Positions 1 through 64,000 of a stretch of 64,000 nucleotides of DNA are shown here, piece after piece (positions within the stretch are counted from its first letter, which is position 1; each line of letters opens with the position of its first letter). The stretch comes from Corynebacterium aquatimens (lineage in GTDB: Bacteria > Actinomycetota > Actinomycetes > Mycobacteriales > Mycobacteriaceae): positions 2,418,001-2,482,000 of the forward strand of contig NZ_CP046980.1 of NCBI RefSeq assembly GCF_030408395.1. The letters are read 5' to 3'. The notes under the pieces are model-generated. The model did not search any database, was not told the DNA's origin, and was given only the letters and a program-made list of their open reading frames with translations. The position numbers and the translations under genes were made by a program.

Positions 1-564
1 GTAGTAGGTGACGCCGTCGCGCTCGACGCTGGCGACTTCGGTGGTGATCTGCCCGAACCCGGCGCTGCTCAGCGACTGTTGGTACTCAGCGATCCAGCCG
101 CGGATCTGCTCCGCCTCGGCTTCGGTGTCGGTGTAGAACGCGGAGCGGTACTGCGTGCCCACGTCGTTTCCCTGCCGGAAGCCCTGCGTCGGGTCGTGCG
201 CCTCCAGCGCGGCGCGCACGAGATCCTTCAGGCCAACCCGCGCGGGGTCGTAGACCACTTCGACCAGTTCCACGTGGTTCGTCTGCCCCGAGCACACTTC
301 GCGGTACGTCGGGTTGGGCGTCACCCCGCCGCCGTAGCCCACCGACGTGGCCTCCACACCGGGGGTTTCCCAGAACATTTTCTCCGCCCCCCAGAAGCAT
401 CCCAGCCCCACGAGCAGGCGTTTGTGCCCCTCGTTCCACGGCCCCGTAATCGGCGTCCCCAGCACAGCGTGGGGCGCGGGGTGCGGCAGAATCGGCTCCG
501 GGCGGCCCGGCAGGGCGTCATGCTTATCGACGAGTTCAGGACTACGACCAAACGGGAAGAACAT
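1..564 (-). CDS. msrA: Peptide-methionine (S)-S-oxide reductase MsrA, 3' end cut by the window
   Basis: Reduces methionine-S-sulfoxide in oxidised proteins in the cytosol, using thioredoxin. The family motif GCFWGAEK lies near residue 55 with the catalytic Cys at about residue 56, followed by VGYGGG and the substrate-pocket stretch DPTQGFRQGNDVGTQYRS. An N-terminal extension of about 45 residues precedes the core, as in actinobacterial MsrA proteins. The ATG at 564 gives MFFPFGRS. The C terminus lies beyond base 1. It is divergent from sodA, and msrA next to sodA is the order I know from Corynebacterium; both are oxidative-stress genes. Identification is secure. Confidence 0.93.
   Translation of the reverse strand, partial: MFFPFGRSPELVDKHDALPGRPEPILPHPAPHAVLGTPITGPWNEGHKRLLVGLGCFWGAEKMFWETPGVEATSVGYGGGVTPNPTYREVCSGQTNHVELVEVVYDPARVGLKDLVRAALEAHDPTQGFRQGNDVGTQYRSAFYTDTEAEAEQIRGWIAEYQQSLSSAGFGQITTEVASVERDGVTYY
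532..542 (+). repeat. 11-mer GCTTATCGACG
   Basis: Inside msrA, read on the gene strand as GTC GAT AAG (Val-Asp-Lys). Confidence 0.85.
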
Positions 565-694
565 ACCTGTTTAACGGATTGGTAACGGCAAAAATTCCCG
601 CATGTCCCTACTATGGGGACGCAACGGGCACGCGAGCCCGCCGCGCCACGGACGCGGAATGAGAAAAAATCGCACTAAAGAAAGGTTTATGACA

Positions 695-1297
695 ATGGCT
701 GTTTACGAACTTCCTGAGCTCCCCTACGCATACGACGCACTGGAGCCGCACATTTCCGCTGAGATCATGGAGCTGCACCACTCCAAGCACCACGCAACCT
801 ACGTTGCTGGCGCAAACGCTGCCCTCGAGGCCATCGAGGCTGAGCGTAACGGTGAGGCTAACCCGGACAAGCTGCGCGCGCTGTCCAAGAACCTCGCGTT
901 CAACCTGGGTGGCCACACCAACCACTCCATTTTCTGGCAGAACATGAGCCCGAACGGTGGCGGCGAGCCGACCGGTGAGCTGGCTGCTGCTATCGAGCGT
1001 GACTTCGGCTCCTTCGAGGGCTTCAAGAAGCAGTTCGCTGGCGTTGCTACTTCCATCCAGGGTTCCGGCTGGGCTGTGCTTGGCTACGACCACATCGCTG
1101 GCCGCCTGATCATCCAACAGATGACTGACCAGCAGGGCAACATCTCCGTGGACTTCACCCCGGTTCTCATGCTGGACATGTGGGAGCACGCTTTCTACCT
1201 GCAGTACAAGAACGTGAAGCCGGACTACGTTGCGGCATGGTGGAACGTTGTCAACTGGGACGACGTCGCGCAGTGCCTGGCAAAGGCCGCTGCCTAA
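695..1297 (+). CDS. sodA: Superoxide dismutase (Mn/Fe family)
   Basis: Cytosolic dismutase of superoxide, 200 aa. The iron/manganese fold is clear: the first metal-ligand region ELHHSKHH near residue 27, GGHTNHSIFW near residue 75, GSGWAVLG near 125, and the last ligands in DMWEHAFYLQYKN near 165. The ATG at 695 was chosen over the in-frame ATG at 689 because AGAAAGG at 680-685 is 9 nt upstream of it. An inverted repeat follows the stop. Codon use is strongly biased, as in highly expressed genes. Manganese or iron preference cannot be settled by eye. Confidence 0.96.
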   Translation: MAVYELPELPYAYDALEPHISAEIMELHHSKHHATYVAGANAALEAIEAERNGEANPDKLRALSKNLAFNLGGHTNHSIFWQNMSPNGGGEPTGELAAAIERDFGSFEGFKKQFAGVATSIQGSGWAVLGYDHIAGRLIIQQMTDQQGNISVDFTPVLMLDMWEHAFYLQYKNVKPDYVAAWWNVVNWDDVAQCLAKAAA

Positions 1298-1303
1298 GCA
1301 CCT

Positions 1304-1314
1304 GCTTATCGACG
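1304..1314 (+). repeat. 11-mer GCTTATCGACG, intergenic
   Basis: Lies between the sodA stop and its hairpin and overlaps the first stem bases. Clear non-coding copy of the dispersed motif (18 exact copies in the window; see findings). Confidence 0.9.
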
Positions 1315-1358
1315 GCCGGTTTGCCGGCCGTCCCACCGTCGATCGCTGGATAGCGATC
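1311..1358 (+). terminator. Twin hairpins after sodA
   Basis: GACGGCCGG / CCGGCCGTC form a 9-bp stem at 1311-1332, and GATCGCT / AGCGATC form a second stem at 1341-1358. Neither is followed by a long T run. They most likely end the sodA transcript. The first stem begins inside a copy of the 11-mer GCTTATCGACG. Confidence 0.5.
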
Positions 1359-1378
1359 GACGCGTACAATCAAAGTGC

Positions 1379-2569
1379 GTGGAGAAAGGCAGCCCGGAGT
1401 ATCGTCGCGCGATAGTCGCGATGTTTGCAGCCGGGCTGTCTATTTTTAATTCCCTGTACTTCGTGCAGGCGATGCTGCCGACGTTCGTGGATGAGCTCGG
1501 AATGAGTGAAGCCGAGGCGGCCCTGGCGGTGTCGGCAACGACGGGGATGTTGGCGTTGTTCATCGTGCCGGCCTCGATCCTGTCGGAGCGTTTTGGCCGC
1601 GGCAGGGTGTTGGTTATTTCGGCGCCGCTCGCCGCGGCGGTGGGCTTAGCGCTGCCACTGGCCACGAATGGTGCGCAGCTCATTGCGTTGCGCGCAGTGC
1701 AGGGCGTTGCCATCGCGGGAACGCCGGCGGTGGCCATGACCTGGATTTCGGAGGAAATGTCCCCGTCGGCCGCACCAGGGGCGATGGGGCTGTATGTGTC
1801 TGGGTCGTCGATAGGCGGCCTGCTCGGTCGCCTCATTCCAGCCTTCGCGGTGGACTTTGTGGGGTGGCGCTGGGCGGTGCTGTTGGCGTCGTTAAGCGCG
1901 CTGGCCTGCTCTGTCGCAATGGCGTTCCTGCTGCCTGCGCAGCGGAACTTCACGCCGAAGCCGCTGCGGGTGGGACGCGAATTTTCTGCGATGGCCAATC
2001 ACCTGCGTAATCCGCGCCTGCTGGGGCTGTACGCGGTGGGATTTTTGGGCATGGGGACGTTCGTGAGCGTGTACAACATGTTCGGGTTCCGCGCGGTGGA
2101 TTTCTTCGGTCTACCCGCGGCGCTTTCTGCGCTGATCTATCTGACGTACTTGTCGGGAACGTGGTCGTCGGCACGCGCGGGGCGCTATATTCGCACGTTC
2201 GGTCGGGGCCGGGTGGTGCTGGGTACCGCCGTGATCATGCTGGTGGGCTCGGTGCTGTTGGTGTCTAGCTCATTGTGGGCGACGGTGATTGGTCTGCTGG
2301 GCTTCACCGCGGCATTCTTTGCGCTGCACTCTGGCGCCTCTGGCTGGGTGGGGCAGGTAGCCAGCCGCGACCGGGCGGAGGCGTCGAGTTTGTACCTGCT
2401 GTTCTACTACGTGGGGTCCTCTGTTGTTGGTGCAGCAACGGGGTGGTTGTTCATGCACGTCGGGTGGGGCGGATTTACCGCGGCGATCGTGGGCCTGCTG
2501 GTCGTGCTCGTCGGGGTGACGGTGGCGCTTGCGCTGGCGGAGCGTGCAGAAGGAAGAGAGCGGAAATAG
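1379..2569 (+). CDS. MFS transporter, YnfM-like drug exporter family
   Basis: Twelve-helix major facilitator of 396 aa, probably a proton-driven exporter of small molecules; substrate unknown. The loop 2-3 signature SERFGRGRV lies near residue 68 and helix 4 has LRAVQGVAIAGTPA. The GTG at 1379 is preceded by TACAAT at 1365-1370 and 8 nt, so the transcript is probably leaderless. It stands alone between sodA and a possible tiny ORF. Proximity to sodA and msrA does not by itself show a stress role. Confidence 0.85.
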   Translation: MEKGSPEYRRAIVAMFAAGLSIFNSLYFVQAMLPTFVDELGMSEAEAALAVSATTGMLALFIVPASILSERFGRGRVLVISAPLAAAVGLALPLATNGAQLIALRAVQGVAIAGTPAVAMTWISEEMSPSAAPGAMGLYVSGSSIGGLLGRLIPAFAVDFVGWRWAVLLASLSALACSVAMAFLLPAQRNFTPKPLRVGREFSAMANHLRNPRLLGLYAVGFLGMGTFVSVYNMFGFRAVDFFGLPAALSALIYLTYLSGTWSSARAGRYIRTFGRGRVVLGTAVIMLVGSVLLVSSSLWATVIGLLGFTAAFFALHSGASGWVGQVASRDRAEASSLYLLFYYVGSSVVGAATGWLFMHVGWGGFTAAIVGLLVVLVGVTVALALAERAEGRERK

Positions 2570-2582
2570 GAAAGGGATCGCC

Positions 2583-2702
2583 GTGACCCAGAAACACGAC
2601 GATCCCTTCAACGCTGACTGGGGCTGGAGGAACCCAGATGCAACGTTCCCTGATTTTCGTAAACGAGGACGGGGCTTTTCCCGAACTCGAGACCTAGTAT
2701 AG
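2583..2702 (+). CDS. Possible 39-residue protein
   Basis: GTG at 2583 follows AGGAAAGGG at 2569-2577 and opens 40 codons ending TAG at 2700-2702. The product is hydrophilic, with aromatic and basic stretches such as DWGWRNPDATFPDF and RKRGRGFSR. There is no TM helix, signal or recognised motif. It could be translated with the upstream MFS gene. The good ribosome-binding site is the main support. Its 3' end overlaps an iron box. Confidence 0.35.
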   Translation: MTQKHDDPFNADWGWRNPDATFPDFRKRGRGFSRTRDLV

Positions 2703-2717
2703 GTTAGCTTTGCCTAA
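2699..2717. promoter_or_regulatory. DtxR-type iron box without an obvious target
   Basis: ATAGGTTAGCTTTGCCTAA matches the DtxR consensus TTAGGTTAGCCTAACCTAA at 16 of 19 positions, including both half-site cores. It lies between a plus-strand small ORF and the 3' end of a minus-strand nuclease gene, so no start codon is properly placed behind it. It may be the relic of a lost iron-regulated gene or control an unseen RNA. Confidence 0.6.
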
Positions 2718-2742
2718 GCAGTCAAGGCCGATTTCAAACTTT

Positions 2743-4302
2743 TTATTGATAGCTTTGATCGCTTTGATCGCTGGGCAGCTCAGGGAGAACGTGCCCGAGC
2801 ACCGGGATGCCCGGCGCGCCCGCGCGGAGAAAGGCCCGCACGGCCGAGGTGGCGCGGCAGTCGTCCTCGTTGTAGCGCAGGAGCATGTCCCGGGCCGCAA
2901 GCGCGTCCGGCCCGTTGCCGCGTGCGGTGAGGCGGAGGGCAACGGAACGCTCCCCATCAACGTCATCGTCTGACCAGGTAAAACCAGCCGTTGGTCCGAC
3001 GATTTTGAGTCCCAGCCCTTCCGTACCCACCAGCATGCGGTTGACCCAGGGGAACACATCGACCCATTCATCGGAGGCGATGAAGGAGGAGACTTCGCCG
3101 GCGTCGATCGCAGAAAAGCGGCGCGCAGACGTGGTCATCCAGTGGTTCTCACCGCCCGCGGCGTAGCAGTATGCACGGAAGGTTTTACCCTCACGCAAAG
3201 CCGCCTCACGACGCCCCATGAGCCAGGTCCAGAACTCAACGAAGTTGGCCTCTTCGGACGCACCACCGACGTCATCCCAGGTGGCGAAGCCGTGGTACGA
3301 GGTTCCATCGAACGCACCCCACAGGTACGCGCCCTGGTCCAAGTACGCTTCCATGTCCACGTCAATCTCTACATCGGCGCGCGGGAAATCCCGCGCCATG
3401 CTGCGGGCCTGCTGGCGAGCAAGCACCGGGATCCCGGCGCGCCACGCGGCGGCGACCTCACTGGGTTCACCGAGGCGCTGATCGATCACTGCCTCCACGG
3501 TGTTGAGCCCGCGGTCGCGTAAGGCCCGCGCCCGTTCACCCGGGTACACCAGGGAAATGTCATCCATTGCGCGTAGTTCGGGCTCGCACAGCGCCCAGAA
3601 ACGGCAGCTGGCGCACTGCTTCAACCGACGCGGTTGCGTCGGCGTGTGCTGGGCCAGCGCAGTGCGCAACGCAAGAACGTAGCGGTCAACATCGCCGATG
3701 TAGGCGCGCTCCCGGTCTTGACCGATCACGGCAGCCTCGCCGCTCGCGAGACCGCGTTCACGCAGAAGCAGCTCCGCCATGGCCACCCGGTACCCGTCCA
3801 GGGTGCGGTGGCGAAGTTTCGCACCAACTTCCAGCGGTGCACCCAACCCAAGCCGTGCGGTAGGGATGTAGCGCATAGTCGCCCGGGGGTGAGCCCGCGC
3901 GACGCGGTGATTCGACACCATCACCGGCAGGTACGTCCCATCAACGCGGCGGACAAGAATGTCAATCTCCGCGACCACCGCCACGCCGTCAATCTCGCCG
4001 GTGAGCACCGCGTTAGTAATCAGGTTCGCACGTCGCTTCATCGCTGCGGCGGTCTGAATTTCCAGTTCGCCCTGTTCCAGCGCCGGATCAAGGTCGACGC
4101 GGGTGAAACGCTTGGACCTGCCGTCGCCAAGCGCTCTGCGCACGGGCAGCGCGTCAAAAACTGCGGCGCGAGCTGCATTGATGCGGGGTTGCCGCGCGAT
4201 CGCATCCGGCAGCGGCGGAACATCCGGGTGAGCGAGCCGCTGGCGCAGACGGTACCGGCAGCCAACGAGGTCCCCCGCGCGCACGAACTGCGTGCGCGCC
4301 AT
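2743..4302 (-). CDS. TM0106-type RecB-like nuclease
   Basis: 519 aa cytosolic protein resembling the TM0106 family, which joins a PD-(D/E)XK RecB-like nuclease half to an RNase H-like C-terminal half. Near residue 230 is the Cys cluster QCASCRFWALCEPE, typical of nuclease domains carrying an iron-sulfur cluster. The nuclease core includes GEIDGVAVVAEIDILVRR near residue 105. The C-terminal half contains VEIDVDMEAYLDQGAYLWG (near residue 300) and YNEDDCRATSAVRAFL (near 490), the acidic motifs of a DEDD-type fold. The ATG at 4302 has GAGGG 6 nt upstream; a GTG at 4326 is an alternative. Biological role unknown; DNA repair is the usual guess. Confidence 0.72.
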   Translation of the reverse strand: MARTQFVRAGDLVGCRYRLRQRLAHPDVPPLPDAIARQPRINAARAAVFDALPVRRALGDGRSKRFTRVDLDPALEQGELEIQTAAAMKRRANLITNAVLTGEIDGVAVVAEIDILVRRVDGTYLPVMVSNHRVARAHPRATMRYIPTARLGLGAPLEVGAKLRHRTLDGYRVAMAELLLRERGLASGEAAVIGQDRERAYIGDVDRYVLALRTALAQHTPTQPRRLKQCASCRFWALCEPELRAMDDISLVYPGERARALRDRGLNTVEAVIDQRLGEPSEVAAAWRAGIPVLARQQARSMARDFPRADVEIDVDMEAYLDQGAYLWGAFDGTSYHGFATWDDVGGASEEANFVEFWTWLMGRREAALREGKTFRAYCYAAGGENHWMTTSARRFSAIDAGEVSSFIASDEWVDVFPWVNRMLVGTEGLGLKIVGPTAGFTWSDDDVDGERSVALRLTARGNGPDALAARDMLLRYNEDDCRATSAVRAFLRAGAPGIPVLGHVLPELPSDQSDQSYQ

Positions 4303-4409
4303 ATCATCCCTCACAGCCGACACCACAGGCCAAATCTTAGTGGCCTATTCCAGGTAGGGTTGAACGGGTAAAACGACGTAAACCAAACCACACGTTTAAA
4401 GGAGCCCCC

Positions 4410-5048
4410 ATGGGACTGTTCGAGGCCATCCGCAAGGCCCGCGCGAAGACGAAGGCTGAGATCAAGGCCGCAGAAGCTCACGCCCGTCAGGCCGCCAAGG
4501 AAGAGGCGAAGAACGACAAGCGCACCGCGAAACTGCTGGACAAGGCAGAAAAGCGCCTGCTCAAGGAAGAAAAGCAGGGCCTGAAGCGTAAGCGCAAGCA
4601 CGAGGCCGACCTTGCTAAGAAGGAGCTTCAGAAGATCCGGGAAGGCGGCCTGACCAAGAAGAAGGCGAAGCAGTGGGTCGGCGCCGCACGTATCCTTCTG
4701 CCGGTCCTGATCCCGCTTGCGTACCGCGCGATCACGCAGTACCAAGACCGCCAGATTTCTCAGCGCGCGCAAGCAGCTGGCTTATCGACGAATGAGATGG
4801 CGCGTTTCTCCACCGAAGGCGCTGAGTTGAAGGGCCGCATTCGGGCAGTACGCGACTCCCTGGATGATTCCAACGGCAAACTCAATGACTCATTCCGCAC
4901 CGACGTGGAGGTCCGCCTCGACGAGCTGGAGACCGCCGTGAACAACGTGGAGCAGATGAACAACGAGCAACGACGCCTCGCTCATGAGTCCATCGACCGT
5001 GACATCAACCGCTTGACGGCTGAGATTCACCAGAAGCTGACGAAGTAA
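4410..5048 (+). CDS. Basic coiled-coil membrane protein, DUF6474-like
   Basis: 212 aa. Residues 1-95 are Lys/Ala/Glu-rich and would form a charged coiled coil (AKTKAEIKAAEAHARQAAKEE). One hydrophobic segment near 97-113 (GAARILLPVLIPLAYRA) is followed by an acidic helical tail. This matches the layout of a conserved corynebacterial family that I recall as DUF6474; function unknown. AAAGGAG precedes the ATG. It runs convergently into hrrA across a shared terminator hairpin. Confidence 0.7.
   Translation: MGLFEAIRKARAKTKAEIKAAEAHARQAAKEEAKNDKRTAKLLDKAEKRLLKEEKQGLKRKRKHEADLAKKELQKIREGGLTKKKAKQWVGAARILLPVLIPLAYRAITQYQDRQISQRAQAAGLSTNEMARFSTEGAELKGRIRAVRDSLDDSNGKLNDSFRTDVEVRLDELETAVNNVEQMNNEQRRLAHESIDRDINRLTAEIHQKLTK
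4780..4790 (+). repeat. 11-mer GCTTATCGACG
   Basis: In the DUF6474-like gene; read TTA TCG ACG, using the rare Leu codon TTA. Confidence 0.85.
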
Positions 5049-5071
5049 GTTTCCTGTCGGCTAACCCCTCT

Positions 5072-5100
5072 GTGTTGTAGCGGCGAGGCCGCTACAACAC
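5072..5100. terminator. Bidirectional terminator hairpin
   Basis: GTGTTGTAGCGGC, loop GAG, then GCCGCTACAACAC: a perfect 13-bp stem with a 3-nt loop. It lies between two convergent genes and contains the last codons and stop of hrrA (stop at 5092), so it probably ends transcription in both directions. Confidence 0.8.
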
Positions 5101-5730
5101 ACCTTGCTCACGTGCCGAGGCCACCGCCGAGGTGCGGGAGCGTACACCCAGTTTGTCGTAAATGTGGACGAGGTGGGATTTCACTGTCGCCTCAGACAGC
5201 ATGAGTTTCTGACCGATTTCGCGGTTGGAGGATCCCTCTGCCACGAGTTGGAGGACTTCCAGTTCACGCGGGGTGAGAGAAGATCGCGGGGTGCGGTCGC
5301 GGGTTTCAAGGCGCTCGCGCACGACGGAGGACATGGCTTGGTCGCCGCGGGCGGTCGAGCGCACTGCAGCAAGAAGCTCCTGCGGCGGGGCGTCTTTGAG
5401 AAGGTAGCCCACGGCGCCAGCCTCGATCGCTCCGAGGATGTCCGCGTCCGTGTCATAGTTGGTCACCATCAGGACCTTCGGCGGGTTATCCATGGTGCGG
5501 CGGATTTCCGCCGTAGCTTCCGCGCCGGTGGTCACACGCGTGCCCTGGGCTCCGGCGCCGAACCGCAGGTCCATGAGGATCACGTCAATGCCGCCGGCCT
5601 GCGCAGTTGAAATAGCGCCCTCGGCGGTGGCTACCTCACCGACCACGATGATATCCTCCGCTTCTTCCAAGATGGCGCGCAGGCCAAGGCGGACTATTTC
5701 GTGGTCATCAGCAAGCAAGACGCGAATCAT
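5092..5730 (-). CDS. hrrA: NarL-family response regulator, HrrA (heme response)
   Basis: 212 aa. An N-terminal receiver domain (ADDHE near residue 8, phospho-acceptor Asp in DVILMDLRF near residue 54, Lys in YLLKDAP near 109) is joined to a LuxR-type helix-turn-helix (LTPRELEVLQLVAEGSSNREIG and TVKSHLVHIYDKLGV, residues 150-200). It resembles corynebacterial HrrA/ChrA, which control heme oxygenase and heme synthesis. The order msrA-sodA-...-hrrA-hrrS, as in C. glutamicum, and the absence of hrtBA next door favour HrrA over ChrA. The ATG overlaps the hrrS stop (ATGA), so the pair is translationally coupled. Confidence 0.85.
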   Translation of the reverse strand: MIRVLLADDHEIVRLGLRAILEEAEDIIVVGEVATAEGAISTAQAGGIDVILMDLRFGAGAQGTRVTTGAEATAEIRRTMDNPPKVLMVTNYDTDADILGAIEAGAVGYLLKDAPPQELLAAVRSTARGDQAMSSVVRERLETRDRTPRSSLTPRELEVLQLVAEGSSNREIGQKLMLSEATVKSHLVHIYDKLGVRSRTSAVASAREQGVL

Positions 5731-7031
5731 GGGACCTCCTCAATCTTTTGATTGAGATTACCTGATTCCGCTCCCGTCGGTCGATTCGGGTGCGTGCTCG
5801 GCGTGGATGCCAGCGGTACAGACACTGACACCGCGGTGGGACCGCCCGGAGAGGATTCCACCACGAGGTCCCCGCCGAGTTCCTGAGCGCGTGTCTTCAT
5901 CGCATCAAGACCGATGTGGCCCAGCCCTGAGGGCCGCGCCGGCGTCGCCTCAACATCAAAGCCCTTGCCGTTATCCACCACGTCCAAGCGCACCTCATCT
6001 GGCTCATACGTCAGTGTCACGCGGCAGCGGGTTGCTTCTGCGTGCTTAACCACGTTGCCCATGGCGCCTTGAGCGATGCGCAACAGACCCGCTTCCGACC
6101 GCATGGGCATCTGCACGGCGGTGCCCGCCACATCAACCTCGATCTCAACATCCCCGGTCTGAGAGCAGGACTGCGCAATCCGCTCGAGTGCCTCGACCAG
6201 CGTGTTTTCGCTTAAGGGTGCAGGGGTGAGCGCAGCGATCATCGCTCGGGTCTCCGCCAGGTTGTCCGATGCGCTGCGCCGCGCGACCTCGATCCGCCGC
6301 AGCGGGCTCGCCAGCTGCTCGTCGCTCAAGCCCGTGGCCAGCAAGTCACGCTCCGCTGCGTGCAGCAGCATTTGAATACTGGAGAGCCCCTGCGCAACAG
6401 TGTCATGGATTTCGTGGGCGAGGCGTTGCCGCTCTTGCACAACACCTGCGGCGCGCTCAGTTTCGGCCAGTTTGTCGCGCGTGGACACCAGCTCGTCAAT
6501 AAGCTGGGCCCTCTCCGAACTCACCCGCGCGATGACCTGGAATGCGTACGCGATGAGCACCACCACCAGCGCCGACACCGCAGGCCCCATCACACCACCG
6601 AACGAAAGCCCATCCGGAACCTGCACCGCCACGGCTATCAGCAACATCACGCCCACGCACAAAATCCCCACCCAGCCCGCAAACGCGCGCATGCAGACGA
6701 AGAAGAGGGTGAACACCCAATAGATGGCTACGGGGGATTCCATCATGGCGACTACCCACACGCCGGTCAGCGCGAGTATCCACACGATCACCAGCGGCGT
6801 TGACCACGCACGCATCGCGTACACGCCCACCAAATACAGTCCGCCGAAAGCAACAATGGTGGTGAGCAAGATTGCCCCATGGAACCACCCTTGCCCCATC
6901 ACCCCGCCGAGAGACACGACGAGCAGCGTGAGAGTCAGCGCCGTCACGCCGGTGTCCAGCGCGCGGCTGTCCGGCACCGGGGCACTCGGCGCCAGGGATT
7001 CACGTGGCCTTCTGGTACGAATGGATGACAT
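5727..7031 (-). CDS. hrrS: Sensor histidine kinase, HrrS (heme response)
   Basis: 434 aa membrane kinase, the partner of HrrA. Several N-terminal hydrophobic segments (about residues 25-170) form the sensing region. The HisKA_3 motif RLAHEIHDTVAQGL has the phospho-acceptor His near residue 225, and the HATPase part has VDNGKGFDVE, SGLGHIGL and a C-terminal PLAS stretch. The ATG at 7031 lies 7 nt behind TAGGCT on the minus strand, so a leaderless transcript is likely. That start sits inside the first codons of the divergent lipoprotein gene. A GTG at 6977 is an alternative. Confidence 0.84.
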   Translation of the reverse strand: MSSIRTRRPRESLAPSAPVPDSRALDTGVTALTLTLLVVSLGGVMGQGWFHGAILLTTIVAFGGLYLVGVYAMRAWSTPLVIVWILALTGVWVVAMMESPVAIYWVFTLFFVCMRAFAGWVGILCVGVMLLIAVAVQVPDGLSFGGVMGPAVSALVVVLIAYAFQVIARVSSERAQLIDELVSTRDKLAETERAAGVVQERQRLAHEIHDTVAQGLSSIQMLLHAAERDLLATGLSDEQLASPLRRIEVARRSASDNLAETRAMIAALTPAPLSENTLVEALERIAQSCSQTGDVEIEVDVAGTAVQMPMRSEAGLLRIAQGAMGNVVKHAEATRCRVTLTYEPDEVRLDVVDNGKGFDVEATPARPSGLGHIGLDAMKTRAQELGGDLVVESSPGGPTAVSVSVPLASTPSTHPNRPTGAESGNLNQKIEEVP

Positions 7032-7587
7032 GAGAAGAAGCCTACTCACCGCCCCGACACTGGCCTGTACGGCTGTGATTTTGTGCGGTTGTACAGGCAC
7101 TTCGCTTGAACCTAGCGGGTCGTCCACTGCACTGGAATCACCCGCTGCACAACCAGTCGACGCGGTCCCGATCGCGGAGGTTGCCCACCCGGGGGCCAAA
7201 ACGGATGCGGACACCTGTCCGTACCTCAGCAACGACTTCGTGGAAAAGACGAACGGCCAGAAAGTCACCGGGGTGCACGTTGATCAGCGCTTTATCACCC
7301 CAGGGTGCGTGTTCTGGTCGTTCGGGGACGAGTGGCAAGTGCGGGTGACCGTGCGGCACGTGGGAAGTGCTGATGAGGCACGCCGATTCGTCGATAAGCA
7401 AGCGCCCGTTGACTCCACGGATCCTGCGGAACTCCCCGGCGGGTGGCAAGGCGGGCGCGGCGGCAAGTTACCCACAGTATTCGCGGTGAGCAAGGGCACC
7501 GTTGCCGTGGCTGTTTCCACCGACCAGGCGCAGTCCGTCAAGGCGGAGTTGATCGCCCAGGCAGTAATTAAAAACCTGAAGCTGTAG
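7030..7587 (+). CDS. Secreted lipoprotein, DUF2020-like
   Basis: 185 aa. The ATG at 7030 opens a signal peptide, RRSLLTAPTLACTAVILCGC, whose lipobox ILCGC gives a lipidated Cys near residue 21. The mature part contains DTCPYLSNDFVEKTNGQKV and ITPGCVFWSF, with two Cys that could form a disulfide, a compact fold I associate with DUF2020 lipoproteins of corynebacteria. Function unknown. The gene is head-to-head with hrrS and their start codons overlap, so its promoter must lie within hrrS coding DNA. Confidence 0.72.
   Translation: MRRSLLTAPTLACTAVILCGCTGTSLEPSGSSTALESPAAQPVDAVPIAEVAHPGAKTDADTCPYLSNDFVEKTNGQKVTGVHVDQRFITPGCVFWSFGDEWQVRVTVRHVGSADEARRFVDKQAPVDSTDPAELPGGWQGGRGGKLPTVFAVSKGTVAVAVSTDQAQSVKAELIAQAVIKNLKL
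7389..7399 (-). repeat. 11-mer GCTTATCGACG (complement)
   Basis: In the DUF2020-like lipoprotein gene; read GTC GAT AAG. Confidence 0.85.
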
Positions 7588-7629
7588 TTTCCCGCTGTGG
7601 TGTCGGGCGCGTGATTACGATGTACAACC

Positions 7630-8709
7630 ATGAACCAAAAATTATCTGCCCGCATGGTTGCGGGAGCTCTCCTTGTCGCCACATCGCTTGGTTTGGCGTC
7701 CTGCGAATCCGCGAAAGACGTCGCCTCTCCCCCAGAACGGGTCACGGTGGAATCCACTAGAACGGTGACGGTGACGGCGGACAACCGCGACGTCCCGGAA
7801 AAATTTAGCCACTACGTTGCCCTCGGTGATTCTTATGCCTCCATGGGTACTAAGTCCGGGGATTCGTACGGGCCAGAGTTCTGCGCCCGCAGCAAGGACA
7901 ATTACCCCAACCAGTTGGCGGACCTGTATCCCGGCATCAACAAAAACCGCGGTTTTACGGACGCGACCTGCCAAGGCGCGACCACCAATGACGTGATCAA
8001 CGTCCGCAACGTCGGTGACCGCGGTGGGGACGTGGATATTGATGCTTTGGCCGACCCGCAGGCAGCAAGCCTGGAGCCGAAGACGTCTGATGGAAAAGAC
8101 GAAGATAAGGGACGGTCCGAATCTGAAGATTTAAACGACGCGGATCCGAAGACCATCGCGGCGGAGATTGAGGCGCTGCAGCCGGATACAGACCTGATCA
8201 CGCTGTCGATCGGCGGTAATGACGTCAATTTCGGGCCCTGGAGCCGCTGCGTTGCGGGTGCACTTGAGGGCAAGGGCGGTGATGACTGTGACGAAGGCCT
8301 GATGGACGACACCGCGAATGCAGTCATGGAACTTCCGCAGCGCCTGGACAAGGTGTACGAAGAGATCCGCAAGCGTGCACCCAACGCAACGATCATTACC
8401 ACCGGCTACATGCCACTGGCGTCTTTAACGGACCAGTGCCCGCTGACGGACAAACTGCCCGGCGGAACACTGAACTGGGCTGCTGGTCTGACGGTGACGA
8501 TGAACGCGATGGCCCGTGACGCGGCGGCGCGCCACGGTGCGCTCTTCGTGGTTCCAGACAACGCAGAACTCCACTCCCTGTGCGCGCCCACGGAGGAACG
8601 CTGGACCGACCCCACCGGTGAAAAGACTGACTCTTACCCCGCCCACCCCACCCGCGCCGGGCAAAAGGCAATGGCGGAAGCGATCGTGGAGGTTTTGAAC
8701 GCGCTGTAG
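7630..8709 (+). CDS. SGNH/GDSL hydrolase lipoprotein
   Basis: 359 aa extracytoplasmic esterase/lipase. Signal peptide and lipobox LASC place the lipidated Cys near residue 25. The SGNH blocks are clear: block I YVALGDSYAS (nucleophile Ser near 68), block III SIGGNDVNF near 195, and block V YPAHPTRAGQKAMAEAI near 340 with the catalytic His. An acidic insert (TSDGKDEDKGRSESEDLND) separates blocks I and III. TACGAT at 7616-7621 is 8 nt before the ATG, so it is probably leaderless. Substrate unknown; cell-envelope lipids are plausible in a mycolic-acid organism. Confidence 0.85.
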   Translation: MNQKLSARMVAGALLVATSLGLASCESAKDVASPPERVTVESTRTVTVTADNRDVPEKFSHYVALGDSYASMGTKSGDSYGPEFCARSKDNYPNQLADLYPGINKNRGFTDATCQGATTNDVINVRNVGDRGGDVDIDALADPQAASLEPKTSDGKDEDKGRSESEDLNDADPKTIAAEIEALQPDTDLITLSIGGNDVNFGPWSRCVAGALEGKGGDDCDEGLMDDTANAVMELPQRLDKVYEEIRKRAPNATIITTGYMPLASLTDQCPLTDKLPGGTLNWAAGLTVTMNAMARDAAARHGALFVVPDNAELHSLCAPTEERWTDPTGEKTDSYPAHPTRAGQKAMAEAIVEVLNAL

Positions 8710-8723
8710 CCGATGCCTGACGG

Positions 8724-8876
8724 CTAGACCGTCACGTCGGTGTACGGCATCAGCGTGGACACCCACGGGAAGACAACCTCCATTAGAAGGAGAAACACCG
8801 CTACCGCCAGCGCGATCAAAAGCAGGATCTTTACAGGCTTCGGCCCTGGTAACAGGCGCCATAGAGCTGCGTACAT
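8724..8876 (-). CDS. Small membrane protein paired with class E sortase
   Basis: 50 aa: a short basic start (YAALWRLLPGPKPVK), one TM helix (ILLLIALAVAVFLLLM), then VFPWVSTLMPYTDVTV. This WRLLPGP...FPW...M(P)..DVTV pattern is one I recognise from small actinobacterial proteins next to class E sortases. AGAAAGG precedes the ATG on the minus strand, and the gene starts 29 bp after the sortase stop, in the same direction. Role unknown; a sortase or envelope cofactor is an inference. Confidence 0.75.
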   Translation of the reverse strand: MYAALWRLLPGPKPVKILLLIALAVAVFLLLMEVVFPWVSTLMPYTDVTV

Positions 8877-8904
8877 TGTCGGACCTTTCTAGCTGTTTTC
8901 TTCT

Positions 8905-9684
8905 CTAGCTGTTTTCTTCCATTGCATCCGGTGGGCCGGACTGCTTATCGGTTGCGTCCACGAGCATGGCGTGAATGATCATGCGCTCGGCGTTAGAGAA
9001 CTGCGGGTGGCAAGTCGTCAGCGTTAGAACGGCTTCCAGCCCGGCGCGGTCCTTCTCGCCTTTCTCGCCGGAGCGCTGTGGCTGGTCTGATTCGGGCTTG
9101 GGGTAGAGCACGGTGGAATCCCACGGCGTTGTGATGTGGCGCCCCAGCACGTTGCGGTAGTCGCCGCTGGTCACGCGTTCGCGCAGGTCCTCAGGGAGGC
9201 ATGACGCCGCCTTGGTGCGCCCAGCGCCTCCCTCCATGGGGAGGACTCGGTAGGTGAGCCACTCGGTTTTGGTTTCCACGACGATGGCGTCGCAGGAGCG
9301 TAGCTGCCCCAGATCGTTGAACGGGGCGCCTTTACCCACCCGGTGGCCGGCGACAGCGAAGTTACCCCGCTCCCCTGGCATCTGCGTGGTTTGATACCGG
9401 CCAGGTCCGGCGACAAGCACGTCTTCCGTCGTTCCCTCCAGGATCGCAAACTGGTAGTCAGCGCCGAAGGTGGGGATGTACAGCTTGGCAAAGGCGTCGC
9501 CAAGCGCCGGCGCGCGCTTTTCGCGCGGGTTTTCCCACTCTTTGGCGAGCTGCGATTGGGCATCATTCTGCAACAGGCCGGACTTGATGTTGGTCCAGTA
9601 CGCCTCATAAAAGGCAAAGAGCAGGAAGATGACACCGACGGTGATGAAGACTTCGCCGAGCACCTGTTGTGGCGTGGTGCGCAT
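8905..9684 (-). CDS. srtE: Class E sortase
   Basis: 259 aa membrane-anchored transpeptidase that would attach sorting-signal proteins to the envelope. An N-terminal TM helix (residues 10-28) leads to the sortase barrel. Catalytic His is in AVAGHRVG near residue 115, Cys in LTLTTCHP near 225, and the Arg candidate in FSNAERMII. The TTCHP context is typical of class E. The ATG at 9684 sits 7 nt behind TAGGGT, so the transcript is probably leaderless; a GTG at 9693 is possible. I saw no classical sorting-signal substrate in this window. Confidence 0.86.
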   Translation of the reverse strand: MRTTPQQVLGEVFITVGVIFLLFAFYEAYWTNIKSGLLQNDAQSQLAKEWENPREKRAPALGDAFAKLYIPTFGADYQFAILEGTTEDVLVAGPGRYQTTQMPGERGNFAVAGHRVGKGAPFNDLGQLRSCDAIVVETKTEWLTYRVLPMEGGAGRTKAASCLPEDLRERVTSGDYRNVLGRHITTPWDSTVLYPKPESDQPQRSGEKGEKDRAGLEAVLTLTTCHPQFSNAERMIIHAMLVDATDKQSGPPDAMEENS

Positions 9685-9734
9685 GGTAAACACCCTAACC
9701 GCCGTGCACCCGGCGGGCCACTATCATTAGCCCC

Positions 9735-10928
9735 GTGATGTCGCTGTTCGTCTTTCCGGTTTCTGCGGTGATGAAGTTCTGGCACCGCCTGCTCTCTGAC
9801 GTGCTTGGGGCGGCGCCGGACACCGCGTGGGTGGCTGCAATTATTCTTCTGGTGATCACCATCCGCAGCATGATCGCACCGTTTAGCTGGACAATCATGA
9901 AGTCCGGCCGTACCGCACTGCTGATGCGACCAGAGCTCAAGGAGCTCGAAGAGCAATATCGCTTATCGACGACCCATGAAGACGTCGCTGCCTACGACGA
10001 AGCGCGCAAGGACGTGCAGAAGAAATACGGGTACAACCCGATCGCCGGGTGCGTGCCGCCGCTGATTCAGATCCCCGCGTTTTTGGGTTTGTACCGGCTG
10101 CTGTTGTGGATGTCCGTGCCGGAAAACGGGCACACCGGCGGGAGCATCGGGCTGCTGACCAGCGATGATGTTTCGTCCTTCTTGGACACCCGGTTCATGG
10201 GTGAACCGCTGCCCGCGTACATGGCAATGACTCCTGAGCAGTTTGCCAACCTGGGCACCACCGCGGAACAGGTCGGAGCGGTGGCGGTACCGCTGTTGAT
10301 CTGCGCGATCATCTTCACCACCTTCAACATGGTTTTGGGCCAGATCCGCACGCGCGCAACCATGGATTGGGAGCAGGGGTTTGCCCGCGGTGTCTACCGC
10401 GTCGTCTGGGGTTTCGCTATCGCGGTGCCGTTCATGCTGATCGGTGTGGCTCTCACAGGGCGCATCCCCATCGCTTTGTTGCTCTACTGGTTCTGCAACA
10501 ACCTGTGGACCTTGGGGCAGACCATCATCATGTGGATCGCAGTGGTGAAGAAGTACCCACTGGATGACACGCACCTAACGCATCTGGACACCTCCCGCAC
10601 CACCTACTTGAAACAGGCACGCGAGCGCAAAGCCACCAAACGGGACTGGCGCCGCCGCCGTCTCGCGGCAGTGACCACCCCGCAGAAGGCAGGCCACATC
10701 CGGCGCGAAATCAAGGCCGAGAAGCAATCTTTGAAAGACACCGCCGCTGCCGCCAAAGCTGAACGCAAAGCAGCCGCCAAACAGCAGTCCAAGGTCCGTT
10801 CCGAACTACGCAAGCAGACGTTGGAAAAACAGCGGGCGGAACGAGCCGCACGACGCGAAGAAAAAGCACGCGAACACACGGAGCAGTCCGCACCGAAGGT
10901 CGTCGATAAGCATGAGCCCGAAGAATAG
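9735..10928 (+). CDS. YidC/Oxa1-family membrane insertase paralog
   Basis: 397 aa. Five hydrophobic segments span residues 1-280, with the family loop EEQYRLSTT...DEARKDVQKKYGYNPIAGCVPPLIQIPAFLGLYRLL, and the later segments PIALLLYWFCNNLWTLGQ. The C-terminal 110 residues are a highly charged coiled coil (KQARERKATKRDWRRRR..., AAKAERKAAAKQQ) that could contact ribosomes. TATCAT at 9722-9727 is 7 nt before the GTG at 9735, suggesting leaderless initiation there; an ATG follows at 9738. The main yidC is usually next to rpmH/rnpA, so this is likely the second, accessory copy. Confidence 0.86.
   Translation: MMSLFVFPVSAVMKFWHRLLSDVLGAAPDTAWVAAIILLVITIRSMIAPFSWTIMKSGRTALLMRPELKELEEQYRLSTTHEDVAAYDEARKDVQKKYGYNPIAGCVPPLIQIPAFLGLYRLLLWMSVPENGHTGGSIGLLTSDDVSSFLDTRFMGEPLPAYMAMTPEQFANLGTTAEQVGAVAVPLLICAIIFTTFNMVLGQIRTRATMDWEQGFARGVYRVVWGFAIAVPFMLIGVALTGRIPIALLLYWFCNNLWTLGQTIIMWIAVVKKYPLDDTHLTHLDTSRTTYLKQARERKATKRDWRRRRLAAVTTPQKAGHIRREIKAEKQSLKDTAAAAKAERKAAAKQQSKVRSELRKQTLEKQRAERAARREEKAREHTEQSAPKVVDKHEPEE
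9961..9971 (+). repeat. 11-mer GCTTATCGACG
   Basis: In the YidC-like gene; read CGC TTA TCG ACG, with the rare codon TTA. Confidence 0.85.
10901..10911 (-). repeat. 11-mer GCTTATCGACG (complement)
   Basis: Near the 3' end of the YidC-like gene; read GTC GAT AAG CAT. Confidence 0.85.
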
Positions 10929-10945
10929 GGGCTCTCATCGAGAGA

Positions 10946-11563
10946 CTAAATCGAGTAATCGATCGGCGGTGCGCTAAGCATCTGCCGGGCAAGGTCGCGC
11001 GCGGTGTCCAGCGGAGCCACGTCGCGAGCGATGCGTGCGCCGGTCATTCCGCCGTCGAGGAAAATGAGTAGCTGGCTCGCTTGGTTTGCGGACGGGTAAC
11101 CATTCTTGCGGTTGAGCATCTCCGTCATGGTGTCGTGCATCCAGCGGCGGTGCTCATGACACGCGGCGACGATGGCCCGCTCTGAATCGTTCTCTGGGCG
11201 GGGGTACTCTGTCGCAGCGTTGATGAAGGGGGAGCCGCGGAAGTCTTTCTTCGGCTGCTCCTCAATAGCAATGTCGTAGAACGCCAGAATCTTCGAATCC
11301 GTGTCCACCATTGTTTCGGTGCGGCGGCGCCAGAGATCGCGGTACTCCTGGTCTAAGTTCTCCAAATACGCGATGACCAGGTTATCCTTTGAGCCCAGCA
11401 GCGAGTACAGCGAGGCCTTTGCTACATCCGCCTCCTTCAGGATCCGGTCAATGCCGATGACCCTGATGCCTTCCTCAGTGAAAAGCTTTGTCGCAGCATC
11501 CAGAAGTCGCTGACGTGGACTGGGCCGGTTGCGGCGCTTCGTAGGCTTTTTTGGACTGGGCAC
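10946..11563 (-). CDS. TetR-family regulator
   Basis: 205 aa. The N-terminal helix-turn-helix (RQRLLDAATKLFTEEGIRVIGIDRILKEADVAKASLYSLLGSKDNLV) is followed by an all-helical ligand domain. The GTG at 11563 lies 7 nt downstream of TATATT, so it appears leaderless; longer frames upstream would run through the operator. The palindrome at 11581-11610 directly upstream suggests autorepression. The gene is convergent with the YidC-like gene; its targets are unknown. Confidence 0.8.
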   Translation of the reverse strand: MPSPKKPTKRRNRPSPRQRLLDAATKLFTEEGIRVIGIDRILKEADVAKASLYSLLGSKDNLVIAYLENLDQEYRDLWRRRTETMVDTDSKILAFYDIAIEEQPKKDFRGSPFINAATEYPRPENDSERAIVAACHEHRRWMHDTMTEMLNRKNGYPSANQASQLLIFLDGGMTGARIARDVAPLDTARDLARQMLSAPPIDYSI

Positions 11564-11580
11564 GTCTCTAAATATAGACA

Positions 11581-11610
11581 AACCGGTACGTTCACACAAC
11601 GATACCGGTT
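11581..11610. promoter_or_regulatory. Candidate TetR operator
   Basis: Inverted repeat AACCGGTACGTT ... AACGATACCGGTT around a CACAC centre, just upstream of the -10 of the tetR gene. Arm spacing suits a TetR dimer. It also lies immediately beyond the 3' end of the glsB-like gene. Confidence 0.55.
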
Positions 11611-11614
11611 CTTT

Positions 11615-11875
11615 TTATCCCCTGACCTTGTTCACAATCCACAGCAGGATGCAGGCGCCCAGGACGCACGTGAGGAAGCTGAAGAACCACTGCGCACTTT
11701 CAACGTCAAAGAACAGGCCCAAAACCGCACCGCCGATCAGGCCACCGATGATGCCAACCACAATGTTGGCCCAGATCCCCATTTCCGCGTCGCGCTTCAT
11801 CAGGATCGACGCGACCCAGCCGGCAATACCGCCGATGACGATCCAACCGAGGAATCCTAAACCTAAAACGGGCAT
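11615..11875 (-). CDS. GlsB/YeaQ/YmgE-family small membrane stress protein
   Basis: 86 aa with three hydrophobic glycine-rich helices (GWIVIGGIAGWVASIL, IVVGIIGGLIGGAVLGLFF, FLTCVLGACILLWIV), the hallmark of the family once called transglycosylase-associated. Usually induced by stress; biochemical role unknown. AGAAAGAAGAG precedes the ATG. It lies between a TetR gene and a universal stress protein on the same strand. Confidence 0.82.
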   Translation of the reverse strand: MPVLGLGFLGWIVIGGIAGWVASILMKRDAEMGIWANIVVGIIGGLIGGAVLGLFFDVESAQWFFSFLTCVLGACILLWIVNKVRG

Positions 11876-11921
11876 GTTCTCTTCTTTCTGTGGGTGCTGA
11901 TCAAAGGACGAATGGGGATGG

Positions 11922-12845
11922 CTACTTCCGCCGTGGACGCGTCTCCGGGCGGACCACCATCATCGGGCACGGCGCGGCCTGTAGAAGGGCACGCGACGTG
12001 GAGCCAAGGAGCATTCCCTTGAATCCGCCGCGTCCGTGGGAACCGGTGATAAGCAGCTGCGCATCCTTCGAGTGATCGACCAACGCGCGCACCGGGCGGT
12101 CCCGTGTGACAATCTGCTTGACCTGCACCGATGGGTAGCGGTCCTGGTAAGGCTCAAGAGTCTGGGAAAGGAGCGACCTGCGCTCTTCCTCTACCTGGTC
12201 CCACTGCGTGCCACTGAACACTGCGCCCGCCATGGGCTCGTGGACCTGGTTGTCCAGCCAGGTGTGCACGGCAACCAGCTCCGCCCCACGGGCTTCCGCC
12301 TCCTGGAACGCAACCTCGGTTGCCTTCGCGGACACTTCAGAGCCATCGACACCGACGACCACCGGACCGTACTTCGTGTCTTGCGTCACCGCGTTGTCTT
12401 CCCGCACCACAACAACGGGGCAGGATGCGTGGGATACCACGGCGGCGGATACCGAGCCCAAGACCATGCCGGACAGACCACCAAGGCCGCGGGAACCCAT
12501 GACGATCATGGTCGCGGACTGGGACATCTCCAGCAGCATGTCAATCGGAGAAGCCTCAGCCACCGAGTGGCCAATCTCTACGTCAGGAGCGATCTCATGG
12601 GCAATCGCGCGCGCTGCCTCAATTTTCTGCAGGCACTCCCGCTGCAGATCCTCATACAGCTCCTGCGGGGGCACCATGCCCTCGGCATAGAGGAACTGCG
12701 GCATGGTGTAGCTTGTTGCCAGCCGCAGGGGGACCCCGCGCTTCATCGCGGTGTTCGCGGCCCACCGGACCGCGTTATTAGAGGGTTCGCCGCCATCAAC
12801 GGCGACGACCACCATGTTTTCAAAATCCCGGTTTTCGCTGCTCAT
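11922..12845 (-). CDS. Tandem universal stress protein
   Basis: 307 aa made of two UspA domains. Domain 1 (about 9-150) carries VVVAVDGGEPSNNAV and the ATP-binding loop VMGSRGLGGLSGMVLGSVS. Domain 2 (about 160-300) carries VVVGVDGSEVS and ITGSHGRGGFKGMLLGSTSRAL. Both G-2X-G-9X-G(S/T) loops look intact, so it probably binds ATP. AGAAAGG precedes the ATG. Confidence 0.9.
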   Translation of the reverse strand: MSSENRDFENMVVVAVDGGEPSNNAVRWAANTAMKRGVPLRLATSYTMPQFLYAEGMVPPQELYEDLQRECLQKIEAARAIAHEIAPDVEIGHSVAEASPIDMLLEMSQSATMIVMGSRGLGGLSGMVLGSVSAAVVSHASCPVVVVREDNAVTQDTKYGPVVVGVDGSEVSAKATEVAFQEAEARGAELVAVHTWLDNQVHEPMAGAVFSGTQWDQVEEERRSLLSQTLEPYQDRYPSVQVKQIVTRDRPVRALVDHSKDAQLLITGSHGRGGFKGMLLGSTSRALLQAAPCPMMVVRPETRPRRK

Positions 12846-12947
12846 GAGTGTGCCTTTCTGTTCGCTACTTCAATTGTAACGAGCGGCACGACACCACGAA
12901 CGGGAACAGCCCTAACGGCTTTCTAACGGCCCGTGACCGCCAACTGC

Positions 12948-13094
12948 TTAGCGCGGAATTTCTACGCGTTCAGCCGGGCCGGCGTTAGGCGGGAAGAGGA
13001 TGTTGTAGATGAAAGTCAGGAAATCGGCGATGGCCTTACCGATACCTTCGCCGAAGAAGGCTGTGAGCTGGTTCAAAATCGCATCAAGATTCAT
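12948..13094 (-). CDS. 48-residue amphipathic peptide, possibly a PorA/PorH-like channel
   Basis: Encodes NLDAILNQLTAFFGEGIGK, then AIADFLTFIYNILFPPNAG and a charged tail ERVEIPR. A short helical amphipathic peptide with no signal sequence resembles the tiny corynebacterial outer-membrane channel subunits PorA and PorH, although I cannot align it confidently to either. TAGTGT lies 7 nt before the ATG, so it is probably leaderless. It is divergent from the pseudouridine synthase, with only 23 bp between the starts. A phage-like holin or toxin peptide is the main alternative. Confidence 0.6.
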   Translation of the reverse strand: MNLDAILNQLTAFFGEGIGKAIADFLTFIYNILFPPNAGPAERVEIPR

Positions 13095-13117
13095 GGGCAA
13101 TACACTATTACATTGCT

Positions 13118-14092
13118 ATGCCCCGTAGAAATTATCCGCCACTTCCGCCGCGCGACGGCCTGGGAGCAACGCGCGCCCGCGTCCCTGAGGACCCCCTCGA
13201 TGGCCTGGACTCGCGTGTTCCAACCGCCTTCGATTTCGTCCGCCACCTGGTATTTACCCAACGCCACCGCCACCCGGACGATGATGACAACGCGGTGCTC
13301 GCGCGGTTTTTCGCCGGCGAGGTCGTGCTCATCGACTGCACGCCGCTTACGCCGGACACGCCCGTGGCGCCAGGCACAGACGTGTTCTTTTACCGCAGGC
13401 CCGCCCCTGAAACACCAGTCCCTTATGAGATCGAAGAGGTCTACGAGGACGCGGACATTATGGTGGTGCGCAAGCCCCCGTTCCTCGCGACCATGCCGCG
13501 CGCGGCCCACATCACCGAGTCAGCTACTGTGCGCCTTCGCCGGGCCACGGGCAACGAGGAACTCACACCAGCTCATCGCCTCGACCGCATGACATCGGGC
13601 CTGCTCCTCTTTACCAAACACAGGAATATTCGGGGGGCCTACCAGGAACTTTTCGCTCGGAGGGAGGTTCACAAGGAATATGAGGCCGTCGCTAAGCATG
13701 CGGGCCTTAGTCCTCCGCTTGAGTGGAAGCACCACATTGTGAAGCGACCTGGTGAAATTGCCGCGCACATCGCGCATGACCGCGAGCCCAACGCGCACAC
13801 CATCGTGCGTTCCATCACCCGCATTCCCCGCCCCCCGCAGGGCGAAGCTAACGCCGATTACGCGATTTACCTGCTCGAACCCATCACCGGGAAGACCCAC
13901 CAGTTGCGAATTCAAATGAACGCCGCGGGCGTGCCCATCCTCGGCGACCCCGTCTACCCCATCACCGCGCCCTTCGGCGACGAGGATTTCGCGTACCCCA
14001 TGTACCTCGCCTCCGTCGCCCTGTCCTTCATCGACCCCCTCACGCAACGTCCGCGCGAATTCACAATCGACGGCTTCCCCGAACTTCACTAG
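13118..14092 (+). CDS. RluA-family rRNA/tRNA pseudouridine synthase
   Basis: 324 aa. The catalytic-Asp motif is AHRLDRMTSGLLLFTK near residue 155, followed by the family stretches REVHKEYEAV and GKTHQLRIQMNAAGVPILGDPVYP. Residues 1-100 look like a degenerate S4-like region. It isomerises uridine in structured RNA; the exact target cannot be assigned. It starts 23 bp from a divergent small gene and ends 7 bp before the CadD-like gene, so the two are probably cotranscribed. Confidence 0.88.
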   Translation: MPRRNYPPLPPRDGLGATRARVPEDPLDGLDSRVPTAFDFVRHLVFTQRHRHPDDDDNAVLARFFAGEVVLIDCTPLTPDTPVAPGTDVFFYRRPAPETPVPYEIEEVYEDADIMVVRKPPFLATMPRAAHITESATVRLRRATGNEELTPAHRLDRMTSGLLLFTKHRNIRGAYQELFARREVHKEYEAVAKHAGLSPPLEWKHHIVKRPGEIAAHIAHDREPNAHTIVRSITRIPRPPQGEANADYAIYLLEPITGKTHQLRIQMNAAGVPILGDPVYPITAPFGDEDFAYPMYLASVALSFIDPLTQRPREFTIDGFPELH

Positions 14093-14099
14093 GGGCACA

Positions 14100-14738
14100 A
14101 TGCTTATCGACGACAGCCCCCTCCTCCCCTCCATCGCCGCCGCGGTAGGGCTCTTCATCGCGACGAACATCGACGACATCATCATCCTGTCACTATTCTT
14201 CGCACGGGGCCGGGGCCGCACCGGCGCAATACGCACCATCGCTGCCGGTCAGTACATAGGCTTCATCGGCATTCTGATTCTCTCCGTCGCCACCGCGATC
14301 GGCTCCGCGGCAGTACTCCCTCCATGGGCAATCCCACTCTTCGGATTAGTGCCGCTGGGAATCGGGCTGTGGGAGGCGTGGGAGGCCTGGGAGTCCGGAG
14401 ACCGTGGGGAAGACAGTAGTGACACAGGTAGCGATAGCGACGAGAGCGGACAGCTACGAAACAAAACCCTGAACATCGCCACTGTTGCCGGCGTAACCTT
14501 CGCCAACGGCGGCGACAACATCGGTGTGTACGTTCCGGTTTTCGTTCAGGTACCGCCAACCACCGTTGCCGTCTACTGCATCGTCTTCCTGATCCTCATC
14601 GCGCCACTGGTGTGGGCCGCGCACTACATCACCAGCCGCGAACCGATAGCCGAGCTACTGGAAAGATTTGAAACCATCCTTTTCCCCGCAATGATGATCC
14701 TCCTCGGAATCGCAATCCTGGCCGGCGGCTATCTCTAA
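14100..14738 (+). CDS. CadD-family cation exporter
   Basis: 212 aa polytopic protein of the LysE/CadD superfamily. FIATNIDDIIILSLFF near residue 20 and a second related motif TFANGGDNIGVYVPVF near 135 are the paired acidic membrane signatures of cadmium-resistance-type transporters. An acidic cytosolic loop (EAWESGDRGEDSSDTGSDSDES) separates the two halves. Substrate not determined. It is followed by a long inverted repeat that also closes the rRNA operon from the other side. Confidence 0.8.
   Translation: MLIDDSPLLPSIAAAVGLFIATNIDDIIILSLFFARGRGRTGAIRTIAAGQYIGFIGILILSVATAIGSAAVLPPWAIPLFGLVPLGIGLWEAWEAWESGDRGEDSSDTGSDSDESGQLRNKTLNIATVAGVTFANGGDNIGVYVPVFVQVPPTTVAVYCIVFLILIAPLVWAAHYITSREPIAELLERFETILFPAMMILLGIAILAGGYL
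14102..14112 (+). repeat. 11-mer GCTTATCGACG
   Basis: Codons 1-4 of the CadD-like gene; ATG CTT ATC GAC, with the uncommon Leu codon CTT. Confidence 0.85.
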
Positions 14739-14756
14739 CCTCTTTGGGGATAGTGA

Positions 14757-14823
14757 AGCGCCCGTCGTGGTGGGTGCTGGGTGGCATCCTTGTCGACGGG
14801 CGCTGTGTTTATTTTGTTGTTGT
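14757..14823. terminator. Terminator between cadD-like gene and rRNA operon
   Basis: AGCGCCCGTCG at 14757-14767 pairs with CGACGGGCGCT at 14794-14804 around a 26-nt loop. A T-rich tract follows on the plus strand, so it fits the plus-strand gene best; the stem could also stop the rRNA operon arriving from the right. Confidence 0.65.
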
Positions 14824-14831
14824 TGTTTGTT

Positions 14832-14949
14832 GGTCGGCGGTGACTTACTCTCCCACACCCTCCCGGGTGCAGTACCATCAGCGCTGGTGGGCTTAGCTTC
14901 CGGGTTCGGAATGGGACCGGGCGTGTCCCCACTGCTATTACCACCGACA
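14832..14949 (-). rRNA. rrf: 5S ribosomal RNA
   Basis: On the minus strand this reads GTCGGTGGTAATAGCAGTGG and ends near GTAAGTCACCGCCGACC, with the GGTCCCATTCCGAACCC core in the middle. Length about 118 nt. It is the last gene of the operon. Ends are estimated to within a few bases. Confidence 0.9.
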
Positions 14950-15094
14950 CGTTATTTGGGGCTTTACCTATCACCCAACGATATGGGTGTGGGTTTGTGT
15001 TTGTGGTGTGTCAGTGACCGGGTAGTGGACGCGTTGCATACAGACGATTTGCGTGTTGTTTTTGTTTGGTGTGCCCCTGATGTGTTTGTGTTGG

Positions 15095-20123
<5,029 letters not shown>

Positions 20124-20487
20124 GTTTCAACAAACAAAGTGAAACAGGCCGTGAAAAGCCCAAAACCCAACCAAAACAAACCACCCACACAACCAACAAC
20201 CAAAAACACTCAGCCGCCGGAAGCATGAACTGGCTATAAAAAATCCAAAAATTACCAAACACCACAACCACACACACAAACACACACGCATCCGCATGCA
20301 CAGTCACAGCATCAAAACGTTGCATCCCGCATCCGACGAGGAAAAACCAGAACACAACAAAATCCAATCAGCCCATGCAACCAACCAGAACACCACGACG
20401 CCATCAAAGGTTCACGCCGCAGCAACCAGCACACACCACACACAAAAAAGCATGCAGCCAATCACACAAACCAATCCAAACAAAACA

Positions 20488-20516
20488 ATTGGCACACTAT
20501 CGAGTTCTCACACAAC
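20488..20516 (-). promoter_or_regulatory. rRNA antitermination-like element before 16S
   Basis: The minus strand reads TGTGAGAACTCGATAGTGTG, the leader copy of the element also found before 23S. It lies about 370 nt upstream of the 16S 5' end. Confidence 0.65.
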
Positions 20517-20568
20517 ACACGCACACCCCGTCAGACACACAATATGCCCTCCGCAAGCGGCTTGGATG

Positions 20569-20598
20569 ACCCTACACACTCACACGAAGCGAAGTCAA
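20569..20598 (-). promoter_or_regulatory. rRNA promoter candidate, proximal
   Basis: Minus strand: -35 TTGACT (complement of 20593-20598), 18-nt spacer, -10 TAGGGT (complement of 20569-20574). It drives towards 16S across a leader of about 440 nt. Confidence 0.6.
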
Positions 20599-20733
20599 AC
20601 TCGCCTCACAATGAAGTCTTAAGTAGAAGTCTTGCCAACACTCGTTTTCCTACCGCCACACTTTTAAGAACCGAACTCCCGATCAATTCTCGGGCCAGTC
20701 GGCGAGGCGTTGTCGGTCGCGCTGACTTGAACT

Positions 20734-20762
20734 AAGTTACACACGGGCTTTCACGAAAGCAA
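20734..20762 (-). promoter_or_regulatory. rRNA promoter candidate, distal
   Basis: Minus strand: -35 TTGCTT (complement of 20757-20762), 17-nt spacer, -10 TAACTT (complement of 20734-20739). It is about 165 bp upstream of the proximal promoter. Two stacked promoters are common for rRNA operons. Confidence 0.5.
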
Positions 20763-20872
20763 ATCCGTCGAAGTTCACTGCCTAGATTGAGCTTTGACCT
20801 GCATGTTTAGAGTGCATGGACACTGCAGCCTTTTTGCGCAAAACGTGCAAGGGAAGCCGTTTTTGATGGCGT

Positions 20873-21982
20873 TTACGCCCCATTTTCGGTAGTTCGCGGC
20901 GCCACATTTACGTGGCCCGTCATGGTTAGCGTTATCGCGGTTACGCCAACCAGAACCGTGACTGCAAGGATTAGAAGTACAGGAGCGCCCGCTGTGACCA
21001 GGTTGTCCCGCGATGTCTCCAGTGGGAGTTCGAAGAGGTCGGTCATCCAGAAGTAGCTGAAGAACGCTGCGGGGAATGCGAAAGCGTCGAATTGCCGTCC
21101 CGAACACACCGCGGTGAAGGTCACAACCACACTTACTGCGGTGACCGCTACAAAGGGGAGGTAGCCGTACCCCGGTCCGCCGATACGCACGACGGCGTGC
21201 ACCAACGCGTGAACCGCGTACGCACTTGTGCCGACGCACAGGCCGGCGATTACGGCAGCGGGGATGACCTGCGCGAACCAACGTTTCATCGGGATCCCCA
21301 GCGCGCGGGCCATGAGCGGGGTGACGCCACCCCACTCAGCGGGACGGGCGGCCCATAGAAGGTAGACGAGCACCGGGAAGGGCACGAGGACGCGGAGCAG
21401 CCCTAGTTCACCGCGTGAGGAGGTGAGGAGTTCAGCGAACACGGCAAGTAATCCAAATGTGACGCCGGCGATCAGTGCCCAGACAAGCAACGGCCGCCAA
21501 ACAAACTGCGCAAAGAACCCGCCGCGCCCAGGGAACATTTCGATAAGTGAGCGACGCGAGCGATCCGTCGCGCCGGCATCGGATCCGTCCCCCACGGGGT
21601 CCGCGAGGGAGGAGTAGACCAGCGCAGACACCATAGCGGCCAGTGCGGCTGGCGCGCCTGTGCGTAATGGGCACATCATCAGACATGCCGCGGCGACCAG
21701 CATTCCTACCGGCAGACACAGCGCAAGCACGTTTCTTCGGGTCCGTGCGGCGTCCATCCCGTAGGACCGAAAGACCCCCGGCTCAGGCAACACCATGAAA
21801 CACATGTAGAAGGACACCAAAGCGCCAGATCCCACCGCCATGAGAACGCTGCCGGGATCAACGAAGAGCATTCCGCCGAAAAAGAGGCCGACCAGGATGA
21901 ATGACACGAAGCGCCATTTACTTCCCGCGGTGAACTGGTGCCAAAGGAAAGCGCCATCGATATGACTACGGGACTCGCGCAT
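20873..21982 (-). CDS. Membrane subunit of a GntR-regulated ABC transporter
   Basis: 369 aa with about ten hydrophobic segments and few hydrophilic loops; no known permease signature recognised. It is third in a tight minus-strand operon, GntR regulator - ATPase - this protein. The ATPase stop TAG overlaps the GTG at 21985 (TAGTGATG); the ATG at 21982 is also available. The layout matches YtrA-type systems, which often respond to cell-wall stress, but the substrate is unknown. Confidence 0.7.
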   Translation of the reverse strand: MRESRSHIDGAFLWHQFTAGSKWRFVSFILVGLFFGGMLFVDPGSVLMAVGSGALVSFYMCFMVLPEPGVFRSYGMDAARTRRNVLALCLPVGMLVAAACLMMCPLRTGAPAALAAMVSALVYSSLADPVGDGSDAGATDRSRRSLIEMFPGRGGFFAQFVWRPLLVWALIAGVTFGLLAVFAELLTSSRGELGLLRVLVPFPVLVYLLWAARPAEWGGVTPLMARALGIPMKRWFAQVIPAAVIAGLCVGTSAYAVHALVHAVVRIGGPGYGYLPFVAVTAVSVVVTFTAVCSGRQFDAFAFPAAFFSYFWMTDLFELPLETSRDNLVTAGAPVLLILAVTVLVGVTAITLTMTGHVNVAPRTTENGA

Positions 21983-21984
21983 CA

Positions 21985-22845
21985 CTAGTTCACCTCCAAG
22001 GCAGCATCGATGAGCTCGTCGAAATCGACCGGCTTAACGCGCACGCCAGTTATGTGCTCGGCCGTTTCAGCAGGCAAAATAGCACGGTCGCCTGCCGGGC
22101 TTCGCTGATAAGCGAGCGCTCCATATGGCTTGTCGAAGGATCCCGTGGCGACAACGTACACATCCGCGTCTTCCGGAGTCAGGTGCGCGGCGACTTTCCC
22201 ATCCCTGCCGAGGATCAACGCTGAATCCAGTAGCTTCGCTGCATCCGCGATGTGATGCGTAGCCACGATGACCGTCCGGCCAGAATCCGTCAGATCGAGC
22301 AGGTGCCGGTACAGCACATCGGTGTTGTGGGTATCCAAGCCCACGTAGGGCTCGTCGCAAAGCAAAAGCTCAGCTCCCGATGCAAGGCCCACGATGTTGC
22401 CCACCATGGCGCGCTGACCCCGGGACATCTTCCCGTAGGCAGTATTCAATGCCTCATCAAGTGCGAAATCTTCGGTCAGCTGATCAGCAGCCGTTTGGTC
22501 CCACGCGGGGTAGCGCAATGCTGCGGCCGCAAGGATGTCGCGCCCACGCCACGTCGATGGGTAGCCCACATCAACGCCAGTTAACGCCAGCCGGTCCATG
22601 ACCACGGCGTTATCAAAAGGCTTGTGTTCAAAGACACGCACATCGCCTGACGACGGCTTGACCTGGCCGGCGATAATCGACAACAACGTGGATTTGCCCA
22701 CGCCATTGCGACCAAGCAGGCCGTGAATGCCTGGTGCGAGATCGAAATTCAGCCCGGTTAGAACGTTTTTCTTCTCGTAGCTTTTTGTCAGATCGCGCAC
22801 AGAAATTACTGAAGGGCTAACTGCAGAGCTAACTGGGGTGTTCAT
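21985..22845 (-). CDS. ABC transporter ATP-binding protein
   Basis: 286 aa. Walker A GRNGVGKST near residue 45, degenerate signature MSRGQR near 140 in place of LSGGQ, Walker B ELLLCDEPYVGLD near 160, and switch His in ATHHIADAA. The altered signature is common in YtrB/BcrA-like ATPases. The gene overlaps the GntR gene by 4 bp (ATGA) and the membrane gene by 1 bp. Confidence 0.87.
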   Translation of the reverse strand: MNTPVSSAVSPSVISVRDLTKSYEKKNVLTGLNFDLAPGIHGLLGRNGVGKSTLLSIIAGQVKPSSGDVRVFEHKPFDNAVVMDRLALTGVDVGYPSTWRGRDILAAAALRYPAWDQTAADQLTEDFALDEALNTAYGKMSRGQRAMVGNIVGLASGAELLLCDEPYVGLDTHNTDVLYRHLLDLTDSGRTVIVATHHIADAAKLLDSALILGRDGKVAAHLTPEDADVYVVATGSFDKPYGALAYQRSPAGDRAILPAETAEHITGVRVKPVDFDELIDAALEVN

Positions 22846-23216
22846 GTGTACATTCCTCTACTTTCTGCAACGCGGTTGATTAGGTCCTGCAATGTGGGAA
22901 GGTCGTACCCAAGCCGCAGCGCTTCATCGATAAGCGGGGCGATGTACGTTCCCGCGAATTCCGCGCGGCGCTCACTCAGGATTGCCTCACGCGCGCCGGC
23001 GGTGACGAACATGCCGATTCCGCGGCGCTTCTCCAGCACGCCGGCATCCACCAAAATCGTGAGCCCCTTGCGCGCAGTCGCCGGGTTGATCTCATGGAAT
23101 GCGGCGAGCTCATTTGTCGACGGCGCCCGCGAGCCTGGCTCAAGCGAGCCATCCACGATCAGGTCTTGGATATAGCGCGCGATCTGGAGAAACAGCGGTT
23201 CAGTATCGTTTCCCAC
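22842..23216 (-). CDS. GntR-family regulator, YtrA type
   Basis: 124 aa: a winged helix (residues 10-75: QIARYIQDLIVDGSLEPGSRAPSTNELAAFHEINPATARKGLTILVDAGVLEKRRGIGMFV) and a short C-terminal dimerisation tail, the YtrA layout. The GTG at 23216 has GAGGAGG 4 nt upstream. Upstream, TAGTTAGTGAAGTAATTAAC contains AT-rich half-sites that could be its operator. It probably represses its own operon. Confidence 0.85.
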   Translation of the reverse strand: MGNDTEPLFLQIARYIQDLIVDGSLEPGSRAPSTNELAAFHEINPATARKGLTILVDAGVLEKRRGIGMFVTAGAREAILSERRAEFAGTYIAPLIDEALRLGYDLPTLQDLINRVAESRGMYT

Positions 23217-23346
23217 GCGGCCTCCTCTTAGCCGGTTAATTACTTCACTAACTAACTATAGAACGTGGCGTTGGAAGTCGCAATGGTGCACACTGGTATC
23301 ACCGAAATAAAACGAATTTAGAACAAAAAGAAACGATTTAGGAGCC

Positions 23347-24720
23347 ATGCTTGAACGCACATTGGTGTTCGTGGACACGTCTTACCTGCTCGCGAGCTTT
23401 TACAACTCGTGGGAAACAGGAGCCCGATCACAACTAGAAATTGACCTCCCGGAGGTAGTGTCCAACCTCGGGTCAATGGTCACCCATCAACTTCATCAGC
23501 CCATCCACCGCCAGTTTTGGTATGACGGAATCCCGGATTCCGGCCCGCACCGCTACCAGCGCGCGCTGCGAACCTGCGATGGCGTGCAACTGCGCATGGG
23601 CCAGCTCATCGAATGGGGTGAGCGCCGAACACAGAAAGGCGTGGATACGCGCCTTGTCGCGGACCTCGTTGTCAACGCGATGCGCGGCCAGTACAGCGAC
23701 TTCGTCCTGGTCTCGGGCGACGCGGATATGATCCCTGGCGTCGAGGAAGCCACCTCAGCTGGTATTCGAGTGCACCTTTACGGCTTCGGCTGGGATTCCA
23801 TGTCCTCGGCGTTGCGGCATGCGTGCGACACCACGACGATTTTGGATCCACGCGAAGATTTCGCCGAGGCCATGCAACTCCAGGTCCTCGAGGGCCCACT
23901 GCCGCCCACCATCAGGGAGCGCCCGCTCAATGACGCCGCGCCGCTCGACTGCGATGAAGGAATGGCCGGGGTTCCCCGCCCCGACGGTTCCCTCCCGCTC
24001 ACCTCTCCCCTCACGGATACCACGAAGGACGGCCCGCTTATCGACGATGGTGGGGCAGCTGCGCCGGACGCAGAAGGCGGACGCGTCCGGGCTGAGGATC
24101 TGGCAGCACCGTCCAACGGGCCTCAGGACCCGATCGTTGCTGGCGGCGCCGGCGCTGCGGACGATGCGGATCAGGTAGCTGATGAAGAAGAAGCAGGTCT
24201 CGAGGAATCCGCCGAGCCCACCGAGCAGGAGATTGCCGTCCACGAATCGACCGCCGCACCTGGGGCTGTCGAAGCTGATGAGGAGGATCCGGACGGGGAG
24301 AAACCGCCGACACCGGTGAGCTCACGTCCACCTTCACCAGCGGCGATGGCGAGCCTGGGGCCAAAGGGTGCCCCCAAGCCGTCCATGATGGCGCCGCGGC
24401 GCAAGATCCGCTCCCGCTACGTGCCGCTCCCCGAGGAAGTGTGGACTTCAGCCGGGTTCCAAACGCCATTTGACGTGGGTCAGCAGTACGCAACCTGGTG
24501 GTATGAAAACGCTGCGTCGTCCGAGCAACGCGATAAAGCGCACATGCTCTCCGGTGGCGGCCTTCCCCCAGAGATCGACCGTCCGCTCCTTCAGTTCGCG
24601 TGCGAGACACTGCACGAGTACACGCTGAGCGAGAACCAGCGCGTGAATCTCCGCGACGGGTTCCACTCCGGTATTCGTGGGGTACTCATCAATATCCGCC
24701 GAACATTCCCGGACGAGTAA
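23347..24720 (+). CDS. NYN-domain (LabA/DUF88-like) protein
   Basis: 457 aa. Residues 1-165 form a PIN-like NYN nuclease fold: VFVDTSYLL, GVDTRLVADLVVNAM, FVLVSGDADMIPGVEEA and VHLYGFG, with the conserved Asp residues in place. A 170-residue linker is very acidic and low-complexity (ADEEEAGLEESAEPTEQE). The C-terminal 95 residues (EEVWTSAGFQTPFDVGQQYATWWYEN...) form a separate folded domain I cannot name. Predicted RNase or RNA-binding protein. AGGAG precedes the ATG. Monocistronic, closed by a strong hairpin. Confidence 0.78.
   Translation: MLERTLVFVDTSYLLASFYNSWETGARSQLEIDLPEVVSNLGSMVTHQLHQPIHRQFWYDGIPDSGPHRYQRALRTCDGVQLRMGQLIEWGERRTQKGVDTRLVADLVVNAMRGQYSDFVLVSGDADMIPGVEEATSAGIRVHLYGFGWDSMSSALRHACDTTTILDPREDFAEAMQLQVLEGPLPPTIRERPLNDAAPLDCDEGMAGVPRPDGSLPLTSPLTDTTKDGPLIDDGGAAAPDAEGGRVRAEDLAAPSNGPQDPIVAGGAGAADDADQVADEEEAGLEESAEPTEQEIAVHESTAAPGAVEADEEDPDGEKPPTPVSSRPPSPAAMASLGPKGAPKPSMMAPRRKIRSRYVPLPEEVWTSAGFQTPFDVGQQYATWWYENAASSEQRDKAHMLSGGGLPPEIDRPLLQFACETLHEYTLSENQRVNLRDGFHSGIRGVLINIRRTFPDE
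24036..24046 (+). repeat. 11-mer GCTTATCGACG
   Basis: In the acidic linker of the NYN protein; CTT ATC GAC. Confidence 0.85.
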
Positions 24721-24737
24721 AGGCTAAGTGAGCACAC

Positions 24738-24769
24738 GTTAAGGGCGCCCCCGTGGGGGCGCCCTTAAA
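24738..24769. terminator. Bidirectional terminator hairpin
   Basis: TTAAGGGCGCCCCC, loop GT, GGGGGCGCCCTTAA: a perfect 14-bp stem between convergent genes (NYN protein and PspA). Confidence 0.85.
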
Positions 24770-24798
24770 CGTTGTGGCGAAGTACCTTGCCGCACTTC

Positions 24799-25746
24799 CT
24801 ACTTATCGTCCAGGTCAGACTCTTCGGCGTTGATGGCGCCAAGCGGTGCTTCATCATCGAAGACGTCTTTAGCTTCCTCGTGCGAAGCGGATTCCTCGTG
24901 CGAAGCGGCTTCAGCGCCGCCGGCGGGACCCGCTTCACCACCGGCGCTAGCCTGTGCGGCGGACTCCGCGGTGACACCAGCCTCGGCACCGGATGCAGAA
25001 CCAGCGGTAAGTTCGCCGGCTGCCTCCGCCTTCATGGCGGCACGGATTTCCTCCAAGCGGGAGGTTGCCTGCATATCAGTCTGACCCGCGGAAATTTCCG
25101 CCATGCGGTCATTCACGCTGTTTTCAGCAAGTTCCTGCTGGCCAAGAGCGTTGGCGTAACGGCGCTCAATCTTTTCACGCACACCGTCCAACGTGGGCAC
25201 GGAATCATCCGTACGGAACTGGCCAATGGTGTCCATGGTCTTCGCGGTTTCTTCTTGCATGCGAGCCTGGTCCGCCTGGGCCTGCAGCTGCTGCACCTGC
25301 GCAAGCTGCTCGTGCAAGCGGGCCTCGGACTGACGCTGCTGTTCTTGGGCTTGCTGCGCTGCCTGATCCGCGGCCGCGTACTGCGTCTTCAGGCCCTCGA
25401 GCTCCTGCTCCGTGGAGACTAGTTGCGTTGCAAACGTTTCCGCAGTTTGGGTGAACTGCGCAGCCTTCGCGGTATCGCCCTCCGCAGTAGCCTTATCCGC
25501 CATCTGCAGTGCCGTCTTCGTCTTGTCCTGCAGGTCTGCCTGAGTTTCCACGAGACGGTTCAGCTTCATCTGCAGCTGGTTGCGGTTACCAATAATCTCC
25601 GCTGCCTGGCGAGTAATTGCCTGGTGTTGCTCCTTAGCAGCCGCCGCGGCCTGCTGGATCTGTACCTTAGGATCAGCGTTTTCATCGATCTTGGTGTCCA
25701 AGGACTGCATGAGATACTTCCAGCCCTTGTTGAACGGGTTTGCCAT
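24799..25746 (-). CDS. PspA/IM30-family membrane-stress protein
   Basis: 315 aa. Residues 1-225 are the long coiled coil of PspA/IM30 (NPFNKGWKYLMQSLDTKIDENADPKVQIQQAAAAAKEQHQ...), which assembles on the inner face of the membrane and protects it under stress. Residues 230-315 are an Ala/Gly/Glu-rich tail with a near-duplicate HEESASHEEA, ending in an acidic patch. GAAAGG precedes the ATG. The tail may be flexible and species-specific. Confidence 0.88.
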   Translation of the reverse strand: MANPFNKGWKYLMQSLDTKIDENADPKVQIQQAAAAAKEQHQAITRQAAEIIGNRNQLQMKLNRLVETQADLQDKTKTALQMADKATAEGDTAKAAQFTQTAETFATQLVSTEQELEGLKTQYAAADQAAQQAQEQQRQSEARLHEQLAQVQQLQAQADQARMQEETAKTMDTIGQFRTDDSVPTLDGVREKIERRYANALGQQELAENSVNDRMAEISAGQTDMQATSRLEEIRAAMKAEAAGELTAGSASGAEAGVTAESAAQASAGGEAGPAGGAEAASHEESASHEEAKDVFDDEAPLGAINAEESDLDDK

Positions 25747-25870
25747 GGGTAAAGCCTTTCGTCGGGATCAATCGCTGTCGATCACTATTTTTCGCAGCGC
25801 ACATTCTGTACGCAGTGCGCCCGAGTCTACGTACGCTTTGCCCACCCCGCAGGGACGACTACGCGAACGG

Positions 25871-26248
25871 CTACGGCTTCAGAAGTATGACGATCCCGCC
25901 GATTACCGCAGCGAGCACGCCAATCGCAATCGCAGCGATAATCCCTGGATCAAAACTAAACCCAGCGATTGCCGCGGGGGCGGCATGCTGAGGTGCCGCG
26001 GGCCTGCCCCACGCAATCTCAATAACGGGGGGACCAGTGGGAACGCCGGCGGGTGGCCTCGGGTTTTCGTAGGTCACCGGCTCGTTGGGATCATCCGACT
26101 GCTCGTCCAGGTCGGCGATGTCGATGATTGGGACAATCTTTTCCTCGTCGGCTTCGGGGCCCGCCGTGGTGGCCTGGCTCTGTGGTGCGGCGATGAGTGT
26201 TGTTGCCAAAGCAAGAGCCGCAGCGTGAGCTATCAACCGTTGTTTCAT
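25871..26248 (-). CDS. Small exported protein with a C-terminal membrane anchor
   Basis: 125 aa. Signal peptide KQRLIAHAAALALATTLIAAPQSQA, then an acidic proline-rich middle (EADEEKIVPIIDIADLDEQSDDPNEP), and a C-terminal TM helix (GIIAAIAIGVLAAVIGGIVILLKP) with a single Lys after it. No LPXTG-type motif. AAGGAGG precedes the ATG. Not recognised; an envelope-displayed protein is the simplest reading. Confidence 0.65.
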   Translation of the reverse strand: MKQRLIAHAAALALATTLIAAPQSQATTAGPEADEEKIVPIIDIADLDEQSDDPNEPVTYENPRPPAGVPTGPPVIEIAWGRPAAPQHAAPAAIAGFSFDPGIIAAIAIGVLAAVIGGIVILLKP

Positions 26249-26315
26249 GGCGGGCCTCCTTAGAGTGAATTAAGCTACTTCTAAGTTTAACCCCAGGCCA
26301 ATGTGAAGTGTCACT

Positions 26316-26343
26316 AAGGTGACCTGTTTCATAAGGTCACCTT
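26316..26343. terminator. Hairpin downstream of thioredoxin gene
   Basis: AAGGTGACCT / AGGTCACCTT, 10-bp stem and 8-nt loop, 11 bp beyond the thioredoxin stop on the minus strand. There is no T run after it. Confidence 0.5.
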
Positions 26344-26354
26344 TCACAAGCAGT

Positions 26355-26762
26355 CTAAGCCTCAGCGCCAGGGGCGGGTTCAGCGTCGCCGTCGGCAAGC
26401 TGCGCGTTCTGCTGCTCTACGTCAGCGCGGACCTTATCCATGTCGACGTCGCGGATCTCCTGGATGAAGTCCTCCAACACAGCGGGCGGCAGCGCGCCCG
26501 AGTTAGCGCCCAGCAGGATGCCCTCGCGGAAAACAAACAGAGTAGGAATGGACTGAATCTGCAGTGCTGCGGCCAGCTGCTGGTTTGCTTCCGTGTCCAG
26601 CTTGGCAAAGGTGATGTCGCTGTGCTTCTCAGAGGCCTTCTCAAAGACGGGCGCGAACGCGCGGCACGGGCCGCACCATGAAGCCCAGGCATCAACGATC
26701 ACGATTTCGTTGTCCTCGATGGTCTGTGTGAAGTTGTCCTCGTTTACCTCAACAGTGCTCAT
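26355..26762 (-). CDS. Thioredoxin
   Basis: 135 aa. Redox motif WASWCGPCRAFAP near residue 30, cis-Pro loop SIPTLFVFREG near residue 72, and a 30-residue acidic tail beyond the usual 105-residue fold. It reduces protein disulfides in the cytosol. AAAAGGACA precedes the ATG. It is divergent from a heavy-metal-binding protein. The main trxA normally pairs with trxB, so this is an additional thioredoxin. Confidence 0.88.
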   Translation of the reverse strand: MSTVEVNEDNFTQTIEDNEIVIVDAWASWCGPCRAFAPVFEKASEKHSDITFAKLDTEANQQLAAALQIQSIPTLFVFREGILLGANSGALPPAVLEDFIQEIRDVDMDKVRADVEQQNAQLADGDAEPAPGAEA

Positions 26763-26914
26763 AATTAAATGTCCTTTTCAGTCGATCCTGTATCAGGATT
26801 TTTCTATCAATGCTTTCGTGGTGTTCAACCCTACCAATGTGCGCGGTATTCCCACCGCAAATCCCAGAAGTTCCTTTTGCACCCCTAAAGAAAAACGGGG
26901 TTACCATAGGCAGC

Positions 26915-27115
26915 ATGGCACAGCGAGAGTTTGATGTTGAAGGCATGACCTGCGCACACTGCGAGGCGTCCGTCGTTGAGGAAGTTAGTGAAGTCGCCGG
27001 CGTTGAGTCCGCAACCGCGGACCACGCATCCGGCAAGCTCGTCGTCACTGGTGAGGGTTTCTCCGCTGCGGAGATTTCCAAAGCCGTGAGTGAAGCTGGG
27101 TACACGCTCGCTTAA
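26915..27115 (+). CDS. Heavy-metal-associated domain protein (CopZ-like)
   Basis: 66 aa, a single HMA domain with the metal site GMTCAHCEASV near residues 11-21 and the fold's later strands GKLVVTGEGFSAAEISKAVSEAGYTLA. Likely a copper chaperone. TACCAT at 26902-26907 lies 7 nt before the ATG, so it is probably leaderless. No copper ATPase is adjacent. Confidence 0.85.
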   Translation: MAQREFDVEGMTCAHCEASVVEEVSEVAGVESATADHASGKLVVTGEGFSAAEISKAVSEAGYTLA

Positions 27116-27196
27116 CGACGAACCTTCGGGCGCGCGGCGAAGTCCCAGCGAATTAATATGGCCCGGCGCGAAAGGCCTAGCCCTATAATCGCGCGC

Positions 27197-28543
27197 ATGA
27201 CTCTACATTTCGCGGACTCGGCGTTTGAGCGCCCGGGGGAAGAGCTCAGCCGTAATGAGCGACTGGACCGGCTGCCCTTTACTTCGAAGCACAGGAAGCT
27301 TCTGGTCGGTTCGGGCATTGGCTGGGCTTTAGACGCGATGGACGTGGGGCTGGTGTCCTTCGTTATCGCCGCACTCGCGGTGCATTGGGACTTGGACAAG
27401 TCCACAACGTCGTGGATCGCGTCAATCGGGTTCATCGGCATGGCGGTTGGTGCCACGCTCGGTGGGATGTTGGCAGACAAGATCGGCCGTCGACAAGTGT
27501 TTGCGGCGACCTTGCTTGTGTATGGCCTCGCCACGGGCGCCTCGGCGTTGGCGTGGTCCGTCGGTTCGCTGATGGTGTTCCGCTTCCTGGTAGGCCTAGG
27601 CCTTGGGGCCGAACTTCCAGTCGCATCAACGCTCGTGAGTGAGTTCGCCCCTCGGCGGATGCGCGGCCGCATGGTGGTGTGGCTCGAGGCATTTTGGGCG
27701 GTCGGTTGGATCATGGCCGCGATCATCGGCACCTTCGTCGTCGCTGGCAGTGACGACGGGTGGCGCTGGGGTTTTGCAATCGGCGCCCTGCCAGCGTTAT
27801 ACGCGATCGTGGTTCGCATCGGGTTGCCGGAGTCGGTTCGCTTCCTTGAGTCCAAGAATCGACACGAGGAAGCGGAAGAAATCGTTGCCTCCTTCGAAGC
27901 CGTTGCTGACGCGGAGGAGCTAGATCTTAGCGACGCACCGGACCCTGAACCTGAGGTCACCGGCGGAATCTGGGGCCCAGCGATGTGGAAACGAACGTGT
28001 GCGTTCTGGGCCGTCTGGTTCGGAGTGTCCCTGTCCTACTACGGGGCGTTCACCTGGATTCCGTCCTTGCTTGTCGGCCAAGGGTTCACGTTGGTGAAGT
28101 CCTTTGAATTCACCCTCATCATCACGCTGGCGCAGCTTCCCGGCTATTTTGCTGCGGCGTGGTTAATTGAGATCTGGGGTCGACGGGTCATTCTGTCGAC
28201 GTTCCTGGCAGGTTCAGCGCTTGCTGCAGTGCTCTATGGCCTCGCGGGGGCACCCTGGCAGATAATTGCCGCTGGTTGCCTGCTGTCCTTCTTCAACCTC
28301 GGTGCATGGGGCGCGCTGTACGCGATCGGCCCTGAGCTCTACCCCACGTCCATCCGCGGCGCGGGAACCGGTGCGGGCGCCGCTTTCGGGCGCATCGGCT
28401 CCATCATCGCCCCACTCATCGTCCCGCCGGTCCTTGCATTCGGCGGGATGGGCGCGGTGTTCGGGGTCTTCGCCGCCGCGTTCGCCCTCGCCGCGATCGC
28501 CGCGTTCACCCTCCCCGAGCAGCGCGGAAAAGCCCTGATATAG
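27197..28543 (+). CDS. MFS symporter (metabolite/H+ or sugar/acid type)
   Basis: 448 aa, twelve helices. GGMLADKIGRRQVF near residue 100 and VGLGLGAELPVASTLVSEFAPRRMRGRMVV near 145 are MHS/AAHS-type signatures; YPTSIRGAGTGAGAAFGRIGSI near 385 is the matching late motif. A central loop holds an acidic stretch. A perfect TATAAT at 27184-27189 is 7 nt before the ATG, so it is leaderless. Probably an organic- or aromatic-acid importer. Confidence 0.84.
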   Translation: MTLHFADSAFERPGEELSRNERLDRLPFTSKHRKLLVGSGIGWALDAMDVGLVSFVIAALAVHWDLDKSTTSWIASIGFIGMAVGATLGGMLADKIGRRQVFAATLLVYGLATGASALAWSVGSLMVFRFLVGLGLGAELPVASTLVSEFAPRRMRGRMVVWLEAFWAVGWIMAAIIGTFVVAGSDDGWRWGFAIGALPALYAIVVRIGLPESVRFLESKNRHEEAEEIVASFEAVADAEELDLSDAPDPEPEVTGGIWGPAMWKRTCAFWAVWFGVSLSYYGAFTWIPSLLVGQGFTLVKSFEFTLIITLAQLPGYFAAAWLIEIWGRRVILSTFLAGSALAAVLYGLAGAPWQIIAAGCLLSFFNLGAWGALYAIGPELYPTSIRGAGTGAGAAFGRIGSIIAPLIVPPVLAFGGMGAVFGVFAAAFALAAIAAFTLPEQRGKALI

Positions 28544-28558
28544 AGCCGAGCGACTGCT

Positions 28559-28708
28559 CCACATTGGTTCTCCACGAGGGTGGGTGCTCCAAATTAGTTT
28601 TTCGCGAGGGTGGGTGCTCCAAATTAGTTTTTCACGAGGGTGGGTGCTCCAAATTAGTTTTTCACGAGGGTGGGTGCTCCAAATTAGTTTTTCACGAGGG
28701 TGGGTGCG
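28559..28708. repeat. Tandem array of five 30-bp units
   Basis: Unit CCAAATTAGTTTTTCACGAG + GGTGGGTGCT repeats with starts at 28559, 28589, 28619, 28649 and 28679. The first unit is degenerate; the second differs by one base; the third and fourth are identical. GAGGGTGGGTGC in each unit equals one arm of the dnaB terminator, so the array probably grew from the dnaB 3' end. Thirty is a multiple of three, which creates a repeated decapeptide frame on the minus strand that I do not regard as a gene. Confidence 0.9.
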
Positions 28709-28723
28709 AAGCACTCACCCTCG
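28695..28723 (-). terminator. dnaB terminator hairpin
   Basis: CGAGGGTGGGTGC, loop GAA, GCACTCACCCTCG: a 13-bp stem with one mismatch. It includes the last dnaB codons and its TGA (28715-28717). Confidence 0.6.
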
Positions 28724-30169
28724 CGCCATATTGACAAATCGTGAGTAGTGCAGCTGGTGCGCTACTGCGATGGTGTCGATCGGGCCGCCGCGATGCTTGG
28801 CGACGATGATGTCGGCCTCACCGGCACGCTCGTTGTCGCGATCCTGCGAATCGGGTCGGTACAGCAGCATGACAATATCGGCATCCTGCTCAAGCGACCC
28901 CGATTCACGAAGGTCCGCCAACTGCGGACGCTTATCCGTTCGGGCCTCAGGCCCACGGTTGAGCTGGGAGATCGCAATAACGGGGACTTCCAGCTCCTTT
29001 GCCAATAGTTTCAGCTGGCGGGAGAACTCTGCGACTTCCTGTTGACGAGACTCCACCTTGCGGCCGGAACTCATCAGCTGAAGGTAGTCGAGAACCACAA
29101 AATCTAGCCCGTGCTGCTGTTTGATCTTGCGCGCTTTCGAGCGGATTTCCAGCATGGTCAGGTTCGGCGAATCATCAATAAAGATCGGTGCATCCTGGAT
29201 TTCCCGAAGCCGGTTAGTCAGCTTCTCCCAGTCGTGCTCTTCCATTTGGCCCGAACGCATCGCGGATAGCTTGATCTCCGTCTCAGCAGACAAAAGACGC
29301 ATCACAATCTCGGACGAACTCATTTCCAGCGAAAAGATCGCAGAAATCTTGCCATTGTGGATTGAGGCAGAACGCACAAAGTCCAACGCCAACGTCGACT
29401 TACCCACACCAGGTCGCGCAGCGATGATCACCATCTGCCCAGCGTGCAAGCCATTAGTCAGGCGATCGAGGTCGATGAAGCCGGTTGGGATCCCGGACTG
29501 TAACCCCCCGTCGCGCTCATAGGCTGCGATCTCATCCATCGTGGGCTGGATCAGCTGTTCCAGGATCTGATAATCCTCCGCGCCCTGTCGGTGGGCCACG
29601 GCGAAGACCTCTTGCTGGGCGCGGTCCACCAGACCCTCGATCTCCATGCCTTCTTCGCCCTCATACCCCAGCTGGACAACGCGAGTTCCCGCGTCCACGA
29701 GTTGGCGTAGCGTTGATTTCTCCGCGACGATCTCCGCGTAATAGCGGGCATTGGCAGCGGTGGGCACCTCCGAGATCAGCGTCAGAAGGTAGGGAGCTCC
29801 CCCAACTCGTTCAAGCTGGTTTAGCCTGTCCAGGCGGCCATTGACAATCACGGCGTCAATGGAAGAGCCCTGCGCGTACAAGTCCAAAATGGCCTGGTAC
29901 ACCAGCTGGTGCGCGGGGTAGTAGAAATCCTCCGGACGCAGCTCATCAATCACCTCTACTACCGTGTTGGGGCTTAGAAGCATCGAGCCAATCACGCCCT
30001 GTTCCGCGCGAAGGTCATGCGGCGGCTGACGGTACTCCTGCAATCCCGCCCCGACGGTGCTGCGCGACGCATGGTTGTGCACCGGAGCCCTGCCTTCGGT
30101 GCTTCCGCCATCGGCAGCGCCGTCATCAAAGCTTCCGTAGCCATCCCCTACTGCGCTTGGCTCGGTCAT
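28715..30169 (-). CDS. dnaB: Replicative DNA helicase DnaB
   Basis: 484 aa hexameric helicase that unwinds DNA at the fork. The N-terminal domain (PPHDLRAEQGVIGSMLLSPN, residues 50-150) is followed by the RecA-like motor: Walker A IIAARPGVGKSTLALD near 240, Walker B-like DFVVLDYLQLM near 345, and DLRESGSLEQDADIVMLLYR near 430. No intein. GAGGAGG precedes the ATG. The preceding intergenic DNA carries a DnaA-box cluster. Confidence 0.96.
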   Translation of the reverse strand: MTEPSAVGDGYGSFDDGAADGGSTEGRAPVHNHASRSTVGAGLQEYRQPPHDLRAEQGVIGSMLLSPNTVVEVIDELRPEDFYYPAHQLVYQAILDLYAQGSSIDAVIVNGRLDRLNQLERVGGAPYLLTLISEVPTAANARYYAEIVAEKSTLRQLVDAGTRVVQLGYEGEEGMEIEGLVDRAQQEVFAVAHRQGAEDYQILEQLIQPTMDEIAAYERDGGLQSGIPTGFIDLDRLTNGLHAGQMVIIAARPGVGKSTLALDFVRSASIHNGKISAIFSLEMSSSEIVMRLLSAETEIKLSAMRSGQMEEHDWEKLTNRLREIQDAPIFIDDSPNLTMLEIRSKARKIKQQHGLDFVVLDYLQLMSSGRKVESRQQEVAEFSRQLKLLAKELEVPVIAISQLNRGPEARTDKRPQLADLRESGSLEQDADIVMLLYRPDSQDRDNERAGEADIIVAKHRGGPIDTIAVAHQLHYSRFVNMARG

Positions 30170-30245
30170 GGTGCCTCCTCAATCAGTCCCGTCGCACTAA
30201 CCCTACTCGGCGGCACGACACGAAGCTGCTAACAGCTTTACACCC

Positions 30246-30535
30246 TGTGGATAACTCAATGGTTTACCCACAGGCGCGGATTCATAAGGTTACAGCTAGG
30301 TTTCGAAAAGTGATCCCGAGGGTTTCCGCAGGCCAGATCCAAACACGCTGGTAGAGGAAATTCCACCGAATTTTCCACATGTCCACAGGCTGTCCTACAT
30401 CGTGTCTACCTGCAATTACATACTGCTGTTACTGGTGTGACTAACAGTTATCCACAAGTTATCCACAGGGGAGGTGGGGGTGTGTGAAAGTTCTCCAGCG
30501 TTTACGCACTTCTATCCACAGCTACCTGTGGATAA
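30246..30535. promoter_or_regulatory. Cluster of DnaA boxes upstream of dnaB
   Basis: Four perfect DnaA boxes (TTATCCACA or complement) at 30246-30254, 30448-30456, 30459-30467 and 30527-30535, plus one-mismatch boxes at 30264-30272, 30371-30379 and 30512-30520. They fill the 381-bp gap between dnaB and a secreted protease. No coding region fits here. It may be a DnaA-titrating or DnaA-responsive site. Confidence 0.75.
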
Positions 30536-30550
30536 CTTTCTGAAATCTGC

Positions 30551-31327
30551 TTACTTGATTTTCGAAGGAAGTGGCAATGCCGCGTCAGCGTAACTTTCAA
30601 ACGGCGTCGCGCCGCCATCGTGGATGCCCACGATGTATGCCTTTCCGTCGCCGCCAATGACGTAGACAGGTGAGCCGGAATCACCCGGAATGGAGAAGGT
30701 GAAAGAGAAGATTTCACCGGTTTTAACATTCACTTTCCACACGGGGCCACAGGTCCGTCCGGTCCTTCCCCCGTCTTTGCAGACAATCTGGCCTGGGCGG
30801 ACAGCAGTAACCGGCATCCTGCCCCCGATAGCAATGGGACGATTCACCGCAGCCAAGGCATCGTTGATCGGCTTCTCCAAATTCTTGTCTAGTTTATGCA
30901 GCGTAACTCGGCCGCCCCGGGCCCAATCCTTTACGTCAACACCAGGGTCGAGCCTGAACCAACCGGCATCGCGGAACGGTGCACCGGCCACGCGCTTACC
31001 CTGAAGATCCCACCCAGAATCCCGCATGTCACTGGCAATCACGGTCCGGTCATCGGGCCCAAGAATCTTCACTGTCCGCTTTGCTCCCTGCGGGGACAGG
31101 CAATGACCAGCGGTAATCCCATACTTCACACCCGCGCGCTCCACGACGGAATTCAAGGTGCAGTAGACAAACGTGCCGTCGGCACGCACAAGCTTCATGC
31201 GGTCACCATGGTAGATTTCCGCCGCGGAAGCTGCGGGCGCAACTGCAACCGTCGCGCATAATGCGGCCGCACAGGCGCCAACAGAAGTGCGCGAAATCCA
31301 TCGCGCGAGGAAAGAACGTGTGATCAC
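30551..31327 (-). CDS. Secreted trypsin-like serine protease
   Basis: 258 aa. The signal peptide ends near APAASAA. Triad of the S1 fold: His in YGITAGHC near residue 74, Asp candidate in FRDAGWFRLDPG near 120, Ser in IPGDSGSPVYV near 220. Cys pairs (YCTLNS / GHC, VCKDG / RTCGP) could form disulfides. The GTG at 31327 is 8 nt behind CATAAT, suggesting leaderless initiation; a TTG at 31336 is in frame. Target proteins unknown. Confidence 0.82.
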   Translation of the reverse strand: MITRSFLARWISRTSVGACAAALCATVAVAPAASAAEIYHGDRMKLVRADGTFVYCTLNSVVERAGVKYGITAGHCLSPQGAKRTVKILGPDDRTVIASDMRDSGWDLQGKRVAGAPFRDAGWFRLDPGVDVKDWARGGRVTLHKLDKNLEKPINDALAAVNRPIAIGGRMPVTAVRPGQIVCKDGGRTGRTCGPVWKVNVKTGEIFSFTFSIPGDSGSPVYVIGGDGKAYIVGIHDGGATPFESYADAALPLPSKIK

Positions 31328-31433
31328 GGGGACCAATTATGTACCCATTCCTATGTCGTGACAAATGAAAACGGGCCCCACTCCTCACAAGTGGAACCCG
31401 CTCACTAAAAATGCTGTTGTCTATAAAATCTTT

Positions 31434-31444
31434 CGTCGATAAGC
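31434..31444 (-). repeat. 11-mer GCTTATCGACG (complement), intergenic
   Basis: Downstream of rplI, in the gap before the protease start. Non-coding copy. Confidence 0.9.
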
Positions 31445-31460
31445 GTGTGCTTAAAAAGCC

Positions 31461-31913
31461 TTACGCTCCAACGACCTCAAAGTTGATCTTGCCCTCAACC
31501 TCATCGTGGAGGTTGACCTTGACCTGGTATCCACCAGTAGAGGTGACCAGGCCCTTCGGAAGGACCACGCGGCGCTTGTCCAAAGCCGGGCCACCAGCAG
31601 CCTGAACTGCGTCGACGATGTCGCCGGTCTTCACGGAACCGAACAGCTTACCCTTGTCAGAAGTGCGAACCTTCACGGTCACACCCTTGAGCTGGTCAAG
31701 CTGATCACGCAGCTCCTTTGCGTGCTCCAAGTCGCGCACAGAACGCTGCTCCTGTGCACGCTTAATGTCTTCAATCTGCTTCTCTGCGCCGCGGGTAGCC
31801 GGGATAGCAAGTCCGCGCGGGAGGAGAAGGTTACGTCCGTAGCCGCCCTTGACCTCGACGATGTCGCCGGGTTCTCCAAGGTTCTCAACGGCAGCGGTGA
31901 GGATCAGCTTCAT
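31461..31913 (-). CDS. rplI: 50S ribosomal protein L9
   Basis: 150 aa: N-terminal RNA-binding domain (KLILTAAVENLGEPGDIVEVKGGYGRNLLLPRGLAI), a long central helix, and a C-terminal domain starting near residue 90. Usual length and signature. Third gene of rpsF-ssb-rplI; the usual rpsR between ssb and rplI is missing, as in corynebacteria. Confidence 0.97.
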   Translation of the reverse strand: MKLILTAAVENLGEPGDIVEVKGGYGRNLLLPRGLAIPATRGAEKQIEDIKRAQEQRSVRDLEHAKELRDQLDQLKGVTVKVRTSDKGKLFGSVKTGDIVDAVQAAGGPALDKRRVVLPKGLVTSTGGYQVKVNLHDEVEGKINFEVVGA

Positions 31914-31982
31914 GAATGCTTACCCTTTACCTTTCCATTGTGGTGAGTTAGTAGCTAGAGACTTTTTAAAAGATCTGGGCGT

Positions 31983-32639
31983 TTAGAACGGGGGCTCGTC
32001 GTCGCTGCCGTCAAACCCGCCAACCTGCGGGGCAGAGTTCCACGGGTCATTATCGACCGGCTGGTTCTGCTGGCTCTGCTGGCGCTGGTTCTGCTGATTT
32101 TGATCGTTTCCACCCTGGTAGCTCATGTTGCCAAAGCCACCCTGGTTGGAGGGCTGGTTCTGGCCACCCTGGCCGAAACCACCTTGGTTAGAGGGCTGAT
32201 TGCCCTGGCCACCCTGGTTGTAGTTTCCGCCGCCGGAGTTCTGGTTGTTGTAACCACCAGAGTTGTTATCGCGCGCAACGCGGTTGACGTTGGCGGTGGC
32301 GTACTTCAGGGACGGACCGACTTCATCAACCTCAACCTCAAACACCGTGCGGCTTTCGCCCTCGCGGTTGTTGTAGGAGCGCTGCTTCAATCGGCCGTTG
32401 ACAATCACGCGCATGCCCTTCTTCAGGGACTCTGCGACGTTCTCAGCAGTACTGCGCCACACGCTGCAGGACAGGAACAAAGCTTCGCCGTCTTCCCACT
32501 GTCCGGAATCGCGGTTGAATGTCCGCGGGGTGGAAGCAACGCGGAAGTTCGCTACAGCTGCGCCGTTGGCAGTGAAGCGGAGTTCCGGGTCTGCAACCAA
32601 GTTTCCAACAACGGTGATGGGGGTGTCGCCTTGAGCCAT
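31983..32639 (-). CDS. ssb: Single-stranded DNA-binding protein
   Basis: 218 aa. OB fold in residues 1-112 ([29 protein letters not shown]), then a Gly/Asn/Gln-rich disordered linker with repeats such as [14 protein letters not shown], and the acidic tip DGSDDEPPF that recruits repair and replication partners. The linker is longer than in E. coli SSB. Cotranscribed with rpsF. Confidence 0.97.
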
Positions 32640-32727
32640 GGGTCTACGTCCTTTACGTGTGAGACATCTTCGATGAGTGTGGTACCCGCAATTATGCCGG
32701 GATCTGCTCTAAAAAGTCGTGCAAGGA

Positions 32728-33018
32728 TTACTTGTTGTCAGTTCGTAGAACCTTGGTGCGAAGGATCGAGTCGCTCAGGTTGAGGCGACGGTCCAGTTCG
32801 AGGACGGTCTCCGACGTGCAGTCAAGGTTGACTACCGCGTAAACGCCTTCTTCCTTCTTGTCGATCGGGTATGCAAGACGACGCTTGCCCCATACATCGA
32901 CGTTTTCCACCTTGCCGTTGTCATTCCGGACGATCTCTAGGAACTTGTCCAGTGACGGGGCAACGGTGCGTTCATCCTGCGACGGATCGAGGATGATCAT
33001 TACTTCGTAGTGACGCAC
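32728..33018 (-). CDS. rpsF: 30S ribosomal protein S6
   Basis: 96 aa ([16 protein letters not shown]..., [19 protein letters not shown]). GTG at 33018 gives the usual length and has AGGAGG about 11 nt upstream; an ATG at 33027 would sit too close to that site. Leads the operon rpsF-ssb-rplI. Confidence 0.95.
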
Positions 33019-33052
33019 GGACCTCATCACCTCCTATGGTCTATTGGTTTCG

Positions 33053-33073
33053 GCCACCGCCCGTTGCGGTGGC
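33053..33073 (-). promoter_or_regulatory. Hairpin in the rpsF leader
   Basis: GCCACCGC, loop AACGG, GCGGTGGC on the minus strand, 35 nt upstream of the rpsF start. Its place and C/G-rich loop suggest an S6-type autoregulatory leader, but I cannot confirm the consensus fold. Confidence 0.4.
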
Positions 33074-33285
33074 AGGAGGGTCGCTTGGCGTCAAGCAACC
33101 CCTACAACCTACCCCACGAGGCGCTGAGCACGAAATTTGCACCCGCGTTCCCCCTTTTCTGCCCCGCCCCGCCGGGCCACTCCTGACGATGCTGACACCT
33201 TCCGAAAGCCGACCTGGCGTTTTAGGGTCGCGCAAGGGCCGAAATGGTCATCATCGTCAGCCGCCCCCTTTTTGCCCTGCCGCGA

Positions 33286-33480
33286 TCACCCGGCGGGATT
33301 AGGCACGGCTACGAAGACCGCCAGAAACACCGGCAGGAACGTCATGAAGATGAACGCCGCCAGGCCCAGGCCTACTGAGAGGGCAAGGGGCTTTCGCTTG
33401 ACGACGGAGAAGAAGCACGCTGCGAAGAGTCCAAATCCGATGAAGATGGATGCGATTCCGGCGATGGTTGTTGCTCCCAT
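33286..33480 (-). CDS. 64-residue two-helix membrane protein overlapping the GT87 gene
   Basis: GATTIAGIASIFIGFGLFAAC, then FSVVKRKPLALSVGLGLAAF and IFMTFLPVFLAVFVAV: two TM helices with a basic loop. AAGGAGG lies 9 nt before the ATG, a very strong ribosome-binding site. It overlaps the last 109 bp of the upstream GT87 gene in another frame, where that gene encodes only a Ser/Pro-rich tail. Not recognised. Confidence 0.7.
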   Translation of the reverse strand: MGATTIAGIASIFIGFGLFAACFFSVVKRKPLALSVGLGLAAFIFMTFLPVFLAVFVAVPNPAG

Positions 33481-35006
33481 CGTGTGTTCACCTCCTTGGT
33501 GCGTTCTGTAACCGGCACCCACCCGTTGTCCCGGGTTACTTCCAGCCACTGCTCCGGGGTGGTCAGCAGCGGATCGTGGCCGTTGTGCGCGTCGTAGACC
33601 TTGTCCGGCTTCTTGCCAAACATCTGCATAATCACTAGCACCATGATGGCGATGATGAAGCCGTCGCGAAGCGCGATTGCTAGGTTGAGCAGTTCACCTG
33701 GTGCGCCCTTGTTGTCCACACCCAGCATGTGCCACATGAGGATGGGCCACACGAGCATGTCGAAGAATCCCCAGGTGAAGATGAGGCGCCAGTTCGGCAG
33801 TGCCAGAACAGCCGGCACGACGAGCCACAGGGAGTACTGGGGGCTCCACACCTTATTGAAGAGCAGGAAGAACGCGACGATAAGGAACACCAGCTCCGCT
33901 ACTCGCGGCGTTCGTTCGGCTACGAGGCCCATGACCAAAATCGCGACGCAGGCGCCCGCGAAAAGCGCCAAGCTCACCATGTTGAGGACCTTCGGTTCCC
34001 CGCCCGAGGCCACGTCGGCCGGGAAGCCGGGCCAGCCAGTCAGGCGCGACCAGAACGCATAAATGGTGGTCCACTCCCAGCCGCGCTCCGTGTTAAGGCG
34101 ACGGAACTCGTTCCAGGCATCGTAGTTGCGCATCATGATCGGCACGTTGACCACCAGCCACACAATCACCGCAGACGCCAGCATCTTCAAAAACGGCGCG
34201 AACTTCTTCTTGCGGATCGCCAGAACTAGGTACGCCCCCAGCGCGAACAGCGGCCACATTTTAAACGCAGTGCCCAGACCAATGAGGGCGCCGGCGAGCC
34301 AGAACTTCTTATTGCGCGCCGCCAGCAGCGCGGCGGTGAGGAAGAACACGGTCGGGATATCCCAGTTGGTGAACGCGTGAACGATCACAATCGGCGATGC
34401 CACCACCAGGATCGTGTCCCAGATTCGGTTGCCTGCTAGTTCCGCGACCATTCGCGCAGCAGCGACCCACAGGATCGACATGACCAGCGCCGTGAGGAAG
34501 AAGTACCAACCAACTTCAGGCAGAAGCTTATCGACGATCCCATAGGTAGCGTGCGCAATCTTGCCCATCAGGCCTTGGAACATCCCGGCCAAAACCGGGT
34601 ATTCCATGTACCGTGTGACGCCTTCTTCTTCCCACGTCCAGTCATAGACAAAACCGGGTTGGTCAAGTCCGCGGGCACCGTAGAGAGGAACGATGTCGTT
34701 GTAGCAGAACGACGTCAGCTGGCGGTTTCCATCCCAGTTGAGCTGCAGGACGCCATTATCATCCGGTCTGCCCAACGCGCAGTTGGATTTCGACAAAACG
34801 CCGAACGCCAAGAACACCCACGCCACGGAGAGGATCGCCCGCAGCGGTGTCCACCACCGGCCACGTCCAATCTGGGCAAAGCGGCCCATCGGCCCGCCCA
34901 AGAAGTTCACAACGTCGCGGGCGATCGGCTCAGTGTGCGCGGGCTGCACTCTGTTCGCAGGATCCGGCCATACACCGCCCCGGGAAGACTCAACTTTCGT
35001 GCTCAA
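33372..35006 (-). CDS. GT87 (DUF2029) membrane mannosyl/glycosyltransferase
   Basis: 544 aa with about eleven TM helices. Family features include the early extracytoplasmic acidic stretch CYNDIVPLYGARGLDQPGFVYDWTWEEEGVTRYMEYPV, NWDIPTVFFLTAALLAA and FKMWPLFALGAYLVLA. GT87 enzymes use polyprenyl-phosphate sugars to build mannan-type envelope glycans. The TTG at 35006 has AAGGA upstream. The order class A PBP - GT87 - rpsF is shared with mycobacteria (Rv0050-Rv0051-Rv0053). The last 45 residues are Ser/Pro-rich. Confidence 0.82.
   Translation of the reverse strand: MSTKVESSRGGVWPDPANRVQPAHTEPIARDVVNFLGGPMGRFAQIGRGRWWTPLRAILSVAWVFLAFGVLSKSNCALGRPDDNGVLQLNWDGNRQLTSFCYNDIVPLYGARGLDQPGFVYDWTWEEEGVTRYMEYPVLAGMFQGLMGKIAHATYGIVDKLLPEVGWYFFLTALVMSILWVAAARMVAELAGNRIWDTILVVASPIVIVHAFTNWDIPTVFFLTAALLAARNKKFWLAGALIGLGTAFKMWPLFALGAYLVLAIRKKKFAPFLKMLASAVIVWLVVNVPIMMRNYDAWNEFRRLNTERGWEWTTIYAFWSRLTGWPGFPADVASGGEPKVLNMVSLALFAGACVAILVMGLVAERTPRVAELVFLIVAFFLLFNKVWSPQYSLWLVVPAVLALPNWRLIFTWGFFDMLVWPILMWHMLGVDNKGAPGELLNLAIALRDGFIIAIMVLVIMQMFGKKPDKVYDAHNGHDPLLTTPEQWLEVTRDNGWVPVTERTKEVNTRWEQQPSPESHPSSSDLDSSQRASSPSSSESPLPSQ
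34526..34536 (+). repeat. 11-mer GCTTATCGACG
   Basis: In the GT87 gene; on the gene strand GTC GAT AAG CTT. Confidence 0.85.
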
Positions 35007-35044
35007 CTGTGTTCCTTCATTCTCAGCAAGTACCTGGCAGATTG

Positions 35045-37684
35045 TTACTGCAGGAAGTCTGGGATCTCAATTCGCGGGATCGGTGCTGGTGGCGGTGCCG
35101 CCGGGGCCGGAGCCGGTGCCGGAGGCGGTGGGGCCGGCGCTGGGGCAGGTGCAGGTGCTGGTGCTGGCGCAACCGGTTCCGGTTCCGGTGCTGCTTCCTG
35201 AACCGGAGCGTAGTTCTGCTGACCCTGGTAGCTGTTGCCGTAGCCCAAGCCATATCCGGTGCCGCCGCCGTACGTTCCGCCGGTGTACGCGCCGACTCCG
35301 AAGTCGACCGGGACTGCCTCCGGGAAGTTAGCAAAATCTTTCTCTGCCAAAGCGGTGTCCAAAACCTGTTTCCAAATCGCGGTCGGGGACATCGATCCGT
35401 ACATCACGCCACCGTAGGAATTGAAGATCGCCGAGGTGTTGTCCGCGGTACCCACCCAGACGGCAACAGCGAGCTGCGGTGTGCCGCCGATCATCCAGGC
35501 GTCCTTGTTCTGGCCGGTGTCGCCCAACTGGGCGGTACCAGTCTTGGCCACTGACGGACGGCCACCCGCAAGGGCGCCGTTTGACCATCCCGCGATGGGC
35601 TGCATCGCGGTCAGCACGTTGTCTGCCACTTGGGCGGAGACCCTGCGTTCGGTGTACTTCTGGTCGAACTGGTACAGGACCTCACCGTCGGCGGAGGTCA
35701 CCTTGGACACAAAGTGCGTCGGGTGGTAAACGCCTCGGTTGATCAGCGTGGACACACCAGTGGCCATATCAATCACGCGGGATTGGTACTGGCCCAGGAT
35801 GATGCCGTCGAATGGTTGATTACCGTTTTCCGTCAGTGTCTTTGGAATGTTCGGCAAAGACTTCGCCACACCCAACGCGTGCGCCATATCGGCGGTGTCT
35901 TGGGTGGTGTTATCCAGATCGGACTGGAGGCGAATAAATGACGTGTTGTAGGAGTTCTTCAGCGCCTCGGCCACCGAGGTCACGCCCGCCTGGGCCCCAC
36001 CGTCGTTAAAAATCGTCGTTCCACCGGGCAGAGTAACCGGGGCGGAGTCGTAGCCTGCGGAAAGCGGAATGCCTTGCTGCAAAGCCGCAGCAACACCGAA
36101 GATCTTGAACGTTGAACCCGTCTGCAGACCAGAGTTTGCGTAGTCCCAGCCACTCGCGTCGTCACCGCCGTAGTAGCCGCGCACTGCGCCCGTTCCTGGC
36201 TCAATAGCCACAACGCCGGTGCGGGCATCCTCCTGCAGGATCGACAGCTGATCACGGGCAGTGTCCAGGATCGCCTTCTGAACAAACGGGTCAATGGTCG
36301 TGGTGACTTGGAGACCACGGTTGGTCACGTCTTCTTCAGAAATCCCGATCTTGGCCAACTCATCGATGACCTGGTTCTTAATCAAACCGTTCGCACCGGT
36401 GGCCTCGGTGTAAGCGGAGTACGTCGCCGGGTCACGAGTCTTCGGGAACGCAGCCTTGGCGCGTTCTTCAGCGGATAACGTACCCATGGTCACCATGCCG
36501 TCGAGCACGTAGTTCCAGCGCTCTTGGGCGCCTGTCGGGTTATTCCACGGGTCCAGCTGGCTCGGCATCTGGATCAGACCAGCCAGCATTGCGCCTTCCT
36601 CCACGGTCAGCTTTGAGGCCGGCTTGTCAAAGTAGGCCTTCGCTGCCGCTTGGATGCCGTACGCATTTCGGCCGAAGTAGATGGTGTTTAAGTACCCCTC
36701 AAGGATCTGTTCCTTCGACCAGTTGTTGGTCATCTTGATCGAGTAGACCAACTCGTCGTACTTGCGCTTGTACGAGCGCTCGTTACCCACGATGGTGTTC
36801 TTGATGTACTGCTGAGTAATCGTCGATCCACCACCCGCGGACGCGTCACCTGTGACCTGACCGATCAAGGCACGACCAAAGCCGGTGAAGGAGAAACCTG
36901 AGTTCTCCCAGAACTCACGGTCTTCCGCAGCCAGAACTGCGTTTTGAACGTCCTTCGGAATCTGGTCAAGCTTCACCTGCTCACGATTGCCCTCCGCGGG
37001 CACGATGCGCGCGAGCTGCGTCTTACCATCACGGGCAAAGATGGTGGAAATCTGCGCGGTCTGAATCTCTCCGGGCTTGGGCAGCTCAGCGCGCACGTAG
37101 CTGAACCCGAAAACACCTAGCGGTGCGGCAATTACCAGCGCGATCGCCAAAATCGCCGCGAGGACCCACTGCATGGTTCTACGCCGCTTAGACACCGGCT
37201 TACGCACCTTGCGCGAGGCCGCCGTCTTCTTTGCAGCGTCCTTCGGGGTTGATGCAGGGGTCTTACTGTCAGCCTTAGGGTGTCCCTTCGCTGGAGCCGA
37301 GGAGTGCTTCCCCGGTGCAGCGGCAGGGCGAGTCTTGGCACCAGCTGCCGCCTTCGTGGGCTTCGCGGGCGTCGCAGGCTTCTTGGGCACAGTCGCTTTG
37401 GCTGCGCCCGCAGGCCGCTGGCCCTGTTTCTGGCCAGGCTTCGGAGCGGGCCGCTGGCCGGGCTTTTGGCCAGGCTTAGGTGCAGGCCGCTGACCAGGCT
37501 TAGGTGCAGGCTTCTGGCCAGGCTTCGGCGCAGGTTTTTGGCCCGGCGCGGGTCGTTTCGCGCTGGTGGGTTTGCCGTGGGGTTGCGGACGCTTACTGGA
37601 GCCCTGGGCGGGCCCCGGCGTGCGCGGCTTGTGCGGGCGGCGCTGTGGTGCGTCGCCTTCCCCGGGATCAGATCGATGTGTCAC
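35045..37684 (-). CDS. ponA1: Bifunctional class A penicillin-binding protein (PonA1 type)
   Basis: 879 aa. Cytosolic residues 1-165 are Lys/Pro/Gln/Ala-rich with degenerate PGQKPAPK repeats. One TM helix lies near 170-195. Glycosyltransferase domain GT51 (LAAEDREFWENSGFSFTGF, GGSTITQQYIKN, GYLNTIYFGRNAYGIQAAAKAYF) is at about 215-400. The transpeptidase has SxxK in TGSTFKIF, SYN in KNSYNTSF, and KTGTAQ. A Pro/Ala tail ends in PRIEIPDFLQ. It polymerises and cross-links peptidoglycan outside the membrane. Start GTG at 37684. Confidence 0.94.
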   Translation of the reverse strand: MTHRSDPGEGDAPQRRPHKPRTPGPAQGSSKRPQPHGKPTSAKRPAPGQKPAPKPGQKPAPKPGQRPAPKPGQKPGQRPAPKPGQKQGQRPAGAAKATVPKKPATPAKPTKAAAGAKTRPAAAPGKHSSAPAKGHPKADSKTPASTPKDAAKKTAASRKVRKPVSKRRRTMQWVLAAILAIALVIAAPLGVFGFSYVRAELPKPGEIQTAQISTIFARDGKTQLARIVPAEGNREQVKLDQIPKDVQNAVLAAEDREFWENSGFSFTGFGRALIGQVTGDASAGGGSTITQQYIKNTIVGNERSYKRKYDELVYSIKMTNNWSKEQILEGYLNTIYFGRNAYGIQAAAKAYFDKPASKLTVEEGAMLAGLIQMPSQLDPWNNPTGAQERWNYVLDGMVTMGTLSAEERAKAAFPKTRDPATYSAYTEATGANGLIKNQVIDELAKIGISEEDVTNRGLQVTTTIDPFVQKAILDTARDQLSILQEDARTGVVAIEPGTGAVRGYYGGDDASGWDYANSGLQTGSTFKIFGVAAALQQGIPLSAGYDSAPVTLPGGTTIFNDGGAQAGVTSVAEALKNSYNTSFIRLQSDLDNTTQDTADMAHALGVAKSLPNIPKTLTENGNQPFDGIILGQYQSRVIDMATGVSTLINRGVYHPTHFVSKVTSADGEVLYQFDQKYTERRVSAQVADNVLTAMQPIAGWSNGALAGGRPSVAKTGTAQLGDTGQNKDAWMIGGTPQLAVAVWVGTADNTSAIFNSYGGVMYGSMSPTAIWKQVLDTALAEKDFANFPEAVPVDFGVGAYTGGTYGGGTGYGLGYGNSYQGQQNYAPVQEAAPEPEPVAPAPAPAPAPAPAPPPPAPAPAPAAPPPAPIPRIEIPDFLQ

Positions 37685-37714
37685 CTATGTCAGCGTACTT
37701 CCCTTTGCCCGAAA

Positions 37715-38104
37715 TTACGTCACCGGCGCATCCTCTGCTACGGCGATGCCCTCCACCAACAGATGGTTCCAGCCGCAGGAGCGGCATACCTCGACGCGGT
37801 GGACGGTGATCGGCCCCACTTCGTCGATAAGTAAGGCGATCTCTTCGGCGCTGCGGGCGGTGTTGGATTTCCGTCCTAGGTTGTCGCTGTGAACCCACAA
37901 CACGTCGTGCATGTCGGATTCGCAGATCGGGCACCGCCGAGGGCTTTCTACGCCGTGGTACTTCGCGGCGGCTTTGAGCAGGAAGTCGGCGTCACACAGC
38001 TGTTCCCGGGGGATGCGGCCGGCGTGGTAATCCCGCAGGGTGGTGCGCCGGAGCCACTCGTGGGAGATCTCATGGGTGAGGCGAAACGTCGTTGCGCTAA
38101 GCAT
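37715..38104 (-). CDS. DUF5318-family zinc-ribbon-like protein
   Basis: 129 aa cytosolic protein with two Cys pairs, RRCPICESDMHDV near residue 58 and VCRSCGWNHLL near 108, suggesting a metal ribbon. The conserved pair DUF5318 - class A PBP is also seen in mycobacteria (Rv0049-Rv0050). TACAGT ends 6 nt before the ATG, so it is probably leaderless. Function unknown. Confidence 0.82.
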   Translation of the reverse strand: MLSATTFRLTHEISHEWLRRTTLRDYHAGRIPREQLCDADFLLKAAAKYHGVESPRRCPICESDMHDVLWVHSDNLGRKSNTARSAEEIALLIDEVGPITVHRVEVCRSCGWNHLLVEGIAVAEDAPVT

Positions 38105-38182
38105 CCCTCCACTGTACGAACATCGGACCCGAACATTGGTCCGCGGTGCACGGGAACCCCGTGGTGGATACTGTGTTTACTT

Positions 38183-38204
38183 TCTAAACTGAAATAGTTT
38201 TAGA
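38183..38204. promoter_or_regulatory. Candidate MarR operator
   Basis: Imperfect palindrome TCTAAACT-GAAAT-AGTTTTAGA overlapping the -10 box TAGAAT (38201-38206) of the following marR gene. The layout suits autorepression. Confidence 0.55.
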
Positions 38205-38213
38205 ATGATTGAC

Positions 38214-38711
38214 ATGGCACAAAACTCCCAGAAATCTTCCGTCGAGAAGAATGAGCCGCACACCCCTGATGAGCTCGCGCGCGCGATTCGCCCGTTTTTG
38301 ACAAAGCTGTACGTTGCGTACTTCCGTATCTCCCAGACGTCGGATATCACCGGACCGCAGCTATCTATTCTGGAACGGCTTAATGCAGCGGGCCCGATGC
38401 GTATTAGTCAGCTCGCGCAAGAAGAGGGTATTCGTATGCCCACCGCGTCGAATACGCTGCACCAGCTCGAGGAGCGTAACCTTGTGGCCCGCGTGCGCGA
38501 TGAGCAGGATCGTCGTGGTGTCACGGTGGAGCTGACTGACTTCGGCCGCGAGGAGTTGGAACGCGTTGCTAACGAGCGCACGAAGTACGTCGCTGAGATG
38601 CTGTCCACGATCGACCCGGAGCTGCTGTCTAGCCGCGAAAGAACCCAGGGAGTTGTTGATATTCTCGGCGCTTTGGCAGAGTCGTACGCAACGGATAACG
38701 TGGTTTCTTAA
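38214..38711 (+). CDS. MarR-family regulator
   Basis: 165 aa winged-helix dimer: ITGPQLSILERLNAAGPMRISQLAQEEGIRMPTASNTLHQLEERNLVARVRDEQDRRGVTVELTDFG spans the DNA-binding core. The ATG at 38214 is 7 nt behind TAGAAT, so it is leaderless; an upstream in-frame ATG at 38205 lies inside the promoter. Followed 32 bp later by a stress-protein gene that may share its transcript. Effector unknown. Confidence 0.87.
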   Translation: MAQNSQKSSVEKNEPHTPDELARAIRPFLTKLYVAYFRISQTSDITGPQLSILERLNAAGPMRISQLAQEEGIRMPTASNTLHQLEERNLVARVRDEQDRRGVTVELTDFGREELERVANERTKYVAEMLSTIDPELLSSRERTQGVVDILGALAESYATDNVVS

Positions 38712-38743
38712 GCGTTCGTGCTCGTCGGTTTCGTGGAGGTGAG

Positions 38744-39673
38744 ATGGCGTCGCACCTTACCGTCCCTCGATTAGTGCCTGACCTGCGCGATCAGCCGCTG
38801 CGCATCGCGGTGGGTTGGGATACGGCCAGCACTGATGCGATAGAGCTCGCCGGGTGGCTGTCTAAAACTGTTCCCTCGCGCGTCCGAGTAATTTCTGCGG
38901 AGACGCGCCCGTGGTCAACGTCGATAAGCTTGAGCGGCAAGAAATACAAGCGCTGGCGCGACAAGCTGCAAAGCTCACGCGATGCTGAGGTCAAGCGGGC
39001 GTTGAAAGCTTTCGTGCCCAAGGAACGGTGGGACAAGCACTTCCACGTCCTCGCCGACGGCCCGAGCCGCGACGCGTTGCTGAGCGAAGAGGCCCGGCGC
39101 TTCAAAGCGGACGTTCTGCTGCTCGGCTCCACATCCAAGGCCACGAAAGGTCGCTTCAGCCCGACCCGCGCCGTGGACACGCTGATGCGCACCACGCCCG
39201 TCACGCTGGGGCTCGCGCCGCGCTCCGCGAAGCTGTCCAAACGCGGTCTCACGCGCATCACGTACGCTTTTTTGGACACGGATGATTCCAATCTCAACCA
39301 AGGGCTTCAGATCGCGTCCACGCTCGCTTTGCGCCTCGACGTCCCGCTTCGCATCGTCGCGTTCTCACCCGCCAGCTCCCATCATTCGCGCACCACGCTT
39401 ATCGACGAATGGAATGAAGCGTCCCTGGCCCTCCTCGACCGAGCCCGAGACTGCATTACCGCCATTGCCTCCGATCTTGGTCTTACCAAAACGAAACACT
39501 TCGAAGTCCAAACCCGAGTACGCACCGGCGACGGGTGGGCCCATACCGTGGATTCGATCAAGTGGAAGAAAGGCGATGTTGTGTGCATCGGCTCCTGCGT
39601 CGATGAGCGAGCAGAAGAATTCCTCCGCCACGTACCAGTTCCGATCCTTGTGTTCCCGCAGGAAGGTTCCTAG
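38744..39673 (+). CDS. Universal stress protein-like, two domains
   Basis: 309 aa resembling two UspA folds. Domain 1 has LRIAVGWDTASTDAIELAGWL and DVLLLGSTSKATKGRFSPTRAVDTL; domain 2 has ITYAFLDTDDSN and DVVCIGSCVDERAEEFLRHV. The ATP-loop glycines are poorly kept, so nucleotide binding is doubtful. GGAGGTGAG precedes the ATG. It ends 3 bp before a membrane-protein gene. Confidence 0.75.
   Translation: MASHLTVPRLVPDLRDQPLRIAVGWDTASTDAIELAGWLSKTVPSRVRVISAETRPWSTSISLSGKKYKRWRDKLQSSRDAEVKRALKAFVPKERWDKHFHVLADGPSRDALLSEEARRFKADVLLLGSTSKATKGRFSPTRAVDTLMRTTPVTLGLAPRSAKLSKRGLTRITYAFLDTDDSNLNQGLQIASTLALRLDVPLRIVAFSPASSHHSRTTLIDEWNEASLALLDRARDCITAIASDLGLTKTKHFEVQTRVRTGDGWAHTVDSIKWKKGDVVCIGSCVDERAEEFLRHVPVPILVFPQEGS
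38919..38929 (-). repeat. 11-mer GCTTATCGACG (complement)
   Basis: In the stress-protein gene; read TCG ATA AGC, using the very rare Ile codon ATA. Confidence 0.85.
39397..39407 (+). repeat. 11-mer GCTTATCGACG
   Basis: Second copy in the same stress-protein gene, opposite orientation; CTT ATC GAC. Confidence 0.85.
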
Positions 39674-39676
39674 AGC

Positions 39677-40126
39677 ATGACCACTCCTGGTCCCGTCGGC
39701 CCCGTCGGCCCCGATGATCACCCTGAGAACAAGCCCGAACGCGCCGCCGACTACATGAACAAGCGCCGTCCGGAGCCGCATACCTTAGAAGACTTGGTGG
39801 CTGAGCCCGACCCGGAAGAGATCAGGGCCCGCAACCAAGCGTCCACGCGGCAGGCGATCATTTTCGCGGCAATCGCCGTGGTGGGAACATTCCTAATTGC
39901 GCTGGCACTCATGCTCACCCCGCTGGAGAGAGTGCAGTGGGCACTCGCCGCGTCCATTTTCCCCGTCATCATGTTGCTAGCCTGCGCCGTCATCATGGTG
40001 CGCAAGCTCAACCGCTACGAGCGCTGGATGCCGTGGATGGGCATCTTCTGGATCCCCATGGTGCCGTTCACCGTGGGGTGGTTGATTTACACGCTCGGCA
40101 TCGTGGCGGAGCACTCCGCGCAATAA
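39677..40126 (+). CDS. Small membrane protein with three hydrophobic segments
   Basis: 149 aa. A hydrophilic N-terminal 55 residues ([38 protein letters not shown]) precede three TM helices ([61 protein letters not shown]). Probably cotranscribed with the preceding stress-protein gene. Its last 40 bp overlap the 3' end of trhO. Not recognised. Confidence 0.72.
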
Positions 40127-40980
40127 GGGTTCTTCTCCCGGCAGTCCTCGCAGCTCAAGTACAAGCCGCGGCAGGCCGGCTCATTGGCGCAGTTGTAGAA
40201 CTGGTTCGTGTCCGCCCCACAGTGCTCGCAGTGGCCTAGCTGCACGTAATCAGGATCATCGGGGGCGCCGAATTCCGTATGCATGCGCTTGTCAAAGACG
40301 TAGAGGGAGCCCTCCCACAGGCCAGAGTTGCCAAATTTTTCCCCGTACCGCACGATCCCGCCGTCGATCTGGTAGACCTCCTCGAACCCGCGCGACTTCA
40401 TCAAACTCGACAGAATCTCGCAACGAATCCCGCCGGTGCAGTAGCTCACCACCGGCTTGTCCTTCATCCAGTCATACTTGCCGGAATCTAGCTCACGGAT
40501 GAAGTCATGCGTTGTTTCCACGTCCGGCACCACCGCGTTCTTGAACTTCCCAATCTCTGCCTCATACGCGTTACGGCCGTCAAAAAAGACCACGTCATCT
40601 CGCTTTTCGACGAGCTCATTGACCTCTTCCGGCTTCAAATGCACCCCGCCGCCAACGACGCCTTTGTCGTTGACCTTGAGTTCCTCGGGTACCCCGAACG
40701 TGACAATCTCATCGCGCACCTTGACGCTGAGCTTTGGGAAATCCCCTGCCCCGCCCTCGGACCACTTGAACTCGATCCCGCGGAAGTACTCCTTGGTCTT
40801 CTTCACATAGACCTTGCAGGCTTCCATGTCCCCGCCGACGGTGCCGTTGATGCCGTCCGGGGAGATGATGATTCGCCCGGTGAGCCCTAACCCCTCGCAC
40901 AGGTCGCGCTGCCACAGCCGAACGGCTTCAGGGTCGGCGATTGGGCGGAACTGGTAGTACAGCAGAATTTTTTCAGGCAC
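40087..40980 (-). CDS. trhO: tRNA uridine-34 hydroxylase TrhO (rhodanese family)
   Basis: 297 aa. An N-terminal acylphosphatase-like fold ([46 protein letters not shown]) is followed by the rhodanese domain with active-site Cys in [13 protein letters not shown] near residue 178, and a Cys-rich C terminus (CEHCG...[21 protein letters not shown]). It makes 5-hydroxyuridine at the tRNA wobble base. The GTG at 40980 is 6 nt behind TAGAAT (leaderless). Confidence 0.9.
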
Positions 40981-41022
40981 ACCCAAATTCTAATCAGCGG
41001 CCCGACATCGGCGAAGTCGCAG

Positions 41023-42516
41023 TCATCGACGGTGGAACAGCGATTTCCGCCAGTACTTTGGCTCCGTGGTGGTCAGCACTCCAAGGGAGCGGAAGATACC
41101 CTCATCCACCGAACCCAGAATCGTTGTGATGTGGGCATCGCACCCGCGAAGGTTCTGGAGCTGCTCCAGCGCCTTGCGCGCATTCGCATCCTGGGCGGCA
41201 GAGGACGACAGCGCAATCAGCACCTCATCGGTATGCAGCCGCGGGTTGCGGGAGCCCAGGTAGCGGGTTTTTAAGGTTTGAATCGGTTCGATTGCCTCCG
41301 GGGCCAGCAAGTGGACCTCGTCGTCAATGCCCGCGAGCTTCTTCAGCGCGTTGAGCAGTACTGCGGCCGATGGCCCCAACAGATCCGAGGTCTTACCCGT
41401 AACGATCTCTCCGCCGGGCAGCTCCAACGCGGCGCCGGGGTTGCCCTTGGCCTCCTCCACCTCAAGCGCCGGCGCCACCACGGGACGGTCCGCAACACTC
41501 AAGCCCGCCTTGCGCATCACGTTCGCGGCCCGGTCAGTCACCTGCTCCGGCTCGTCCCCGCGGCGCGCATCCACGGACGCGGCATAGTAACGCCGAATGA
41601 TTTCTTGGTTGCCGGCGAACCTGCATGCCTCATCATCAGAGATGCACATGCCAGCCATGTTCACGCCCATGTCGGTCGGGGACTGGTATGGCTCCGTCCC
41701 CGTCGCCTCTTTGAGCAGCGCCTTGAGCAGCGGGAACACCTCGATGTCCCGGTTGTAGCTGGACACCTGTTCCCCGTACGCGGCCAAGTGGTACTGGTCA
41801 ATGACGTTGATGTCATCCAGATCCACTGTTGCTGCCTCATACGCCAAGTTGACGGGGTGTTCCAGCGGCAGGTTCCAAATCGGGAAGGTCTCAAATTTCG
41901 CGTAACCAGCGGGAATGCCGCGGCGGTTATCAGCCCACACCTGGCTCAGGCACGTCGCAAGCTTGCCGGAGCCAGGACCCGGCGCGGTCATGACCACCAC
42001 GTCGCGGGACGTTTCCACGTACTCGTTGCGCCCGAACCCCTCTTCGCTCACGATCAACGGGATGTCGTTCGGGTAGCCCGGGATGACCCTGTGGAGGCTT
42101 ACTTTCATCCCCAGCTTTTCCAGCTTGTCGCGGAAAGCATCGGCCTGGTCTGGGCCGGATTCGTAGTGCGTGATTACCACGTTGTCCACTAGGAAATCGC
42201 GCTCCCTGAAGACGTCGATAAGCCTCAAGACCTCGTCTTCGTAGGTGATCCCGATGTCAGCGCGGACCTTCTGGCGCACCAGATCGCCCGCGTTGACGCA
42301 GACCATGATCTCCACTTCGTCGCGGATCGCCTCCAGCATGGCAATCTTGTTGTCTGGGGTGAACCCAGGCAACACGCGCGAGGCATGGTGATCGTCGAAA
42401 AGCTTGCCGCCCATCTCAAGGTAGAGCTTGCCGCCGATCGCTTTACGACGATCGGAAATATGCTCCGACTGCATCCGAATGTATTTCTCGCGGTCGAAAC
42501 CGATTGCGTAGGGCAC
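41023..42516 (-). CDS. DUF1846-family protein
   Basis: 497 aa cytosolic protein. [19 protein letters not shown] at the start and [16 protein letters not shown] near residue 180, a P-loop-like stretch, are characteristic of DUF1846. The fold is phosphoribosyltransferase- or kinase-like in my recollection; no activity assigned. AAGGAAG lies 7 nt before the GTG start. Next upstream is malate synthase, same strand, 48 bp away. Confidence 0.88.
42213..42223 (-). repeat. 11-mer GCTTATCGACG (complement)
   Basis: In the DUF1846 gene; on the gene strand CTT ATC GAC GTC. Confidence 0.85.
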
Positions 42517-42564
42517 AGCAAGCTTCCTTGTGAAGTGGGCGAAAAGTTGGCGTTATGCCAGGCC

Positions 42565-44769
42565 TTATGCCAGGCCGTGAACTGCCTTGAACTCGCGGCG
42601 GCGAGCGTGCAGGATCGGCTCGGTGTACCCGGACGGCGACTTCGTGCCGTTGAAGATCAGGTCACGAGCAGCCTGGAAACCGATGGACTTGTCAAAGTCC
42701 GCGGCCATCGGCAGGTAGTTCGGGTCGCCCGCGTTCTGCTCATCGACGACCTTCGCCATGCGCTGCAGGGTCTCATCGAGCTGCTGCGCCGTAACCACGC
42801 CGTGCTCCAGCCAGTTGGCCAGCAGCTGGGAGGAAATACGGCAGGTAGCGCGGTCCTCCATCAGGTCAACGTTGTGAATGTCCGGCACCTTGGAGCAGCC
42901 GACACCCTGCTCGACCCAGCGGACCACGTAGCCCAGGATGGACTGGCAGTTGTTGTCCAGCTCTTCCTTGATCGCGTCCTCACCGAAGTCGTTGCCACCG
43001 GTGTTGACCGGGACGGTCAGCAGGCGCTCGAAGGTGTCGCGGCGGCCCTGCTTTCGCAGTTCTTCCTGCACCTCATCGACGTCCACCTGGTGGTAGTGGG
43101 TAGCGTGCAGCGTCGCGCCAGTCGGGGACGGAACCCATGCGGTGTTCGCGCCCTCGCGCGGCTGGCCGATCTTCTTGTCCAGCATGGCAGCCATGTGCTC
43201 GGTCTCTGCCCACATGCCCTTACCAATCTGGGCGCGGCCCGGCAGGTTGTGCGCGATACCAGCGTCGACGTTGTTGTCCTCGTAGGCCTGCTTCCACGGT
43301 GCGGTCTGCATGTCTGCCTTGCGCACCATCGGGCCAGCCTGCATGGAGGTGTGGATCTCATCACCAGTGCGGTCCAGGAAGCCGGTGTTGATGAACATCA
43401 GGCGGTCTGCTGCTTCAACGATGCAGGCATCCAGGTTTGCGGAGGTGCGGCGCTCTTCGTCCATGCAGCCGACCTTGACCGTGAACTCCGGCAGGCCCAG
43501 CATCTGCTCAACTCGGGTGAAGATCTCGTTGGTGAAGGCGACCTCTTCTGGGCCGTGCTGCTTCGGCTTCACCACGTACACAGAGCCGCTGCGGGAGTTG
43601 CGGTGCGGGTTGTCCTCGCGCAGACCCGGGATCGCGGAAGCGACGGTGATGATCGCATCCAGCAGACCTTCCGGAACCTCTTCGCCGTCGACCAGGATCG
43701 CCGGGGTGGTCATGAGGTGGCCCACGTTGCGGCACAGCATCATTGCGCGGCCGTGCAGCTTCGCTTCGCCCCCATCCTTCGTCGTAAAGGCGATGTCGTC
43801 TGCTTGGGAGCGGGTGAACGACTTGTCACCACGGGTCACGGTTTCCGCGATGTCACCCTTGTTCAGGCCGAACCAGGTCGCGTATGCGCCAGCCTTGTCG
43901 GCGCCGTCAACAGCGGCTGCCGAGTCCTCAAAGTCCATAATCGCGGACACAGCGGACTCCAGCGTGACGTCCTTGACGCCAGCGCGGTCGGTCTTGCCAA
44001 TCTCGGACTCGCGGTCGATCTCGATGATGATGTGCAGGCCGTTGTTGACCAACACGATGCCGGTCGGGTTGCCCTTCTCACCCTGGTAGCCGAGGTACGC
44101 CTCCGGGTTGACCAAAGCGACCTCGTTGCCGTCAGAAACGATCTTCAGCTCGCCAGCGTCCGTCACCGTGTACTCATCGATATCAGCGTGCGATGCGCCC
44201 TGAAGCGGCACGGCCTGGTCCAGGAAGTTGCGGGCCCATGCGATCACGCGGTCACCGCGGACCGGGTTGTAACCCTTACCAGGCTCCGCGCCGTCGTCCG
44301 TTGGGATCGCGTCGGTGCCGTACAACGCGTCATACAGCGAGCCGTAGCGCGCGTTCGCGGCGTTAATGGCAAAGCGCGCGTTCGTGATCGGCACAACCAG
44401 CTGCGGGCCAGCGACGTCAGCGAACTCTTCGTCGACATTCGCCGTGCGGATTGCGGCATCTTCAGGCTTATCGACGAGGTACCCAATCGAACGCAGGAAC
44501 TCCGCGTGCTCCGCCGGGTCAGGCTGTCCCGGGTTTTCGCGGTAGTAGTCATCCAGCTGTGCCTGCAGCTCGTCGCGGCGAGCCAGCAGCTGCTTGTTCT
44601 TCGGGGTCAGGTCTGCGAACAGCGCGGCGGCGTCAGCCCAGAACTTCTCTGCGTCCAGACCGATCTCCGGCAGCAGCGTGTCCTGCACAAAGTCATACAG
44701 CGGACGGGCAACAGCGAGTCCTGCAACCTCTACGCGTTCCGTGCGATCTTCAATCTGCGGCGTGGTCAT
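42565..44769 (-). CDS. glcB: Malate synthase G
   Basis: 734 aa, the monomeric G type used by corynebacteria. It condenses glyoxylate with acetyl-CoA in the glyoxylate shunt. Diagnostic stretches include [14 protein letters not shown] C-terminal helices, [23 protein letters not shown], and [31 protein letters not shown] precedes the ATG. It is divergent from aceA across 275 bp, so both shunt genes share a control region. Confidence 0.96.
44466..44476 (+). repeat. 11-mer GCTTATCGACG
   Basis: In glcB; on the gene strand GTC GAT AAG. Confidence 0.85.
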
Positions 44770-44974
44770 AACATCCTTCTTCCCTGTGATACCGACAGTT
44801 ACTCCAAGCCAGTGTAACCCGTCCGTGACACACGTCGGCTGCCCGCGCTATAGTGGCTGGCATCACCATCTGGTGGGAATTGGGGTAAGAAGCGAAAATT
44901 ACCCCCGAATGCGTCACTGTGATACGGCCGAAACCTGTCATTAGATTGACGTACTCCACCCATCGTGGGGATAC

Positions 44975-44990
44975 TAGGCGTGAACGCCTA
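44975..44990. promoter_or_regulatory. Palindrome between glcB and aceA
   Basis: TAGGCGT-GA-ACGCCTA, a perfect 7+7 inverted repeat 54 bp before the aceA start, followed by a further TAGGCT. Its place suggests an operator of the glyoxylate shunt; I could not match it to RamA, RamB or GlxR sites by eye. Confidence 0.4.
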
Positions 44991-45044
44991 AATCTTTAGG
45001 CTGATTCCATCAAAATGAGATCCCATGAAAGGGGACTGTCAAAC

Positions 45045-46337
45045 ATGACAACCACAGGACAGGCACGTACCGCTGCAGAGATCCAGAAGGACTGGGACGA
45101 GAACCCGCGCTGGAAGGGCATTACCCGCGACTACACTGCTGAGCAGGTTGAGCAGCTCCAGGGCAGCGTCATCGAAGAGCACACGCTGGCTCGCCGTGGT
45201 GCTGAGATCCTCTGGGACGGCATCTCCAAGGGCGACGGCTCCTACATCCACGCTCTCGGCGCTCTGACCGGTAACCAGGCTGTTCAGCAGGTCCGCGGTG
45301 GCCTGAAGGCTGTTTACCTGTCTGGTTGGCAGGTCGCAGGTGACGCCAACCTTTCCGGCAACACCTACCCGGACCAGTCCCTGTACCCGGCTAACTCCGT
45401 GCCGAACGTTGTTCGCCGCATCAACAACGCTCTGTCCCGCGCAGACCAGATCTCCCGCGTTGAGGGCGACACCTCCGTCGACAACTGGCTCGTTCCGATC
45501 GTCGCTGACGGTGAGGCTGGCTTCGGTGGCGCACTGAACGTCTACGAGCTGCAGAAGGCCATGATCCAGGCTGGTGCCGCTGGTACCCACTGGGAGGACC
45601 AGCTCGCTTCCGAGAAGAAGTGCGGCCACCTCGGTGGTAAGGTCCTGATCCCGACCCAGCAGCACATCCGCACCCTGACGTCCGCTCGCCTGGCTGCTGA
45701 CGTTCTCAACGTCCCGACCGTGGTCATCGGCCGCACCGACGCTGAGGCTGCAACCCTGATCACCTCCGACGTTGATGAGCGCGACCGCGAGTTCATCACC
45801 GGCGAGCGTTCCGCTGAGGGCTACTACTACGTGAAGAACGGCGTTGAGCCGTGCATCGCTCGTGCGAAGTCCTACGCTCCGTACGCTGACATGATCTGGA
45901 TGGAGACCGGTACTCCGGACCTCGAGCTGGCTAAGAAGTTCGCTGAGGGTGTCCACTCTGAGTTCCCGGACCAGCTGCTGTCCTACAACTGCTCCCCGTC
46001 CTTCAACTGGTCTTCCCACCTCGACGCAGAGGAGATCGCGAAGTTCCAGAAGGAGCTCGGCGCAATGGGCTTCACCTTCCAGTTCATCACCCTGGCTGGC
46101 TTCCACGCGCTCAACTACTCCATGTTCGACCTGGCATACGGCTACGCTCGCGAGGGCATGACCGCATTCGTCGACCTGCAGAACCGCGAGTTCGAGGCTG
46201 CAGCAGACCGCGGCTTCACCGCTGTGAAGCACCAGCGTGAGGTCGGTGCTGGCTACTTCGACGCCATCGCCACCACCGTTGACCCGAACTCCTCCACCAC
46301 CGCTCTGAAGGGCTCCACCGAGGAGGGCCAGTTCTAA
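45045..46337 (+). CDS. aceA: Isocitrate lyase
   Basis: 430 aa. Splits isocitrate to glyoxylate and succinate. Active-site motif [17 protein letters not shown] near residue 190, [20 protein letters not shown] near 150, and [13 protein letters not shown] near 315. ATG at 45045 with GAAAGGGGA upstream. Very biased codon use suggests high expression. Its last 160 bp are copied at 57795-57954. Confidence 0.97.
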
Positions 46338-46360
46338 GCACCTAGCTTTAGACTGACGCG

Positions 46361-46390
46361 AACCCGCACTGCCGCCGCAGTGCGGGTTTT
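46361..46390 (+). terminator. aceA terminator
   Basis: AACCCGCACTGC, loop CGCC, GCAGTGCGGGTT followed by TTTT: a classic intrinsic terminator. A weaker version of it follows the aceA fragment near 57975-58003. Confidence 0.9.
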
Positions 46391-46412
46391 TCGTGCGCTT
46401 GGGGGCTGTTGG

Positions 46413-46672
46413 CTATTCAGCGTCGCTCATTTGGTCCCACTCCCTTTTGAGCATGGCATAGGTCAACTCGTCCCCCCATTCGCCTTTGAAAATCTCTAGC
46501 TCGCGGAAGTGAGCTTCCTTGCGCATCCCGAGCCGTGCCATGAGCCGGGCAGAGCCTGCATTTCGCGGATCGCACCTTCCGATGTTGCGGTGCAAATTTA
46601 GGGTCCAGGCGTGAACGGTCTAATGATTAGACGGGGGGTTGTGATGGGTCGATCGAGCTGGAACGATGTCAT
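46413..46672 (-). pseudogene. GNAT acetyltransferase, copy 1, internal 310-bp deletion
   Basis: The start TSFQLDRPITTPRLIIRPFTP is followed within two codons by a stop, and the C-terminal part GRCDPRNAGSARLMARLGMRKEAHFRELEIF resumes in another frame. Comparison with copy 2 (58036-58596) shows about 310 bp missing, including most of the acetyl-CoA fold. The intact C terminus ends GDELTYAMLKREWDQMSDAE. The ancestor would be about 189 aa, like RimJ/RimL-type acetyltransferases. Confidence 0.85.
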
Positions 46673-46701
46673 GGAATTGAGGGTACTGTGTCCCACAGAC
46701 C

Positions 46702-46721
46702 AGTGATATCGTGACATCACT
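46702..46721. promoter_or_regulatory. vapB operator, copy 1
   Basis: AGTGATATCGTGACATCACT, a palindrome with 6-bp arms just upstream of the vapB ribosome-binding site GAGAGGAGG. Likely the autoregulatory operator. Identical sequence occurs at 58626-58645. Confidence 0.6.
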
Positions 46722-46738
46722 ATCGAGAGGAGGCCGTG

Positions 46739-46960
46739 ATGGATATTTTGATTAGGGGCATATCGGACGCAGCCGTAAAACGTTTGGACTCTGAAGCCGC
46801 CGAACTTGGGCTTTCCAGGAACGAATACCTGCGACGCAAAATTGAAGACACGGTGGAACCCAAGTCTCGAAGGAAGATCACGGCGGATGATTGGGCCCGT
46901 ACCGCCCGTATTCACGCTGATCTCTCGGACGAAGAAGTAATGCGCTCGGCATGGCATTAA
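46739..46960 (+). CDS. VapB/FitA-like ribbon-helix-helix antitoxin, copy 1
   Basis: 73 aa. DILIRGISDAAVKRLDSEAAELGLSRNEYLRRKIEDT is a ribbon-helix-helix with the FitA-type opening. The C-terminal DWARTARIHADLSDEEVMRSAWH is the toxin-binding tail. GAGAGGAGG lies before the ATG. The partner toxin gene overlaps it by 10 bp but is truncated. Identical to 58663-58884. Confidence 0.82.
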   Translation: MDILIRGISDAAVKRLDSEAAELGLSRNEYLRRKIEDTVEPKSRRKITADDWARTARIHADLSDEEVMRSAWH

Positions 46961-47034
46961 ACGGCTGGTTGATCGACAAGTCAGCGTACGTTCGGTTTTC
47001 AGCTGACCGGCTCCAACATGGTGAAACGGCGTAG
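46951..47034 (+). pseudogene. VapC PIN-domain toxin remnant, copy 1
   Basis: 27 codons, ALNGWLIDKSAYVRFSADRL, then stop. WLIDKSAYVR is the first strand and catalytic-Asp motif of a VapC toxin; the other ~100 residues are missing. The intact antitoxin is therefore orphaned. Confidence 0.7.
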
Positions 47035-47075
47035 GCTCGTGAATGAGAACCACTAGGCCTTAAAGGAGCACCGCC

Positions 47076-47597
47076 ATGACTGACACCAGCATTCAGTTCA
47101 TCCCCACCGCAGACATCGTGGACATCTACGACGATTTCGAGGACGATGTGCAAAGCTGCGACACCCAGTTCCGCAACTTCGGCGGCCGCACGGAGTTCTG
47201 CGGGGAGATCGTCACGATCTCCTGCTTCCAGGACAACGGTCTGGTGAAAAAGACGCTCAACTCCCCCGGCGAGGGCAAGGTGCTCGTCGTCGATGGTCAT
47301 GGCAGCCTGCACACAGCGCTCATGGGCGACATGATCGCGGAGGCTGGCGTGGAGAACGGCTGGGCTGGGGTGATCATCAACGGCCCGATCCGCGACTCCG
47401 CCGAGGTGGCCAAGATGGACTTCGGCTGCAAGGCACTGGGCACGAACCCCCGCAAGTCCGCCAAGGAAGGCGCGGGGAAGACGGACATCGTGATCCGCTT
47501 GGGCGGCATCGACTTTATCCCCGGCCACTACGTGTACGCGGATTCGGACGGGATCATTGTCACGCCGGAACCCGTCGTCAAGCGCGAAGAGGCGTAA
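47076..47597 (+). CDS. rraA: RraA-family protein, copy 1
   Basis: 173 aa. The fold binds oxaloacetate or related acids; members act as RNase E inhibitors or as 4-hydroxy-4-methyl-2-oxoglutarate aldolases. GKVLVVDGHGSLHTALMGDMIAEAGVENGWAGVIINGPIRDSAEVAKMDFGCKALGTNPRKSAKEG carries the GD...R..D core. AAAGGAG precedes the ATG. It ends 4 bp before nei2. Identical to copy 2 at 59000-59521. Confidence 0.88.
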   Translation: MTDTSIQFIPTADIVDIYDDFEDDVQSCDTQFRNFGGRTEFCGEIVTISCFQDNGLVKKTLNSPGEGKVLVVDGHGSLHTALMGDMIAEAGVENGWAGVIINGPIRDSAEVAKMDFGCKALGTNPRKSAKEGAGKTDIVIRLGGIDFIPGHYVYADSDGIIVTPEPVVKREEA

Positions 47598-47601
47598 ACT
47601 T

Positions 47602-48423
47602 TTGCCCGAAGGTCACGTCCTCCATGGGCTCGCAAACGAGCTCAACGCGCATTTCGCCGGCACATCGCTCGAGGTCACCAGCCCGCAGGGCCGCTTCGCG
47701 CATGAGGCATCGCTTATCTGCGGCGCGCGTCTCCACCGCGCCTACGCCCACGGCAAGCATCTGTTCATCGACTTTGATGCCGAAGACATCGGCGACACGC
47801 CGGCGCACATCGTCTACATCCACTTAGGCCTCATCGGCTCGCTGCGTTTCGAACCCGCGGACGAGGAGTGGGGGCAGATGCGCCTGCACATCTCCGACGG
47901 AACGATCGCCGCGAACCTGCGCGGCCCCCAGTTCTGTCGCTTGCTTACAGATGCCGAGGTCGCCGCGATCACGGACACAAGCGGGGAAGACCCTATCCGC
48001 GCCGACGCCGACCCCGATCAGGTCTTTGAGCGCGTCCACCGCTCCAAACGCACGATCGGCTCGCTGCTCATGGACCAGAAGATGTTCGCCGGCGTGGGCA
48101 ACATTTACCGCGCTGAGGTGCTATTTCGCAACAACCTCTCCCCCACCGTTCCCGGTAATGCCCTCGACCGCGGCACCTTCGACGCGATCTGGGACGACCT
48201 CGTGGATCTCATGCGCTACGGAGTGGAGACCGGCCGCATCGACACAGTGCGCGAGGACCATACGCCCGAGGCCATGGGGCGTGAACCCCGCAAGGATGAC
48301 CACGGCGGCGAGGTCTACGTCTACCGCCGGGCGGGCCTACCCTGCTACGTCTGCGGCTCGCCGATCGCGACCAAGGTCGTGGAAGGCCGGAAACTCTACT
48401 GGTGCCCGGAATGCCAAAAGTGA
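47602..48423 (+). CDS. nei2: Fpg/Nei-family DNA glycosylase (Nei2-like), copy 1
   Basis: 273 aa base-excision enzyme for oxidised bases. The TTG start at 47602 is chosen because the mature N terminus must be PEGH: Pro is the Schiff-base nucleophile and Glu the general acid. The H2TH region is QKMFAGVGNIYRAEVLFRNNLSPTVPGN, and the C-terminal zinc finger is CYVCGSPI...YWCPECQK. Sequence is identical to copy 2 up to 47753, then diverges. AGAGG of the rraA 3' end serves as ribosome-binding site. Confidence 0.88.
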   Translation: MPEGHVLHGLANELNAHFAGTSLEVTSPQGRFAHEASLICGARLHRAYAHGKHLFIDFDAEDIGDTPAHIVYIHLGLIGSLRFEPADEEWGQMRLHISDGTIAANLRGPQFCRLLTDAEVAAITDTSGEDPIRADADPDQVFERVHRSKRTIGSLLMDQKMFAGVGNIYRAEVLFRNNLSPTVPGNALDRGTFDAIWDDLVDLMRYGVETGRIDTVREDHTPEAMGREPRKDDHGGEVYVYRRAGLPCYVCGSPIATKVVEGRKLYWCPECQK

Positions 48424-48455
48424 ACGTACGTACTTCTGAAATCACCATTAGAGCC

Positions 48456-50042
48456 ATGATTCAGGCGTACACAGCAGATGAGATCCGGGCGGCGGAGGCA
48501 CCCCTGCTCCGCCAGCAAGAACACCCCGACGAGCTGATGCGGTCCGCTGCGCACGCGGTGTATCTGGCCGCCGCCCACATGCTGACCTGGCCCGACGTTG
48601 CTGCCACAGTCCGCCCGTCACCGCGCGTGCTACTGCTGGTGGGCAAGGGCGGAAACGGCGGTGATGCGCTCTACGCCGGTGTGGAGCTGCTCGCGGAGGG
48701 CCACGCGGTTGATGCGTGGCTGGCCTGGGGCAGCGCCCACCGGTCGGCGCTCGACGCATTTGTCCACGCGGGCGGAACAGTACTTAGCGCATCACCCGAA
48801 GCCCGCACGTACCGCCGCGCCATCGATGGACTCACGGGCCTGGGTGGCGCGGGCAGCCTAGGTGAACGTGGCGGGGAGATCGCGCAGGTCCTGGAAGGCC
48901 TCAAGGCGTTCCGCACGCGCATATTAAGCGTCGACGTGCCGTCTGGCATCGTGGCCGACACCGGCGTCAAGGGTGAGGTCCACGTCGTCGCCGATGCGAC
49001 GGTGACCTTCGGCGGATGGCGCTACGCGCACGGCCTCGCGCCCGAGACCGGTATCCAGCTCCTCGCCGACCCGGGCATAGCCGCCACCAGCGCGAACTCA
49101 CGCACGATCGGTGGCAATCTCCCCTGGGCCGATGACGCGCCGCTGCTCTTCCGCGCTCTCGAAGACGACCACGACTGGCCGGATGGCTTCACTCTTTTAG
49201 GCCCCAGCACGGGGGGCTCGCTCGAACCGGGCTTCCACGATGACAAGTACTCCGGCGGTGTGGTGGGTGTTTGCGCAGGCAGCGGCATTTACCCCGGCGC
49301 AGCGCTCCTCGCCACGGCGGGCGCGCTGCACGCCACCCCCTCGATGGTGCGCTACGTCGGCCCCCAGGCCCAAGAGGTGGTGCGGGCCCACCCGGAGGTC
49401 GTGGTCACGCAAAGCCTGGAGAAAGCCGGCCGCGTGCAGGCGTGGGTCTTCGGCCCCGGCGCGGGTACCGGCACCAAAGCGTGGGGCAGACTCGTGCGCC
49501 TGCTCGAGCGCCCGGAGCCGTTGCTCATCGACGCCGATGGGCTCACCCTTCTCGCCGAATCTGCGGACCTTCAGAACCAGCTGCGCAGGCGCGAAGGCAT
49601 CACCGTGCTCACCCCCCACGACGGCGAGTTCGCCCGCCTCATCGGCTCGGAGTGGCTGAAACCGTCCGTACGACCGGACCCGAAGGGCCGCTTCGACGAA
49701 ACGAAAGCCCTGGCAGAAGCCTTGAATTGCCACATCGTGAGAAAGGGGCGGTGCACCATCATTGCGCATCCATTTAATGGACCTGACGCAATCGTTGACA
49801 CTGCCAACTCTTGGGCGGCCACCCCCGGCTCCGGAGACGTCTTGGCAGGACTCATGGGTGCGCGCATCGCACACAGCCCCGATATCATCCACGCTGAGAT
49901 CATTCACGCCGTGACCATCCATGCCGTGGCCGCCTCGCTGGCGGCGCAGACGGAGTACGGTCCGGCTCAGACCCATGCGTCCGCCATCGCGCGCGCTATT
50001 CCGGCCGCCACGGCCAAGCTCACTGGAGAACGCGATGCCTAG
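48456..50042 (+). CDS. nnr: Bifunctional NAD(P)H-hydrate repair enzyme, copy 1
   Basis: 528 aa. It repairs NAD(P)H damaged by hydration. The N-terminal epimerase has VLLLVGKGGNGGDALYAGVEL near residue 55; the C-terminal ADP-dependent dehydratase has LLIDADGLTLL, VLTPHDGEFARL and the catalytic NSWAATPGSGDVLAGLMGARIA. A local repeat, IIHAEIIHAVTIHAV, near residue 490 is absent from copy 2. ATG at 48456. The MFS gene start overlaps its end by 8 bp. Confidence 0.9.
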   Translation: MIQAYTADEIRAAEAPLLRQQEHPDELMRSAAHAVYLAAAHMLTWPDVAATVRPSPRVLLLVGKGGNGGDALYAGVELLAEGHAVDAWLAWGSAHRSALDAFVHAGGTVLSASPEARTYRRAIDGLTGLGGAGSLGERGGEIAQVLEGLKAFRTRILSVDVPSGIVADTGVKGEVHVVADATVTFGGWRYAHGLAPETGIQLLADPGIAATSANSRTIGGNLPWADDAPLLFRALEDDHDWPDGFTLLGPSTGGSLEPGFHDDKYSGGVVGVCAGSGIYPGAALLATAGALHATPSMVRYVGPQAQEVVRAHPEVVVTQSLEKAGRVQAWVFGPGAGTGTKAWGRLVRLLERPEPLLIDADGLTLLAESADLQNQLRRREGITVLTPHDGEFARLIGSEWLKPSVRPDPKGRFDETKALAEALNCHIVRKGRCTIIAHPFNGPDAIVDTANSWAATPGSGDVLAGLMGARIAHSPDIIHAEIIHAVTIHAVAASLAAQTEYGPAQTHASAIARAIPAATAKLTGERDA

Positions 50043-51237
50043 AACGCCCCCGCAGAGGAAACCGCCTCAAACGACCGAACGGTCCGACACCATGCAGTGG
50101 ATACCGCTGGTAGCCATCAGCTTCGCGGCGTTCGTGTACGTCACGTACGAGATGTTCATGGTCGGGCTTATCACACCGATCAGCGCTGATCTCGGCGTGA
50201 GCGAGGGCCTCGTCGGGCTCCTCATGACCGTGTACGCGGGCCTGGTGGCCGTGGTCACGCTTCCGCTCATGTGGTTCACCCGCAACGTCAACCGCCGCCC
50301 CCTTCTCATCAGCACGCTGGTTTTTCTGGCCGGTGGCATCGTCCTTCAGGCCATCGCGCACACGTACTGGGTTCTCGTCGCCGCGCGCGTGTGCGCCGCG
50401 TTGACGCATGGGCTTTTCTGGTCCCTGGTCAACCCCATGTCCGCGCGGCTCTCCCCCGCCGGAATGACCGGTCGCGCGGTGGCGGTTGTCTCGCTCGGCT
50501 CCACGTTCGCGCTGGTCCTCGGCTCGCCGATCTCCACGTTCATCGGAAACGCCCTCGGCTGGCGTGCCTCAACGTGGATCCTGGGCGCGGTGACGGTGGC
50601 GTCGATAAGCGTGCTCTTGCTCTCTCTTCCCTCCATGCCCCAGCTTGAGCGCAAGGCGCTTGACGACGATAGGAAGCAGACCACCGCCATCCTCCAGCTG
50701 GTGGTGTACCTCGCGCTGAGCGTGACGGCGGTGTTTAGCACCTATTCCTACCTGGGGTTGATCGTGGAACGCACCGTCGGATTGCAGTACGTGGCCGCGG
50801 GTTTGAGCGCCTACGGGCTCTTCGGGATCGTGGGCGTGCTCATTGCCGGCCGGCGGGTGGATTCGCGCATGATCCGCATCAACGCGCTGGCCGCAGCCAC
50901 GCTGGTACTCGCAGCGGCTTTCGGTGCCGTGGCGTTTATCACCGACGGCATCACTCAATGGATCGCCCTCGGCGCCCTCATCGTGGTGCTGGGCACCGCA
51001 GCCGGTGCGCTGCCCACGTCCGCCACCACCATCTTCATGCACGCCGGCCAGGCGCAGCAGGACCGCGCCAGCGCCATCTACGTGGTTACTTTCCAAGTGG
51101 GGATCGCCTCCGGTGCGGCGCTCGGCGCGGCGTGCGTGGACTCGGGCCATCTCGCGGCCGTTCTGGGTGTGACAGCCCTGCTCGCGGCGTTGGGCTGCGC
51201 CGAACTCATGGTGCGGGCGCGTCCGAGACTGAAGTAG
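50035..51237 (+). CDS. MFS transporter (DHA1-like), copy 1
   Basis: 400 aa, twelve helices: FAAFVYVTYEMFMVGLITPISADLG at helix 1, LVGLLMTVYAGLVAVVTLPLMWFTRNVNRRP with the loop 2-3 motif, and TLVFLAGGIVLQAIAHTYWVLVAARVCAALTHGLFWSLV. Resembles sugar-efflux/AraJ-type exporters. ATG at 50035 inside the nnr 3' end, with GGAG 7 nt upstream, so it is translationally coupled. Contains an 11-mer read with the rare Ile codon ATA at 50600. Confidence 0.85.
   Translation: MPRTPPQRKPPQTTERSDTMQWIPLVAISFAAFVYVTYEMFMVGLITPISADLGVSEGLVGLLMTVYAGLVAVVTLPLMWFTRNVNRRPLLISTLVFLAGGIVLQAIAHTYWVLVAARVCAALTHGLFWSLVNPMSARLSPAGMTGRAVAVVSLGSTFALVLGSPISTFIGNALGWRASTWILGAVTVASISVLLLSLPSMPQLERKALDDDRKQTTAILQLVVYLALSVTAVFSTYSYLGLIVERTVGLQYVAAGLSAYGLFGIVGVLIAGRRVDSRMIRINALAAATLVLAAAFGAVAFITDGITQWIALGALIVVLGTAAGALPTSATTIFMHAGQAQQDRASAIYVVTFQVGIASGAALGAACVDSGHLAAVLGVTALLAALGCAELMVRARPRLK
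50600..50610 (-). repeat. 11-mer GCTTATCGACG (complement)
   Basis: In MFS copy 1; TCG ATA AGC, with the rare codon ATA. Conserved at the same place in copy 2. Confidence 0.88.
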
Positions 51238-51252
51238 CGGTAGTCTGGCCGC

Positions 51253-52059
51253 ATGGAGCACGAGCAAATGCCGGCACGGCGCGTGGGCGCCTGGACTTTC
51301 AACGAACCCTGCAACGCCGTCCTGGTCACTCCCTCCGGGGTGGAGCTGGGCCTCACGCTTGACCAGGAGGTGGCGGAGCAGCTCGGCTACAACGTGCACG
51401 TTCCCCTCGCCCACGACATCTTGAGTTTTGACGGTGATTCCGCAGGCACGGCTACCGTCTTTGCCGGCAGCCTCTTCGGGGCAGACGTGGACCTGGGAGC
51501 CCCGGTCGAGGGCGCCGAGCTCACCATCGCACCGAACACGGAATTCACGCTCTGGGTCACCCGCGACTACGAGCACGTGCTGCTGGTCACCGGCACCGGG
51601 GCTCTGCGGGCCGTGGACGTGCGCGCCATCGCGTCCCACCTGGATCTTCCCATCCCGTCCCGGAACCCACGGGAATCCTCTGTCCCAGCGGTCGCGCAGC
51701 TCCGCGCGTTCCTCGAGTCCATTGGCCTTCTCAGCAACGACGGCATGCAGGTGAGCATTTCCCCTTACGCCCGGTCGATCTACGATAGGCCCGACGTTGT
51801 CTTGGCCAACGTCGCCGACGGATTCGCCGAGGTCTACGGTCTGCAGACCTGGGAAGAGATCCTGGAATGGGCGGGCTTTGAAACCGAAACGCTCATCGAC
51901 CCCGAGGTTGTGATCACCCCGGACAACCCCGAGCAGGTCGTGGACCTTTTCATCGGTTTGGGCATCTTCGAGCCCACCTCCACCCGCTACCGCATCGAGG
52001 GCACGCCGGACGGGCGCGATTTCCTCACGGCCCTTCTCGAGTTCGGAACGCCCAACTAA
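51253..52059 (+). CDS. Unrecognised cytosolic protein
   Basis: 268 aa, acidic, no signal or TM segments. Mostly beta-rich in the first 130 residues (VGAWTFNEPCNAVLVTPSGVELGLTLDQEVAEQLG, AELTIAPNTEFTLWVTRDYEHVLLVTGTGALRAV), then helical. TAGTCT ends 6 nt before the ATG, so it is probably leaderless. It follows the MFS gene by 15 bp on the same strand. Confidence 0.7.
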   Translation: MEHEQMPARRVGAWTFNEPCNAVLVTPSGVELGLTLDQEVAEQLGYNVHVPLAHDILSFDGDSAGTATVFAGSLFGADVDLGAPVEGAELTIAPNTEFTLWVTRDYEHVLLVTGTGALRAVDVRAIASHLDLPIPSRNPRESSVPAVAQLRAFLESIGLLSNDGMQVSISPYARSIYDRPDVVLANVADGFAEVYGLQTWEEILEWAGFETETLIDPEVVITPDNPEQVVDLFIGLGIFEPTSTRYRIEGTPDGRDFLTALLEFGTPN

Positions 52060-52067
52060 ACAGAAGA

Positions 52068-52385
52068 TCACACGCTGAGCACGAGGAACATACCGATCGC
52101 CCCGAGCACCAGCATCGCCGCGGACATCCCTAGGACGCCGCGCGCATTCGCAGCCACCCTTTCGTGCGCGAGGCCTTCCGCTTGACGACGGTACATTGCC
52201 CGCTCCCGCAGCCCAATCACTCCCGCCACGACCGCAAGCAGCCCGATGGCCCCGAACACCACCGTCGGATACGGTTGCGACCAGCGCAGCAACGTGAGCG
52301 AGCACACCATCATCGCCGCCGCGGTTCGGGTCCACGACATCGCCGTGCGCTCCGGCTGAAGTCCCTCATCTGCGACCTGGATCAT
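52068..52385 (-). CDS. DUF202 membrane protein
   Basis: 105 aa. EGLQPERTAMSWTRTAAAMMVCSLTLLRW is the DUF202 signature (ERT..SW.RT), with three TM helices. Second gene of a two-gene minus-strand unit; starts 13 bp after the YidH-like stop. Function unknown. Confidence 0.85.
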   Translation of the reverse strand: MIQVADEGLQPERTAMSWTRTAAAMMVCSLTLLRWSQPYPTVVFGAIGLLAVVAGVIGLRERAMYRRQAEGLAHERVAANARGVLGMSAAMLVLGAIGMFLVLSV

Positions 52386-52398
52386 ATAAGTCCGCCGT

Positions 52399-52761
52399 CT
52401 AGAGCACCCCGGCGATCACGACGACGCACGCGACCGCGATCCCTAAGCCCATCAACGGCACGATCGCGGGCGCCGGCAGCGGCCGCCCGTGGCGCAGGGC
52501 CCTCTCGATCCTCGCCCACCGCACCGCGGCCCCGAGCGCGATCGCCATACCCATAGCAATGACTACCACCGAAGCAATTCGCCGGATCTCCGGGTCGATG
52601 CCCGGTAGCGCAAAGGCCTCCAACGCGATGCCACCTGCCAGAAATGCAAGAGACGTTCGTGTCCATGCGAGGAAAGTTCTCTCGTTGGCGAGGGTGAAAC
52701 GCGGGTCCGGCTCCTCCCCGCTGGGAAGTACCGCCCGCGTAAACCAGTCGCGCTCGCTCAC
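52399..52761 (-). CDS. DUF202 membrane protein, YidH-like
   Basis: 120 aa with three TM helices and the signature RFTLANERTFLAWTRTSLAFLAGGIALEAF. The GTG at 52761 lies 8 nt behind TAGGAT, suggesting a leaderless start. YidH-YidG-like pairs of this kind are widespread in bacteria, role unknown. Confidence 0.85.
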   Translation of the reverse strand: MSERDWFTRAVLPSGEEPDPRFTLANERTFLAWTRTSLAFLAGGIALEAFALPGIDPEIRRIASVVVIAMGMAIALGAAVRWARIERALRHGRPLPAPAIVPLMGLGIAVACVVVIAGVL

Positions 52762-52935
52762 AAACCCCGATCCTACAGGCCCGCGTGAGCGTTTGGCCCA
52801 CCCAATCCCACGCACCAGGAACTCTCAACGAGCCAGAGGCGAACGAATATAAACCACACCTTATACTCCCTGCTCACAGCCAGTCAGTGCACGGCCCGAT
52901 AGCACCTCACCGCGCACATCCCTACCCTTGTAGCC

Positions 52936-53907
52936 ATGAACGCACCACGCAGCCTCATTGTCACCGAATCCGGTCCAGACCTTGTTCCCACGAAGCCTGA
53001 TTTCGAGGGAACCGGCGATACCCTCATCCGGGTCTCGCATTCCTCCGTCAACTACAAGGACGCGATGGCTCTTGAAGGCAGCGTGGGCATCATCCGCACC
53101 TATCCCACCGTCGCTGGCATCGATGCCGTCGGTGAGGTCCTCGAGTCCGACTCCCTCACCCCCGGCACCCTTGTCACCGTCAACGGCTGGGGCATCGGCG
53201 AGCGCCGCCACGGTGGGTACACGCAGAGCATGCGTATCGACGCATCCCGCCTCACCCCCGTCCCCTCCCCCTTCGACGCGTGGACCGCGGCCGCGATCGG
53301 CACCGCGGGCTACACAGCCGCCCTCGCGGTCGCCGCCTACGAGAAAACGCGCCCCGACCAAGGCGACCTTCCCGTCCTCGTCACCGGCGCAACCGGCGGC
53401 GTCGGTTCGGTGACCGTCCAGTTGCTGGCGAGCCGCGGTCATACCGTTGCAGCCCTGACCGGCCGACCCGATGAGTACGGGGACTACCTGCGTGACCTCG
53501 GAGCTACAGAGATTATCGACCGCGCAGAGTTCGAACACCCCGGAAAGCCTCTCCAAAAGATCCGCTTCGCCGGCGCCCTCGACGCCATCGGCGGCGCTCC
53601 CCTCGCAAATGTTCTGGCAAGCGTGCGGTGGGGCGGCACGGTCACCGCGTGCGGTCGCGCCGCTGGCAACGAGATCCCCACCACCGTCATGCCGTTCATC
53701 CTGCGCAACGTCCACCTCGTCGGCGTCAACTCCGTTGATGCCCCACGCGAATACCGCGAGGAAGCGTGGCAACTTCTCGCCGAATCCCTCGATGTGGACA
53801 AGCTCAGTGCCTACACGCAGACCATCGACCTCGAGGGCGTCGAAGCCGTCGGCCGCGGCCTCCTAGCTGGCACTGGCCACGGCCGCACTGTCGTCGAGGT
53901 GATGTAG
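52936..53907 (+). CDS. Acryloyl-CoA reductase-like MDR oxidoreductase (AcuI/YhdH family)
   Basis: 323 aa zinc-free medium-chain reductase. VNYKDAMALEGSVGIIRTYPTVAGIDAVGEV near residue 38 and the NADPH loop VLVTGATGGVGSVTVQLLASRGHTVAALTGRPDEYGDYLRDLGA near 150 match YhdH/AcuI. It would reduce acryloyl-CoA or a similar enoyl substrate. TACCCT at 52923-52928 is 7 nt before the ATG (leaderless). Confidence 0.86.
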   Translation: MNAPRSLIVTESGPDLVPTKPDFEGTGDTLIRVSHSSVNYKDAMALEGSVGIIRTYPTVAGIDAVGEVLESDSLTPGTLVTVNGWGIGERRHGGYTQSMRIDASRLTPVPSPFDAWTAAAIGTAGYTAALAVAAYEKTRPDQGDLPVLVTGATGGVGSVTVQLLASRGHTVAALTGRPDEYGDYLRDLGATEIIDRAEFEHPGKPLQKIRFAGALDAIGGAPLANVLASVRWGGTVTACGRAAGNEIPTTVMPFILRNVHLVGVNSVDAPREYREEAWQLLAESLDVDKLSAYTQTIDLEGVEAVGRGLLAGTGHGRTVVEVM

Positions 53908-53934
53908 TTGTCCTGACCCGTTAGGCCAGTGAAA

Positions 53935-55236
53935 CTAGTTTGGTGCGTGCACGTTGTCCTGCGCCGAACCGTAGTTCCTGCTGAACCCGAACGCCTGTCG
54001 TTCCACCGCTCCCTGGGTTGAGGAGTTATCGACGGCACCGATGTATTGAGGCACCGCCCCCACGAAGTTGCTGGTGCTTGGTGTTCCGCCGTATGGGTTC
54101 GTGTACCAGGTCGTTGGGCCACCGGCGTTGCGTAGCACGGTTCCAGCCACGTAAATGTCGCGCTTCGCACCATTGAATGCCGAGCCGAGTGCGTACTGCT
54201 CGGTTCCCTCATCGACCTTGTAACCTGGGATGGCAAACGCGCCCGAACTGTTGGACAGCTTCGCGGTGGGTACGGCTTGCTTTGCTGTACTGTCCCAGGT
54301 TCTCGACGGGTTCCGGACTCCAAAGAACGGCGAGTATTGCGCCAGTGGTACCCCCGAGGTGGGTCCCTCGATCCGACCGTTGCTGTCCCACCGCTCATAG
54401 GCGGCCCAGACATCTTTGTATTTCTTCAAACAGTCGGACGTGGGAATGCGGCGCTTGCCGCCGGCTCCCGCCGGCAGATTCGAACCCGAGGTTTTGATCG
54501 TTTTACCGCTGCAGTTTTCGGTAAACTCGTTCGGATTGCCGAACGTGTCCAGCGTGGACACCACGGCTTCCGTTCCGTCGCTGCATTGCACCGCGTAGAA
54601 CAGCTCGTGCGCGTTGTTGTTCGTCGCATCAGACGAGTGTGTTCCTTGGTGCAGCTTGATCAGATAATTACAGGTCACGGGCTTTCCCTTGGAGTCCTCC
54701 ACGTATCCCTTGGTGCGGTCTTCGTTGACGAGTTTCACGTCATTGACCACGAAAACCTTGTGTCCGTAATGGTCTTCGTGGCGGTGGGCCGGATTGGTGC
54801 TTGCCTGCTGTGCGTACTCCACAGACTGATGCCCCACGTACCCGAACGGAATCCCCGTCACCGCCTGCCCGTTGGGCGCGATCTGGTTAAGCTTTTCCAT
54901 CGTCCACGCGTAGATTTTGGAATCCTCCGGGTTGTCCCCGTGTTCATGGCCAAAAGCGCAGGTAGAACCATCCGCACGCGTAATCACCGTCGGGTGCCAG
55001 CCGTCATACTTACGGCCGTCCGGTGCAGTTACCATGAACCTCTCATGGTCTGTACCAGTGCACATGTCTACGCCCTGGGTTTTTCTCTGGCTTGTATTGT
55101 TCGCATGCGTGCTGTGAACCGTGTCCTCCGCTTGCACCGGCGCGCCAAGACCGAGCCCGGTTGCAAACATCATCGCCGAGCCGAGACCCAACAATACAGC
55201 GCGGTTCAAAACCATCTTCATAAAGCTCTTTCGCAT
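53935..55236 (-). CDS. Secreted protein of unknown function, partner of the collagen-like gene
   Basis: 433 aa. Signal peptide RKSFMKMVLNRAVLLGLGS..., cleavage near APVQA (residue 36). The mature protein has conserved-looking His-rich stretches GWHPTVITRADGSTCAFGHEHGDNP and NPAHRHEDHYGHKVFVVNDV near residues 80-175, hinting at a metal site, and several Cys. No anchor or lipobox. The ATG lies 3 bp after the stop of the collagen-like gene, so the two form one operon. I do not recognise the family. Confidence 0.72.
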   Translation of the reverse strand: MRKSFMKMVLNRAVLLGLGSAMMFATGLGLGAPVQAEDTVHSTHANNTSQRKTQGVDMCTGTDHERFMVTAPDGRKYDGWHPTVITRADGSTCAFGHEHGDNPEDSKIYAWTMEKLNQIAPNGQAVTGIPFGYVGHQSVEYAQQASTNPAHRHEDHYGHKVFVVNDVKLVNEDRTKGYVEDSKGKPVTCNYLIKLHQGTHSSDATNNNAHELFYAVQCSDGTEAVVSTLDTFGNPNEFTENCSGKTIKTSGSNLPAGAGGKRRIPTSDCLKKYKDVWAAYERWDSNGRIEGPTSGVPLAQYSPFFGVRNPSRTWDSTAKQAVPTAKLSNSSGAFAIPGYKVDEGTEQYALGSAFNGAKRDIYVAGTVLRNAGGPTTWYTNPYGGTPSTSNFVGAVPQYIGAVDNSSTQGAVERQAFGFSRNYGSAQDNVHAPN

Positions 55237-55237
55237 T

Positions 55238-55248
55238 GCTTATCGACG
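55238..55248 (+). repeat. 11-mer GCTTATCGACG at a gene junction
   Basis: Provides the TAA stop of the collagen-like gene (CGA TAA on the minus strand) and sits 1 bp from the next start codon. Confidence 0.85.
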
Positions 55249-57528
55249 TCCTTCCAGTACCGCGCGCACTGCTTCTACAAATTCATGCGTTTCCCTCGGG
55301 AAACGCCAGTTCATAACGCCCGCAATGGCGAGTACCCCACCGATAGTCCCGAGAAGAGCACCGATGACCGCGCCAATCACGGTTCCAACCGTCGACGAAC
55401 TGTTCTTACCGTCCGCGCCGTCCTTGCCCGGCTCGCCGTCCTTACCCGGCTCGCCGTCCTTACCGTCCGCGCCGTCCTTACCGTCCGCGCCGTCCTTACC
55501 GTCCGCGCCGTCCTTGCCCGGCTCGCCGTCCTTACCGTCCGCGCCGTCCTTGCCCGGCTCGCCGTCCTTACCGTCCGCGCCGTCCTTACCGGGCTGTCCC
55601 GGTGCTCCCTGCGAACCGTTCGCTTTCACACCGGTGTCCTTGGACCCGATCCACCAGTTCCCGTTGTCACCTACGAACGGCGTGTTGCCGTCAGCGCCGT
55701 CCTTGCCCGGCTCGCCGTTCTTGCCGTCAGCGCCGTTCTTGCCGTCAGCGCCGTTCTTGCCGTCAGCGCCGTCCTTGCCGTCAGCGCCGTTCTTGCCTTC
55801 TTCACCTTGGAGCGAAGCGAGGTATTCCTGCATGCTCTTCTCAGCGTTGCCCGGCTCCTTGAGCCACAGCTCATAGGCGGATTCACCCTTTGATCCCGCG
55901 GCGACAACACCGGTGTCGGTTCCGTTAACCCACCAGGTCCCGCCTGAACCGATCACCGGTACGACCGGGGCTTTCGCACGTTGCGCGGGCATCGTGGCCA
56001 ACGTAACCGATGGCTTTCTGTCCGTCGACTGCACTCCGTCGGAGCCGAACGCAATGTCCGGGTTGCCGTCTCCATTCATGTCTCCTGGCGCGGACACAGA
56101 CCTACCAGCCCGTTGCCCTGCGCGGTCACCGTACACCGTGGCGTGCTGGGATGCAGGCAGTGATTCCATTGAAATGACACCCGTGGATGCGGAAGTCAGT
56201 GCGTTGGCCGAGACCAAGTGGACCTGCCCGGCGGCCTTCTCTCCCGCACGTCCATCAGCGCTCCACGATCCGATTACCAGCGTAGATGCGGCACTTGAAT
56301 CACCCCTCGTCGGGTGGGACACCGCCACGCTAAACCCAGTTCCGCTACTATTCTGCGGCGCAACGAGCGCGATCCCTCTCGATTTTCCATTACTGTCATA
56401 AGCCCCGCGATTGGTTTCGTTGTGGAAGTCCGTTACCACATCTTCAGTGGACTTCCCGCCCCACACAACTACGGCAGCCCCGGAGTTTCGGAGCGAATCC
56501 GCTCCGATCAACAAATCATCAAACCCATCATTGTTTAGGTCCCCAGCTCCGACCGTGGACATCCCAAGGCGGTCTCTGCCCTCAAGAGGGCCTGAGATCA
56601 CGAAACCTTTTTCTCCTAGCGGCTTGGAGAGATCAAGGTTCTGAGGCTTTCCGGTACCGAAAATGACCCAGACCATCCCGTTCGCGGAATCTTTGGCTTC
56701 AGGCGATTTGGCTGCGTAGTAACTCGCAGCGTAATCCTCATTTCCGTCTCCATTTATGTCACCGATGTCCTTGAATTCCTGTATCTTCCCGGTCCCATTA
56801 GTGACAGTCATGAGGAGACGGCTTTTGTCTGAAGAGGCATCGTACGTTGCGATGTCGTCAACACCCTTAAAAACCTCGATCTTCGAATGGTTCGACATGA
56901 TCGCGATGTCATTAAGACCATCGCCGTCGACATCCCCTACGCTGTTCACGCCATTGGAGAAGCGCGGCGGAGCCCCCTTGATGAAGTAGCCCTTTGTCCC
57001 CATGAATTGCAACGAGGTCGTATCAAGATTCTTATCGCCGAAGACGACTGGAGCTACGGAGTTGATGTAGTCGGAAAAGACTACATCGTCGTAACCATTT
57101 CCGTTCGTATCCCCGAGGCAGGCAACACTGAAACCCATTAGGGAGGACTGATACTGGGTCGACTGCTCGAGGCGCACAACTCCCAAGTCTTCATCATCAA
57201 TCGGTTTGGAACCGTCACCCGCCTGCTTGAAGTTTTCCCAGGTAACCCCGTACCCGGCACCGAGTCGCTTTCCTTCGCGCTGCCACATCCAATCTTGGAC
57301 GAATAGTTCGGGTCGGCCGTCGCCGAGCAGGTTGCATCCGGTTGGCGCCATGCTCGCTCCGAGCGCGTTTCCCGGGGCACCGTAAAGGGTATAGATCCCG
57401 ACTGGGGAGAGCGCTGATCTCGGCTCCGCCTCCGAAAGCGGTCCGGTATGGAGCGTCGTTGCCGTTACGGTTATCGCCGTAAGGCAGGCCAATCTGCGGC
57501 GGAGCGTACTCGATCGAAGTGGTCGCAT
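55240..57528 (-). CDS. FG-GAP / collagen-like surface protein with C-terminal membrane anchor
   Basis: 762 aa. Signal peptide RPLRSSTLRRRLACLTAITVTATTL. Residues 45-550 carry integrin-like FG-GAP repeats with Ca-binding loops DTNGNGYDD, DVDGDGLND, DINGDGNED, DLNNDGFDD and DMNGDGNPD. From about 590 on there are two Gly-X-Y collagen-like blocks (GKDGADGKDGEPG units), each preceded by a related module (GTWWVNGTDTGV, GNWWIGSKDTGV); SAYELWLKEPGN follows the first. TM helix VGTVIGAVIGALLGTIGGVLAI near 715-736, then a short cytosolic tail. AAGGGG precedes the ATG at 57528. An iron box lies 15 bp upstream. Confidence 0.82.
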   Translation of the reverse strand: MRPLRSSTLRRRLACLTAITVTATTLHTGPLSEAEPRSALSPVGIYTLYGAPGNALGASMAPTGCNLLGDGRPELFVQDWMWQREGKRLGAGYGVTWENFKQAGDGSKPIDDEDLGVVRLEQSTQYQSSLMGFSVACLGDTNGNGYDDVVFSDYINSVAPVVFGDKNLDTTSLQFMGTKGYFIKGAPPRFSNGVNSVGDVDGDGLNDIAIMSNHSKIEVFKGVDDIATYDASSDKSRLLMTVTNGTGKIQEFKDIGDINGDGNEDYAASYYAAKSPEAKDSANGMVWVIFGTGKPQNLDLSKPLGEKGFVISGPLEGRDRLGMSTVGAGDLNNDGFDDLLIGADSLRNSGAAVVVWGGKSTEDVVTDFHNETNRGAYDSNGKSRGIALVAPQNSSGTGFSVAVSHPTRGDSSAASTLVIGSWSADGRAGEKAAGQVHLVSANALTSASTGVISMESLPASQHATVYGDRAGQRAGRSVSAPGDMNGDGNPDIAFGSDGVQSTDRKPSVTLATMPAQRAKAPVVPVIGSGGTWWVNGTDTGVVAAGSKGESAYELWLKEPGNAEKSMQEYLASLQGEEGKNGADGKDGADGKNGADGKNGADGKNGEPGKDGADGNTPFVGDNGNWWIGSKDTGVKANGSQGAPGQPGKDGADGKDGEPGKDGADGKDGEPGKDGADGKDGADGKDGADGKDGEPGKDGEPGKDGADGKNSSSTVGTVIGAVIGALLGTIGGVLAIAGVMNWRFPRETHEFVEAVRAVLEGRR

Positions 57529-57542
57529 TAGGTACCCCTTAA

Positions 57543-57561
57543 TTAAGTTAGGCAACACTGA
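57543..57561. promoter_or_regulatory. DtxR-type iron box before the collagen-like operon
   Basis: TTAAGTTAGGCAACACTGA; its complement matches TTAGGTTAGCCTAACCTAA at 14 of 19 positions, with the GCCTAAC core intact. It sits from about +1 to +19 of the predicted transcript, where DtxR would block elongation when iron is plentiful. Confidence 0.55.
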
Positions 57562-57568
57562 CCAAACA

Positions 57569-57597
57569 ATCTTAAGTTGTACATCCGCCCAGGGCAA
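57569..57597 (-). promoter_or_regulatory. Promoter of the collagen-like operon
   Basis: Minus strand: -35 TTGCCC (complement of 57592-57597), 17-nt spacer, -10 TAAGAT (complement of 57569-57574). The start point would be near 57562, directly at the iron box. It lies in the short gap after the leuS fragment. Confidence 0.6.
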
Positions 57598-57635
57598 GTA
57601 CTAACTAGATGGCGCTTTACGCCCTCCGCTTGCCG

Positions 57636-57794
57636 CTACTTCACCACCAGGTTAACCATCCGGCCCGGCACCACGATGGTCTTCACCACGTCCTTGCCCT
57701 CGAGCAGGCCGGCGATCCGATCGTCGTTACGCGCGAGCTCCTCGATCGCATCCTTGGAGGCCTCCGTGGGCACATCGATTCGCGCGCGTACTTT
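57636..57794 (-). pseudogene. leuS: Leucyl-tRNA synthetase, 3'-terminal fragment
   Basis: About 53 codons: [20 protein letters not shown] ... [19 protein letters not shown], then stop. This is the extreme C terminus of LeuS. Upstream sequence switches abruptly to aceA at about 57794, so the rest of leuS is absent here; an intact leuS must exist elsewhere because it is essential. Confidence 0.85.
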
Positions 57795-57954
57795 GCAGAA
57801 CCGCGAGTTCGCCGCAGCTGCAGACCGCGGCTTCACCGCTGTGAAGCACCAGCGTGAGGTCGGTGCTGGCTACTTCGACGCCATCGCCACCACCGTTGAC
57901 CCGAACTCCTCCACCACCGCCCTGAAGGGCTCCACCGAGGAGGGCCAGTTCTAA
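57795..57954 (+). pseudogene. aceA: Isocitrate lyase, 3'-terminal fragment
   Basis: Nearly identical to 46178-46337, the last 53 codons of aceA (LQNREF..., [29 protein letters not shown]). A few changes cluster near the joint (GAGGCTGCAGCAG against GCCGCAGCTGCAG). It has no promoter or start and is fused head-on to the leuS fragment. Confidence 0.92.
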
Positions 57955-58035
57955 GCATCTAGCTTCGAACTAACGCGAACCCGCCCTGCCGCTGTGCAGT
58001 GCGGGTTTTTCGTGCGCTTGGGGGCTGGTGGCTAT

Positions 58036-58596
58036 TCAGCGTCGCTCATTTGGTCCCACTCCCTTTTGAGCATGGCATAGGTCAACTCGTCCCCCCATTC
58101 GCCTTTGAAAATCTCTAGCTCGCGGAAGTGAGCTTCCTTGCGCATCCCAAGCCATGAGCCGGGCAGAGCCAGCATTTCGCGGATCGCACCTTCCGATGAT
58201 GCGGTGCAGATTTAGGGTCTCAAATCCGAAGCGGAGCATCTCGCGGGCTGCTTCCGAAGCTAGTCCTTTCCCTTGGTAATCGGGATGAAACACAAATCCG
58301 AATTCGCCCTGAAGATTTTCCCGGCTCAGCAGCATCAGAAGAACGTAACCGATGACCTTCCCGTCGTACTCAACGGCCAAGAGAAGAGTGTCTCCGTCAC
58401 TCTCGAGCTTCGTCTGAGTCATCCGCTTGGCCAGCTCTGCGGCGTTATCCTCGCGAGTGAGGGGCTCGTTGTATAGGTACCGAGCGACATCGTCTCGGGA
58501 TTCGAAATCAAACATGTCGTCTTCGTCGGCAGGCGTGAACGGTCTAATGATTAGACGGGGGGTTGTGATGGGTCGATCGAGCTGGAACGATGTCAT
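58036..58596 (-). pseudogene. GNAT acetyltransferase, copy 2, 5-bp frameshift near the end
   Basis: Residues 1-160 are intact: TSFQLDRPITTPRLIIRPFTPADEDDMFDFESRDDVARYLYNEPLT, and the acetyl-CoA loop FVFHPDYQGKGLASEAAREMLRFGFETLNLHRIIGRCDPRNAGSARLM. A 5-bp deletion near 58153 (copy 1 has CCGTGCCATG, copy 2 CCATG) then shifts the frame, replacing the last 30 residues. The original stop would have been at 58032. It may retain a fold but lacks the normal C terminus. Confidence 0.8.
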
Positions 58597-58662
58597 GGAA
58601 TTGAGGGTACTGTGTCCCACAGACCAGTGATATCGTGACATCACTATCGAGAGGAGGCCGTG

Positions 58663-58884
58663 ATGGATATTTTGATTAGGGGCATATCGGACGCAGCCGT
58701 AAAACGTTTGGACTCTGAAGCCGCCGAACTTGGGCTTTCCAGGAACGAATACCTGCGACGCAAAATTGAAGACACGGTGGAACCCAAGTCTCGAAGGAAG
58801 ATCACGGCGGATGATTGGGCCCGTACCGCCCGTATTCACGCTGATCTCTCGGACGAAGAAGTAATGCGCTCGGCATGGCATTAA
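58663..58884 (+). CDS. VapB/FitA-like antitoxin, copy 2
   Basis: Identical in protein sequence to 46739-46960, with the same GAGAGGAGG site and the same upstream palindrome (58626-58645). Again followed by a truncated toxin gene. The perfect identity contrasts with the strong divergence a few hundred bases later. Confidence 0.82.
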   Translation: MDILIRGISDAAVKRLDSEAAELGLSRNEYLRRKIEDTVEPKSRRKITADDWARTARIHADLSDEEVMRSAWH

Positions 58885-58958
58885 ACGGCTGGTTGATCGA
58901 CAAGTCAGCGTACGTTCGGTTTTCAGCTGACCGGCTCCAACATGGTGAAACGGCGTAG
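58875..58958 (+). pseudogene. VapC toxin remnant, copy 2
   Basis: Same 27-codon remnant and stop as at 46951-47034, so the truncation predates the copying (or homogenisation) of this segment. Confidence 0.7.
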
Positions 58959-58999
58959 GCTCGTGAATGAGAACCACTAGGCCTTAAAGGAGCACCGCC

Positions 59000-59521
59000 A
59001 TGACTGACACCAGCATTCAGTTCATCCCCACCGCAGACATCGTGGACATCTACGACGATTTCGAGGACGATGTGCAAAGCTGCGACACCCAGTTCCGCAA
59101 CTTCGGCGGCCGCACGGAGTTCTGCGGGGAGATCGTCACGATCTCCTGCTTCCAGGACAACGGTCTGGTGAAAAAGACGCTCAACTCCCCCGGCGAGGGC
59201 AAGGTGCTCGTCGTCGATGGTCATGGCAGCCTGCACACAGCGCTCATGGGCGACATGATCGCGGAGGCTGGCGTGGAGAACGGCTGGGCTGGGGTGATCA
59301 TCAACGGCCCGATCCGCGACTCCGCCGAGGTGGCCAAGATGGACTTCGGCTGCAAGGCACTGGGCACGAACCCCCGCAAGTCCGCCAAGGAAGGCGCGGG
59401 GAAGACGGACATCGTGATCCGCTTGGGCGGCATCGACTTTATCCCCGGCCACTACGTGTACGCGGATTCGGACGGGATCATTGTCACGCCGGAACCCGTC
59501 GTCAAGCGCGAAGAGGCGTAA
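59000..59521 (+). CDS. rraA: RraA-family protein, copy 2
   Basis: Same 173-aa sequence as 47076-47597. No difference seen in the protein, so both copies are presumably functional. It ends 4 bp before the second nei2. Confidence 0.88.
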   Translation: MTDTSIQFIPTADIVDIYDDFEDDVQSCDTQFRNFGGRTEFCGEIVTISCFQDNGLVKKTLNSPGEGKVLVVDGHGSLHTALMGDMIAEAGVENGWAGVIINGPIRDSAEVAKMDFGCKALGTNPRKSAKEGAGKTDIVIRLGGIDFIPGHYVYADSDGIIVTPEPVVKREEA

Positions 59522-59525
59522 ACTT

Positions 59526-60350
59526 TTGCCCGAAGGTCACGTCCTCCATGGGCTCGCAAACGAGCTCAACGCGCATTTCGCCGGCACATCGCTCGAGGTC
59601 ACCAGCCCGCAGGGCCGCTTCGCGCATGAGGCATCGCTTATCTGCGGCGCGCGTCTCCACCGCGCCTACGCCCACGGTAAACATCTGTTCATCGACTTTG
59701 ATGCCAGCGAGACCCACCCAGATTCCCCGGCCCACATTGTCTACATCCACTTGGGTCTCATCGGTTCGCTCAGGTTTGAGCCGGCTGATGATGAATGGGG
59801 GCAAATGCGCCTGCACATTTCCAACGGCACCGTCGCCGCGAACCTGCGCGGACCGCAGTTCTGCAGGTTGCTTACCAGCGCCGAAGCCGCGGCGATCACG
59901 GACCGCTCCGGCGAAGACCCCATCCGTGCCGACGCCGACCCCGACGTCCTGTGGGAGTCAGTGCACCGGTCGAAGCGAACCATCGGCTCGCTTCTCATGG
60001 ACCAAAAAATGTTCGCCGGCGTGGGCAACATCTACCGCGCCGAGGTCTTGTTCAGGCAAAACCTGTCCCCGACCGTGCCCGGAAACACCCTCGACCGTGG
60101 TACGTTCGACGCGATTTGGACCGACCTCGTCGACTTGATGCGCTACGGCGTGGAAACAGGCCGGATTGACACCGTCCGTGAAGACCACACGCCCGAGGCA
60201 ATGGGCCGCGAGCCCCGGAAGGACGACCACGGCGGGGAGGTTTACGTCTACCGCCGGGCGGGTCTGCCCTGCTACGTCTGCGGCACACCCATTTCCACCA
60301 AGGTCGTCGAAGGCCGCAAGCTCTACTGGTGCCCTACCTGCCAAAAATAG
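59526..60350 (+). CDS. nei2: Fpg/Nei-family DNA glycosylase (Nei2-like), copy 2
   Basis: 274 aa, TTG start as in copy 1, mature N terminus PEGH. The first ~150 bp equal copy 1; after 59677 it diverges (copy 1 DFDAEDIGDTPAH, copy 2 DFDASETHPDSPAH). H2TH and the zinc finger CYVCGTPI...YWCPTCQK are intact, so both glycosylases should be active. Confidence 0.88.
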   Translation: MPEGHVLHGLANELNAHFAGTSLEVTSPQGRFAHEASLICGARLHRAYAHGKHLFIDFDASETHPDSPAHIVYIHLGLIGSLRFEPADDEWGQMRLHISNGTVAANLRGPQFCRLLTSAEAAAITDRSGEDPIRADADPDVLWESVHRSKRTIGSLLMDQKMFAGVGNIYRAEVLFRQNLSPTVPGNTLDRGTFDAIWTDLVDLMRYGVETGRIDTVREDHTPEAMGREPRKDDHGGEVYVYRRAGLPCYVCGTPISTKVVEGRKLYWCPTCQK

Positions 60351-60362
60351 CCATTGATCAGC

Positions 60363-60377
60363 AGCACCACTGGTGCT
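60363..60377. promoter_or_regulatory. Operator of the second vapBC pair
   Basis: AGCACCA-C-TGGTGCT, a perfect 15-bp palindrome touching the -10 box TACCCT (60377-60382), itself 7 nt before the vapB start. Typical autoregulation site. Confidence 0.65.
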
Positions 60378-60389
60378 ACCCTTTTACAC

Positions 60390-60641
60390 ATGAGGCTCAC
60401 CGTTCGCCTAGACCCCGAGATTTACGTGGCCGCCAAGGAGCTAGCTGCTGAAGAAAAGATCAGCACTGGCGAAGCAGTAAATGAGATTGCCCGTCGTGGA
60501 TTGGCGGCACGTCCTGTGAGGAAAAAGTTCACCATGCCTACCAAAAAAGTAGGAATGAAGATTGATTGCACGAACGTTGTCGAGGTTCTCGATTACTTGG
60601 ACCGGGTCGATGGACCCGAATCAGAAGAGCGCGTAAGTTGA
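60390..60641 (+). CDS. vapB: VapB-type ribbon-helix-helix antitoxin (second system)
   Basis: 83 aa. RLTVRLDPEIYVAAKELAAEEKISTGEAVNEIARRGL is the ribbon-helix-helix domain; the C terminus CTNVVEVLDYLDRVDGPESEERVS binds the toxin. Leaderless start at 60390. Unrelated in sequence to the duplicated antitoxin upstream. The pair with 60638-61069 exists only in the second copy of the block, so it is an insertion or a difference of the donor. Confidence 0.85.
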   Translation: MRLTVRLDPEIYVAAKELAAEEKISTGEAVNEIARRGLAARPVRKKFTMPTKKVGMKIDCTNVVEVLDYLDRVDGPESEERVS

Positions 60642-61069
60642 TCGTTGACGCCAACGTTCTCATCTATGCGGTCGCAGAGGATTCTGCGCACCATCGTGCT
60701 GCTTTACGCTGGCTAGAGGACGCGTTGAACGGTCCACAACGAGTCGGGTTTCCATGGTTGTCTCTGCTGGCTTTCCAGAGAATTCTCACGAACCCACGTA
60801 TCCAAAGTTCGCCGCTCTCAGCTGCAGAAGCATCTGATTACATCGATCTTTGGTTGAGACAGGACAATGCATGGGTCCCACAACCCGGAAACGGACACGC
60901 TGCGATCTTGCGTCGGCTCACCGTTGAATCCAAAGCCGTTGGGAATTTGGTTCCTGATGCCCATCTAGCTGCTCTCGCGGTCGAGTACGGTACATCGGTG
61001 GTGTCTTTCGACCGAGACTTTGCGAAGTTTGAAGGGGTCACGTGGCTAAATCCCCTGGAGGATGCATAA
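60638..61069 (+). CDS. vapC: VapC PIN-domain ribonuclease toxin (second system)
   Basis: 143 aa. IVDANVLIYAVAEDSAHHRAALRWLEDAL holds the first catalytic Asp; LVPDAHLAALAVEYGTSVVSFDRDFAKFEGVTWLNPL holds the later acidic residues. The TTG at 60638 overlaps the vapB stop (TTGA), a typical TA overlap. Looks intact. It ends 2 bp before the nnr start. Confidence 0.87.
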   Translation: MIVDANVLIYAVAEDSAHHRAALRWLEDALNGPQRVGFPWLSLLAFQRILTNPRIQSSPLSAAEASDYIDLWLRQDNAWVPQPGNGHAAILRRLTVESKAVGNLVPDAHLAALAVEYGTSVVSFDRDFAKFEGVTWLNPLEDA

Positions 61070-61071
61070 CC

Positions 61072-62685
61072 ATGTTGCTGGCGTACACGGCGGATGAAAT
61101 CCGCGCTGCGGAAGCACCGCTTCTTCGCACACAGGCAGAGCCAGATGAACTGATGAAGTCGGCAGCCCACGCAGTCTTCCTCGCAGCGCAGTCGATGCTC
61201 ACGTGGCCGGACCAGGTCGGCCACATTCGAAAGGATCCCCGCGTACTCCTCCTCGTCGGTAAGGGCGGCAACGGCGGGGACGCGCTCTACGCCGGCGTAG
61301 AACTGCTTGCCGCTGGTCACACGGTCGACGCGTGGCTGGCGTGGGGCACCGCGCACGAACGCGCGCTCGCGGCGTTCACGCAGGCTGGAGGGACCGTTCT
61401 CCCCCACGACGCGACGGACTTCCGCGACTACCGCCTTGCCATCGATGGCCTCACCGGCCTAGGCGGCGCGGGCTCCCTCGGGGAGGACGTCGCCAAAGTG
61501 CTCGAGGAACTCCGCGGATTCTGGTCGCGAATCTTAAGCGTCGATGTTCCTTCTGGCATCGTCGCCGACACAGGCGAGAAAGGCGCCACCCACGTCGTCG
61601 CCGATGCCACCGTCACATTCGGCGGCTGGCGGTACGCCCACGGCCTCGCGCCTGAATGCGGCATCCAACTCCTCGCGGATCCGTACACGCACGCCGGGAG
61701 CATCAGCGAAAACCTCGGCTGGCCCGACGGAAACCCACACCTGTTCCGCGCCATCGAGGACGCCCACGAGTGGCCGGACGGTTTTACGTTGCTCGGCCCC
61801 TGTAACGAAGGCTCACTCGAACCCGGCTTCGCGGACGATAAATACTCCGGCGGTGTCGTGGGCATTCGCGCTGGTAGCAGCCAATATCCCGGCGCGGCGA
61901 TCCTGTCGGCGTCCGGCGCGGTCCACGCCACGCCGTCGATGGTCCGCTACGTCGGCCCGCAAGCCGTCGAGGTCGTCCGCGCGCACCCAGAAATCGTCGC
62001 TACGCAACGGCTCGAAGACGCCGGGCGCGTCCAGGCGTGGGTCTTCGGCCCCGGCACCGGCACAGACGCTGACGCCTTCAATGACCTCGCGGCACTCATT
62101 GATCGCCCAGAGCCATTGCTTATCGACGCCGACGGGCTCACCCTCATCTCCAACTCAGCAACCCTGGTCGATCGCCTTCGCGCTCGGGAGGGCTTTACCG
62201 TCCTGACGCCTCATGACGGTGAATTTGAACGCCTCATCACAACAGAATGGATCGCCCCCGCCGATCTGCCCGAGCACGCGGGACGCTTCGTCGAAACGAA
62301 AGCCCTGGCTAACGCCTTGAATTGCACGATAGTCCGAAAAGGTAGATCAACAATAATCGTGGACCCAATTAATCAGCGAGCATCAATCGTTGATACCGCC
62401 AACTCGTGGGCAGCTACCCCTGGATCCGGCGACGTGCTGTCTGGCCTCATGGGCGCGCGCATTGCCCGCTCGGTGGTGCGGTTTGGCGATCGTGCCGCCG
62501 GCCTGGATCTCTTCCAGTCCGTCACCATCCATGCCGTCGCCGCCCAGATCTCTGCCAACACCCCGTTCGGCCCCGGCCCGACCCACGCATCCGCGATCGC
62601 CGCGGCCATCCCCGCCGCCACTGCGAAGATCACCCGGATCCCCAACCCTCCCGCCGCTGTCTCCCACCCTCCGGCACGCCCCTGA
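61072..62685 (+). CDS. nnr: Bifunctional NAD(P)H-hydrate repair enzyme, copy 2
   Basis: 537 aa with the same two domains and motifs as copy 1 (LLLVGKGGNGGDALYAGVEL, VLTPHDGEFERL, NSWAATPGSGDVLSGLMGARIA), but clearly divergent along its whole length. The C terminus differs (ITRIPNPPAAVSHPPARP). GGAGG precedes the ATG at 61072. One 11-mer at 62118 replaces GCTCATCGACG of copy 1. Confidence 0.9.
   Translation: MLLAYTADEIRAAEAPLLRTQAEPDELMKSAAHAVFLAAQSMLTWPDQVGHIRKDPRVLLLVGKGGNGGDALYAGVELLAAGHTVDAWLAWGTAHERALAAFTQAGGTVLPHDATDFRDYRLAIDGLTGLGGAGSLGEDVAKVLEELRGFWSRILSVDVPSGIVADTGEKGATHVVADATVTFGGWRYAHGLAPECGIQLLADPYTHAGSISENLGWPDGNPHLFRAIEDAHEWPDGFTLLGPCNEGSLEPGFADDKYSGGVVGIRAGSSQYPGAAILSASGAVHATPSMVRYVGPQAVEVVRAHPEIVATQRLEDAGRVQAWVFGPGTGTDADAFNDLAALIDRPEPLLIDADGLTLISNSATLVDRLRAREGFTVLTPHDGEFERLITTEWIAPADLPEHAGRFVETKALANALNCTIVRKGRSTIIVDPINQRASIVDTANSWAATPGSGDVLSGLMGARIARSVVRFGDRAAGLDLFQSVTIHAVAAQISANTPFGPGPTHASAIAAAIPAATAKITRIPNPPAAVSHPPARP
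62118..62128 (+). repeat. 11-mer GCTTATCGACG
   Basis: In nnr copy 2; CTT ATC GAC. Copy 1 has CTC ATC GAC at the same site. Confidence 0.85.
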
Positions 62686-62983
62686 CGTCACTAACACCAC
62701 CCCGACCCATAAACCGTATCTCACGTTTCTGACCTGCACCTTTCCTAACCGCCCGGCCCCAGGCCATGGCCGGCTGTCACCATCGTCAGGAGTCGCCTTC
62801 CTGCCCGCTAGGTTCCCCGCCCGTCGATACGCGAAATTTATATCCAACTTTCGATATCCCCCGCAAACCCGCAGGTCACAGCGGTGACAGTTTTCACTGA
62901 TACGTCAGCAAATCAAAATTTCGCGAATCGCCTGGGACGGACTCGCCTGCGCCAGGGCCAGAACAGGTTTAGCCTGGACCCTC
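62686..62983 (+). other. 298-bp gap between nnr and MFS, copy 2 only
   Basis: Copy 1 has an 8-bp gene overlap here. I see no gene. There is a short palindrome GGTCACAGCGGTGAC at 62872-62886 and AT-rich stretches near 62830-62850. TAGCCT near 62971 may be the -10 of the MFS gene. Confidence 0.6.
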
Positions 62984-64000
62984 GTGGGAAGAGAGAGGAA
63001 ACGCGCGCCCAGGCCGGCGCAGACGACTGAACGCTCAGAGTCGATGCAGTGGGTGCCGCTCATCGCGATTAGTTTCGCGGCGTTCGTCTACGTCACCTAT
63101 GAGATGTTCATGGTCGGCCTGATCACCCCGATCAGCCATGACCTGCGCGTTAGCGAAGGTCGCGTGGGCCTCCTGATGACCATTTACGCAGGCCTCGTCG
63201 CCGTAGTGACGTTGCCGTTGATGTGGCTTACGCGCAACGTCAACAGACGCCCGCTGCTGATCAGCACGTTGGTCTTCCTTACCGGCGGAATTGTTCTTCA
63301 GGCGCTCGCAGCTAATTATTGGGTTCTCGTTGCCGCGCGTATCTGCGCCGCCGTCACCCACGGCCTCTTCTGGTCCCTGGTCAACCCCATGTCAGCGCGT
63401 CTTTCCCCCGCCGGCTCCACAGGCCGGGCGGTCGCCATCGTGTCCCTTGGCTCGACGTTCGCACTGGTCTTGGGCTCGCCCATCTCCACGTTCATCGGCA
63501 ACGCGCTCGGTTGGCGCACCTCGACGTGGATCCTGGGCGCGGTGACGGTTGCGTCGATAAGCGTGCTCATGCTCTCGCTTCCCTCGATGCCCCAGCTTAG
63601 GCGCAGTGAGCTTAACGACGACCACCCCACCACCTCCGCCATCCTCCAACTAGTGGTCTACCTCGCGTTGGCGGTGACAGCGATTTTCACAACGTACTCC
63701 TACCTGGGCCTCATCGTGGAACGGACCGTGGGTCTGCCCTATGTTGCAGCGGGGCTCAGCGCGTACGGTCTGTTCGGAATTGTCGGCGTGGTGATCGCGG
63801 GCCGGCGCGTGGATCGACGCATGATTCGGGTGAACGCAATCGCGGTGAGCGCTCTCATCGTTGCCGCTGCTTTGGGGTACCTGGCATTTCTCACTGAGGG
63901 TGTGGCGCAGTGGATCGCTCTTGGTGCGCTCATCGTGGTGCTGGGTACCGCGGCTGGTGCTCTGCCCACGTCCGCGACCACGATCTTCATGCACGCCGGA
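62984..64000 (+). CDS. MFS transporter (DHA1-like), copy 2, cut by the window end
   Basis: First 339 codons of a paralog of 50035-51237: MQWVPLIAISFAAFVYVTYE, LITPISHDLRVSEGRVGLLM, RVDRRMIRVNAIAVSALIV. Helix pattern and motifs agree with copy 1. The GTG at 62984 follows TAGCCT by 8 nt, so unlike copy 1 it appears to have its own promoter and leaderless start. The 3' end lies beyond the window. Confidence 0.84.
   Translation, partial: MGRERKRAPRPAQTTERSESMQWVPLIAISFAAFVYVTYEMFMVGLITPISHDLRVSEGRVGLLMTIYAGLVAVVTLPLMWLTRNVNRRPLLISTLVFLTGGIVLQALAANYWVLVAARICAAVTHGLFWSLVNPMSARLSPAGSTGRAVAIVSLGSTFALVLGSPISTFIGNALGWRTSTWILGAVTVASISVLMLSLPSMPQLRRSELNDDHPTTSAILQLVVYLALAVTAIFTTYSYLGLIVERTVGLPYVAAGLSAYGLFGIVGVVIAGRRVDRRMIRVNAIAVSALIVAAALGYLAFLTEGVAQWIALGALIVVLGTAAGALPTSATTIFMHAG
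63552..63562 (-). repeat. 11-mer GCTTATCGACG (complement)
   Basis: In MFS copy 2; TCG ATA AGC, the same codons as in copy 1. Confidence 0.88.

Follow-up and report, generated by a model that had tools for sequence, protein, structure and literature searches.

A short dispersed motif of the genus Corynebacterium is probably a DNA uptake sequence (DUS) which biases natural transformation, as judged from its sequence patterns. An uptake signal was the first function listed in the original prediction, ahead of a segregation site, a recombination hotspot and a methylase target, and it is the best-fitting reading because the motif is strand-symmetric without replichore bias, has a nearly fixed core, forms dialects which follow the tree, is under-represented in the mobile DNA examined and occurs in genomes with competence genes. 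To our knowledge, DNA uptake words have so far been described in two Gram-negative families, and an actinobacterial word which spans a genus in several dialects would bring the origins of the trait to at least three. We lean towards the view that uptake-sequence-guided transformation arose in Corynebacterium as a third independent origin, the first outside the Proteobacteria and the first with a mycolate outer layer, and that the word may be read by Tad/Flp pili in several dialects.

The window analysed, meaning the whole stretch of DNA under study, comprises 64,000 nt of Corynebacterium aquatimens (GCF_030408395.1, contig NZ_CP046980.1, forward-strand positions 2,418,001–2,482,000). It contains 18 exact copies of the 11-mer GCTTATCGACG, 11 on the plus and 7 on the minus strand; this number had been claimed before and is borne out by our recount. 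On the plus strand, the first copy occupies 522..532 (its start had been misplaced at 532). It is followed by copies at 1304..1314 (intergenic according to the gene finder), 4780..4790, 9961..9971 (inside yidC), 14102..14112 (at the start of an ORF), 24036..24046, 34526..34536, 39397..39407, 44466..44476, 55238..55248 and 62118..62128. The minus-strand copies are located at 7389..7399, 10901..10911 (also inside yidC), 31434..31444 (intergenic according to the gene finder), 38919..38929, 42213..42223, 50600..50610 and 63552..63562. Two one-mismatch copies had been reported, at 37822 and 54024; the former is confirmed and the latter is not, and the total in the window is 15. When up to one mismatch to GCTTATCGACG is allowed, the window yields 33 matches, whereas dinucleotide-preserving shuffles of it gave 1.01 on average and never more than 3.

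The word is enriched across the chromosome, beyond the window. The whole 2.52-Mb genome harbors 515 exact copies of GCTTATCGACG (258 forward, 257 reverse) and the reversed-word control gives 0/0. Across 464 kb sampled from the genome, the word also lies far above codon-shuffled controls, with 71 coding copies where 200 codon shufflings gave 2.9 on average and at most 10. For the core form GCTT-NN-CGACG, 227 coding copies were observed versus a mean of 19.2 after codon shuffling. Since the enrichment extends beyond the window and beyond codon usage, the over-representation originally proposed stands after both comparisons; it is a DNA-level signal which codon usage does not explain. These controls bear on the idea that the word is a by-product, arising from biased codon or oligonucleotide usage or from the spread of a repeat. 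CGACG itself is indeed common (3042 occurrences in 500 kb of the C. aquatimens genome, both strands). However, the word is reproduced neither by codon or dinucleotide shuffling nor by permuted words or reversed controls, and the sequence around it displays mild flank preferences only, so that a by-product of this kind is extremely improbable. Conversely, the word leaves its mark on codon choice. As had been suggested, it forces rare codons: the sampled genes contain 140 ATA codons, 12 of them within TCG-ATA-AGC, which corresponds to nine motif bases read on the opposite strand. The word is also absent from the rRNA operon, as had been noticed, which means little because about one copy is expected there.

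GCTTATCGACG is the most frequent form of the bipartite motif GCTT-NN-CGACG. In the window, the core form is found with further two-base spacers. On the plus strand these are AA (27110..27120 and 63610..63620), GG (28795..28805), GA (33396..33406, 50658..50668 and 52180..52190), TT (40602..40612) and TA (42440..42450). On the minus strand they are AA (1887..1897), GG (4122..4132 and 9495..9505), AG (13687..13697), TG (22353..22363), GC (26390..26400), CG (33662..33672), TT (42393..42403) and GA (47573..47583 and 59497..59507). Genome-wide, the bipartite motif reaches 1447 copies (728/719) versus 48 for the reversed control, an approximately 30-fold excess. Among 134 one-mismatch copies of GCTTATCGACG, 88 differ at the two spacer bases and 4 within the terminal CGACG. 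The motif is composed of a nearly fixed core and a nearly free two-base spacer. The 11-mer first perceived is real, but this bipartite form and the genus-wide dialects described below had been missed. The architecture recalls some Type I targets, which are two-part with a free spacer, and an accumulated target of a restriction-modification system or an orphan methylase could look alike. Yet restriction is expected to deplete such sites and not to raise them 30-fold over control. Furthermore, restriction-modification systems are patchy and mobile, whereas 55 of 73 genomes show an at least 6-fold enrichment of the word, whose evolution follows the tree. We regard a methylase target as very improbable.

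The distribution of GCTTATCGACG is strand-symmetric and without replichore bias, as 49 of 98 sampled sites fall on the leading strand, provided that the origin lies at the contig ends as GC skew suggests. The motif is under-represented in the mobile DNA examined, namely two islands and six plasmids. The islands, both of which were picked through their low motif counts, contain 0 core motifs in 34 kb versus about 21 expected. Six named Corynebacterium plasmids carry 4 core motifs in 224 kb with 6 for the control, which is background. Chi sites are short words which serve recombination and are over-represented in core chromosomes. A Chi-like site, steering a recombination or repair nuclease of the RecBCD, AddAB or AdnAB type and sparing self DNA from degradation, would share the chromosomal enrichment, the absence from islands, the background level in the plasmids examined and the existence of species variants of a short word. 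Chi sites are, however, usually polar relative to replication, and the Corynebacterium word is without strand polarity in both its genome-wide counts and its leading-strand share. In addition, the core form falls from 1045 to 28 copies between the sister genomes G037 and G014. A Chi-like function is unlikely on these grounds.

The word is placed both in intergenic regions and inside genes, where several reading frames are used. Sampled sites inside genes amount to 71 of 98 and belong to five frame classes; the intergenic density is modestly higher (0.34 vs 0.185 per kb in the genome sample). This modest excess, the dispersal on both strands and the nearly fixed core would be compatible with the binding site of a protein which organises the nucleoid, serves segregation or acts as a global regulator, and whose specificity drifts from species to species. 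Such a site is quite unlikely, given the share of sites inside genes in five frame classes, the background level in some near relatives, the absence from the islands examined and the lack of a replichore pattern.

The over-representation is limited to the genus. GCTTNNCGACG is at least 6.2-fold over control in 55 of 73 Corynebacterium genomes and at most 1.83-fold over control in all 147 other genomes of the class. Some other Corynebacterium lineages possess the dialects GCTTGCCGATGCC and TTCGACGCCAMC. Merging of overlapping 12-mers gave GCTTGCCGACGCC, GCTTGCCGATGCC, TTGACGACGCC, TTCGACGCCAAC and others as leading dispersed words. Genome-wide, TTGCCGAYGCC is present 277/254 times in one species (control 4/3) and TTCGACGCCAMC 47/47 times in another (control 0/0). 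One base of the dialect core is either C or T, and a third dialect, TTCGACGCC, has another spacing. A dialect is defined by its two-base spacer together with its flanks, while TT..CGAYG is the core common to most of them. On the tree the dialects cluster and follow phylogeny.

A clear motif is lacking in 11 of the 73 genomes. Some of these are nested among carriers on the tree, as is the weakly enriched pair G041/G062, in which GCTTNNCGACG is 2.2-fold over control. No clear dispersed word emerged in 76–96 kb each of G014, G041, G062 and G030. The third dialect has 24 copies in G033 versus 2 control matches, and CCGACGCC is in excess in G066 (31 vs 8.5). Additional genomes were obtained through a profile search of genome contigs with a TadA alignment, which kept 80 loci, mostly of other bacteria and two of Corynebacterium. 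A Corynebacterium MAG contains 204 copies, a C. urealyticum MAG 3 copies, and five genomes from other genera or families 0–2 copies. At orthologous sites, 243 between-species comparisons, which are not independent and are limited to species pairs having at least four aligned sites, gave 78 exact words versus 22.9 expected from neighbouring 11-mers. A further 42 comparisons have one mismatch and 80 have four or more. The orthologous sites exhibit turnover with retention, which is compatible with drive or selection alike.

Known uptake words offer a comparison. The Neisseriaceae DUS is described as a word of ~10–13 bases in hundreds to thousands of copies, with phylogeny-following dialects and an invariant inner core (CTG), which is lacking in genomic islands and is read by the minor pilin ComP (PMC3630211, PMC12616744, PMC7371117). 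The Corynebacterium word is alike in its high copy number, dialects, invariant core and absence from islands. It differs by its core CGAYG, its nearly free two-base spacer, its actinobacterial host and the Tad/Flp pili. Because the word and the dialects detected contain no CTG, it does not belong to the Neisseriaceae DUS. The Pasteurellaceae USS is presented as a dispersed ~9-base word of two types with the inner core GCGG and a receptor which is only predicted (PMC12616744). The Corynebacterium motif is likewise a dispersed word with an inner core. However, no AT-rich downstream segments like those of the USS were seen within 20 bases of it, and since GCGG is absent from the word it is not a USS member. 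The same source states that inverted pairs are frequent in known uptake-sequence systems, where they act as terminators (PMC12616744). Inverted motif pairs number 15 in 9 of the 73 Corynebacterium genomes, and 3 versus about 0.55 expected in the C. aquatimens genome; such pairs are thus few overall, which may count against the uptake reading.

Competence and pilus genes are widespread in the genus. ComEC and DprA were each found in 73 of 73 genomes, the Tad pilus ATPase family scored above cut-off in 71 of 73, and Flp together with both TadE-like pilins was present in 70 of the 71 fetched loci. In the motif-rich draft G021 (251 exact copies), no Tad ATPase match above cut-off was obtained among the 22 of 37 candidates scored. 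The ComEC of C. aquatimens is short (469 aa according to the gene finder) and Competence is the sole domain found in it. Since motif-less species carry competence and pilus genes too, their presence does not discriminate. In a study of Micrococcus luteus, a naturally transformable actinobacterium, tadA1, tadA2 and comEA are counted among the competence-related genes and the term "uptake sequence" is absent from the main text (PMC6667448). Among the titles and abstract openings searched, none described a Corynebacterium as naturally transformable or as having uptake sequences. The uptake reading would predict natural transformation in this genus, which is usually transformed by electroporation.

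We infer a motif which promotes uptake, a Tad pilus as carrier and a resulting drive. An extracellular pilus-linked protein would bind the motif core, and the Tad/Flp pilus would carry the DNA past the mycolate outer layer and across the wall. One strand would then be taken in by ComEA and ComEC and recombined by DprA and RecA. Tagged fragments would enter more often, so that near-preferred sequences would be copied into chromosomes faster than they are mutated away. Such a drive would spread the word over both strands of the core chromosome, in whichever reading frame tolerates it, and would leave recently acquired DNA without it. Once the receptor changed, the word could diverge into dialects of individual lineages. 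If this is true, dialects within one genus would represent partial sexual barriers between species. The natural dialect series would also help in tracking down the receptor and in examining whether uptake words evolve in bacteria whose incoming DNA has to pass an outer membrane.

Receptor covariation was analysed as the partial rank correlation between protein distance and dialect distance in 59 genomes in which the three dialect words summed to at least 60 and all genes were found, the rest being dropped. Given helicase and TadA distance, the correlations were 0.00 for Flp, 0.07 for TadE1, 0.04 for TadE2, -0.07 for TadB, 0.08 for TadC and 0.13 for Ssd, with permutation standard deviations of 0.05–0.07. 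The distances of Flp, TadE1 and TadE2 thus track dialect no further than phylogeny. TadA gave 0.28 given helicase only; we take it as a better species marker and not as the receptor. No receptor emerged among the proteins compared in this way. The relatives G006 and G004 differ in dialect and have an identical mature Flp. When two CGATG-dialect genomes were compared with 11 CGACG relatives, no residue private to the former was found in Flp or TadE1, whereas TadE2 has 1, TadB 4, TadC 4, Ssd 7 and TadA 3, versus 1 in the helicase control. ComEA is 76% identical between the two genomes compared for this protein.

The genome of Corynebacterium aquatimens (G000) is one contig of 2,524,396 bases, on which the 11-mer occurs 258 times in forward and 257 times in reverse orientation, against 0 occurrences of the reversed word. 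Its 16S gene resembles those of Corynebacterium. The enrichment therefore extends beyond the window, where all 18 exact copies of the original prediction were found, although the first starts at 522 and not at 532. A 464-kb sample of the genome, comprising the window and 20 stretches of 20 kb each, contains 98 exact copies; 2000 permuted words averaged 0.2 copies and never exceeded 5. According to our own simple gene finder, used in place of a published annotation, 71 of these copies lie inside genes, 26 are intergenic and one spans an edge. Codon usage does not account for the coding copies, as 200 codon-shuffled runs of the sampled genes averaged 2.9 copies, with no run above 10. The word sits in different frames, as had been claimed from the sequence: sense-2 (32), antisense-2 (19), antisense-1 (12), sense-1 (4) and sense-0 (4). 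The antisense-0 frame, which contains a stop codon, holds none. Orientation was also compared between the two halves of the genome (24/21 and 28/25 at the sampled sites). Chi sites are expected to be polar relative to replication, and the absence of such polarity argues against a Chi-like site.

Single mismatches are distributed very unevenly along the word. For positions 1–11, the 134 one-mismatch copies contribute 12, 5, 17, 8, 50, 38, 1, 0, 1, 2 and 0 cases, so that the middle AT is nearly free and CGACG nearly fixed. The true unit is thus the bipartite motif GCTTNNCGACG, which has 1447 copies in the genome compared to 48 for the reversed pattern, and 36 in the window. Outside two islands lacking the motif, 466 kb of sequence hold 286 copies (control, 11), with AT as the spacer in 108 of them. 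When any one of the nine fixed positions is changed and the spacer left free, each variant has between 0 and 46 copies, with T to G at the third base giving the most. Coding copies number 227, whereas 40 codon-shuffled runs averaged 19.2, with 29 as the highest value. Flank preferences are milder than those of the core: A or T at −2 (75/98) and C or T at −1 (73/98), while T follows the exact word at +1 in only 3/98. C-rich positions recurring every three bases downstream probably reflect codons.

The two islands have the appearance of mobile DNA. The first, a 20-kb stretch (G000:C1:1920001-1940000), is an array of transposase genes from several insertion-element families, with neither exact nor one-mismatch copies. 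Insertion elements of this genome match Corynebacterium plasmids, one of them at 99.7%. The second, of mostly low G+C, covers G000:C1:1560001-1574000 and has no motif copy; the only copy of the surrounding 20-kb stretch lies beyond these first 14 kb. Family searches assign to it DrmA-like and DrmB-like proteins, a cytosine DNA methylase and two more large helicase-like proteins, and mark it as DISARM-like. Together, these 34 kb contain 0 core motifs where about 21 are expected, and 0 exact copies where 7.7 are expected (Poisson P 0.0004, a descriptive value since the stretches were picked after their low counts had been noticed). Six named Corynebacterium plasmids (223.9 kb in total), chosen among eleven Corynebacterium records which share insertion-element DNA with the transposase array, carry 4 core motifs versus 6 for the control, although the dialects of their own hosts may differ. 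One Corynebacterium plasmid has a gene annotated as DprA (L234 43260-44171).

In a genome sample drawn evenly across larger groups, the exact word reaches 0 to 679 copies in 72 other same-genus genomes and 0 to 6 in 48 genomes from other families of the order. In 55 of 73 same-genus genomes (280 to 1891 copies), GCTTNNCGACG stands 6.2-fold or more above control, and in the remaining 18 it reaches at most 2.2-fold; across 147 genomes from elsewhere in the class, the ratio does not exceed 1.83.

Unbiased counting of dispersed words, with overlapping 12-mers merged by hand, revealed sister words in word-poor genomes: GCTTGCCGACGCC (G004), GCTTGCCGATGCC (G006, G053), TTCGACGCCAAC (G072) and TCGACGCCAC (G010). 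Another was found in G048 (ATTGACGACGCC), and further words accompany that of the window in G008 (GCTTCTCGACG) and G027 (GCTTAACGACG and GCGTATCGACGA). Genome-wide, TTGCCGAYGCC occurs 277/254 times in G053, 141/119 in G006 and 124/134 in G004 (controls, 1 to 5 per strand). Part of this count in any genome is compositional, since the word exceeds its control in every one of 48 further genomes of the order, including four from the same family (13 to 112 copies in 2.4 to 9.6 Mb). TTCGACGCCAMC occurs 40/37 times in G010, 47/47 in G015 and 34/31 in G072 (controls, 0). In G053 (56 kb) and G006 (76 kb) the core is changed from CGACG to CGATG: TTNNCGATG has 35 and 57 copies versus 5 and 7 for controls, and TTNNCGACG has 3 and 6 versus 11 and 12.

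The 18 genomes without strong GCTTNNCGACG include the CGATG dialect (G006, G053), the TTCGACGCCAMC dialect (G010, G015, G072) and two weakly enriched genomes (G041, G062). By counts of TTGCCGAYGCC, TTCGACGCCAMC and GCTTNNCGACG, eleven have no clear word (G003, G014, G017, G024, G028, G030, G033, G039, G040, G054, G066), with hints of one in G033 and G066. Dialects cluster on a helicase and TadA tree of 69 genomes, which leaves out G021, G024, G066 and G071. G003, G028, G030 and G040 form a clade of large genomes without any dialect. Within carrying clades, G014, G039 and the pair G041/G062 seem to have lost the motif or undergone a sharp drop in its copies. Such loss of sites between near relatives would be unexpected for the binding site of a nucleoid or regulatory protein. 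The 76 kb sampled from G039 show an excess of another word, AGCGGATCG (15 versus 1.7).

Competence and pilus genes are widespread in the genus. The C. aquatimens genome has a comEA-comEC-holA group and an operon ordered ssd-tadA-tadB-tadC-DUF4244 (Flp-like)-TadE1-TadE2. ComEC and DprA are each present in 73/73 genomes, and the Tad ATPase family lies above cut-off in 71/73, both exceptions being drafts; one of these, G021, is word-rich. Of 71 fetched loci, 70 contain the pilins, and the remaining one lies at a contig end. Among 80 named loci, the best TadA match belongs to a Corynebacterium genome with 204 copies of the exact word. As word-less species carry the same genes, this machinery permits natural uptake without proving it. 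Among eight motif-rich genomes, seven have a ComEC of 455-546 aa (L073 8513-9922 and the com loci of relatives; not called by the gene finder in the eighth); the protein has 620-659 aa in four genomes poor in the exact word and is short in several other poor ones. In motif-rich G001, ComEC matches are split in two pieces (G001:C4:524862-525658), reflecting either an error or recent damage.

Three sources describe the uptake words of Neisseriaceae (DUS) and Pasteurellaceae (USS) as abundant, with phylogeny-following dialects and an invariant inner core, as lacking in islands and as often arranged in inverted pairs (PMC3630211, PMC12616744, PMC7371117). The first four features are all found here; inverted pairs are only weakly matched, and the word itself is unrelated in sequence. 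Given these four likenesses, the missing Chi polarity and a site loss unlike that of a nucleoid or regulatory protein, the motif is quite likely a DNA uptake sequence, for which we infer a carrier and a receptor. Against this reading count the machinery shared with word-less species, the G021 exception, the scarcity of inverted pairs and a receptor search for the word that yielded no candidate. Among the matches listed in the open-access literature, there was no report of Corynebacterium uptake words or the like. The available part of a motif discovery study with three Corynebacterium species gives only CRISPR-related patterns for them (PMC5217627), and that of PMC8547433 holds nothing relevant to the word.

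Other features of the window were observed. Two seemingly similar gene sets lie at 47076-51237 and 59000-64000, and the exact copies at 50600 and 63552 have nearly identical surroundings. The protein encoded at 55243-57597 matches collagen-like adhesin models, and this gene may account for the AAGGACGGCG words repeated in the window.
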